Shown: positions 1 through 33,271 of the stretch, piece after piece
How positions within the stretch are numbered: position 1 is the stretch's first letter
How the letters are laid out: every line of letters begins with the position of its first letter
IMG/VR virus record: IMGVR_UViG_3300023116_000177
Span: 1 to 33,271 of that record
Direction: 5' to 3' (one strand)
Origin: a virus
Length of the DNA stretch: 33,271 bases
Notes under the pieces: model-generated
What the model was told of the DNA's origin: nothing
Seen by the model: the letters and a program-made list of their open reading frames with translations, nothing else
The model's database searches: none
Position numbers and translations under genes: made by a program

Positions 1-1569
1 ATTTGGAATGGAATCTTTTAACCCATTCGCATATGTCGGAACGTCATCCGTCGAAACCTTTTTCTCTATGTAATTGAGAAGGTTGGTTGTAGGACTCCCC
101 AAGAAATTAGGTGTATCTGCATTAGGATTCCCTTCGGATTTCTCTCTGGAAATCGTAATACTACCATCTAGATTATTTGTAACCCCGTTTGCGGAATTAT
201 CCGGTGTGTCATTTTGATTAATCTGCTTATCCGTGTTAACTTCTGCTGCACTCGCCAATTCCTCATTAGGCATTTTCGGTAGAATTTTATTGATCGCATC
301 ATCAGGATTCACACTTCTTTCAACATATCCATGAGATTCCAACCTATCATATGATGCATTCTGAACGTTTCTCTCGATGTAATCATCTGTAGGGGTTTCA
401 ACGAGATTTATATTGACTCCGTTAACTGTATCGGCATTAGGATCATTGCCTATAAGTCTATTAACAGCTTCATTTGTACGTTCAGCAACGCCCGTAACCA
501 CTTCATTGCCCCGACGTAACCCATCGGAAGTGAAGTCCCTTATAGCACCATCTACAGCATCTTGAACTGTTCCGGCGAAGTTAGTCACAGAACCTTGAAT
601 TGTGTTAGTGATAAGACTATCCGCAAAAGATTTACCACGCTCTACAATATTATTCAGATATTGTGAAACGCTATTCGCCCCAAGTGACGATTTTAATGTG
701 TCGAAAGCACTATCTGTTTGGTTCTTTAAATACCCTTTTATTTGGCCTAATATACCTCTTTCAGATGAGGTATAAGATAAAAGATCTAATACGTTTGCAT
801 CTGCGTCTTCTAATGTGTAATAGTGATAACCAAAGGACACAACACGCTTCATATCCATATTATCTTCTGCGTAATTATATTCTTGCTGGTCAATATTAAT
901 GGGGAAGCAATTATGATATTTAATTACTTTTCTTCTTTTAAAATTAGCCCCTGCACCCATTTTACTCAAATGCCACACAGTTATATTATTTGCATACAAT
1001 TCAGGGTTTGTTAAGCCTCTGTGTGCCACTGAAATAGCCCACGGTCTAAGAGCATAATCTACAAATGAGATATTAGATTCGAGAAATGAGATGTCTAAGG
1101 TTTGTATGTCACTTCTACCATTGGAAAGGACACCTTTCCATAACCCTGTGTTACTATAACCTTCTCTTGAGAAGTTAGACCCATCGCCTGTATGTTTAAC
1201 GCCTTGCGCTAATATGACGCCTCTTGTGCGTCTCCCTTCGTTTGCGGCTTTTTGGAAGTTCTCATTACCGAAAGAAGTGGCACCATCTTTAATCTGATAG
1301 CCGTTTTGTGTGTTTAAAATAGTTCCAGTGGCTGGAATATCTTGAATAAAGACCAACCAAAGTGAATTAATAGGTGGCGCATTGCCCGTGGTTAGAAGAT
1401 TGTTATAAAAATCTGTATAAAAACTATTAGCTTTTTCAAACCCTAAGACTCTCGATAGGAAATTACTCCCATCCTGACCAGTAGTATTCAATACACTATT
1501 TGAATCTGGTTCAGTCTGGTTTATTTGATACCCACTCGTTGTGGGCTCTTGATTAATAGTAATAGCCAT
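1..1569 (-). CDS. Tail tube-like / baseplate tube-initiator-like structural protein (partial, C-terminus outside window)
   Basis: An open frame of 523 codons runs from an ATG at 1569 to the left edge with no stop, so the C-terminus is missing. An AAAAGG ribosome site lies about eight bases before the ATG and a late-promoter-like motif just before that. Residues about 60-270 read like a gp19/gp54-type tube fold: an early PPINSLWLVFI strand and a later FPINIDQQEYNYAEDN...VVSFGYHYY block, the pattern seen where tube proteins pack into rings. Beyond about residue 300 it becomes Asn/Asp/Thr-rich and low in complexity, with a loosely repeated N-P-N-A-D-T and YIE+ pattern (about residues 380-510). 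It lies downstream of sheath, tube and tRNA-Tyr on the same strand. A T4 gp54-like role at the tube-baseplate junction is inference; a second tube variant or adhesin-linked tube protein is possible. Confidence 0.6.
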   Translation of the reverse strand, partial: MAITINQEPTTSGYQINQTEPDSNSVLNTTGQDGSNFLSRVLGFEKANSFYTDFYNNLLTTGNAPPINSLWLVFIQDIPATGTILNTQNGYQIKDGATSFGNENFQKAANEGRRTRGVILAQGVKHTGDGSNFSREGYSNTGLWKGVLSNGRSDIQTLDISFLESNISFVDYALRPWAISVAHRGLTNPELYANNITVWHLSKMGAGANFKRRKVIKYHNCFPINIDQQEYNYAEDNMDMKRVVSFGYHYYTLEDADANVLDLLSYTSSERGILGQIKGYLKNQTDSAFDTLKSSLGANSVSQYLNNIVERGKSFADSLITNTIQGSVTNFAGTVQDAVDGAIRDFTSDGLRRGNEVVTGVAERTNEAVNRLIGNDPNADTVNGVNINLVETPTDDYIERNVQNASYDRLESHGYVERSVNPDDAINKILPKMPNEELASAAEVNTDKQINQNDTPDNSANGVTNNLDGSITISREKSEGNPNADTPNFLGSPTTNLLNYIEKKVSTDDVPTYANGLKDSIPN

Positions 1570-1580
1570 TATTGTATACC

Positions 1581-1596
1581 TTTTAAATATTTAATT
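1581..1596 (-). promoter_or_regulatory. Late-promoter-like motif before the partial tube-like gene
   Basis: The minus strand reads AATTAAATATTTAAAA here, followed by GG and the ATG 15 bases later. It matches the TAAATAnTTAnAA pattern before many genes of this window and resembles the T4 late core TATAAATA with one substitution. Confidence 0.5.
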
Positions 1597-1632
1597 CAAA
1601 GGAATGTTTTAAACGCTTTACTATTTGAAAAA

Positions 1633-1720
1633 TGGTGGGAGTAGAGGGTATCGAACCCACTCGATCCTAAAAGGAAACAGATTTACAGTCTGTGCCGCCT
1701 CATTAACGGTTTACACTCCC
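1633..1720 (-). tRNA. tRNA-Tyr (anticodon GTA), CCA encoded
   Basis: The minus strand folds as a class II tRNA. The acceptor arm GGGAGTG pairs with TACTCCC (last pair G-U), followed by discriminator A and an encoded CCA at 1633-1635. The anticodon stem ACAGA/TCTGT holds loop CTGTAAA with anticodon GTA (1684-1686). A long variable arm with TCC/GGA pairing is typical of tRNA-Tyr. The T arm, GTGGG-TTCGATA-CCCTC, has one T-T mismatch in its stem. It sits between two late structural genes transcribed in the same direction, so it may be processed from the tail transcript. Confidence 0.93.
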
Positions 1721-1780
1721 ACAATCTCTTATATTATATAGAAAAGAGTGTAATGTGTCAAACTGAAAATCAAGGGATTT

Positions 1781-2284
1781 TTAGGTAGCTTGCTGCCAGT
1801 ATTGGTAGGCCATCACAGCATTGAATTCCTGTGGTGCGCCTGCGCCCTTGATGTCGTATGACAGGGGTTCAATAGTCTTTAAATAGGTACCAATTAACTG
1901 ATATCTACGAATTGGATTGAATTCCTTATCAATAAGATCAAGAGTAGCTATTTCGGCTGGAACGCCATATTTACCTGAAGATGTATTAACGTCGAAGACT
2001 TCACTCATCCACGCTTCCATCTTGGAGCGAATATTCATAGCTTCATCAGCGAGAAATGTTACAGACCATGCATCAGAACCATCATACGTCACTGAACCGG
2101 GGACGTTAAAATTCAGTCCCATGTAGGGAACCTGATGGTTTGTTATACTTTTTCCCGGTAAGTCACCTGTTCTTAAATAAACAAGGTCATCTTGAGTCAG
2201 AGGGCCAAGTGTGACCACTCTAAATTGGAAATCCCTTGCGAATTCTTTCTGCTTTGCGGTCTCATAAAACTTTAACATTGTCAT
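1781..2284 (-). CDS. Tail tube protein (T4 gp19-like)
   Basis: This 167-residue protein has the length and layout of T4 gp19, which forms the hexameric rings of the inner tail tube inside the contractile sheath. Supporting segments are an N-terminal FQFRVVTLG strand, a central GLNFNVPGSVTYD-type strand pair, a DEAMNIRSKMEAW helix (compare DEAHDARQKF in gp19), and a C-terminal AVMAYQYW strand similar to the VTLALDYW end of gp19. The ATG at 2284 has a strong AGGAG ten bases upstream. A second ATG two codons later is possible. The order sheath then tube is the T4 order 18-19, but an HNH endonuclease gene has been inserted between them. Confidence 0.9.
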   Translation of the reverse strand: MTMLKFYETAKQKEFARDFQFRVVTLGPLTQDDLVYLRTGDLPGKSITNHQVPYMGLNFNVPGSVTYDGSDAWSVTFLADEAMNIRSKMEAWMSEVFDVNTSSGKYGVPAEIATLDLIDKEFNPIRRYQLIGTYLKTIEPLSYDIKGAGAPQEFNAVMAYQYWQQAT

Positions 2285-2298
2285 AGTAAATTTCTCCT

Positions 2299-2326
2299 GA
2301 ATATATATTCTTATAAATATTTATTA
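2299..2326 (-). promoter_or_regulatory. Late-promoter-like motif plus leader palindrome of the tube gene
   Basis: On the minus strand TAATAAATATTTATAA (2311-2326) is followed at once by the 12-base palindrome GAATATATATTC (2299-2310) and then AGGAG. The layout promoter core, hairpin, ribosome site, ATG matches the sheath leader, which suggests a stabilising 5-prime hairpin on highly expressed tail mRNAs. Confidence 0.55.
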
Positions 2327-2333
2327 AACTGGT

Positions 2334-3011
2334 CTAAAATTTGTTACTTTTTTTTATGTTTTCTATATGCCACATAGGTCTTAAATTCGTATAGTGACAA
2401 CACTCCCTCTGTTCAGATTCATTTTGTAAATCGAAAGCTGTACAGGGTTTTATGTGATCAAGACTCCAAGAGTCTTTCGTATTTCCGTAATTATCCCATG
2501 ACATGCCTTCCTCAAATTGACTTTCGATGTGTTTTAAAAAGAAATCTACACTACATCCTAATAATTCTGTCGTTTTGTTTGATTTGTCTTGCCCTTTAAG
2601 TGCTGCGTTGAGTCTTCTCGATAGGTTCTTTTTTATTTTAAAGCCTACATCCGTTAATAGTCTTTCTTTCACCTTTTCATATATTTTTTCTTTGTTTTTA
2701 ATGTAATAATCTCTGGTTAAATCATTGTGGTGTTTTTTATTCTCTTTATACCACTTTTTAGAATATTCGTTATAAAACTCTTTGTTTTCTTGATATCTTC
2801 GTTTAAAATAACGGGAAATCTTTTCTTGGTTTTTATGGTAATGTTCTTTACTGGCTTTTCTTATCTTATCTTTATAGGTTTGTCTGTATTTTTTCTGGTA
2901 TTCTTTGTCATATGAACATTTCTTACACCTCGCAACATGTTTGTTTCTGTCTTTTCTAAAATGGAATTCAGTTAGAGGTTTTTCTTCTAAACAAAGTGTG
3001 CAAATCTTCAT
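2334..3011 (-). CDS. Free-standing HNH homing endonuclease
   Basis: The 225-residue protein starts with a zinc-ribbon-like segment: CTLC near the N-terminus, then CKKC at about residue 30. A very Lys/Tyr-rich helical middle of YKENKK-type repeats follows. The C-terminal HNH module has the family order: ELLGCS, FEEGMSWDNYG, SWSLDHIKP (first catalytic His), NLRPMW, and a terminal EN-K-NK. Proteins of this type nick or cut a homing site so that the gene spreads between phages. The ATG at 3011 is chosen over an upstream TTG in frame. There is no clear ribosome site or late-promoter motif, and the gene begins right after the terminator that closes the sheath gene. It splits the sheath-tube pair without damaging either neighbour, as expected for a mobile intergenic insertion. 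Confidence 0.9.
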   Translation of the reverse strand: MKICTLCLEEKPLTEFHFRKDRNKHVARCKKCSYDKEYQKKYRQTYKDKIRKASKEHYHKNQEKISRYFKRRYQENKEFYNEYSKKWYKENKKHHNDLTRDYYIKNKEKIYEKVKERLLTDVGFKIKKNLSRRLNAALKGQDKSNKTTELLGCSVDFFLKHIESQFEEGMSWDNYGNTKDSWSLDHIKPCTAFDLQNESEQRECCHYTNLRPMWHIENIKKSNKF

Positions 3012-3036
3012 GTAATTAATTATCAAACTCAATAAA

Positions 3037-3066
3037 AAAAGAGGGGGAATAGATCCTCCCTCTTTT
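3037..3066 (-). terminator. Rho-independent terminator after the sheath gene
   Basis: On the minus strand AAAAGAGGGAGG pairs with CCCCCTCTTTT around the loop ATCTATT, with one internal mismatch, and is followed by a run of T. It lies between the sheath stop and the HNH gene start, ending the sheath transcript. Confidence 0.85.
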
Positions 3067-3089
3067 CTAATTTCTAATTTTATTTCAAT

Positions 3090-5315
3090 TTAATTGATAA
3101 TCTCATTGAAATCTGCACCTGTGCGAGTCGCAAGGAAGTTAACCAGAATGAATTCTGCACTTCTTACAGGCTTAATGTAGATGTCAACAACTAACTCATT
3201 GTTGTCGATGACTGTAGAAGTGTTATTTCTTTCGTCACAGACGATGAGGTAGTCATAAAGACCTTCATTCTGCTTGGCGATCTCGAAGATTGGTGTTAAG
3301 TAATTAACCAAACGAGTTCTTGTGAAGACTGTATTTGGTTGCATTACGAAGTAACGTGTCAATCTAAGGGTAGCTTTTTCAAGAGTTAAGAATAATCTAC
3401 GAACATTGATTCTATCAAATGCGCTCGGTTTGGCTTGAAGAGTCTTCTGACCCCAAACTGTATATGCGTCTTGAGGGAACCAAACAACAGGGTTGATACC
3501 AACTCTGTAGAGAAGGTCACGCTGTTTTTGTGTAGGATTGACACCAATCTCTACGACATTTCTCACAATACCATTCTCAAGACCAGCGGGTGCGAACCAA
3601 GGTTGTGCGTTTGCATCCATTCTTGCTATGATTGCGGCCTGATAACCTGAGAACGGAGCCCAGAAGAACTTGCCGGAACTGTTATCAAAGGCTTTAACCC
3701 ATTGACCATATGTAGCCACATAATTATTATTGGACTCGCTATAAAGATTCTTCATAGGCCAATAAATATGCTGTGAGAAGTTCTTATCTTTTCTATCGAT
3801 GACTTTGTAATCACGACCTTGGATAAGAATACCTCTCAGAGGGTCAGCAATGTGCATACAATCTTTTCTGGTTTCAGAAACGAAGTTTGTAAATGCGTTG
3901 TTGATAACCTGATACCAGTTAGCGATATCACTATCTTTACCTGTGGTTGGATCGTCAAGGGCTTCAATTTCGGTGTTTACGTTCATAGCAGGATCGAATG
4001 TGACAGGATTACTACCGTCACCTGCGCCCTGATTATCTTTCGCAGCAGCGTAAGCGTAAATTGTACCGAGACCAGCCTCGACTGTTAAGTCAATATCTAC
4101 AACGTCCTTATTCTCAGCTAAGAGGAATGACGCTTCAAGTTTCGCAGGAACGTTACCAATAATCTTATCAGTATTGGTCCCTCTTGTGGAGATGAACTGA
4201 CCAAGCGAATACGCCTGTTTTGCAGTCGATTGAACTTCAACCTGTCCAATACGACCAGATTCATTCTTCCATAGAGCTTGCTCTGAGATATTAGGGTTAA
4301 CAACAATATCAATATAATTTGAATTGTCGTTGACTACCTTCTCTGCGAAGAACGATTCTTGAACTAATGTTCTAGGATTAACACGATTTGTGTCGTTCTC
4401 ATCTAAGGAAGCAACCCATTTTTCCTGATAACCGACATAAAGCTTATCAGTATCATTACCTAAACCAGTTGTTCTCAGCTTAAACACAGCAAAAATGAGT
4501 GAATCATTGTACGATGCATCTGAGAAATCATATTGGAAACCGCTCTCTAATTGTTCCGAAAGGCTGTTCTGATTAGATGTATCAGTACCTGTTAAAGGGA
4601 GACCGAGAGTAGTTTCAGCTAACTGATAAAAACCTAATGGATTAGCGGTATTTGTAGTCTGAACCGAGGAAACGCTATTATAAAGCGGAGTCCCGTCGTT
4701 ATTAGCACTATTACTATCAATAATGCTGACATAGTACCCTTCAGCGTAATCATTAGTGGAAAGCTTTGTCTTGTTGAGGACTATAAAGCCTGTATTACCG
4801 AGGTTGGCATTACTTGCAGTTAGAGAAGCTGTGTAGTTAGTACCAGCGTTACTCCAATTTACCTGACCTGACTTAATATTGGTGTATTCCGATTCCGTTA
4901 GTGATAAAAGAGTAGGCTCACCGACTACGAACTTATCGGAGTCAGCATAGAGAGAATCTTGTTCTGCGGATAGCGAAATTGTATCAAAGCCGGAAACAGG
5001 GTAAAAAAGACCTGTGTAATTATCACCGAATCCACCACCGGAACCACTACCATAAGGCATACGGTTACAAAGTAGATTAGCTGGTGAATTTAAGACTTCC
5101 TCACAAGATTTATAAAAGTATCTTTCTGCTTCTGTGGTAGGTGCTCCGTAAATTTGCTCTAATTCTGATTTGGATGTGACGTTTACGAGTTCGAGAGTTG
5201 GACCCTGATTCGCAAAACCATTAATGTAAATATTTGTCCCAACTGGTAAAGAAGTGTTGAAACTTAAATCAATTTCATTAATCTGAACGCCGGGACTTTC
5301 AATTGTTCTTGCCAT
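3090..5315 (-). CDS. Contractile tail sheath protein (T4 gp18-like)
   Basis: This 741-residue protein forms the contractile outer layer of the tail. It opens with ESPGVQINEIDLS, matching the SPGIELKE start of gp18. An N-terminal LEQIYGAPT...AERYFYKSCEEVL segment corresponds to the VDLVNTFGQPT region. The C-terminal domain is almost T4-like: NPVVWFPQDAYTVWGQKT, AFDRINVRRLF, IKPVRSAEFI, and a TGADFNE end. At 741 residues against about 659 in T4, the variable middle (roughly 100-470) is enlarged with Ser/Thr/Asn-rich protrusion domains. The ATG at 5315 has AAGGAGA upstream, a leader hairpin and a late-promoter motif. It follows the tube-like gene pair and precedes a terminator. Confidence 0.96.
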   Translation of the reverse strand: MARTIESPGVQINEIDLSFNTSLPVGTNIYINGFANQGPTLELVNVTSKSELEQIYGAPTTEAERYFYKSCEEVLNSPANLLCNRMPYGSGSGGGFGDNYTGLFYPVSGFDTISLSAEQDSLYADSDKFVVGEPTLLSLTESEYTNIKSGQVNWSNAGTNYTASLTASNANLGNTGFIVLNKTKLSTNDYAEGYYVSIIDSNSANNDGTPLYNSVSSVQTTNTANPLGFYQLAETTLGLPLTGTDTSNQNSLSEQLESGFQYDFSDASYNDSLIFAVFKLRTTGLGNDTDKLYVGYQEKWVASLDENDTNRVNPRTLVQESFFAEKVVNDNSNYIDIVVNPNISEQALWKNESGRIGQVEVQSTAKQAYSLGQFISTRGTNTDKIIGNVPAKLEASFLLAENKDVVDIDLTVEAGLGTIYAYAAAKDNQGAGDGSNPVTFDPAMNVNTEIEALDDPTTGKDSDIANWYQVINNAFTNFVSETRKDCMHIADPLRGILIQGRDYKVIDRKDKNFSQHIYWPMKNLYSESNNNYVATYGQWVKAFDNSSGKFFWAPFSGYQAAIIARMDANAQPWFAPAGLENGIVRNVVEIGVNPTQKQRDLLYRVGINPVVWFPQDAYTVWGQKTLQAKPSAFDRINVRRLFLTLEKATLRLTRYFVMQPNTVFTRTRLVNYLTPIFEIAKQNEGLYDYLIVCDERNNTSTVIDNNELVVDIYIKPVRSAEFILVNFLATRTGADFNEIIN

Positions 5316-5320
5316 AATAT

Positions 5321-5356
5321 TCTCCTTAAAAGATTCTTTCTTTTAAGTATTTATTA
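5321..5356 (-). promoter_or_regulatory. Late-promoter-like motif and leader hairpin of the sheath gene
   Basis: The minus strand carries TAATAAATACTTAAAA (5341-5356). The stem CTTAAAAG (5340-5347) pairs perfectly with CTTTTAAG (5325-5332) around a 7-base loop, directly before GGAGA and the ATG. The 3-prime half of the motif is also one arm of the hairpin. Confidence 0.6.
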
Positions 5357-5371
5357 TTTTCCAACTAAAAA

Positions 5372-5824
5372 TTATAGTTTTATATCGGTATTATTTTCTA
5401 ATAAGGTCACATCCATTTGGTTGAAAACGAATTGAAAACTACAATCTATTTCCGATGGGTCTTTGTAATCGTAATTTATCTGACCTAGATTTATGATGAA
5501 GGCGTTTGTATAATCAAATCGAACAATTTGCTCGTTATATTCACGTAATCCGTAAATTGTGATCGTGGTTTGATAGTCTGTGTAATCATTCTGCATCTCA
5601 ATATGCTTATATGTAACGTTTTTCACAGGTTCTGTCTTTTCATTATTGAGAAGATTGTTAGGATCTTTGGATAAATCCCTTATATTATCCATCACTCTAT
5701 TTTTTTCTTCACGAAATTCCGTGAAATAATCAGTCATCCCACTCTTCTTAGGATCATTTAATATCGCTAACCACTTCCATAATACCCAATAATTGTCAAA
5801 ATTGTTATCAACATTGAAACCCAC
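5372..5824 (-). CDS. Tube-like structural protein, C-terminal fragment (frameshifted from the gene just upstream)
   Basis: The frame encodes about 150 residues and could begin at a GTG at 5824, but no ribosome site precedes it. Its start, GFNVDNNFDNYWVLWKWL, continues the upstream protein perfectly if one base is added. In tube-fold proteins a YEPhTVxF strand is followed by a vDNxFxNYxxLWxWL helix, and here these two parts lie in different frames. The rest contains a TTITIYGLREYNEQIVRF strand pair and ends in FQFVFNQMDVTLLE. It is most likely the C-terminal half of a tail tube-like or tail-terminator-like protein of about 235 residues lying between terminase and sheath. Translation on its own is doubtful. 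Confidence 0.65.
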   Translation of the reverse strand: MGFNVDNNFDNYWVLWKWLAILNDPKKSGMTDYFTEFREEKNRVMDNIRDLSKDPNNLLNNEKTEPVKNVTYKHIEMQNDYTDYQTTITIYGLREYNEQIVRFDYTNAFIINLGQINYDYKDPSEIDCSFQFVFNQMDVTLLENNTDIKL

Positions 5825-6078
5825 AGTAATGGCTCATATGGAGGACGAGACATCGAGGTTATATTATAAGGCTGTCCGTAAGTGTTGATCGTCTGATTGG
5901 GAACATTCACTGTAGGGACCACCGATCCGAACACTGAGAACTGTAATTTGTCTAAATTTACTAAATCGTTCGATCTGGTGTTGGAATTTATATCTTTTAA
6001 AACTTTAGGGACATCCAAAACAAGTAAAAACTTGTCTTTCCGCGCCTTATTTAATATGCTTTGATGTATCTCACTCAT
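5767..6078 (-). CDS. Tube-like structural protein, N-terminal fragment (frameshifted)
   Basis: The start is the ATG at 6078 (MSEIHQSIL); an in-frame GTG 30 bases upstream lies inside the terminase end and is less likely. No Shine-Dalgarno is visible; a TAAGTATTTA element lies five to fourteen bases before the ATG. The first about 83 residues look like a tube-fold N-terminus: FLLVLDVPKVLKDIN, then FSVFGSVVPTVNVPNQ, then SRPPYEP. After that the frame leaves homology and ends in a chance hydrophobic tail. The expected continuation, ITVGFNVDNN, is in the -1 frame beginning at about 5829. No slippery heptamer is visible, so a one-base deletion or an assembly error is more likely than programmed shifting. 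Confidence 0.65.
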   Translation of the reverse strand: MSEIHQSILNKARKDKFLLVLDVPKVLKDINSNTRSNDLVNLDKLQFSVFGSVVPTVNVPNQTINTYGQPYNITSMSRPPYEPLLWVSMLITILTIIGYYGSG

Positions 6079-6089
6079 GATGTAAATAC

Positions 6090-7604
6090 TTATTGATGGA
6101 ACACCCACCCTTCTTCAGCTAATGATTCTAAATCTGATTTTCCTTCATCATAAAATCCAACATAAGCTGGAAGTGGGTCTGAATCGTTGAAATTCTTCAT
6201 CAAACTTTGAGATCCGAAAAACTCTTCTTCATCATATAATGACTTTTTAATCTTCAGAGGTTTTCCACGCTCATCATACTTTTCGATTTCATAATAACGT
6301 TCACACATCTCATTCTTTAAGGCGTATAAGCCCCATGCTAAGGCAAGTACCATATCATCAAATAAGTCTTCACCCTGCTTTTTCTTCCATGTCCCATTCG
6401 GATAACGCACAAACGTCTCAAACTCTTGAATGGTTATGATATCGTAAATATCAACTGCTCCCAATTCATTTAACCAATACCTCATATTAGTCACAGCATC
6501 TAATTTAGTGTTTGTGTGTGAATAGATACCCAAACGTTCATAGTTGATTTTGTCGGAATTGGGTACATGATTAGCTATCTTCTCATATTTAAATACATTA
6601 TACAGGTTATCGAGGACACCACTACCCACATTATTCCTTTCCATGAATATATAAGGACTTCCCCACTGTCCTGCTATTTCATATAAAATCTTCGAGAAGG
6701 AATAGGGATTTATGTATTGATCCCTATAACACGCAACTTGTTTTATTCGTGTTAAGTCTGTCAAATCTAAGACCTGAACTGTGGACGCAGTAGATCCTAT
6801 ACCTTCACCCACATCACAACCCATCACGTAAATTCGATTTGGCTGCGCTTTTTCCCATATTTTATAGGTGTTTTCTTTTAATATGATCTTCGGTTCAATG
6901 GCTTCTTTCCTATATTTGGTTATGAGTTCAGCATTAATAGCTGATTCGCCTGTTGAAATGAACTCGTTGCCGAATTCCTGATTGAAAGCTTCTAGTGAAC
7001 CAAGGGATGCAATCGTTTTACGTTTCCACGATTCGTCTCTACCGGGAACTTCCCACCAATCGATTCTCTCCGCTTTCCAATCTTTATCTTCATTCCTTTC
7101 AGCCGTGCTATATACCTTATAGAACTGGTTACCTGTACCATTAGGTGTAGACACTGAGAAAATCTTCGATTTCTTGGATGATGAAACGATAGGAATTGTT
7201 GAACGCCAGAATTCCTCCATGAAGTTATGGGGGATGAAGGCCATTTCATCAATAATAATACAATTTTTCGTTAATTTTCCGTTAGTGAAATACGTATGAC
7301 CACCGTGAACGTGTAATAATTCGTAAACTTTTTCTTGATTTTCGAAAGTTTCTATATTTGTTATGACAGTTCCATCAAACACAGTATCATCAACAATAAC
7401 GTCACACGCAAACCGGATAGATTTATCTGACATAATCAATTTATGTTTTGGTGTACACACTAAAAATTGATCGTCACTAAACGTTATTTTAATTTTTTGT
7501 GGGTTATCGCCTTGCATGATACCTTCAAAATCTTGAAAACCTGTATCGGTTAAGACTTGAAATCTAGTATTTTTGAAAATTTTATAGTTACTTAAGTCAG
7601 CCAT
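6090..7604 (-). CDS. terL: Terminase large subunit, C-terminal half, preceded by a split-intein C-fragment
   Basis: Residues 1-114 are a C-intein and residues 115-504 are the C-extein. The intein part has a TPKH block-B motif, a GHTYFTNG block-F segment, and ends LTKN followed by Cys115 as +1 nucleophile. The extein begins at Walker B (CIIIDEMAF, D119-E120) and continues with the coupling motif VSTPNG. It then has a complete RNase H-fold nuclease: D264 in MGCDVGEG, E322 in FMERNN, D416/D417 in DDMVLALAWG. This half therefore powers and cuts DNA during headful packaging only after trans-splicing to the N-terminal half. Joined exteins read RGDTAN-CIIIDE, aligning without a gap to RGNSFAMIYIDE in T4 gp17. 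The GIY-YIG gene ends eight bases upstream. Total extein length is 576 residues, near the 610 of gp17. Confidence 0.95.
   Translation of the reverse strand: MADLSNYKIFKNTRFQVLTDTGFQDFEGIMQGDNPQKIKITFSDDQFLVCTPKHKLIMSDKSIRFACDVIVDDTVFDGTVITNIETFENQEKVYELLHVHGGHTYFTNGKLTKNCIIIDEMAFIPHNFMEEFWRSTIPIVSSSKKSKIFSVSTPNGTGNQFYKVYSTAERNEDKDWKAERIDWWEVPGRDESWKRKTIASLGSLEAFNQEFGNEFISTGESAINAELITKYRKEAIEPKIILKENTYKIWEKAQPNRIYVMGCDVGEGIGSTASTVQVLDLTDLTRIKQVACYRDQYINPYSFSKILYEIAGQWGSPYIFMERNNVGSGVLDNLYNVFKYEKIANHVPNSDKINYERLGIYSHTNTKLDAVTNMRYWLNELGAVDIYDIITIQEFETFVRYPNGTWKKKQGEDLFDDMVLALAWGLYALKNEMCERYYEIEKYDERGKPLKIKKSLYDEEEFFGSQSLMKNFNDSDPLPAYVGFYDEGKSDLESLAEEGWVFHQ
7263..7604 (-). other. Split intein, C-fragment (114 residues)
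   Basis: It covers residues 1-114 of the downstream terminase gene. Blocks are recognisable: TPKH (block B), a DVIVDDTVFDG loop, VYELLHVHGGHTYF (block F), and terminal Asn with +1 Cys (block G). The penultimate residue is Lys instead of the usual His. Length and order resemble the atypically split AceL-TerL intein, which also has a short N-part and a long C-part in a terminase. Confidence 0.9.
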
Positions 7605-7612
7605 TTTATTTG

Positions 7613-8518
7613 TTATGGTCGTCCTTTAATCCAACCTTCGGGTAGAATATCATCTTTTTGGAATCTTTTAATTTGCAATGTATCTTTATGATGTCCGAAA
7701 TAACTTCCTTTATTCATACCTTTATAATTTGTGGTGTTTTTTGGTCCTGTGCCTTTCACCCACCCTTTAGGTGTCGGATCGCATTTAGAAATACGTTTAC
7801 TCTTCTTCGTTTCAGGATTATAGATATACCTCATACCTTTTCCTGACCTTTTTGCGCCACCATCTTCACTGTTTGCATGGTACTCTTTAATGCCATGTGA
7901 AATATTTTCCCTCGCTTGTTCAGTTCTTTTCATTCCGGTATGTGTTTCAGCAGTCTTTTTAATTTTATCGGGGTCTTTATTCACCTTTTCCATTATTTCT
8001 TTATGTTTTTCTGAATTCTCTTCAACCCACTTCTTTCTTGCATCACCAATCTTTTTATTTCGTTCTTCGTTCGACCAACACTTCTCACCCATCATTAAAC
8101 AAAAATCCTCATCGGCGTATCTTTCTTTTGCTTTTTCTTTTAATATAGATTTTTGATTTTCATCTTTAAATCTTAATTTTTGACTTTTACCCATTCTTTC
8201 GGACATAGAAGAGTCACCACCTTCCCAATGTCTACCACCAACACTTAAATTATAAGTGTTTTCATCTTTAACGAATTCCATATTCACAATTTCTTTTTCT
8301 TTTTGTAAAGCCTCTTGATATGAATCGAAAAAATACAATATTTTCTTTTCAAAATTTTCTTCGCCATATTTTTGCATCTCATTTAATAACCTTAGTCCCG
8401 ATCCCATATACCCATCATTAAGGTTATCCGTTTTATGAACTCCTATATATTTCATATTATTTTTTTTATTCACTATTTCGTAAACATAATTAAATTTTCT
8501 TTTGTATTTTCCAGACAT
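7613..8518 (-). CDS. GIY-YIG homing endonuclease inside the split terminase
   Basis: A 301-residue protein with an N-terminal GIY-YIG nuclease domain: YVYEIVNKKNNMKYIGVHKT supplies the two signature strands, followed by GYMGSG and the helix with Glu in EALQKEKEIV. The middle (about 120-180) is a charged helical linker. A NUMOD3-like DNA-binding segment (HTGMKRTEQARENISHGIKE) lies near 195-215. The C-terminus has two copies of a P-x-GW-x-KG motif (PKGWVKG and PEGWIKG), common in phage Seg-like endonucleases. The ATG at 8518 follows an AAAGGA site and an AATAAGTAATTG element. It sits exactly between the genes for the two split-intein halves, so its likely target is an uninterrupted terminase or intein gene. 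Expression timing is unknown. Confidence 0.93.
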   Translation of the reverse strand: MSGKYKRKFNYVYEIVNKKNNMKYIGVHKTDNLNDGYMGSGLRLLNEMQKYGEENFEKKILYFFDSYQEALQKEKEIVNMEFVKDENTYNLSVGGRHWEGGDSSMSERMGKSQKLRFKDENQKSILKEKAKERYADEDFCLMMGEKCWSNEERNKKIGDARKKWVEENSEKHKEIMEKVNKDPDKIKKTAETHTGMKRTEQARENISHGIKEYHANSEDGGAKRSGKGMRYIYNPETKKSKRISKCDPTPKGWVKGTGPKNTTNYKGMNKGSYFGHHKDTLQIKRFQKDDILPEGWIKGRP

Positions 8519-8558
8519 ATCATTCCTTTTTCAATTACTTATTAAGATGAGGTCGCTT

Positions 8559-9677
8559 TTATTCCTCATCCACTATAGTTAAAGCAAATTCTTCCCCTTC
8601 TTTTGAAATGACATCATAAAGGTTTTCCATACTTATGTCAAATATAAAATCGTTTTCTTTATCTTTAATGGTTACTATGGTGTCACCATCTACACAGTTA
8701 GCGGTGTCGCCTCTGGCAGCGGTACTAGTAGTGGTCGAAATAGCAATTGAAGAATCGTTACCAAAAACAACTTCCTTCACATCCCACTGCTTAATAGTAG
8801 GTTTGATCCAATTGGGGATATATTCATACGCTAATTTGATTCTTTTGAGAATGTTTTTAGCTGTAGCTTCTTTGTTAGCTACGATAATAACTCTGTAATC
8901 CGAAGTGAAACTTACCATCCAAAGTGCAAAGATGGTCATCATGGTCGTATTTGAGGTTGGAATGTATGTGTTACCACACAAGAACATCGCATCATCACTA
9001 TCGACTGTTATACAGCGAACAGGGACACTTTCAACTGGTTCTATGGTTTTAATTGTTATAAAGTCGTTTTCTGTGTGTTTTTTACATGATGGTATGAAAA
9101 ACTTTGATTTTGAAATGAATATTTCTTTTGTATTTATTTTTTTATTATTAATTTTATCAAAAGACCCAAACCAAAGATGTTCTTCATCAGCTATAATTTC
9201 TTCACCATTATCGAAGGTTATCTTATAACAAGGTCTGTCATACATAACATCCCACGCTTTAACTACATTTGTTTCTTCACCATTATTATCAAAAACGACA
9301 TCACCATCTTTTATCTCACCCATTGTAGTCCACCCGTTGGGAGTGGGTATTGGAGTGTCTAAAGCTAAAGCTTTACCAACCTGACGACTAGCTAAAAGAC
9401 ACACAAAACGGTTCTTTTCAAGGCTCTTTAAGATACGTTTTTGGGCCTTATATAGCTTAATTTTCTGTTTACCTTCATCGAGAGTTGTAATGAAAAAGTA
9501 ATTCTGTGCAAAGTGGGAAATGTTCTTACGGGCTTTATCTAATTCTTTTAATCTTTCCTTTGTCCATGCGTATTGTGAATTGACAGCAGGTAGTCTTTCA
9601 TTGTTTAAATATGTGACTGTTTGATCCTGCTCATGGAAATCCAGATCAACTTGTTTAGTTTGTTTTTGTGTTTTCAT
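8559..9677 (-). CDS. terL: Terminase large subunit, N-terminal half, with a class 3 mini-intein and a split-intein N-fragment
   Basis: The 372-residue product starts at the ATG at 9677, which lies 20 bases after a TATAAATA core; an upstream in-frame ATG at 9749 would place the promoter inside the gene. Residues 1-102 are N-extein ending in Walker A (ASRQVGK). Residues 103-243 are a contiguous mini-intein. Residues 244-327 continue the ATPase: TTMM completes Walker A, then VIIVANKEATA, and STAARGDTAN just before Walker B. Residues 328-372 are the N-fragment of a second, split intein. ATP hydrolysis by this half drives DNA translocation, but Walker A is whole only after cis-splicing and Walker B arrives only by trans-splicing. 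The in-frame TAA after the N-intein is genuine. Confidence 0.94.
   Translation of the reverse strand: MKTQKQTKQVDLDFHEQDQTVTYLNNERLPAVNSQYAWTKERLKELDKARKNISHFAQNYFFITTLDEGKQKIKLYKAQKRILKSLEKNRFVCLLASRQVGKALALDTPIPTPNGWTTMGEIKDGDVVFDNNGEETNVVKAWDVMYDRPCYKITFDNGEEIIADEEHLWFGSFDKINNKKINTKEIFISKSKFFIPSCKKHTENDFITIKTIEPVESVPVRCITVDSDDAMFLCGNTYIPTSNTTMMTIFALWMVSFTSDYRVIIVANKEATAKNILKRIKLAYEYIPNWIKPTIKQWDVKEVVFGNDSSIAISTTTSTAARGDTANCVDGDTIVTIKDKENDFIFDISMENLYDVISKEGEEFALTIVDEE
8562..8696 (-). other. Split intein, N-fragment (45 residues)
   Basis: It begins at Cys328 of the upstream terminase gene with a block-A motif CVDGDTIVTIKD and a hydrophobic ISMENLYDVI stretch, then stops. The preceding extein residues are DTAN. 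Its short length resembles the 25-residue N-part of AceL-TerL (CVYGDTMV...), so this is an atypically split intein. Confidence 0.88.
8949..9371 (-). other. Class 3 (WCT) mini-intein inserted in Walker A
   Basis: 141 residues lie between the Lys and Thr of the Walker A GK-T. Position 1 is Ala (ALALDTPIPTPNGW), excluding a class 1 Cys/Ser. The class 3 triad is present: Trp169 in ADEEHLW (block B), Cys222 in VPVRCITVDS (block F), and Thr241 in YIPTSN (block G). It ends in Asn followed by +1 Thr. No endonuclease domain is present. The penultimate residue is Ser where class 3 inteins usually have His. Confidence 0.88.
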
Positions 9678-9694
9678 ATTAGGTTTTTTTTCAT

Positions 9695-9709
9695 AATTAT
9701 TTATATAAT
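9695..9709 (-). promoter_or_regulatory. Late promoter before the terminase gene
   Basis: The minus strand has ATTATATAAATAATT, containing an exact TATAAATA T4 late core (9698-9705), 20 bases before the chosen ATG at 9677. Its position supports that start rather than the ATG at 9749. Confidence 0.7.
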
Positions 9710-9720
9710 TGGCTCTAAAA

Positions 9721-9791
9721 ACAATAAATAATTGTAGAAATGTAAACATGTTTTTGCTTGAAATGGATTCGTGAACAATAAATAGTTAAAA
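9721..9791 (+). promoter_or_regulatory. Two tandem late-promoter-like motifs before the acidic-protein gene
   Basis: ACAATAAATAATTG starts at 9721 and ACAATAAATAGTTAAAAC recurs at 9776-9793, a direct repeat of ACAATAAATA 55 bases apart. The proximal copy lies 17 bases before AAAGGAG and the ATG at 9808. With the minus-strand terminase promoter, this makes a divergent control region. Confidence 0.6.
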
Positions 9792-9807
9792 CATTAAAGG
9801 AGTAATT

Positions 9808-10578
9808 ATGGACGAAAAGTTAAACGAGATTTATAGTACAATAGTAACTGAAAGCGAAAAGGTTGCTGAAGCACCAGTTGGTGAATTAGAGGGCTCAGAA
9901 AAAGCACAAGGCCCCAAATCGGTTGAAACCGCAGACAATAAAGTCGATGCCCCCGAAGAAGGCCCTTCTCAGGGTGAAGTTAAAAAGGGTGGCGCATGTG
10001 CAAACAAAGAAGTAGTTGAAGATTCATTTGATTTTAAATCGTCTGCTTCATTTGAAGAGCTTTATAAGAATATTATCGGTGAGAATGAAGACATCGTTTC
10101 TGCTCCTGACGTAGAAGGTGATTCTTTTGATGACGATCTCGGTGATTTTGACGCTGCTCTCGAAGATGACGTTGATGAAGAAACTGATATCGCCACAGAA
10201 TTACGTACAATGGCAGACCGCTTATCCGAATTAGCAGATAAGTATGGCGAGCCGGAAGATGAAATGGAAGGTGAAGACGACGTTTCTGACGAAATCGATG
10301 ACTTAGGTGGCGAAGAGGACGATGAAGATGAAGTTTTCGAATCCATCAAGTCCGAGCCAGAACCAAAACCTTTTGATCCTGCCGTAAACAGAGCCAAGAC
10401 AGCAAAAGGTAAGCTTTCCAGCGTTGGGAAGAAGAAAGCCAAAGGCGACTTAAAGGGTAAGCATACAGGCGAACCTGAAACATTAGGTGACAAGAAAGGT
10501 CACACAAATACTAAAGGAAACACTGCCAAGGCATCTGGACCTGCCGCAAGCAAAAAAGCAACTGACGCTTTTTGCTAA
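9808..10578 (+). CDS. Charge-polarised acidic protein, candidate prohead core/internal virion protein
   Basis: 256 residues, no recognised enzyme domain. The N-terminus LNEIYSTIVTES is a clear example of the window's recurring tag, with IVTE matching a T4-type prohead-protease cleavage context. A second copy, SFEELYKNIIGEN, lies near residues 80-92. Residues about 95-185 are extremely acidic (runs of D and E, with LRTMADRLSELADKYG as the one helix), while the last about 65 residues are Lys/Gly-rich. This acid-then-base layout resembles prohead core proteins and internal DNA-binding proteins, but no family is assigned. It has a strong AAAGGAG site, tandem late motifs upstream and a terminator downstream, so it is likely an abundant late single-gene transcript. 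Gene start is well fixed. Confidence 0.85.
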   Translation: MDEKLNEIYSTIVTESEKVAEAPVGELEGSEKAQGPKSVETADNKVDAPEEGPSQGEVKKGGACANKEVVEDSFDFKSSASFEELYKNIIGENEDIVSAPDVEGDSFDDDLGDFDAALEDDVDEETDIATELRTMADRLSELADKYGEPEDEMEGEDDVSDEIDDLGGEEDDEDEVFESIKSEPEPKPFDPAVNRAKTAKGKLSSVGKKKAKGDLKGKHTGEPETLGDKKGHTNTKGNTAKASGPAASKKATDAFC

Positions 10579-10608
10579 AAGATATCCCCATATATCTCCT
10601 TTACAAAG

Positions 10609-10637
10609 AATTCTCCCCCAAAAAGGGAGAATTTTTT
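10609..10637 (+). terminator. Rho-independent terminator
   Basis: AATTCTCCC (10609-10617) pairs perfectly with GGGAGAATT (10625-10633) around a 7-base loop, followed by TTTT. It ends the acidic-protein transcript. Confidence 0.92.
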
Positions 10638-10641
10638 GTTT

Positions 10642-10649
10642 TATAAATA
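10642..10649 (+). promoter_or_regulatory. Late promoter TATAAATA immediately before a gene lacking a Shine-Dalgarno
   Basis: An exact TATAAATA core lies only ten bases before the ATG at 10660. T4 late transcripts start a few bases after the core, so the mRNA would be leaderless or nearly so. The element continues as AGTATTTAAA. Confidence 0.65.
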
Positions 10650-10659
10650 AGTATTTAAA

Positions 10660-11955
10660 ATGAACTTCAACGAATTTTACACTGAATCCATATTAGATAC
10701 CCCTAGAACAGACCTCGATCCCACTGTATTTGAATTAGTGGACGGTCTTCCCCCTAAACTACATGGGGCTATCAAAGCACAAATTCTTGAAGATGTGCTT
10801 CGCTTGAAAAGAAAAATGGTGGTTAATAAGACTTTCATTATCGGAAGTATTCTAACTAAGACTTATAATAAGAATTCAGATATTGATGTCACCTTAGAAG
10901 TCAATAGTGAAGATGTCCACCCTGAAACGGGATTGGCCGGGGTTGAAGAATTGACATACCTTTTAAGGGATTTAAATGGTAATCTGGCTGTTGGGACTAC
11001 TCACCCTATCAATTACTACATCACAACCGAATTCAGAGAAGAAAACGCCGACGCTATTTATGATATAGATACCGATGCATGGGTTAAAGAGCCTTATGAT
11101 ACACAATTAGAAATCGCTAACTATATGCAAAAGTTTGAAGAGTTAGTTTCATCAATAGACCTCTCTACTGGTAAGTTGAAGAGAGATGTTGTTGATTACA
11201 TGGAACTTAAGGATTTAGACGAATCCAGCATTATAAACTTCCATACTATTTTAAATAAGAAACTTTACGAGATTAATAAGAATATTGAAGAGTTGGTGAA
11301 GTTTAAGAAGGATATAAAATCGAAACGTCAAGATGCCTTCTCCCAACCTCTCACACCAGATCAAATTTTAAAGTACGCTTCAAAGAATAGGCTCCCTGCA
11401 AATGTGATTTATAAACTCTTTCAGAAGTATTATTACTTCGATCTCATTAACCGTTTAGATGATATCATCTCTAATAGAGATAAATCAAATGAATATGTTG
11501 ATGACATTGAGGACGTCCTTGGATATAAAGAGAGCGTTTCTTTTGAAGAGTTTGATGCTCTTTACGAAGACTTTAAAACGTTCAAAGGCGGTAAAGTAGA
11601 TTGGGCACAGCCGAAATCCGTAAGAAAATATAGAGATAGACGCTTTAACTTGTCAAAAGGTTTAGCCGGGAAGAGTTTAAGACAGACCCCTAACATCTAT
11701 TCTAGAAATTCAAATCCTTCCAGTTTTAGAACCCTTGGATTAGCTAACAAAGTCGTTGATGTAGCGAAGAGATCTCCTTCAGGTATTTGGAGGTTGACTC
11801 CATTACAAGTGAAAGAGATCGCTTTAAAGTATCACCATATCCCGCCGAATAAGCACGATCCTATCAAGCACTTAGGTAACACTGGTATTGTAGTCTGGCG
11901 AAAAACGCCTAAACATTTCTATTTAGTGAAGCATCGCCATTTACGTAAGAGTTAA
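10660..11955 (+). CDS. Nucleotidyltransferase-fold protein with N-terminal tag
   Basis: 431 residues. After a tag-like N-terminus (MNFNEFYTESIL), residues about 60-80 carry the pol-beta superfamily signature: IIGSILTKTYNKNSDIDVTL gives hGS-x(n)-SDhDh with paired Asp ligands for metal. A helical middle (about 190-290) and a second tag-like segment near 298 (VSFEEFDALYEDF) follow. The C-terminal about 110 residues are basic and His-rich. What is transferred, and to what acceptor, cannot be told. The gene starts ten bases after a TATAAATA core with no Shine-Dalgarno. Its end overlaps the convergent small gene at 11952 by four bases. It is the first of two nucleotidyltransferase-fold proteins here carrying the tag; the other is the CCA-type enzyme. 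Confidence 0.82.
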   Translation: MNFNEFYTESILDTPRTDLDPTVFELVDGLPPKLHGAIKAQILEDVLRLKRKMVVNKTFIIGSILTKTYNKNSDIDVTLEVNSEDVHPETGLAGVEELTYLLRDLNGNLAVGTTHPINYYITTEFREENADAIYDIDTDAWVKEPYDTQLEIANYMQKFEELVSSIDLSTGKLKRDVVDYMELKDLDESSIINFHTILNKKLYEINKNIEELVKFKKDIKSKRQDAFSQPLTPDQILKYASKNRLPANVIYKLFQKYYYFDLINRLDDIISNRDKSNEYVDDIEDVLGYKESVSFEEFDALYEDFKTFKGGKVDWAQPKSVRKYRDRRFNLSKGLAGKSLRQTPNIYSRNSNPSSFRTLGLANKVVDVAKRSPSGIWRLTPLQVKEIALKYHHIPPNKHDPIKHLGNTGIVVWRKTPKHFYLVKHRHLRKS

Positions 11956-12194
11956 TTTTTTTCTTTTAGATTAGCGTCTATATATTCGCAGACTCGTTTG
12001 GCTCGTTTGACGGTATCGAAAAATCCTATAAGTTCTGCCCTATAAGAATTAGGAAAATCTCTAAACGTTATAGCGCCTCTATGGTCTTTCGTGACGGACC
12101 AATTGGCATTTTTACCGATTCCGTAATGCTTGAAGATCTTTTGGTTATTAGGTTGCTGAATGGTGTGTAGTTGCCGTTTCCACTTCATGATCAC
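11952..12194 (-). CDS. Small unknown protein
   Basis: 80 residues, or 78 from the second ATG at 12188. It is basic, with aromatic and Arg-rich segments (WSVTKDHRGAITFRDFPN) and a C-terminal helix (FFDTVKRAKRVCEYIDANL). It overlaps the upstream gene by 47 bases, an unusually long overlap, so the true start could lie further in. It lies at the end of a run of closely packed minus-strand genes (12194 to 14471). No family recognised. Confidence 0.6.
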   Translation of the reverse strand: MIMKWKRQLHTIQQPNNQKIFKHYGIGKNANWSVTKDHRGAITFRDFPNSYRAELIGFFDTVKRAKRVCEYIDANLKEKN

Positions 12195-12453
12195 TAAAGC
12201 CTCTCATAATGGTGTCCATTATAACTGTCTTCTCAAGACGTTGTTTGTTTATTTCTTCAACTTCCATGTCATTTTCGTATTGCTTCGAAAGGGAGTTGAC
12301 GTAGTGTTTAATTGCGATTGGTTTTAAGTCTAGTTCGTCGAAATCTTTATTCAATGATTCACAATTCTGTTCTATCAATTCTATAGCTGTCAGTAATGCA
12401 AACCAACGACTTGTTTCATACTTCGACATTTGTTCAGGGGTTCTCTTCTCCAT
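12148..12453 (-). CDS. Unknown helical protein
   Basis: 101 residues beginning MEKRTPEQMSKYETSRWF. It appears mostly helical, with a long charged stretch at about 55-75 (VEEINKQRLEK). There are no cysteine pairs, membrane segments or tag. It starts four bases after the zinc-ribbon gene upstream and overlaps the next gene downstream by 47 bases, so it is probably translated from the shared transcript. No family recognised. Confidence 0.65.
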   Translation of the reverse strand: MEKRTPEQMSKYETSRWFALLTAIELIEQNCESLNKDFDELDLKPIAIKHYVNSLSKQYENDMEVEEINKQRLEKTVIMDTIMRGFSDHEVETATTHHSAT

Positions 12454-12457
12454 GTTA

Positions 12458-12907
12458 TTATGTTATTTCCTTATTTGTGTCAATCTTCATGGTAACATTA
12501 CCTATGAAGGGCATATCCAAACTAACACCTGTCAGTTCGTTATTTTCTATGATGAAATTATAGTTTTTTATGCCTTCTCTGTCAAGGGCAATCTTCACAT
12601 TCTCTAAGAAATTCTTTCGTGCCAATTCATTTCCCAACCCTACACTTTTGAATTTTATAGCTTCTAATGTTATAAACCCCTTTATTTCGTTGAATTTCGG
12701 GTATTCATGAAGGTCGAACTCGGCTTTATTCTTTTGGGAAGGCATGATGTCCTCCCCACGTTTCTTTCGACAACCTTTACAAACATAATATTTAGATAAT
12801 TCGACAGTGTTCTCACAATCAAATTTCCCCAAATACCGTTTATAATATTTGCTTCGTGCGGAGACAGATTTCCCGCATTCGCTGCAATTGAAATAATATG
12901 TTGCCAT
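12458..12907 (-). CDS. Unknown protein with an N-terminal zinc-ribbon
   Basis: 149 residues. The first about 50 contain CSEC (8-11) and CKGC (about 43-46) separated by a basic stretch, the four-Cys pattern of a zinc ribbon. The C-terminal part (about 60-149) has mixed strand and helix, including a VKIALDREGIKNYNFIIENN segment and an ending TMKIDTN strand. The ATG shares its first base with the stop codon of the upstream gene, indicating coupled translation. A nucleic-acid or protein-binding adaptor is possible but unproven. Confidence 0.7.
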   Translation of the reverse strand: MATYYFNCSECGKSVSARSKYYKRYLGKFDCENTVELSKYYVCKGCRKKRGEDIMPSQKNKAEFDLHEYPKFNEIKGFITLEAIKFKSVGLGNELARKNFLENVKIALDREGIKNYNFIIENNELTGVSLDMPFIGNVTMKIDTNKEIT

Positions 12908-13401
12908 TAATCGACGGATTTTCGTTCAACGTATGAGTTAATGAAACCATGAACGGCTGAAAATAACAGATCAACGTCAATAGTTTCTAATTTCATATTA
13001 GGGTCTTCCTGATCTTTCGTCAATTCCATGTCTATTTGTTTAGAAAGAACCCTAAACGCAGAGTCTATAACTATAAAGCACTCTTTTAATGTGGAAATCT
13101 CTATCTCTTTTTTAACCATCTCTTCACGTAATAGTTCATAAAAAAGTCTAGAAAGAGAATGGAAAAGGTTTAAATGATCATATTCTGAAACGGAATTATA
13201 ATTAGAAATTATCTCACCCTTTTCGTATGTTGTGATAAACTTAGGGTCTATTTTTGACCAATATTCTAAACCCTTTTTAAGGTGTTCCTCTTTTTCTATG
13301 GTTTTAGGTGATTTCTCAGAGACGTCTTCTTTGGGTTTGAGAAGTTCCCTTATCTCATCTGAAAGATATTCGTCAGGGTTTTTAATCGGCTCATCATTCA
13401 T
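12907..13401 (-). CDS. Unknown helical protein
   Basis: 164 residues: a charged N-terminal 50 (EIRELLKPKEDVSEK), then predicted helices around LFHSLSRLFYELLREEMVKKE and CFIVIDSAFRVLSKQID, ending in FINSYVERKSVD. There is no motif, tag or signal. It overlaps the membrane-protein gene upstream by eight bases and touches the zinc-ribbon gene downstream, so the three form one translational unit. Function unknown. Confidence 0.65.
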   Translation of the reverse strand: MNDEPIKNPDEYLSDEIRELLKPKEDVSEKSPKTIEKEEHLKKGLEYWSKIDPKFITTYEKGEIISNYNSVSEYDHLNLFHSLSRLFYELLREEMVKKEIEISTLKECFIVIDSAFRVLSKQIDMELTKDQEDPNMKLETIDVDLLFSAVHGFINSYVERKSVD

Positions 13402-13870
13402 CTGTCTTCACATCCTCTTGAGGGAGCATATCATTAGGTGTGGATTCTAATTTCGAAAGCGTATCAGTGATGTTGATTTCAGTGTTTAAAGGTGTTGTTG
13501 ACCTAACTACACCATATGAGAAAATCACCTTATTAGGTTGTTTACATGATACACACTCAAATGCGTTATCTCCATTTAGATTTAAAATGTGTTCGTTTTG
13601 CGCTCGACAATATTCACAATTAACTAAAACGGATTGTTGACTCATCACACTAGCAGCCTGTAAATCTATTTTAGATATAGCTACTTTAGCTTTTTCTGTG
13701 GCCATTTTATTTGAAACCAATCCGAAAAGCCAAATAACAACAAACGAAAATATAAAGCTTGGGAGGAAGGGTTTTCCTAATAAGAAAAAGGCATATGCGC
13801 TAATACCAGATAAAAATAAAATGATAAATATAGACATGAGAAATAAGAAAAAGACCGTCAGTTTTTGCAT
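13394..13870 (-). CDS. Membrane protein with a C-terminal zinc ribbon
   Basis: 158 residues. Two hydrophobic segments at about 4-32 and 34-54 make a short hairpin in the inner membrane. A soluble tail follows with CEYC (about 85-88) and CVSC (about 105-108), a zinc-ribbon arrangement, and an Asp/Thr-rich end. The ribbon would most likely lie on the cytoplasmic side. The ATG at 13870 has GGAAAC upstream. It begins a coupled trio with the two genes downstream. A role in altering the host envelope or in superinfection control is speculation. Confidence 0.7.
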   Translation of the reverse strand: MQKLTVFFLFLMSIFIILFLSGISAYAFFLLGKPFLPSFIFSFVVIWLFGLVSNKMATEKAKVAISKIDLQAASVMSQQSVLVNCEYCRAQNEHILNLNGDNAFECVSCKQPNKVIFSYGVVRSTTPLNTEINITDTLSKLESTPNDMLPQEDVKTDE

Positions 13871-13882
13871 AATATGTTTCCT

Positions 13883-14302
13883 TTATAATGATATGTTCTC
13901 AATATTATAGAACATCTCTTGTATAAAGTCAATCATCTTAGTGGTATTTTCTATCTCTTTTTGGAGGGTCTTTTTATCTTGCCCCCCAATATTGGGGAAT
14001 TTCAAGGTTTGTTTCAGTTTAGTGCGTAAAGAAACAAGATCCGTGTAGATTTTCACAAGGTCATCGTTAATGAAATCTAATGGGAAGGGTTTGATTGGTG
14101 GCGCTTTAGAAGCTTCATCTTCCATACGAGCCATATTCATAAAGTTGTTTTCAAAAGTTCCCGAATTAGTTGTGGCACCATGAGGCCATCTAATCATATT
14201 ACTTTCCCATGAAGAAGCGTTCTTCGGGTTAGAAAATGAATTAGTAGCAAAAAATTCGTTTAGAACTTTCTCGAAAGGGTTATTGTTCTTCTTTTGACTC
14301 AT
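13883..14302 (-). CDS. Unknown protein
   Basis: 139 residues beginning MSQKKNNNPFEKVLNEFF. The first half is Asn/Ser/Met-rich and probably flexible. The second half (about 75-139) looks like a two-helix coiled coil (LVKIYTDLVSLRTKLKQ and KTLQKEIENTTKMIDFIQEMF). It overlaps the upstream Cys-rich gene by 23 bases. The segment NPFEKVLNEFF loosely recalls the recurring tag but lacks its Tyr and cleavage Glu, so I do not count it. No family recognised. Confidence 0.65.
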   Translation of the reverse strand: MSQKKNNNPFEKVLNEFFATNSFSNPKNASSWESNMIRWPHGATTNSGTFENNFMNMARMEDEASKAPPIKPFPLDFINDDLVKIYTDLVSLRTKLKQTLKFPNIGGQDKKTLQKEIENTTKMIDFIQEMFYNIENISL

Positions 14303-14471
14303 TATTCAATTTAATTTGTTCTTCATGACGTTTAGCTACGCCGTTACATTTAGCACAGACCCAAACGCATTCCACAATCATCTTATCGCCTTGACGGTAA
14401 GAACTTTCTCTGCCGTATGCCATCCCATTACCACAAATGTGACAACCAACTGGTACATTACTGATGTTCAT
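14280..14471 (-). CDS. Small zinc-ribbon protein
   Basis: 63 residues with CHIC (10-13) and CAKC (about 39-42), a compact four-Cys zinc site, followed by an acidic, Glu-rich tail. The ATG at 14471 has AAGGAGA upstream, a strong ribosome site. It starts ten bases after the acidic tagged protein gene and overlaps the following gene. Small zinc ribbons of this kind are common in phages, often as unknown binding adaptors. Confidence 0.72.
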   Translation of the reverse strand: MNISNVPVGCHICGNGMAYGRESSYRQGDKMIVECVWVCAKCNGVAKRHEEQIKLNNESKEEQ

Positions 14472-14480
14472 ATTTTCTCC

Positions 14481-15113
14481 TTAGTATTTTACCTGATCTT
14501 CGTCAGGTAAACCTCTTTTATTCGTCCACTTATTTCTTCCTCGTCCTTTTTCTTTGACGTCACGATGGTTTGTGTGTCTTTCCGTTTTACTACCGTGTTT
14601 AGATTTTCTTGTCATTTTTGAGGAAATGCCTTTATTTCTTGATTTTGGCATATAGGTATCGGCAAGATCTTCGTCGTCCTCTTCCGAGAATGATTCTTCG
14701 ACCTTCTCAGAGGCTTCACCACCCAATACAGCTTTAATTTGTGCAACTATATCTGAATTAAATGAAAACTCGGAACCGTTAACGTTAACCTTTAAGGATT
14801 CACCGTCCATAGCTACAGCACTTGAATCGGAATCAGTATCTACAGCTTCTTCACCTTCAGCGTCTACAATGCCATCATAACCTGCGGAATCTTCTGTGTC
14901 ATCTTGTACACATCCACCACACTCACAGCCATCACATCCACATCCGTCGTCTGATTCAACACTGTCAATGTCATTCATAAAATCTGTTGCGGTCTTTGTG
15001 AACATATCAGCAGGTTCTTCTGTCTGTTCAACTTCACTCACAGAGTCCGAAGACTCATCTGGAACTAAGACCACTTTCATTAAGTTTTCATTGTACTCAT
15101 TAAATTTCTTCAT
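14481..15113 (-). CDS. Acidic, Cys-clustered protein with basic tail, candidate internal virion protein
   Basis: 210 residues with the same plan as the acidic protein at 9808: tag-like N-terminus (MKKFNEYNENLMKVVL), long acidic body, and a strongly basic C-terminal 55 residues (SKMTRKSKHGSK and further Arg/Lys). Near residues 58-68 lies a dense cysteine cluster GCGCDGCECGGC surrounded by Asp, which could bind metal. A small predicted folded part is at about 105-132 (LKVNVNGSEFSFN, IVAQIKAVLGG). It is preceded by an AATAAGTAGTTAAAAGG element. No family is recognised, and a prohead core role is inference from composition and tag. Confidence 0.75.
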   Translation of the reverse strand: MKKFNEYNENLMKVVLVPDESSDSVSEVEQTEEPADMFTKTATDFMNDIDSVESDDGCGCDGCECGGCVQDDTEDSAGYDGIVDAEGEEAVDTDSDSSAVAMDGESLKVNVNGSEFSFNSDIVAQIKAVLGGEASEKVEESFSEEDDEDLADTYMPKSRNKGISSKMTRKSKHGSKTERHTNHRDVKEKGRGRNKWTNKRGLPDEDQVKY

Positions 15114-15124
15114 AATATATAACC

Positions 15125-15139
15125 TTTTAACTACTTATT
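15125..15139 (-). promoter_or_regulatory. Late-promoter-like motif before the Cys-clustered acidic gene
   Basis: The minus strand reads AATAAGTAGTTAAAA followed by GG, about 12 bases before the ATG at 15113. It is the ATAAGTA variant of the window's recurring element. Confidence 0.45.
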
Positions 15140-15410
15140 ATTTCACCTTTGTTTTCTGAAGGTTAAATTGCTCTAATAGCTCTTTTGTAACGAATTTTGG
15201 CGATTTTTCGACGAACTCTACGATCTCATCCTCGACGTATTTCTTAAACTCTTCATCGCTAATGTGTAACACATCTAATTCTGGCAACCCTAAGACTGAA
15301 AATATATTCATTTTTGAGTCAAAGTCAACTAAAGCTAAAAATTGCCCTGTTCTCTCACCAGATTTGACAAAATAAAAATTACCAACTTTTGTTTTTCTCG
15401 CTCTTTTCAT
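15138..15410 (-). CDS. Small unknown protein
   Basis: 90 residues: a basic N-terminus (MKRARKTKVG), a strand-rich middle (NFYFVKSGERTGQFLALVDFD) and an acidic helical end (DEEFKKYVEDEIVEFVEK). It has no tag. On the minus strand TGTTATAAT lies about 13 bases before the ATG, an extended -10-like sequence with poor -35, so it may be transcribed by the host polymerase. It is divergent from the plus-strand gene at 15479. No family recognised. Confidence 0.6.
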   Translation of the reverse strand: MKRARKTKVGNFYFVKSGERTGQFLALVDFDSKMNIFSVLGLPELDVLHISDEEFKKYVEDEIVEFVEKSPKFVTKELLEQFNLQKTKVK

Positions 15411-15416
15411 AATTTA

Positions 15417-15462
15417 TTGGATTATAACACATTTTTTGATATAATCTATTAAATATTTACAG
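15417..15462 (+). promoter_or_regulatory. Sigma70-like promoter followed by late-like motif
   Basis: TTGGAT (15417-15422), a 17-base spacer and a perfect TATAAT (15440-15445), followed at 15448 by ATTAAATATTTAC and AGGAG. The arrangement would allow both host-type and phage-late transcription of the tagged gene and the metallopeptidase/VWA gene. Confidence 0.6.
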
Positions 15463-15478
15463 GAGAAAACACTTTTTT

Positions 15479-15775
15479 ATGGAATATTTCAGAGATCAAC
15501 AAGTCCTTGTGGAATTAACTGAGTCTATATTATCTAATATTAATATAGCGAATGCGTTTGCGGACCAAATTAAAAATATTCGAAATTTCCCACAAGAACT
15601 AAAAGATGTTTTTAATAAATTTGGATATGTGGAAAGTGGAGATATTAACGATTTATTCGCACGTAGCGACGACATTGACCATTTAACCAAACAGTATTTA
15701 AAAACGAAGGATCAAAACGCCTTGAAACAAATTGAAGCTATACTAAATCATTGGAAAGTGAAAACAAATGAATAA
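15479..15775 (+). CDS. Small tagged protein upstream of the metallopeptidase/VWA gene
   Basis: 98 residues. The N-terminus VLVELTESILSNI contains the tag core with an LTE cleavage-like site and matches the start of the next protein (LIALTEAILNGF), so both may be processed alike. The rest is helical and charged (DQIKNIRNFPQELKDVFNKFG and DIDHLTKQYLKTKDQNALKQIEAIL). It overlaps the next gene by eight bases, so they are translationally coupled and probably partners. AGGAG lies 13 bases before the ATG. No family recognised. Confidence 0.7.
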   Translation: MEYFRDQQVLVELTESILSNINIANAFADQIKNIRNFPQELKDVFNKFGYVESGDINDLFARSDDIDHLTKQYLKTKDQNALKQIEAILNHWKVKTNE

Positions 15776-17669
15776 TTTTAACAGAGATGAAGGGTTAATT
15801 GCGTTAACAGAAGCTATATTGAATGGGTTCTCAGCCGATAGTGAAATGAAAAAAGCTATTGAAGAAGTCCAAAAATCCGATGTGTTCTTTTCCAACATTA
15901 TAGCGTCCATGAAAATCTATTCAAGTAATAGAGGACGCACAATGTCAACAAACGGTAAAGATCTCGAATATAATCCTGCATTTGTAGAAGAATTGATTCA
16001 AATGACAGGTATGAACGAATCTGTTCAAGCTATTATTGTTCACGAAATTCTCCATATTGCTTTTGGTCATCATATAGCGTTCGCAAAAGAACTTGACGAA
16101 GCAAAAAGAACAAACAATAAAAATCTCAAATGGTTAGTGAATGTCGCATGTGATTTAGCTATTAACACGTTTTTATATGATAGGAAAGGTTTCCCAAAAT
16201 TCAAGAATCTTTATGTCCCCGGTTATTCCCCACAAGAAGAACCTTTTGTTAGTTTTCCAAAAGAAAAAGACGCAAGATGGTATTATAATCAACTAAAAGA
16301 CTATTACAAGAATAAACCGCAGGACGAACAACCACAAGATCAAGATAGTGGTGATGATCCCGATCAACAAGACGATTCTGGCGAACAAGGCCAAGGTGGG
16401 GGTGGACAGGGGCAACCTGATGACTCCAACGAACAAGGCGAGGAAAACTCTCAAGGTGGCGGTCAGGGCGCTTCCGAAGGTGAGGAAGAATCCGGTGACG
16501 AACAAGGAAGCCAAGGCGGTGGCGAGGGAACGGCTGAAGGGGATCAGGAAGGTCAAGGGAGCGGTCAAGGTGGCCCAGAACAAGCTAAAGGTTCGGGAGG
16601 CTCTGAGGGCGATTCTGAAGGTTCTGAGGGCGGTTCGAGTGTAGGTGAAGGTGGAGATGAGGAAGGGGATTCTGCTGGCGCTTCAAGTGAAGGAAGTGGT
16701 GGTGGAGAAGGTTCCGGCTCATCCAAATCTGAAGGGGAAGAAGCCAGTGAGATGAATATCCCTGATGAATTAATCGATTCATATAAGGGAACAGGTGAAA
16801 TTGAAGCTCATCCTGACGCTGATGGTGATCAAATCGACAACCAAAAACAACAACACGATCAGGATATGAAGCAGATTCAAAAAGATGCTGAAAAACTTAA
16901 CGATATTAAGCAGCAAAGAGGTATAGGTGGGTCCGGTGGGGCTTACTCCAATATCAATTACGCTAAATTCATTAAAGACCAGAATAAAATTCCTTGGAAT
17001 CAAATCATCAATGAGTTCTTAACTGAGAACGAAAGAGGGGAAACTACTTATAGGAGACCTTCGAGAAGAAGTTCAGGTATGAGTTTCAGTGATTTCTATG
17101 CCGATAGGGACGAGGAAATCATAATGCCTTCACGATATGAAGAGAAACTTAATGAACTTATGTTGATTGTTGACGTTAGTGGGAGTAATCAACGTGCCGC
17201 TAATGGTGTGTTCCCTGAAATAAAGGGAGCTATTAATAGTTCTGGATTTGGTAATCAATCCGCTTTGAGGTTAGTGTCGTTTAACACAAGAGTTGAAGAT
17301 GAATATATCTTCTCATTCAATCCTAAAGATTACGTTAGTCTCAAAAATCCCAACGAAAAACTTGCAGATGAGAACGTTATCATTCCCCAAGGAAATGATC
17401 TATTAAGTGGCAGTGAAATGGATAACTTCAATTGGAGAGTTGGTGGTGGGACGAGAATTGGTCCCGTATTCGATGCTCTTTCACAGTTAAGGGAACAGCC
17501 ACCGTTTATTGTGATATTAACCGATGGTGAATTCACTTACTCAGAAAGGCAAATGCTTGAAAAGGGTAATTTCCAATTCAAGATCATTTGGATTATGACT
17601 TTAGATAATGGTATCGAATACCAAGGACATAGAACATATAAACTTTACGAAATGGACTACACAGTATAA
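15768..17669 (+). CDS. Metallopeptidase-like plus VWA-like protein (DUF2201 type) with long acidic/Gly linker
   Basis: 633 residues. The tag-like start (EGLIALTEAIL) precedes an N-terminal domain with HEILHIAFGHH at 92-102: an HExxH zinc site plus a third His, as in the putative metallopeptidase part of DUF2201 proteins. About residues 185-335 are low-complexity Gly/Gln/Glu/Ser/Asp repeats. The C-terminal half (about 395-633) is a VWA-like domain with MIDAS motif DVSGS at 469-473 and ILTDGEF near 585. Bacterial relatives often work with MoxR-type AAA ATPases in assembling or activating complexes; no such ATPase is visible here. Protease activity, metal use and virion location are inferences. 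The start overlaps the previous gene by eight bases and its stop shares a base with the next ATG. Confidence 0.85.
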   Translation: MNNFNRDEGLIALTEAILNGFSADSEMKKAIEEVQKSDVFFSNIIASMKIYSSNRGRTMSTNGKDLEYNPAFVEELIQMTGMNESVQAIIVHEILHIAFGHHIAFAKELDEAKRTNNKNLKWLVNVACDLAINTFLYDRKGFPKFKNLYVPGYSPQEEPFVSFPKEKDARWYYNQLKDYYKNKPQDEQPQDQDSGDDPDQQDDSGEQGQGGGGQGQPDDSNEQGEENSQGGGQGASEGEEESGDEQGSQGGGEGTAEGDQEGQGSGQGGPEQAKGSGGSEGDSEGSEGGSSVGEGGDEEGDSAGASSEGSGGGEGSGSSKSEGEEASEMNIPDELIDSYKGTGEIEAHPDADGDQIDNQKQQHDQDMKQIQKDAEKLNDIKQQRGIGGSGGAYSNINYAKFIKDQNKIPWNQIINEFLTENERGETTYRRPSRRSSGMSFSDFYADRDEEIIMPSRYEEKLNELMLIVDVSGSNQRAANGVFPEIKGAINSSGFGNQSALRLVSFNTRVEDEYIFSFNPKDYVSLKNPNEKLADENVIIPQGNDLLSGSEMDNFNWRVGGGTRIGPVFDALSQLREQPPFIVILTDGEFTYSERQMLEKGNFQFKIIWIMTLDNGIEYQGHRTYKLYEMDYTV

Positions 17670-17962
17670 TGGAAATCGAACAAATACACGCAAAAATAGA
17701 AGAGTTAGAACGTGAAAGAACCCGCATCTTACGTGGTATGGGTGGTCGTTACAGTTATACTCATAGGTTAAAAGTAAAACCCGATGAGAATAAAAGTAAG
17801 ATTAAAAGGAATGCGAAGCGAATTAAAGATGTGAAAAAGCGTCTTTTAAACTTAACAGATGAAATCTATAAACTTAGAAGAAGTTTGGAATCGCATTCTG
17901 TGACAATGGAATCCAGCGCAAAATTTAACTCGGTATACACTGAAGTTCTAAAGGAATTTTAA
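17669..17962 (+). CDS. Small coiled-coil protein with C-terminal tag
   Basis: 97 residues. The body is an uninterrupted charged coiled coil (IEELERERTRILRGM, then IKRNAKRIKDVKKRLLNL). The last 15 residues, SSAKFNSVYTEVLKEF, are the C-terminal form of the recurring tag. Its ATG overlaps the stop of the metallopeptidase/VWA gene by one base, so it is translated with it. Its end overlaps the convergent DUF1353-like gene by 38 bases, meaning the tag-coding bases also encode the end of that protein on the other strand. Confidence 0.75.
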   Translation: MEIEQIHAKIEELERERTRILRGMGGRYSYTHRLKVKPDENKSKIKRNAKRIKDVKKRLLNLTDEIYKLRRSLESHSVTMESSAKFNSVYTEVLKEF

Positions 17963-18458
17963 CGATTTTTATTTCACTTAGATGGATACTCCCCTTAAAC
18001 ATATTAGGGCTATCCAAATGATTAGGTAAACGTCTTTTCACTTTAAAGGTTTTCCTATACCATGAAATGACTTCTGAGAAGAACGTACCTATATGTCTAA
18101 CTGCTCTGTAGTAGATATTATATAATTCGAATCCGACTTCTTTCATTTGACGACGAAAGATCCGATCTACTTGTCTTCTGGTGTATGGAAAGTCCTCTGT
18201 GTCGTATATCCCCATACATCCAACATCGTGAATAAGGGTAGATAGCCATAAAATAGGGTATCCCGGTTTATCTTCTGATTCAGGGCCATCATATGCTAAT
18301 GTCGCACCGTCCCATATCGTATTCTTTTGAATATGCCAAATGCCGTCCTCTATATAAAACCAAGGGTATTTTTCAGAGGACCAATTTTTATCCGATGGTC
18401 CGATATCGACGGCTATATCTTCATCGAGAATGAGATATTTTTTATTCTTCTGGCTCAT
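17925..18458 (-). CDS. DUF1353-like phage protein
   Basis: 177 residues. Hallmarks of DUF1353 are present: WDGATLAYDGP (substrate-pocket-like G-A), LWLSTLIHDVGC, TRRQVDRIFRRQMKEVG and YRAVRHIGTFF. The conserved His-Asp and Asp residues could bind metal, but no activity is established for the family. It starts 17 bases inside the end of the upstream tagged gene, so expression is coupled. It has no tag itself. The final about 30 residues overlap the convergent coiled-coil gene and may be a non-conserved extension. Confidence 0.8.
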   Translation of the reverse strand: MSQKNKKYLILDEDIAVDIGPSDKNWSSEKYPWFYIEDGIWHIQKNTIWDGATLAYDGPESEDKPGYPILWLSTLIHDVGCMGIYDTEDFPYTRRQVDRIFRRQMKEVGFELYNIYYRAVRHIGTFFSEVISWYRKTFKVKRRLPNHLDSPNMFKGSIHLSEIKIVKIPLELQCIPS

Positions 18459-18894
18459 CAGGCGTCTCTCCTGATACTCTTAAAGCGTCTTTCGCTTGAT
18501 TCATACCTCTTAGAAACGCAGAAATACCTGCAATGGCAGGAAAAGCCCCACCTGCACCCTTGGATGTGTAATCCTCTTGGGCTAGTTTATCAAGATTTAC
18601 ACCAATTTTAGAGGCGTCACTTCTTAATTCTGCGTAAACTTTATCAAGCTTTTGGGAGAAAATCTTCATGAGTTGACTTGCTCTTTGCTCTTCGACATCC
18701 ATTTCACCTTGCTGTTGTAATTCTCCGGCTGCTCTACCAAGACGAGTATCACCAGCTACTTTACTGATTCCACCAAGTGCTTTATTACCGAGGCTTGAAA
18801 GTCTTGTCCCTGATTTGGCTTTAATTCGGTCTAATATACCCTCGTCAACTTGGGTGAACGCTTCTTCTAATAAAATTTGGTCATTGTCTCTCAT
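18442..18894 (-). CDS. Tagged unknown protein (MRDNDQ type)
   Basis: 150 residues starting MRDNDQILLEEAFTQVDEG. The same MRDNDQ-[IL]-L-x-E opening occurs in the protein at 20130, showing a shared leader on otherwise different bodies; ILLE matches an IxE cleavage context. Behind it are Gly/Ala-rich helices (LSSLGNKALGGISKVAGDTRLGRAA split by short turns) and a helix with Gln/Met (ASQLMKIFSQKLDKVYAEL). A Gly-Ala-rich segment near 113-125 might be membrane-active, but is not a clear transmembrane span. An AAAAGG site and an AGTAAGTAATTAAAA element precede it. Function unknown. Confidence 0.72.
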   Translation of the reverse strand: MRDNDQILLEEAFTQVDEGILDRIKAKSGTRLSSLGNKALGGISKVAGDTRLGRAAGELQQQGEMDVEEQRASQLMKIFSQKLDKVYAELRSDASKIGVNLDKLAQEDYTSKGAGGAFPAIAGISAFLRGMNQAKDALRVSGETPDEPEE

Positions 18895-18903
18895 GATATT
18901 TCC

Positions 18904-18921
18904 TTTTAATTACTTACTATT
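18904..18921 (-). promoter_or_regulatory. Late-promoter-like variant before the MRDNDQ gene
   Basis: The minus strand reads AATAGTAAGTAATTAAAA and then GGA, about ten bases before the ATG at 18894. It is a degenerate copy similar to the one before 20770 (AAGTAAGTAATTAAA). Confidence 0.4.
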
Positions 18922-18922
18922 T

Positions 18923-20146
18923 TTAAATGTCATCAAACTCAGATTGTAATGATTTTTTATCGTTTTGAATGCCACTCGCCATAGTTTGACTAGTTTTCTG
19001 AATAGTATTAGGTGCCTTTTTAGCCAATAAAACCTCAGAAAAGTCATCTTTGAGATTACTATCCTGAATATATTTCAACATTCTTTCCTTCACCGAACGT
19101 GTCGTGTAAATGCCTTTTAAAATTTCCCTTATAACAATAGGGCGAATAGTTGGGTCAACTTGACTCACAACTGTATTCAAAGCCTTCATTGCAGCTAAAT
19201 TCAATACAATGGATAAATGGAATTCAGGGTTTATCTTATAATCTATAAATGCTTGTTCCGCTTCAGGGTTACCTGCAATACCTTTAAAATTAATAGGAAT
19301 GTCTAACCCAATACTACGAAATAAATCCGTCAATACCATCTTAGAAGGTTGTGTTAAATGGCCAACAAGATCTCTATGCATAGTCTCAACATTCCAACTC
19401 TTTAATGGAATTGTAATGTCATTAGCTAATTGAAAAGAAAGGGTTTCTATCTCATCCGCAGACTTACCACGAATATCATTCGCAAAATGTCCGAATCTCT
19501 TTTCTAACTTTGCGCTGAGATTCTTTGCAGTTTCAAATATTTGGGCAGTCTTCTTAATGATACTCTTCTTCTTATAACGGGTCTTCTTAATCTCACTAAC
19601 TTTTAAACCCTTTACAAAGTTTATATCACCAGCATCAAGACCTTTCTTCTTAGCGTTTTGAAGTAATAAATCTACGTTTTTCTTATACTTTTCGATGTAT
19701 GCGTCTAACATCGAATCTATTCGAGATTCAATGCTACCTTCTACATCTTCGGTGAAAATACTATTGTAATTTTCTATAAAGCTGGTGAAGGCTGTTGTTA
19801 CTTTTTTATTCTCTTTGACTAAAGATTTAGCTTTTTGTTTGGCCTTTTCGACACCATATCTACGCTCTAATGTTTTATAGGTCTCCCAAGAAACTTTAGG
19901 TTCTGATATTTCGTCATAATTTCGCTTACGATTTTTAGCCTGCTCATCTGTAGATTCGACATATTTTTTCAGTTTAGTATAATACTTTGGGTCTTCTTTT
20001 AAATGGTCTTTGGCTATATCGGTGTAAACTTTTTTCTTAGGTCTATTGGGGTTTTGTTTCAGTTTTTTTATCGTTTGGGAATGTTCCCTTTCGATTTCTC
20101 GCCCTTTTTTTAATTCCTTTTTAAATTCACTATCTTGGGAATGCAT
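18923..20146 (-). CDS. Large internal protein with DUF5661-like head and an internal tag
   Basis: 407 residues. The first about 70 (KGREIEREHSQTI, IAKDHLKEDPKYYTKLKKY) match the pattern of the phage-associated DUF5661 domain. A copy of the recurring tag, FIENYNSIFTEDVEG, lies at about 124-138, followed by roughly 270 residues of predominantly helical sequence rich in Lys. If IFTE is cut by a prohead protease, the head domain would be released from the large helical body. The C-terminus (KTSQTMASGIQNDKKSLQ) is probably flexible. It overlaps the upstream gene by 17 bases. Function unknown. Confidence 0.75.
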   Translation of the reverse strand: MHSQDSEFKKELKKGREIEREHSQTIKKLKQNPNRPKKKVYTDIAKDHLKEDPKYYTKLKKYVESTDEQAKNRKRNYDEISEPKVSWETYKTLERRYGVEKAKQKAKSLVKENKKVTTAFTSFIENYNSIFTEDVEGSIESRIDSMLDAYIEKYKKNVDLLLQNAKKKGLDAGDINFVKGLKVSEIKKTRYKKKSIIKKTAQIFETAKNLSAKLEKRFGHFANDIRGKSADEIETLSFQLANDITIPLKSWNVETMHRDLVGHLTQPSKMVLTDLFRSIGLDIPINFKGIAGNPEAEQAFIDYKINPEFHLSIVLNLAAMKALNTVVSQVDPTIRPIVIREILKGIYTTRSVKERMLKYIQDSNLKDDFSEVLLAKKAPNTIQKTSQTMASGIQNDKKSLQSEFDDI

Positions 20147-20561
20147 TATTGAAAATTCCTTTTATTTTATCTTCCATCTTATAAGACAATTGCTGTCTAT
20201 ATAACCACTCATCTATCCCATAAGGTTCTGTTGGGTCAACATCATCAGCTTGGAACATCCACTCAATGGCTTGCTTTTCATCTCTCGCACCACGTTCAAT
20301 CATCATTTCAACTTCATCTGAAAACTTTTTATCGTTCTGGGAGCGAATTTTGTCTTCTTCTTCAAGATGAGCACTTAGTTGTGAACTTATATCATCCGCT
20401 AACCGCTCCAATTCCTCATCAGTATAATTACTCCAATTGGCTCGCATTCTAAAACCGTGTAAATCTTTTGATGCATCTGATATATAATTAATCAATTCGT
20501 CACGTTTACTAAACTCTTCTTGATATATACTTTCCATTAATAGTTGATCATTGTCTCTCAT
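20130..20561 (-). CDS. Tagged unknown protein (MRDNDQ type)
   Basis: 143 residues beginning MRDNDQLLMESIYQEEF, a near duplicate of the leader at 18894; LLME fits an L-x-E cleavage context. The body is acidic and helical: YTDEELERLADDISSQLSAHLEEED and a C-terminal WLYRQQLSYKMEDKIKGIF. It begins only two bases after the poly-lysine protein ends and overlaps the following gene by 17 bases, so the three genes 20770-18923 form one unit. Its acidity could balance the very basic neighbour. No family recognised. Confidence 0.72.
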   Translation of the reverse strand: MRDNDQLLMESIYQEEFSKRDELINYISDASKDLHGFRMRANWSNYTDEELERLADDISSQLSAHLEEEDKIRSQNDKKFSDEVEMMIERGARDEKQAIEWMFQADDVDPTEPYGIDEWLYRQQLSYKMEDKIKGIFNNAFPR

Positions 20562-20563
20562 GA

Positions 20564-20770
20564 TTATTCTCCACCACCGCCGTCACCGCCGCCAGCGTCA
20601 CCTGTGGCACCGTTAAAACCAATACCGCTATGCGGATAAAACCCATAAGTGGAATTCTTATAATGCTTAGAAGGCTTCCATTTGTTTTTCGAAGACGATT
20701 TCTTCTTCTTTTTCTTCTTCTTTTTCTTTTCTAACAGAACAATCTCAAACTGACGCTCAAATGCTTTCAT
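20564..20770 (-). CDS. Tagged poly-lysine protein
   Basis: 68 residues from the ATG at 20770 (an ATG nine bases upstream is too near the AAAGGG site). The first 14 residues, MKAFERQFEIVLLE, form a tag resembling T4 internal-protein leaders and end in an LLE cleavage context. Immediately after it come ten or more consecutive Lys, then a Ser/Lys/Trp/Tyr-rich part and a Gly/Asp-rich tail (DAGGGDGGGGE). Cleavage after LLE would free a polycation suited to binding packaged DNA; that is inference. It is preceded by an exact TATAAATA on this strand. No family recognised; the lysine run in the DNA is a simple (AAG/AAA) repeat and may vary in length between relatives. Confidence 0.75.
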   Translation of the reverse strand: MKAFERQFEIVLLEKKKKKKKKKKSSSKNKWKPSKHYKNSTYGFYPHSGIGFNGATGDAGGGDGGGGE

Positions 20771-20791
20771 ATGTGTCATAACCCTTTGTTT

Positions 20792-20810
20792 AATTACTTA
20801 CTTATTTATA
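20792..20810 (-). promoter_or_regulatory. Late promoter before the poly-lysine gene
   Basis: The minus strand has TATAAATA (20803-20810) followed by AGTAAGTAATTA. It starts only three bases after the terminator of hsp20, so terminator and promoter are adjacent. Confidence 0.65.
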
Positions 20811-20812
20811 TG

Positions 20813-20845
20813 AATAAAGGGACCATTTTTAATGATCCCTTTATT
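20813..20845 (-). terminator. Hairpin terminator after hsp20
   Basis: AATAAAGGGA (20813-20822) pairs perfectly with TCCCTTTATT (20836-20845) around a 13-base loop. It lies 19 bases beyond the hsp20 stop. The T-run after the hairpin is strong on the plus strand (no gene ends there) and weak on the minus strand, so efficiency is uncertain. Confidence 0.65.
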
Positions 20846-20864
20846 TTTTTTTATGTTTTATTTT

Positions 20865-21338
20865 CTATTTAACATTTACATTTATTTTTTTAACCTTCTC
20901 CGGTGGCTTCTCCTTAACAGGTAAAATAATCGTTAAGATCCCATTTTCTAATTCACTAACAATATTTTCTGTATCCACATTTTCACCTAATGTGAATTTT
21001 TTAACCATAGAACGAGTACTAATACCTTTATGTACATAATGTATATTTTCCTGTTGTTTAGGGGATACATTCTCTTTTCCATAGTTAATCGATATTTGTA
21101 ATGTGTTATTGTTCACGGACACATCTATAGCGTCATTATTAACACCTGCAACAGCGTATTGCATTATAGTTTTTTGTGTTTCCCCCTCTTTATCCGTTTC
21201 CACAATAACGTCATATGGGAATGAGTCTTTCGGGAAAAAAACATCCCAAGATCCGTGGTCATTGAATAATTTACTAGGGAATGTAGCGTCAAATGCTGAT
21301 GGAATACCATCAAATAATCTTATTAGTTCTTTTGTCAT
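20865..21338 (-). CDS. hsp20: Small heat-shock protein (HSP20/alpha-crystallin)
   Basis: 157 residues. The alpha-crystallin domain spans about 40-140: SFPYDVIVETDK, MQYAVAGVNNDAIDVSVNNNT (family form: a-x-x-x-G-h-x-x-x-D-h-x-h), a KKFTLGENVD strand, and the signature ELENGILTIILPV. The C-terminal KINVNVK supplies an I-x-V oligomerisation motif. It acts as an ATP-independent holdase; T4-like cyanophages and relatives carry comparable genes. AAGGAGA precedes the ATG. Unlike its neighbours it has no late motif but a host-type promoter and a structured leader, suggesting early expression. It carries no tag, so is probably a cytoplasmic chaperone. Confidence 0.95.
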   Translation of the reverse strand: MTKELIRLFDGIPSAFDATFPSKLFNDHGSWDVFFPKDSFPYDVIVETDKEGETQKTIMQYAVAGVNNDAIDVSVNNNTLQISINYGKENVSPKQQENIHYVHKGISTRSMVKKFTLGENVDTENIVSELENGILTIILPVKEKPPEKVKKINVNVK

Positions 21339-21368
21339 TTTATTCTCCTTTCAATAAGCAAGAACATC

Positions 21369-21413
21369 GTTGGTTCTGTTCAGACACCAACTAAAATCAA
21401 CACACCCTGTGTT
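21369..21413 (-). promoter_or_regulatory. Two hairpins in the hsp20 leader
   Basis: GTTGGTTCTG pairs with CAGACACCAAC with one bulged base (21369-21391), and AACACA pairs with TGTGTT around CCC (21399-21413). Both lie between the predicted -10 box and the hsp20 ribosome site and do not cover the AAGGAGA. Confidence 0.5.
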
Positions 21414-21426
21414 AATTCTAAAAGTA

Positions 21427-21454
21427 ATTATATCTTAGGAGTTGAAAATTTCAA
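21427..21454 (-). promoter_or_regulatory. Sigma70-like promoter for hsp20
   Basis: On the minus strand TTGAAA (-35, 21449-21454) and a perfect TATAAT (-10, 21427-21432) are separated by 16 bases. This gives a leader of about 80 bases before the hsp20 start. Confidence 0.6.
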
Positions 21455-21459
21455 TTTTT

Positions 21460-22941
21460 TTAAACATTTTTTAAACTATTATAAATTTCAATAGTTTTTT
21501 GTTTAATCACATCTTCTGACGCCTCAAAGAGGTCTTCATCGATGATATTTTCTTCCATTTGACTCAGAATTTTACTCATGTAGGGTTTGTTTTCCCTTTC
21601 TTTTAGTTCAGGAATCCATTCCATAAGTTTTCTCCCATCAATAAGGGTTTTTATACGTGTTTTTAACTCACTAGCTTGATAACCTTTATTGGCTTCAGCA
21701 GCTAATCTTTCAGCGTATTCAACCTTTTTCTGGAAGTCTTGAGGTGTAGAATGTTCAAATTTACGACACATCTCATCAGCATATCCAACAGCCTTTAAAT
21801 ACTCCCAATACGGATGATTGACAATTGAAACAACCTTACTCTTCTTCATGTCATAAATCTTATGAACTCTCATATGATTCGCAGCACAATATTCCAAAAC
21901 TTCCCTATCATCGTTCGATAATCTTAAACGTTTTGCAATTTGCTTGACAATAGGAACACCAGCTTCCTCATGTCCATGATACGAATGCTTACCTTGATTA
22001 TAGTCATATGTAGTGGCTTTACCCACATCATGAAACGCAATGGCTAAATTAGTCAAAGCATCAGTGCTATTACTAACTCTTAATGCTTCTAAAATGTGCC
22101 CTAACACTTTCCCACCACCTTCAGGGTGGTGTTTAATGTTGTGTTGCATGTCTTTTAGTTCATATAACTCAGGGAGCAGTTTCTGAAGTAAGCCTATTTC
22201 ATCTAATTTCTCTATATAATTGGCTAAAACGGGTCCAGAAATCCCTGCAACCTTGTATAACTCTTCTGCAATTCTCTCCTTAGCAAGATTATCTACAGAA
22301 TCCTTTAACTCTTTTGCCGATTTTAACGTCTCATCTTCTATTTCAAATCCCATTTTAATGGAGAATCTTATCATTCTTAAAATTCTAATAGCGTCTTCCG
22401 TGAATCTTAAGCGAGCATTGCCGACAGTTCGAACAATACCTTGCTTTAAATCGTCTAAACCACCATGATGATCGATGATTTCCCCGTCACTATTGACACC
22501 CATAGCATTAAATGTGAAGTCTCTTCGTTCAGAATCGCTCTTGAACGACTTAACTAATGTCACTTCATCCGGTCTACGATTATCACTGTAACCTTCCTCA
22601 GTGCGGTAGTGTGCCACTTCGAATTCTTCATCCATAAATAACACCAAAAGAATGCCGAAGTCTTTCGATTTTCCGATATCATGTGTTCTGAAGTTCTTCT
22701 CAATCTTATCTAAATCGACATTTGTAGCGATATCAACGTCTTTTATGGGCTTTTTTAAGACCAGATCTCTAACTGATCCACCCACAATCAAGGCTTCTGC
22801 GCCTTCACCGCCAAGTGCCTCGATCTCTTTACAAAGAGCAACGCCCTTAGCGAAAAGGGAGTTTGAGGCAACAATACCAGAGAAATCCTCTAGCTTGTCT
22901 TCAACTATAATGTCGTTGTACACGTTTTGAAAATAATTCAT
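21460..22941 (-). CDS. cca: tRNA nucleotidyltransferase / poly(A) polymerase family protein with HD domain and N-terminal tag
   Basis: 493 residues. After the tag (MNYFQNVYNDIIVED) the nucleotidyltransferase head shows IVGGSVRDLVL, the metal-binding DVDIAT, RRDFTFNAMG, DLKQGIVRTVGN and RFTEDAIRILRMIRF, the full order of class II CCA-adding/poly(A) polymerases. An HD domain follows (HH at about 277, FHDVGKATTYDYN near 308, HEEAG near 325), as in bacterial CCA enzymes with 2-prime,3-prime-phosphatase-like activity. It would add or repair the CCA end of tRNAs or add tails to RNA. A packaged or injected form is suggested by the tag, with IIVE a possible cleavage context; that is inference. The start codon lacks a strong ribosome site. 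Confidence 0.93.
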   Translation of the reverse strand: MNYFQNVYNDIIVEDKLEDFSGIVASNSLFAKGVALCKEIEALGGEGAEALIVGGSVRDLVLKKPIKDVDIATNVDLDKIEKNFRTHDIGKSKDFGILLVLFMDEEFEVAHYRTEEGYSDNRRPDEVTLVKSFKSDSERRDFTFNAMGVNSDGEIIDHHGGLDDLKQGIVRTVGNARLRFTEDAIRILRMIRFSIKMGFEIEDETLKSAKELKDSVDNLAKERIAEELYKVAGISGPVLANYIEKLDEIGLLQKLLPELYELKDMQHNIKHHPEGGGKVLGHILEALRVSNSTDALTNLAIAFHDVGKATTYDYNQGKHSYHGHEEAGVPIVKQIAKRLRLSNDDREVLEYCAANHMRVHKIYDMKKSKVVSIVNHPYWEYLKAVGYADEMCRKFEHSTPQDFQKKVEYAERLAAEANKGYQASELKTRIKTLIDGRKLMEWIPELKERENKPYMSKILSQMEENIIDEDLFEASEDVIKQKTIEIYNSLKNV

Positions 22942-22970
22942 TAATTAGTCTTTCTTTCTTATTTGAATAC

Positions 22971-22983
22971 ATAAATATTTATA
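22971..22983. promoter_or_regulatory. Shared bidirectional late motif
   Basis: ATAAATATTTATA is nearly palindromic. The plus strand reads ATAAATA at 22971 towards the gene at 23015 and the minus strand reads TATAAATA (22976-22983) towards the CCA-type gene at 22941, so one sequence may serve both divergent genes. Confidence 0.5.
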
Positions 22984-23014
22984 TATTTTACAGACAAAAA
23001 GGAAGAGTGTCAAT

Positions 23015-24073
23015 ATGATTTATGAAGTAGAACTACAAGATGTATATAGCAATGTTGTTTTAGAAGAAAATAAAAAACAGAGCCTTTCATGGCTACATTC
23101 GAAAGGGATTCCTGAAGAGGTAATAAAGAAGATTATACAGTTGGATGTCACACCATCGAAAGGTCATAGTATTCAATTGGGGAAATATTACCTCGAAACC
23201 AATAGTATTGGCCCTATTTCAGATTACTACAAAAAGTTTGCGAAACTCTACGAAAAGAATAAATCTCTTCAAATAACAAAATATAAAACTTTTCACGATT
23301 TTGAAAACTTCATTGACGCTAATGAAAGAAGTCATGGTAAAATCAACACAAAAGGTGAAAAGACTTCTTCGGAAGTTCGTAGTGAAGCCATTTACGAAGA
23401 TGAAAATGTGGAGATATATTATGCATCTAATGTAAAATCTGCATGTGATTACGGACATAAATTAGGACAAAGTTACTCGTTTTGTATTTCGAGAACAGGT
23501 TCTGGTAACCTTTATAACGCTTATAGATTAAGACAGCAGTCGTCAATGTATTTCATCAAATCAAAACACAGATCATCCAATATTGTAGACGGTAGATATG
23601 AAGACCCTTCACATATGATTGTTTTGGATGTGATGCCTGACCCATACAACAGTTCCGAAATAAAGTTACAATGGACATGGGCAGATAACGGATCTCAAGG
23701 TCACGGTACAAAAGAAACCACATGGGAAGAAGTCTTTGAAGAAGTTCCTGAGTTACAGGTACCTTACGAAAAGGGTGTATTCGAATCCCATCCACTATCC
23801 CCTGAAGAGAGATCGAAACTCGAAACCTTCAACGCCATCAACGAGGGTGATTTTGAATCTTTCCATGAACTGGATTACGACGAAAAAGATGAATACCTAA
23901 AATCAGGGTTCACCATCGACGACTCCATTTTCAATTCATTGGATAAAGAACAGCGCAATGAGTTCCTTGGGACCGGGGGCGAAATCAGTGAAGGTATGTA
24001 TGAAAGCTTATCCCCCGTTGAATTGAAGCGTTGGTCTGAAGTTCGTTTACGTGTTATTGAAGCTATGTTATAG
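23015..24073 (+). CDS. Tagged protein with a phage YG-x-C-type domain and C-terminal short repeats
   Basis: 352 residues. A tag-like N-terminus (LQDVYSNVVLEEN) precedes a domain around 125-235 with VEIYYASNVKSACDYGHKLG, SYSFCISRTGSGNLYNAYR, MYFIKSK and HMIVLDVMPD. I recognise this as a recurrent phage domain with a central Cys/Trp-Cys-like site, but not with a known activity. The last about 90 residues hold three degenerate 22-25-residue repeats: FHELDYDEKDEYLKSGFTI, FNSLDKEQRNEFLGTGGEI, YESLSPVELKRW. An AAGGAAGAG site lies upstream. It starts the plus-strand cluster of helical-repeat paralogs and is eight bases from the next gene. Confidence 0.75.
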   Translation: MIYEVELQDVYSNVVLEENKKQSLSWLHSKGIPEEVIKKIIQLDVTPSKGHSIQLGKYYLETNSIGPISDYYKKFAKLYEKNKSLQITKYKTFHDFENFIDANERSHGKINTKGEKTSSEVRSEAIYEDENVEIYYASNVKSACDYGHKLGQSYSFCISRTGSGNLYNAYRLRQQSSMYFIKSKHRSSNIVDGRYEDPSHMIVLDVMPDPYNSSEIKLQWTWADNGSQGHGTKETTWEEVFEEVPELQVPYEKGVFESHPLSPEERSKLETFNAINEGDFESFHELDYDEKDEYLKSGFTIDDSIFNSLDKEQRNEFLGTGGEISEGMYESLSPVELKRWSEVRLRVIEAML

Positions 24074-24081
24074 GTGGTGTC

Positions 24082-24954
24082 GTGAACAAACCTGACGCAA
24101 GACTTCTTTATAAGACCTTTAAAGAAAACCCTAATCATAGCGTTTTCGACCATTTTGATGGTAATAGATATATGTGGTATGATTTATTCAGAATCAACTA
24201 TGATGACACAGGAATTCCTGATAAAGAGTTAATGGGTAAATTACAGAATGACCTTTTCTTTTCCTTTCGTGTTTCTGTTAGATTAGTTGAGAATGGGGAT
24301 TCACATCTCGTATCGCCAGAAAATCTTGAAGGAGTTACAGGTTCAATTGAACAAACCTCCCAATTAATTTACGCCTATGTGTCTGCAAATGAAAAAATAC
24401 CCGATATACTTCTTTCAACAGTATCAGACAGATACAGTAAAGTGTTAGATATAGCTACATATATAGCAGGTGAAGACTTTGAATATAAATACGGAATACC
24501 TGAAATATTGAAAAAGAAAATTTTAGGGAATCCCGAATTAAATTATGAGTTCGTCACAGACACAATCCGGTACCATCATAAATTAGCCCCTATGGAATAT
24601 CTTAAACCTATTGCAGAAAGACCTTCCGGTTCATATGGTGTTTTGAGAACAATTATTTTAACAGGTAACTCGGACCTCGAACTACCCGAAATATTCATAA
24701 ATGGTGTCTCAAAAGAGCCAAGATTGGTTTACGCCATCATCGAAAACATTTTAAGAAATAGAGAAGGGACACCTATACCTGACGTTCTCTATAGAGGGAT
24801 CGCTAAATCAAAAGGATATTCACATCATTTATATAGACTTTTAACGAAGTACAAAATGGAAGTTCCGAAAATCATTCTAGACGCCGCACGATTAAATGCG
24901 AACTATAACGAAAACGTTAATTATTTTGAAGGGTTGTATAAAGATTTATCATGA
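24082..24954 (+). CDS. Helical-repeat paralog 1 with C-terminal tag
   Basis: 290 residues from a GTG at 24082 preceded by AGGTGG. The N-terminal signature NKPDARLLYKTFKENPNHSVFDHF is shared by five proteins here. Several copies of a roughly 29-residue helical hairpin follow, each starting with a proline: IPDILLSTVS, IPEILKKKIL, LPEIFINGVSKEPRL, IPDVLYRGIAKSKGY, VPKIILDAARL. The C-terminus NVNYFEGLYKDLS is the tag. The stop overlaps the next start as ATGA. Function unknown; alpha-hairpin repeats usually bind protein or RNA. Confidence 0.8.
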   Translation: MNKPDARLLYKTFKENPNHSVFDHFDGNRYMWYDLFRINYDDTGIPDKELMGKLQNDLFFSFRVSVRLVENGDSHLVSPENLEGVTGSIEQTSQLIYAYVSANEKIPDILLSTVSDRYSKVLDIATYIAGEDFEYKYGIPEILKKKILGNPELNYEFVTDTIRYHHKLAPMEYLKPIAERPSGSYGVLRTIILTGNSDLELPEIFINGVSKEPRLVYAIIENILRNREGTPIPDVLYRGIAKSKGYSHHLYRLLTKYKMEVPKIILDAARLNANYNENVNYFEGLYKDLS

Positions 24955-25898
24955 GAAAAACTGACTATAAAATGTTACTCCAAACACATAAGGTAAACCC
25001 CTCACATAGGATTTTCAAAAAGCTAAAAGATGGGGATTATGCCTACCACTTCTTCATCCTAGCCTTTTCATATTTTAAAGAGAGAAAAAAACCCGAAGAC
25101 ATACCAGAGGACATATTACAAGCCATCTCTATTTACTCAAGTTATAATAAGAATTTAATCGAAAGAATGTTACAAAACGGTGTGGGAATAGAAAGCATCC
25201 CTCAAATACTTTTAGATAATCTCGATAATTTTGTTGACTTGATAGACATAATGATCACTCTAATAAAGGAAGATAAAGAAATACCGGATTCCCTTATTGA
25301 CGTTATCGTCAAAAAGCATAAAGATTTTTCTAGAGCAGAAAAAAATAGAATGATTTTGCTTTTTCAATATTTTGTTGTACATAGCACAGAAGTCCCTAAA
25401 AAATTGAAGAACTTAATTCTTTCAGATCCAGATCTAATTTATCAAGTAGTCAAAACGACATTATCTGATGCCGCATATTATGACGTTTCTATAAAATACG
25501 ATTTCACTAAAAACCCATTCTTTCACGAATTATTAGATAAGTTCGCAGAAGGGGGTGTAAACGATAAGGTCCATCTGATGAAGGTTCACGACACTCTGAT
25601 TAAGATGATGAATATAAAGGTGTTTAAAAATCTCCCTCCCAATCTTTTAAATCGATTAGCCACATCACCACAACATTCGCTTTCGCTATTAATGTACATA
25701 TTCAGAGATCATGGGTTAAGAGACGCACCTGAAGTGTTGATTAATTCAGTCGCAAAAGATCCTAGTTATTCAAAATCTTTGTTGCAACTGATGAAGAGAT
25801 TGAGTTTAAATATTCCCGATAATATTCGAAAAAGTGCAGAACAAGCACCAGACAACCGTAATGTTTTCGAATCCTTTTTTCACGAATTATCTCAATGA
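24951..25898 (+). CDS. Helical-repeat paralog 2 with C-terminal tag
   Basis: 315 residues. It shares the family N-terminus (TDYKMLLQTHKVNPSHRIFKK) and repeats beginning IPEDILQAIS, IPQILLDNL, IPDSLIDVIV, VPKKLKNLILSDPDL, LPPNLLNRLATSPQHS, APEVLINSVAKDPSY, IPDNIRKSAEQ. It ends RNVFESFFHELSQ, a weaker tag in which Tyr is replaced by Phe. The start is coupled to paralog 1 by an ATGA overlap, and its own stop overlaps the DUF1289-like gene in the same way. One insertion of about 25 residues (around 180-205) breaks the regular repeat spacing. Confidence 0.8.
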   Translation: MRKTDYKMLLQTHKVNPSHRIFKKLKDGDYAYHFFILAFSYFKERKKPEDIPEDILQAISIYSSYNKNLIERMLQNGVGIESIPQILLDNLDNFVDLIDIMITLIKEDKEIPDSLIDVIVKKHKDFSRAEKNRMILLFQYFVVHSTEVPKKLKNLILSDPDLIYQVVKTTLSDAAYYDVSIKYDFTKNPFFHELLDKFAEGGVNDKVHLMKVHDTLIKMMNIKVFKNLPPNLLNRLATSPQHSLSLLMYIFRDHGLRDAPEVLINSVAKDPSYSKSLLQLMKRLSLNIPDNIRKSAEQAPDNRNVFESFFHELSQ

Positions 25899-26059
25899 AA
25901 GTGTCTTCTCCTTGTAACGGCGAATGCCTTTTTCAAGATAAGGTTTGTGTTAGTTGTGGTCGCACAATAGAACACATTCGTTCATGGATCAAATACACTG
26001 AAGAAGAACGTTTAAAGATAATGTCAACACTTAAACCGTCTAATCCCAATCCCACCTAG
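25895..26059 (+). CDS. DUF1289-like small Cys protein
   Basis: 54 residues. SPCNGECLFQDKVCVSCGRT, then IEHIRSWIKYTEEERLKIM, match DUF1289: SPC-x-x-x-C, C-x-x-C-x-R-T, E-I-x-x-W and an ER motif. The four Cys probably bind a metal or Fe-S centre; the family has no settled function. It overlaps paralog 2 by four bases (ATGA) and runs 20 bases into the end of the convergent gene at 26040. It has no tag. Confidence 0.88.
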   Translation: MKVSSPCNGECLFQDKVCVSCGRTIEHIRSWIKYTEEERLKIMSTLKPSNPNPT

Positions 26060-26624
26060 ACTCAGGATCGTGTTCCTCTAATTCAGCAGTCACACCATAA
26101 AGATCAGGATTAAGATATTCTGGTGCTGTTTCTCTAAGCTTTTTAATGATGAAGGCTCTAGCTTGTTTATCCGAATAGGCTTTCACTTTCATCTGCTTTA
26201 CCGTAGACATATCGGATTTTCTATATAATTTGACAATTCTTGGGAGGCGAATGTTCATCCCTTCAGTCTTAACCGTTCTTTTTTCGAAATATGAAACCAA
26301 ATCCCTTAACCATTGATCAGGTGCCTTGTCGCGGACTGCCCCTATTTTCTTTATAAAAAGCATTACATACGAATCAGAAATCATCTTTTGAAGAAGTTCT
26401 TGCCTTTGTTCAGGGGTATCAACCTTTATCTTATTACCATATTTGTCTTGAGTTACATGATTCTTGAAGAAAATATTGTAAAAGAGGCGTATCAATTCGT
26501 TTCTCGTTTTGACATTTTCCAACTCTAAATCGAAAACGTTATTGTTGTTTGGAATCCCGTGAAAATCTGCAAGATAGGGCGTTTCCATTAGAACTTTTTC
26601 ATATAAATCCTTAAATATGTTCAT
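26040..26624 (-). CDS. Tagged unknown protein
   Basis: 194 residues. The N-terminus MNIFKDLYEKVLMETP is one of the best tag matches, and VLME fits the cleavage context. The rest contains helices (LIRLFYNIFFKNH, QRQELLQKMISDSYVMLFIKKI, WLRDLVSYFEKR) and a basic C-terminal part (LPRIVKLYRKSDMSTVKQM). The DNA before the ATG is AATAAGTATTTAC with no Shine-Dalgarno, as for the genes at 10660 and 6078. It is a lone minus-strand gene inside the plus-strand repeat cluster. No family recognised. Confidence 0.75.
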   Translation of the reverse strand: MNIFKDLYEKVLMETPYLADFHGIPNNNNVFDLELENVKTRNELIRLFYNIFFKNHVTQDKYGNKIKVDTPEQRQELLQKMISDSYVMLFIKKIGAVRDKAPDQWLRDLVSYFEKRTVKTEGMNIRLPRIVKLYRKSDMSTVKQMKVKAYSDKQARAFIIKKLRETAPEYLNPDLYGVTAELEEHDPESRWDWD

Positions 26625-26632
26625 GTAAATAC

Positions 26633-26649
26633 TTATTTTTTGATAAATA
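26633..26649. promoter_or_regulatory. Divergent late-like motifs
   Basis: The minus strand reads AATAAGTATTTA towards 26624 (from about 26639), and the plus strand reads ATAAATA (26643-26649) followed by TTTTTAACC towards 26678. The two elements lie back to back in a 53-base gap. Confidence 0.5.
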
Positions 26650-26677
26650 TTTTTAACCGAAAAGGCTGAAATATATA

Positions 26678-29092
26678 ATGTTAAAAGATGTAGATATTAA
26701 ACTTTTAGTGGATCTTTACGAAAAAGAACCAAACCATACGATATTCGATAAGCTAATGCATTACCAATCGGGTATTGATTTTATGATTGAATGGTTAAAA
26801 GATCATAACGACGGTGGCCCTTTTTTGGACAAGCTTGAACAATACCCACATTTTTGTTTAGATATAATATTTGGTTTATTGCCTTTAGGAAGGCCAATCC
26901 CCGAAAAGTTAATAAAAATTGTATCCGAAAACGCAAATGAGGCGAAAGCGTTTATTGGATTTCTTCTAGCTAATGGTATGAATGTACCTAAAACGTTGTT
27001 TAAAGCCGTTACGAATCACCCGAGAACCGCAATCCATGTGGGAAAAGAATACATCAAAAACGGCGAACCCATCCCAGATGAAATATTAAGGGGTATGATT
27101 AAACCATCATCAAACTGGTTTTATCAAACGGATGAACAAATAAAAGATATTTTTGATATTGCGATTTCCTTTGCGAATTTCGAAAGAATACCCGCAGAAT
27201 TATTAGTGTTCATTTCTAGACACCCGAAATACGCCTATACATTGAAAAATTACTATTTCAAAAAGGGGATCGACGCCCCACCAATAATTAAACAGGCTGC
27301 TGCGAAATGGAACAACCAATTAGGTGTGGTTGAAGAAGGAGTGATGACTCTTGAAAGAAAAATTTATCAACCTATACTTGACTTCTATTTGAAAACCGTC
27401 GAAGCTTATCAGGCAAGTCCTAATAAGAAGGTGACAGAAGTTTCGTTCCCTAGTAAGGTTTTTAATCTAGATTTATCTGAGACGAAATGGGAAATGTTAC
27501 AGCCACATGTACGCCCTATAAAGGTGTCTTTTTCTTATGATGATTCATCTCACGGACCTAATGGCCATATAACCTTAAGTCTAAAAGAACCTGTTCGTGA
27601 GATGATCGACGTCATTGAACACGAAGTTCTCCATGAGATACAATACTTATTAGGTAAACATTCAGGTGGGAAACATCGTTATCTTGGACTCTCAAAGAAA
27701 AAGCATAAAGTGATGGGTTACGACATTCATGGGCATAAAACTCAGTTTGAAGCGTATTACATTTACGCCAATCGTAAACTCTTCTACGGGAAAGAAACGA
27801 AGCAAAAACCGTTAGTGATCCACGCAAACAATAAAGACCACGCTTACGAGATAATAAAGAAAACATTTGCAGATAGTGTAGTAGTGACACTGACTAACAA
27901 TAAAAAGAAAAAGTTGGGAATGACTGATATAGTTCAGACCGACGCTCATAATTTCAATTTAACAAAGCCAGCGAGGGCTTTAAAAGTTGGGGATACTTTA
28001 CAAGGTGTGAAAATCCGAAAGGTGGAAAAGGTCCAACCCAAATATAATCTTTATTATATCGACACCCTTTCCTCGTCACCAAAACCTTACGATTACAAAA
28101 ATAAAGTCTTAATTGATTTCAAAAACCCTGAAACGTTAAGAGGGTTGAAACGAAATCTGAAGATTAAGCCGATATATGCCCATAGAAGAACCAAACACGG
28201 GTTAAGACCAGTGGAATACCAAACAGATTTACTTTCAGCGTTGAGACATCTTCAAGCTGCCTATATAATGCATTTTGATATAAAAGATGAAAACGCTCAA
28301 TTGTTATGGGATAAAGAAAAGAAAAAAGAATTCTTTAAAGATGTTCTCGCTAAAAGGGTGAAAACGAAATATGGCCTCATCGTTCCAAATGAACATGAGA
28401 ACATTAAAGGGCCTTACTTGAAAGAGTTATATAAAAACTTTGTCGAAAAAACCGGAAACCTTGATGTCAGTAACGATATTAAAAAGTATCGTGAAATTGT
28501 GATGCGTGATAGGATGAAAAAAATCAAGCAAGCACAAGAAGAAAGCGAAAACGAAGGTTTTGAAATTAATGGTAAAACATATACAGAGGATGATTTTAAT
28601 GGGAGAACTCAGAAAGAACCCCATTATGATTTCCCTTATGAGATTATGGGTGTGTTAGATGGAACTAATATCGAGTTCGGTGACGAATTCCTTGTATATG
28701 ATCTCGGATTTAAAAGAAAGTATTCTGAAAGAGATGGAGAAGAAAATTACCACATTCCAATTTCGTATAGAACCTTTAGAATTCTTGGTAACAAGATACA
28801 AAAGATTATTCCCACCAAAACCTCAACGGGTCGTCATGAATTAGAAAGTGGTGAAGATATTGACCCTAAACTATTATATGTTTTCGCAAGTTATAACCTT
28901 TTCAAATTCATGTTATCCCATGTGGATAATAGAGATCTTAGTTTTAGACATAAAGAAGACGTTAATGCAGTCCTAAAACATTTCTCCGGTATAGATGCCG
29001 TTGAAGAATTAAGTGGTACCCCTCTCGATTTGAATGGGGTTAAAAATGAAAGTGTGAACTATTTCGAAAGGTTATATAATGAGACTGAATAA
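26678..29092 (+). CDS. Helical-repeat paralog 3 fused to an HEXXH peptidase-like domain, C-terminal tag
   Basis: 804 residues. The family N-terminus (DVDIKLLVDLYEKEPNHTIFDKL) and repeats (IPEKLIKIVS, VPKTLFKAVTNHPRT, IPDEILRGMI, IPAELLVFISRHPKYAY, PPIIKQAAAKW) occupy residues 1-215. A peptidase-like domain follows with HEVLH at 315-319 (VIEHEVLHEIQYLLG). A third zinc ligand could be E358 (TQFEAYYIY) or E513 (RPVEYQTDLLSAL). Between them, about 375-470, is a strand-rich insert with VGDTLQGVKIRKVE. The C-terminal about 250 residues are mixed and end ESVNYFERLYNETE, the tag. No signal peptide. A virion-delivered protease is an attractive but untested idea. Confidence 0.82.
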   Translation: MLKDVDIKLLVDLYEKEPNHTIFDKLMHYQSGIDFMIEWLKDHNDGGPFLDKLEQYPHFCLDIIFGLLPLGRPIPEKLIKIVSENANEAKAFIGFLLANGMNVPKTLFKAVTNHPRTAIHVGKEYIKNGEPIPDEILRGMIKPSSNWFYQTDEQIKDIFDIAISFANFERIPAELLVFISRHPKYAYTLKNYYFKKGIDAPPIIKQAAAKWNNQLGVVEEGVMTLERKIYQPILDFYLKTVEAYQASPNKKVTEVSFPSKVFNLDLSETKWEMLQPHVRPIKVSFSYDDSSHGPNGHITLSLKEPVREMIDVIEHEVLHEIQYLLGKHSGGKHRYLGLSKKKHKVMGYDIHGHKTQFEAYYIYANRKLFYGKETKQKPLVIHANNKDHAYEIIKKTFADSVVVTLTNNKKKKLGMTDIVQTDAHNFNLTKPARALKVGDTLQGVKIRKVEKVQPKYNLYYIDTLSSSPKPYDYKNKVLIDFKNPETLRGLKRNLKIKPIYAHRRTKHGLRPVEYQTDLLSALRHLQAAYIMHFDIKDENAQLLWDKEKKKEFFKDVLAKRVKTKYGLIVPNEHENIKGPYLKELYKNFVEKTGNLDVSNDIKKYREIVMRDRMKKIKQAQEESENEGFEINGKTYTEDDFNGRTQKEPHYDFPYEIMGVLDGTNIEFGDEFLVYDLGFKRKYSERDGEENYHIPISYRTFRILGNKIQKIIPTKTSTGRHELESGEDIDPKLLYVFASYNLFKFMLSHVDNRDLSFRHKEDVNAVLKHFSGIDAVEELSGTPLDLNGVKNESVNYFERLYNETE

Positions 29093-29804
29093 GGTAGACT
29101 TTCGATTAATGTATGATCTTTACCAAAGAGAACCTAATCATAATCTCTTTAAGAATTTCATTCAAAGGCAAGACGATTACCTTGCGATGTCTTTCGCAAA
29201 ATGGATACTTAAGAATGATCTCGACATGCTAGAATTCCTTATAGATATAACGGCTATAGATGCGTATAATTCAAGGAATTTATCGATGATTCACGCTTAT
29301 AAAGGTAGAGAAATACCCGAAAAACTTATTAAAGGTGTGATAAGGGCAGGGCCTGAAGTCGCCCAAGGTTTCCTTGGAGAGCTTATGCCACATGTTGGTT
29401 CAATAGAAAAAGTACATCCTAAAGTATTTGAAACAATAGCGGAATCCCCAAAAGAATCGTATTACACATATAAAGATTTAAAAAGGATAAACCTTGAAGC
29501 CCCTGAAATTCTAATCAAAAGTATTTGCACAGATATGAGATTTTTGCAACAATACGCAATGGATATTTTTAGACGCAATGAAACATTCCCAGAAATTGTT
29601 TTGCGAAGTATATCTGTAGACCCCAGATCTTCATACAATTTAGTTCGCATTCTTAAAACAATGAAGCAACCAGTTCCAGATTTTCTAATTAAATCCGCTA
29701 AAAGATATAGCAACCCCCTAATGCAGTCTGATGAAAAATATCGAAACGATATAACTGAAGAGTCCACAAACTATTTCCAAAGGATATACGATGTACTTCA
29801 ATAA
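29079..29804 (+). CDS. Helical-repeat paralog 4 with C-terminal tag
   Basis: 241 residues, overlapping the previous gene by 14 bases. Family N-terminus: NKVDFRLMYDLYQREPNHNLF. Repeats: IPEKLIKGVIRAGPE, HPKVFETIAESPKESY, APEILIKSICTDMRF, FPEIVLRSISVDPRSSY, VPDFLIKSAKRY. The C-terminal tag is ESTNYFQRIYDVLQ. The ribosome site GAAAGG sits inside the tag codons of the upstream gene (F-E-R-L-Y). Function unknown. Confidence 0.8.
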   Translation: MRLNKVDFRLMYDLYQREPNHNLFKNFIQRQDDYLAMSFAKWILKNDLDMLEFLIDITAIDAYNSRNLSMIHAYKGREIPEKLIKGVIRAGPEVAQGFLGELMPHVGSIEKVHPKVFETIAESPKESYYTYKDLKRINLEAPEILIKSICTDMRFLQQYAMDIFRRNETFPEIVLRSISVDPRSSYNLVRILKTMKQPVPDFLIKSAKRYSNPLMQSDEKYRNDITEESTNYFQRIYDVLQ

Positions 29805-30705
29805 AACAGATGTAGATCTAATGATTAATGAATTGGAGAAAAACCCTAATTCACCGATATCTCAAAAACTACTCCATCCTTATAAGGCGAGGGAGTTTGC
29901 TATCTCTTGCGTTAAAAATAATATGGAAATCCCTGAAAAAATTGTTGACGTTTTATGTAAAAGTCCCGAATTTTCATATTATGTGATTATCGATTTTCTC
30001 GATTATGAATATGATGTCACTTTAGGATATAGGAATTTAAAACCTAACGAAGAAAAGAAGAGTGAAATCCCTGAAAAGTTACTTCTTTCCGTAGCCCAAC
30101 ATGACGCTTACGCACAACATTTGTCGATAATGCTTATCGAAAGAAGCAAATTAATACCACTTGATATTGCCGATGTGTTAATCCAATCCCCTAATCATTG
30201 TTATAGTTACACAACTGAAGTCCTTCTCCCTAATCGTATAAAACCCTCAGAAACTTTCATACGAAGAATATCTGAAGATCCATTCACCTCTCTTAACTTT
30301 GCCAGAACACTCATTAAAGCTAAACTAGATGTTCCAGACATAATATTCGACGCTATTATAAAGGATGAAGACACAAGAACTCAATTCGCTGTCAGTACAG
30401 TAGCTAGTCAGTGGGAGCTTCCCGATAAGTTCATCCACGCAATCGCTACCGATTCATATGATTCATATAGATTAGTACACGCAATGCTTTATCAAGGAAG
30501 AAAAGATATTTCAGAAGTGCCCAAAGAACTTATTAATGCTGTGGCCAAAGACGAAGCAGATTCATTTAAGTTGATGGGTTATTTACAGCGCGAATTTAAA
30601 ATGGAAGTCCCACCTGCAATCTCGAATAGTGCTAAAAAGTATTTTATGTATCGAGAGGAAAGATTTAACGAAAATTACTTCGAAAAACTCTATAAACAAC
30701 TGTGA
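29791..30705 (+). CDS. Helical-repeat paralog 5 with C-terminal tag
   Basis: 304 residues and the cleanest repeat member, overlapping paralog 4 by 14 bases. Family N-terminus: NKTDVDLMINELEKNPNSPI. Seven hairpins start IPEKIVDVLCKSPEFSY, IPEKLLLSVAQHDAY, IPLDIADVLIQSPNHCY, PSETFIRRISEDPFTS, VPDIIFDAIIKDEDT, LPDKFIHAIATDSYDSY, VPKELINAVAKDEAD, mostly 29 residues apart. A short last one is VPPAISNSAKKY. The end NENYFEKLYKQL is the tag. An AAAGGA site lies in the tag codons of paralog 4. It closes the plus-strand cluster. Function unknown. Confidence 0.82.
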   Translation: MYFNKTDVDLMINELEKNPNSPISQKLLHPYKAREFAISCVKNNMEIPEKIVDVLCKSPEFSYYVIIDFLDYEYDVTLGYRNLKPNEEKKSEIPEKLLLSVAQHDAYAQHLSIMLIERSKLIPLDIADVLIQSPNHCYSYTTEVLLPNRIKPSETFIRRISEDPFTSLNFARTLIKAKLDVPDIIFDAIIKDEDTRTQFAVSTVASQWELPDKFIHAIATDSYDSYRLVHAMLYQGRKDISEVPKELINAVAKDEADSFKLMGYLQREFKMEVPPAISNSAKKYFMYREERFNENYFEKLYKQL

Positions 30706-30873
30706 ATTTTAATAAATATTTGTAGATAACAGAAAGGTTAGGAAGGTAAAGGGATTCCGAAAAAAGAGAAAATATAAAATACGATGACCGTCGATTCTTA
30801 TATTAAACAATTCCCTAAGTCTGGAAACGTGACTATATTTTCTAACCTATTCTTTATAAAAAAAAATGAAGAA
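30706..30873. other. Intergenic region with a late-like motif and no convincing gene
   Basis: AATAAATATTTG stands at 30711-30722. AGGTTAG (from about 30736) and CTAACCT (about 30843-30849) could pair over roughly 100 bases, which might mean a structured RNA. A 36-codon ATG frame at 30784-30894 has no ribosome site and runs into the convergent gene. I see nothing firmly supportable here. Confidence 0.3.
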
Positions 30874-31317
30874 TTAAAATTCCTCATTCCTTGATTCTAA
30901 ATAATCATCAACTATAATACCAAAGTTTACTCTGTATTCTTTGACCCATTTGTCGTAATCGGCCACATCTACAAAAAATTCAACTTCTACATCACCTAAA
31001 TCGTCACTAACCTTCTTCTTTAATGCATTTATGATTAGTTCCTTTAACGGGAGATATTCATCACCGTCATAATGATTATAATTTTGCATGTCATCTTTGA
31101 CTTGAAGAACAGTTCGATCAAATTCATTTCTGTACTTTTCTTTTAATTCTGTTAAAGTAATAGCAGCATCAATAATAATACCCACAGGAGAATCACCTAA
31201 AACCATGCGGAAAGTGGGTTCGCTGAAATTTGTCTCTTCTTTTAAGAGAGAAGCGCGATCCTTTTTTTGCTGGTAGTTGTTAGTGTAAGTTTCAGATAAA
31301 GTAGTAAAATTTGACAT
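30874..31317 (-). CDS. Unknown acidic protein
   Basis: 147 residues. The N-terminal about 35 are Thr/Asn/Lys-rich (MSNFTTLSETYTNNY), then PTFRMVLGDSPVGIIIDAAITLTELKEKY, a charged helix, LPLKELIINALKKKV, and a C-terminal strand-helix pattern VEVEFFVDVADYDKWV. It is preceded on its strand by ACTAAATACTTAAAA, the late-like element. The N-terminus is not close enough to the tag to be counted. No family recognised. Confidence 0.65.
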   Translation of the reverse strand: MSNFTTLSETYTNNYQQKKDRASLLKEETNFSEPTFRMVLGDSPVGIIIDAAITLTELKEKYRNEFDRTVLQVKDDMQNYNHYDGDEYLPLKELIINALKKKVSDDLGDVEVEFFVDVADYDKWVKEYRVNFGIIVDDYLESRNEEF

Positions 31318-31325
31318 AATAATGA

Positions 31326-31340
31326 TTTTAAGTATTTAGT
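31326..31340 (-). promoter_or_regulatory. Late-like motif before the gene ending at 30874
   Basis: The minus strand reads ACTAAATACTTAAAA about ten bases before the ATG at 31317; the TAAATACTTAAAA part is identical to the sheath element. Confidence 0.5.
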
Positions 31341-31349
31341 CATTTCCAA

Positions 31350-31377
31350 TTGACAAATGCTGAAAATAATGTAAAAT
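31350..31377 (+). promoter_or_regulatory. Sigma70-like promoter for the YqeY-like operon
   Basis: Perfect TTGACA (31350-31355), 16-base spacer and TAAAAT (31372-31377), 14 bases before AGGAGA. It is the strongest host-type promoter in the window and points to early or middle expression of the genes to its right. Confidence 0.7.
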
Positions 31378-31399
31378 ATTTCAAAATCAGGAGAAAAAG

Positions 31400-31831
31400 A
31401 TGACACTCTACGACACAATCAAAGAACGCATAACCGAATGCATGAAGGAAGGGAATACGTTTGAACGCGATACCCTTCGAACGGTTATTGGGGAAATTCA
31501 ATCTAAAACAATCTCAACAGGTAAAGAAGCCACTAATGAAATGGTTGAAAAAACACTCACCACGTTCAAGGAGAATGCACTTGAATGTAAGGGATATACT
31601 GACCATAATAAGGATGTGGAAGCTGAAATTGCTATCTATGAGCAGTTTATACCTGAATACGCAACTGTAGAGGATATTATAAATCTTCTAAGTCCTATTA
31701 AAGAAAAGCTTATAGGGGCAAAGGCTGACGGTCCCGCTACTGGTATGGCAATTGGTTTCCTTAAAAAGACAGATGCCAAGATTCAAGGTAAGGATGTGGC
31801 AAGTGCTGTTGGTATGATTCGAGGGGCCTAA
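31400..31831 (+). CDS. yqeY: GatB/YqeY-domain protein
   Basis: 143 residues. The pattern matches YqeY: an N-terminal IKERITECMKEGNTFERDTLRTVIGEIQ helix pair, a middle AEIAIYEQFIPEYATVEDI (family form: E-x-x-h-x-x-y-LP-x-x-x-s-x-x-E), and a C-terminal GMAIGFLKKTDAKIQGKDVASAVG. In bacteria the fold resembles the tRNA-binding tail of GatB, but stand-alone YqeY has no proven reaction. It is the first gene after a host-type promoter with AGGAGA before its ATG. No tag. Length is the usual one for the family (about 147). Confidence 0.92.
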   Translation: MTLYDTIKERITECMKEGNTFERDTLRTVIGEIQSKTISTGKEATNEMVEKTLTTFKENALECKGYTDHNKDVEAEIAIYEQFIPEYATVEDIINLLSPIKEKLIGAKADGPATGMAIGFLKKTDAKIQGKDVASAVGMIRGA

Positions 31832-31833
31832 TC

Positions 31834-32124
31834 ATGGACGGACTGATTACAAAATGGATTAGGGAACTTAACAAGGGGAACCATGTTGTTTTAACAGAAG
31901 AATCTATACCTAAGCTTATGATGTTGCGTGGAAAAATGCAACATTTGGAAAGTGCAACCAATAGAATGTTAGAAATCATAAAAGATGGAACTAAACAACA
32001 AAGAGAAATGGCTAAGTGGATAGACATCGGCGCGTCCGCATATTCTGATGAAATTGGTCGAGAAACGCCACGCCCCTTAACACTACCTTGTGACGCAGCA
32101 CTAGGATGGGATGGTATCGAATGA
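31834..32124 (+). CDS. Unknown small protein
   Basis: 96 residues, starting two bases after the YqeY-like stop. The body is one long helix (LMMLRGKMQHLESATNRMLEIIKDG, then QQREMAKWIDIGAS) followed by a Pro-rich end (RETPRPLTLPCDAALGWDGIE). The stop overlaps the next ATG as ATGA, indicating coupled translation. No family recognised. Confidence 0.65.
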   Translation: MDGLITKWIRELNKGNHVVLTEESIPKLMMLRGKMQHLESATNRMLEIIKDGTKQQREMAKWIDIGASAYSDEIGRETPRPLTLPCDAALGWDGIE

Positions 32125-32513
32125 GTGAAAATCAAGAACCACACCCATTAATAAGGGAATTCCTCAACGAAATGAAAGAAATGGAAAATTACGTTAAGGA
32201 AAAAACCTTTTTAAAAACATTAAATGAGGTGAAGTCTTTCATGAAAGAGAAAGAAGTCGAATGGATAGATTCAGAAGAAATCTTATATTGTCCAGATGAC
32301 TTCCCATTTTCCCTTGAAGATTTCTTTTATTTAGTCGATGCTATAACTCATTATAACGATCACTTGGAAGAATCTAAACAAGTAGAGGAAAAAGACAATC
32401 CTTTCGAACATAGAGTATGTGAATACGACGGATTAATTTTTAGGGTTATGAGTGGACAAGGTACCATGTCTCAGATTATTGAAAAAGGGAAATATTATGA
32501 AACCTTCCATTAA
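32121..32513 (+). CDS. Unknown acidic protein
   Basis: 130 residues from the ATG at 32121, chosen because it overlaps the previous stop as ATGA; an in-frame ATG 15 bases upstream is possible. It is acidic, with helices (IREFLNEMKEMENYVKEK, LNEVKSFMKEKE) and a conserved-looking DDFPFSLEDFFYLVDAI segment. The C-terminus overlaps the next small gene by 17 bases. No family recognised. Confidence 0.65.
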   Translation: MSENQEPHPLIREFLNEMKEMENYVKEKTFLKTLNEVKSFMKEKEVEWIDSEEILYCPDDFPFSLEDFFYLVDAITHYNDHLEESKQVEEKDNPFEHRVCEYDGLIFRVMSGQGTMSQIIEKGKYYETFH

Positions 32514-32691
32514 TTATATGGTCAATGAATTATACAACACACGTAAAAATAATGTGAAAAACAATTTGTTTAATACTTTATCTACTCCGCTTTTTAGTAG
32601 AGTTATGGATTTAATCGAAAATGAAATAGATAATGGAATAGATTTGTTTATCGTGAGAGATATGCAGTCAAATATTACAGTGCATTTTTAA
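32497..32691 (+). CDS. Very small unknown protein
   Basis: 64 residues from an ATG at 32497 with AAAGGGA nine bases upstream; an ATG 45 bases earlier in the same frame lacks such a site. It contains a helix-rich middle (NNLFNTLSTPLFSRVMDLIENEID) and ends in strands (LFIVRDMQSNITVHF). Its stop TAA shares the A of the following ATG. Possibly the first of the run of short proteins at the right edge. Confidence 0.55.
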   Translation: MKPSINYMVNELYNTRKNNVKNNLFNTLSTPLFSRVMDLIENEIDNGIDLFIVRDMQSNITVHF

Positions 32692-32909
32692 TGTTGAGAT
32701 TATCCACAATTTTAACGACGAACACTTCTTCGGACGCTTTCGACAAGATGATATTTAAAGTGAATAGCCTAGTGTATACTGAAGTGGACGCTAAACTAAC
32801 CAATGAGATATTCTATTCTATACGCCCTTGGGTTCGTGCGTCTTTTAGGGACGTTTCAATGAAAAACTCACTTCATCGAACGATGTTACACGAAAAGGTT
32901 AGTATTTAA
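32691..32909 (+). CDS. Very small unknown protein, member of a short-paralog run
   Basis: 72 residues, with its ATG overlapping the previous stop by one base. The second half, EVDAKLTNEIFYSIRPWVRASFRDV, has hydrophobic or aromatic residues spaced about every four positions, a pattern it shares loosely with the next two proteins. No motif or signal peptide. The DNA just before the next gene holds GAAAAGG and the next ATG. Confidence 0.5.
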   Translation: MLRLSTILTTNTSSDAFDKMIFKVNSLVYTEVDAKLTNEIFYSIRPWVRASFRDVSMKNSLHRTMLHEKVSI

Positions 32910-32911
32910 TT

Positions 32912-33097
32912 ATGAAAAAAATATCACCAGAATTTTATAACAGTATGAATAATTTAAGTAGAACCCTATTAAACGCCTCCCCCTGTGCCAAGGCGACCTT
33001 TGAAAATATTTCGCAAGATATGCATGGAGAATTTCGTAGATCTTTAAGATTAGCCATTCGTAGTCATCTCCATAGAGACCAATATGTTAGAACTTGA
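32912..33097 (+). CDS. Very small unknown protein, member of a short-paralog run
   Basis: 61 residues starting two bases after the previous stop. ATFENISQDMHGEFRRSLRLAIRSHLHRD repeats the every-four-residue spacing and the R-S/R-x-H/L ending seen in its neighbours. It is basic. It overlaps the last small gene by 14 bases. No family recognised. Confidence 0.5.
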   Translation: MKKISPEFYNSMNNLSRTLLNASPCAKATFENISQDMHGEFRRSLRLAIRSHLHRDQYVRT

Positions 33098-33251
33098 AAA
33101 ACATTTGAAATATTTGCCTGCTTCACGAACGTGGAGGGGTATAAAGGATCAAATCACATACGAGGTTAGATGGAAAGTTCGATCTACTTTGTGGCATGGG
33201 ATTACAGACGTTTATAGAGCTATAAAGTTGAGTGAAGATGTATTTATTTAA
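33084..33251 (+). CDS. Very small unknown protein, member of a short-paralog run
   Basis: 55 residues from the ATG at 33084 to TAA at 33249-33251, overlapping the previous gene by 14 bases. WRGIKDQITYEVRWKVRSTLWHGITDVYRAI shows the V-x-x-x-V/W spacing more clearly than its neighbours, pointing to a single amphipathic helix. Start lacks a strong ribosome site and probably depends on coupling. Confidence 0.5.
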   Translation: MLELEKHLKYLPASRTWRGIKDQITYEVRWKVRSTLWHGITDVYRAIKLSEDVFI

Positions 33252-33271
33252 ACCGATAAAAATTTCAAAAG

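Follow-up and report, generated by a model that had tools for sequence, protein, structure and literature searches.

Fourteen proteins encoded in the window, the 33,271-nt stretch of DNA analyzed here from a T4-like phage of an environmental, uncultured kind, carry a shared short tag that is present in 15 copies on about 10 protein families. The tag is very probably a T4-type capsid-targeting sequence (CTS), as judged from its residue pattern and its orthologues. The internal proteins of T4 serve as the paradigm for proteins delivered together with phage DNA, and the T4 tag is in use for loading foreign proteins into heads. The analysis suggests that an unexpected and widespread set of proteins uses a tag of this known type, and that phages of this kind may pack and inject a ready-made enzyme kit along with their DNA.

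The T4 gp21 protease cuts after hydrophobic-x-Glu. Mutagenesis of T4 IPIII, as reviewed, links residues 4 and 7 to targeting and residues 8 and 10 to processing, and Asp at residue 10 blocks processing while leaving targeting unaffected (PMC9026906). These positions, which were not fitted to the window, define the pattern [FY]xx[hyd][hyd]xE (the T4 rule), with an aromatic residue at -7, hydrophobic residues at -4 and -3 and Glu at -1. The tagged proteins are listed in Table 1 and are named here by the lower coordinate of their genes. All N-terminal and internal copies have a hydrophobic residue at -3 and Glu at -1, the positions that serve processing, where the initial annotation had described an [IVL]-x-E as usual. 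Of the C-terminal copies, which it described as mostly without this feature, those of 26678, 24951 and 17669 have both residues. The window tags resemble the CTSs of T4 IPI, IPII, IPIII and Alt (MKTYQEFIAE/A in IPII and IPIII) as short N-terminal peptides on unrelated proteins of a T4-like phage, in the residues at -7, -4/-3 and -1 and the small residue that often follows, and in the S77 protease, which for the window is found in relatives. They differ in exceeding the T4 tags by about one helical turn, with an additional Phe or Leu at -11, in having internal and C-terminal copies and in a cargo that includes recognizable enzymes such as a CCA-adding enzyme. Side by side, forms of the tag read MNYFQNVYNDIIVED, MKFENYINEA and MRFKDFINES and, at the C-terminus, NYFERLYNETE.

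Table 1. Tag copies in the window, their carrier proteins and supporting results; a slash marks the putative cleavage site
Tag copy	Position	Strand	Protein	Support
N-terminal LNEIYSTIVTE/S	9820..9852	+	acidic head-core-like protein 9808-10578	T4 rule
Internal FEELYKNIIGE/N, residues 82-92	10051..10083	+	protein 9808-10578	blind profile p=0.002
N-terminal MNFNEFYTE/S	10666..10686	+	Pol-beta-type nucleotidyltransferase 10660-11955	31 distinct orthologue N-termini
N-terminal FEKVLNE/F	14255..14275	-	13883-14302 protein	T4 rule; G013 orthologue start MDKFRQIFKE/D
C-terminal FNSVYTEVLKE	17924..17956	+	17669-17962 protein	blind profile p=0.002; C-terminal test
Internal FIENYNSIFTE/D, residues 123-133	19748..19780	-	18923-20146	leave-one-out p=0.017; T4 rule at residue 133
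N-terminal FERQFEIVLLE/K	20729..20761	-	small Lys-rich/Gly-rich protein 20564-20779	blind profile p=0.002; T4 rule
N-terminal FQNVYNDIIVE/D	22900..22932	-	CCA-adding enzyme 21460-22941	T4 rule; orthologues
N-terminal LQDVYSNVVLE/E	23033..23065	+	23015-24073 protein	T4 rule; orthologues
C-terminal FEGLYKDLS	24925..24951	+	solenoid paralogue 24082-24954	blind profile C-terminal p=0.004; C-terminal test
C-terminal FESFFHELSQ	25866..25895	+	solenoid paralogue 24951-25898	T4 rule; C-terminal test
N-terminal FKDLYEKVLME/T	26583..26615	-	26040-26624 protein	blind profile p=0.002; T4 rule
C-terminal FERLYNETE	29063..29089	+	804-aa protein 26678-29092	T4 rule
C-terminal FQRIYDVLQ	29775..29801	+	solenoid paralogue 29079-29804	C-terminal test
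C-terminal FEKLYKQL	30679..30702	+	solenoid paralogue 29791-30705	blind profile p=0.002

The motif is commoner than chance: 7 of 45 window proteins satisfy the T4 rule at the N-terminus versus 0.50 in shuffles, with none of 400 shuffles reaching 7, and the rule is also enriched at the N-termini of two relatives, G013 and G019. Hydrophobic-x-E at residues 7-18 is found in 25 of 45 window proteins versus 12.0 (0/200 shuffles), and the C-terminal test selects 5 of 45 versus 0.37 (0/200 shuffles), four of these five matches being paralogues. A profile trained solely on head-core and scaffold proteins of relatives, with zero window sequence (the blind profile), identifies five of the 45 proteins at a whole-protein p<=0.002, where about 0.1 is expected, and six at p<=0.01. 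Those at the stricter threshold comprise 9808, which is probably a member of the training family, 26040, 20564 and, through their C-termini, 17669 and 29791. That amphipathic N-terminal helices were merely over-read by a pattern-seeking reader would fit the unsupported members of the initial list and a de novo EM motif search in which real termini were not separated from shuffled ones (LLR 154.1 versus 142.0-156.0 in ten shuffled sets). The blind-profile and rule tests, and the independent exchange of tags in three orthologous families, make this explanation scarcely credible.

The tags precede the starts of the cargo domains, and in three families (the CCA-adding enzyme, the Pol-beta-type nucleotidyltransferase and 23015) orthologues have swapped the residues preceding the Glu while keeping the site. 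The swapped-in tags are often plainly T4-like, as in MKFENYINE/A, MKTFETFIKE/S and MSFSQFILE/G. Among 31 distinct N-termini of nucleotidyltransferase orthologues, position -1 is E in 30 and D in one, -3 is hydrophobic in 31/31 and -7 is F in 19, and the short MRFKDFINE/S and the long MMNTFNKLFNDVLNE/S occupy one orthologous position. Pfam NTP_transf_2 begins at residue 42 of 10660, whose enzyme class is assigned at that level only; a PDB profile search with 10660 gave no match. The tag proposed for this protein is present in a different register, MNFNEFYTE/S rather than TESIL. For the CCA-adding enzyme, 16 of 26 distinct orthologue N-termini fit the rule strictly (MKFENYINE/A, MISFKQFVQE/A) and several more nearly do so, and the best-matching solved CCA enzymes align to the 21460 protein only from about residue 37-40. 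Unlike the window enzyme, the cultured-phage CCA enzymes checked carry no tag; untagged enzymes, which start directly on the enzyme, include those of KVP40, Ahp1, VmeM-32, phiM19, 4MG, phiTY18 and Atu_ph07. In the 23015 family, identity is 33/60 directly after the site versus 2/9 before it, and orthologue tags read ...KSNGILLE/GQNE in L087 and MSFSQFILE/GQNE in L247. The predicted structure of 23015 is a poor model (mean pLDDT 52) used solely for its disordered N-terminus, residues 1-18 having pLDDT <50. Relatives of the window proteins were obtained by alignments; when viral contigs were scanned with one protein at a time (the window CCA enzyme, TerL and the metallopeptidase domain), almost only the same phage was returned. 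A tblastn search of 26678, 10660 and 23015 against cultured phages gave no match, and PADLOC returned weak domain-level matches only.

Conservation among the 31 nucleotidyltransferase N-termini is highest at Glu -1 and hydrophobic -3, and homology in the 23015 family begins directly after the tag Glu, as expected of a cleavage site. Both observations, and the same kind of site on scaffold and core proteins, argue against the tags being docking helices for another assembly (a membrane, the replication compartment or a shared partner enzyme) with the Glu reflecting helix chemistry. Such docking is unlikely, even though short amphipathic helices serve many jobs, the C-terminal copies have no consistent Glu and T4 homing-endonuclease N-termini (MNYxKIYxxLI) score alike, yet are not CTSs. 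Under the window's own profile, T4 internal proteins and gp22 do not rise above other T4 proteins, T4's own CTSs are not recovered, and the homing-endonuclease N-termini outscore internal proteins and gp22; the long form of the tag is therefore not diagnostic by itself. The link to T4 instead runs via the position rule and the orthologues with MKTFETFIKE/S-type tags.

The 9808 protein resembles the T4 gp22/gp67/gp68 core and its gp21 processing in its acidic body, basic tail and two cleavage-like sites, and differs in having no detectable sequence similarity to the T4 core proteins. Searches of 9808 against Pfam, PHROG and NCBIfam gave no match, and gp67/gp68 homology was not found. In relatives, core proteins likewise carry two tags in this arrangement and adjoin TerL or lie within the head block, with equivalents of the internal 9808 tag reading FEKLFKATINE (G003), FDKLYTSILKE (G013) and FNRLFEQTLTE (G001); by layout and position, 9808 is probably a core protein. 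The gp22-like scaffold proteins of relatives also start with a hydrophobic-x-E peptide (ending ITE/, LTE/ or LNE/), as in T4 gp22/gp21 processing. In the other protein with an internal copy, 18923, the tag comes after a DUF5661 region at residues 12-61. Protease, scaffold and capsid genes are absent from the 33-kb window, a fragment without that region. The gp21-like protease that the initial annotation advised looking for is found in related records: an S77 protease is present in 6/15 (one of the six in a bacterial MAG), 1/12 and 8/17 records of three sets, among them G001, G003, G009, G011, G017, G028, G030, G036 and others, and several of these records also have tagged genes. For the N-terminal copies, the proposal of a T4-type CTS with a gp21-type site is thus well supported by the mutagenesis positions, the orthologue CTSs and the S77 protease and scaffold/core sites of relatives.

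In the relative L087, four genes begin with an 81-nt tag that is DNA-identical among them (80-81/81 nt); the CCA and 23015 orthologues are two of the four. The block begins at the ATG, and identity ends sharply on both sides, with chance-level similarity outside. This long tag has a fitting L-x-E site and no aromatic residue at -7, and it therefore does not register under the T4 rule. An exact block of this kind would be expected if the shared N-termini were DNA modules for translation start or regulation that had been copied from gene to gene, with an incidental peptide. This is very unlikely, as the upstream DNA is not common to the four L087 genes, the window tags share protein positions and little DNA (mean 53% nt identity), and internal and C-terminal copies cannot serve as start modules.

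The C-terminal copies are likely also targeting tags, and this is the least certain part of the CTS reading, much less certain than for the N-terminal copies. Five of them lie on paralogues of one solenoid family. AlphaFold2 predicts 29791 as a mostly confident alpha solenoid followed by a separate end helix at 296-303, with pLDDT 56-68 in the last blocks; a fold search with the solenoid model gave no match at E<=0.001. A less probable but serious possibility is that only the N-terminal copies are CTSs, the C-terminal ones being the conserved end of this family plus a chance match in 17669. Four of the five C-terminal matches, plus 26678, are indeed paralogous, with about 20-27% body identity, and general C-terminal enrichment was sought in relatives and not found. 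However, 26678, which consists of N-terminal repeats and a body with HEVLH, retains the tag at its extreme C-terminus, though about 570 residues unlike its paralogues separate the tag from the repeats. The copies of 26678, 24951 and 17669 satisfy the T4 rule, Glu included, and the blind profile, at p=0.002, picks 29791 and 17669. The one clear C-terminal copy in relatives is on G013_3477, which has both an N-terminal MKSFKSYILTE/A and a C-terminal NNIFYKLYKEII.

With the tag read as a CTS, we infer the following sequence of events. A short amphipathic helix, with an aromatic residue at -7, often another at -11 and hydrophobics at -4/-3, would bind a gp22-like scaffold core during head assembly, and the tagged protein would thereby be trapped inside the forming shell. 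Cleavage after [ILVFY]-x-E by a gp21-type S77 protease would then remove the propeptide, and the mature enzyme would remain in the head and be injected with the DNA. The internal copies on 9808 would be scaffold-processing sites, whereas C-terminal copies, which keep the targeting residues and often lose the Glu, could target without any need for removal. The cargo, comprising the CCA-adding enzyme, the Pol-beta-type nucleotidyltransferase, the HEVLH protein and the alpha-solenoid proteins, may be a pre-loaded tool kit for the first minutes of infection, plausibly for tRNA repair against tRNA-cleaving defences. The broader proposal, which we consider evenly balanced, is that a transferable label, placed N-terminally, internally or C-terminally and moved between genes even as an exact DNA cassette, lets many uncultured T4-like phages load a changeable enzyme kit and thereby deliver tRNA repair and other counter-defence functions with the DNA. 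If the CTS reading holds, sequence alone would list the injected proteins, even for phages never grown, and tRNA-repair enzymes would be injected cargo in many lineages. It would also mean that tRNA-cleaving defence is met before any phage gene expression, a specific and testable claim, and would provide new tag forms for protein packaging, possibly C-terminal ones.

In the sections of PMC7824862 drawn on here, the CCA-adding enzyme and RlaP-type Pol-beta NTases are discussed as RNA repair countering attacks on the translation system, and those sections hold no mention of a packaging signal on phage tRNA-repair enzymes. The window has the same classes by domain, clearly for the CCA enzyme and only as NTP_transf_2 for 10660. 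In the giant phages SPN3US and phiKZ, whose prohead protease cuts after a Glu motif, propeptides at the N-terminus, and in the case of the protease also at the C-terminus, are proposed to target proteins into the prohead (PMC7411985, PMC5694885). These propeptides are mostly about 64-130 residues, versus 9-17 for the window tags, and SPN3US cuts at AXE-type sites rather than hydrophobic-x-E.

The initial annotation had placed its peptides correctly and described a tag on about eighteen unrelated proteins. The tag is real; the count becomes the 14 proteins of about 10 families given above, as five C-terminal copies belong to paralogues and four of the copies proposed lack support. The tags proposed for 15479 and 15768 fail the T4 rule, and 15768 orthologues have an untagged-looking LYEAIR helix at the claimed site. 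The tail, hsp20, DUF1289 and YqeY genes are untagged at both termini by the rule, as stated; YqeY has one interior match, taken as chance. The 13883 tag was not in the initial list. The MRDNDQ pair, considered as members, proved to have a separate N-terminal motif, [DN]xxLIxE.[YF], which recurs in relatives.

Because the tag peptides of the initial annotation had been picked by eye, their significance was assessed with tests independent of that choice; all of them are located in the window sequence where it had placed them. A blind profile was trained solely on head-core and scaffold proteins of related phages and then scanned over the window, where five proteins (9808, 26040, 20564, 17669 and 29791, each named by a start or end coordinate) each match at a whole-protein p=0.002, where about 0.1 such proteins would be expected. 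Since 9808 probably belongs to the family used for training, four of these five matches are independent. A second test applies a rule whose positions, counted back from the presumed cleavage point after Glu (written as a slash), come from published T4 mutagenesis, whereas its residue classes are the analyst's choice: [FY] at -7, hydrophobic residues at -4 and -3, and E at -1. This rule fits near the N-terminus of 7 of 45 window proteins, where shuffles give 0.50, and the related records G013 (3 versus 0.26) and G019 (4 versus 0.23) show enrichment as well. The looser pattern hydrophobic-x-E at residues 7-18 occurs in 25 window proteins (12.0 expected). Leave-one-group-out scores agree with the other tests, though they are partly circular, and a de novo EM motif search was uninformative on the tag.

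The initial annotation counted about eighteen unrelated tagged proteins. A tag on many proteins stands, with the tally now at 15 copies on 14 proteins of about 10 families, including an overlooked copy, FEKVLNE/F. Proteins 15479 and 15768, both originally included, do not fit the rule. Orthologues of 15768 start NLMNLYEAIRGN or ELISKLYEDIRNN, a stretch that resembles a helix belonging to the enzyme itself. The MRDNDQ pair, also read as tag copies, instead belongs to another N-terminal motif that recurs, [DN]xxLIxE.[YF] (MRDNDQLLMESIY, MKDNDTLILEKRY, MRYKDVDLIWEAY), which lies on different proteins, is present also in the relatives L007, G001, G004 and G006, and is possibly another head-targeting or cleavage peptide.

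Coordinates of features in the window and in related records
Feature	Record	Coordinates	Strand
Protein with overlooked tag copy	window	13883-14302	
Second motif	window	18442-18894	
Second motif	window	20130-20561	
Second motif	L007	7042	
Second motif	L007	7485	
Second motif	G001	172368	
Four genes with shared start	L087	2333-6758	
T4 gene 61.1	L146	8966-9130	
tRNA-like sequence	window	about 1600-1720	minus
Frameshift	window	5767-5824	
Single 245-aa ORF	L003	5372-6108	
Interrupted TerL	window	6090-9749	minus
TerL part, intein-like insert	window	8559-9749	
GIY-YIG gene	window	7613-8518	
TerL part, intein C-half-like start	window	6090-7604	
HEVLH protein	window	26678-29092	
HEILH protein	window	15768-17669	

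In T4 IPIII (MKTYQEFIAE/A), targeting is set by residues 4 and 7 and processing by residues 8 and 10, and Asp at 10 prevents processing while leaving targeting intact (PMC9026906). The nucleotidyltransferase family of 10660, a protein known solely as a carrier of the NTP_transf_2 domain, has 31 distinct N-termini, with Glu at -1 in 30 and Asp in one, a hydrophobic residue at -3 in all 31 and Phe at -7 in 19. In some phages a T4-length tag precedes this site (MKTFETFIKE/SMIDIP, MRFKDFINE/SIIDIP), and in others the longer, window-like form does (MMNTFNKLFNDVLNE/SIIDL, MNTFNKTFNDILHE/SVLDM). Because short and long tags precede one orthologous site, the window's long form is an extended T4 form, namely the T4 tag plus roughly one helical turn. 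The N-terminus of T4 gp61.1 (NC_000866), MKTFKEFIKEDM, closely resembles the T4 capsid-targeting sequence and fits the rule. The window-tag profile alone does not pick T4 tags out of T4 proteins, among which homing-endonuclease N-termini score higher.

The window's CCA-adding enzyme, of a type that repairs tRNA 3' ends, has PolyA_pol, RNA-binding and HD domains. Its alignment with the best-matching solved structures begins only at residue 37-40, and the tag therefore sits in an added N-terminal stretch. With Leu also accepted at -7 and His at -4, the rule fits 16 of 26 distinct related N-termini from viral contigs, including MKFENYINE/AREQLKDW, MKFLNYLIE/A, MRFKRYLNE/A and MISFKQFVQE/A; near variants are MNTFNKLYNSLTE/A (from the 248-kb record G017), MRLTTFLINE/A and MDFRRFYLFE/A. 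The cultured-phage enzymes checked (KVP40, Ahp1, VmeM-32, phiM19, 4MG, phiTY18 and Atu_ph07) carry no tag and are enzyme from the first residues. Peptidase_S77 (S77), the gp21-type prohead protease, shares a record with a tagged CCA gene in G017, G028, G030 and G036.

Tags also appear to move between genes. The phage contig L087, which was assigned to an Izimaplasma MAG (a binning that does not fix the host), has four consecutive genes that share the start MILSEQKLIKNLYLQIKSN[GC]ILLE/GQN, and two of them are orthologous to the window's CCA enzyme (43% identity) and 23015 (30%). The shared DNA block is identical at 81/81 nt in three copies and 80/81 in the fourth, with identity running from the ATG through codon 27 and chance-level similarity upstream and downstream. 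The 23015 orthologue of the 332-kb record L247 starts MSFSQFILE/GQNE; compared with that of L087, it is identical at 33/60 residues after the site and 2/9 before. On the simplest reading, the cassette would have originated on the L087 orthologue of 23015 and then been copied to neighbouring genes.

The C-terminal form, F-x-x-[LIVF]-[YF], is found on 17669 and on five solenoid proteins that are paralogous, with body identity of about 20-27%. The T4 Glu position holds Glu in three copies (26678, 24951 and 17669), Asp in 24082 and neither in two. AlphaFold2 gives the solenoid a mostly confident fold; the tag forms a helix of its own at the end, predicted with less certainty. Targeting is separable from processing in T4, and C-terminal copies lacking a consistent Glu agree with that. 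Because most cases belong to one family, the reading of these copies as targeting elements that need no removal is favoured by a modest margin.

The acidic protein 9808 has two tags and a basic tail. Its layout recurs in proteins that adjoin or stand near TerL in G013, G001, G005 and G011, and that lie in the head block in G003. As blastp of 9808 against them gives no significant match, layout, motif and position are what suggest homology. Scaffold-like proteins near S77 have N-terminal peptides ending YLNE/D, LITE/D, ILTE/Q and ILTE/E (G001, G003, G011 and G017). Most likely, the tag helix would bind the scaffold core, tagged cargo would be enclosed in the head, S77 would cut after the tag Glu, and the mature cargo protein would be ejected with the DNA. 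A published account proposes RNA repair against tRNA-cleaving defence as a role of phage nucleotidyltransferases (PMC7824862). For such repair, early delivery of the CCA enzyme or nucleotidyltransferase would make sense, a cargo purpose that we infer along with packaging and cleavage.

At 33,271 bp, the window covers a whole IMG/VR virus record but only a fragment of a T4-like phage genome. Its TerL (which is split), sheath and tube genes lie on the minus strand and are followed by a block of mostly unknown genes. Relatives were gathered via three alignments (sheath, nucleotidyltransferase and CCA enzyme). L003, 17 kb long, is a further contig from the phage of the window and matches the TerL query at 100%. 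The window's frameshift relative to this near-identical contig, which has one ORF there, is probably a sequencing or assembly error. The tRNA-like sequence may have a GTA (Tyr) anticodon and is absent from ARAGORN output. In the interrupted TerL, one part has an intein-like insert near Walker A whose end resembles a split-intein N-half; after it come the GIY-YIG gene and a part that opens with an intein C-half-like stretch, then CIIIDEMAF. Pfam Intein_splicing matches this TerL only weakly (E 6e-4, below cut-off), and L002 has TerL without interruption. Two window proteins contain HEXXH. The one with HEILH matches DUF2201_N, a putative metallopeptidase domain, and the PHROG 1314 name for its family, HNH endonuclease, looks wrong.
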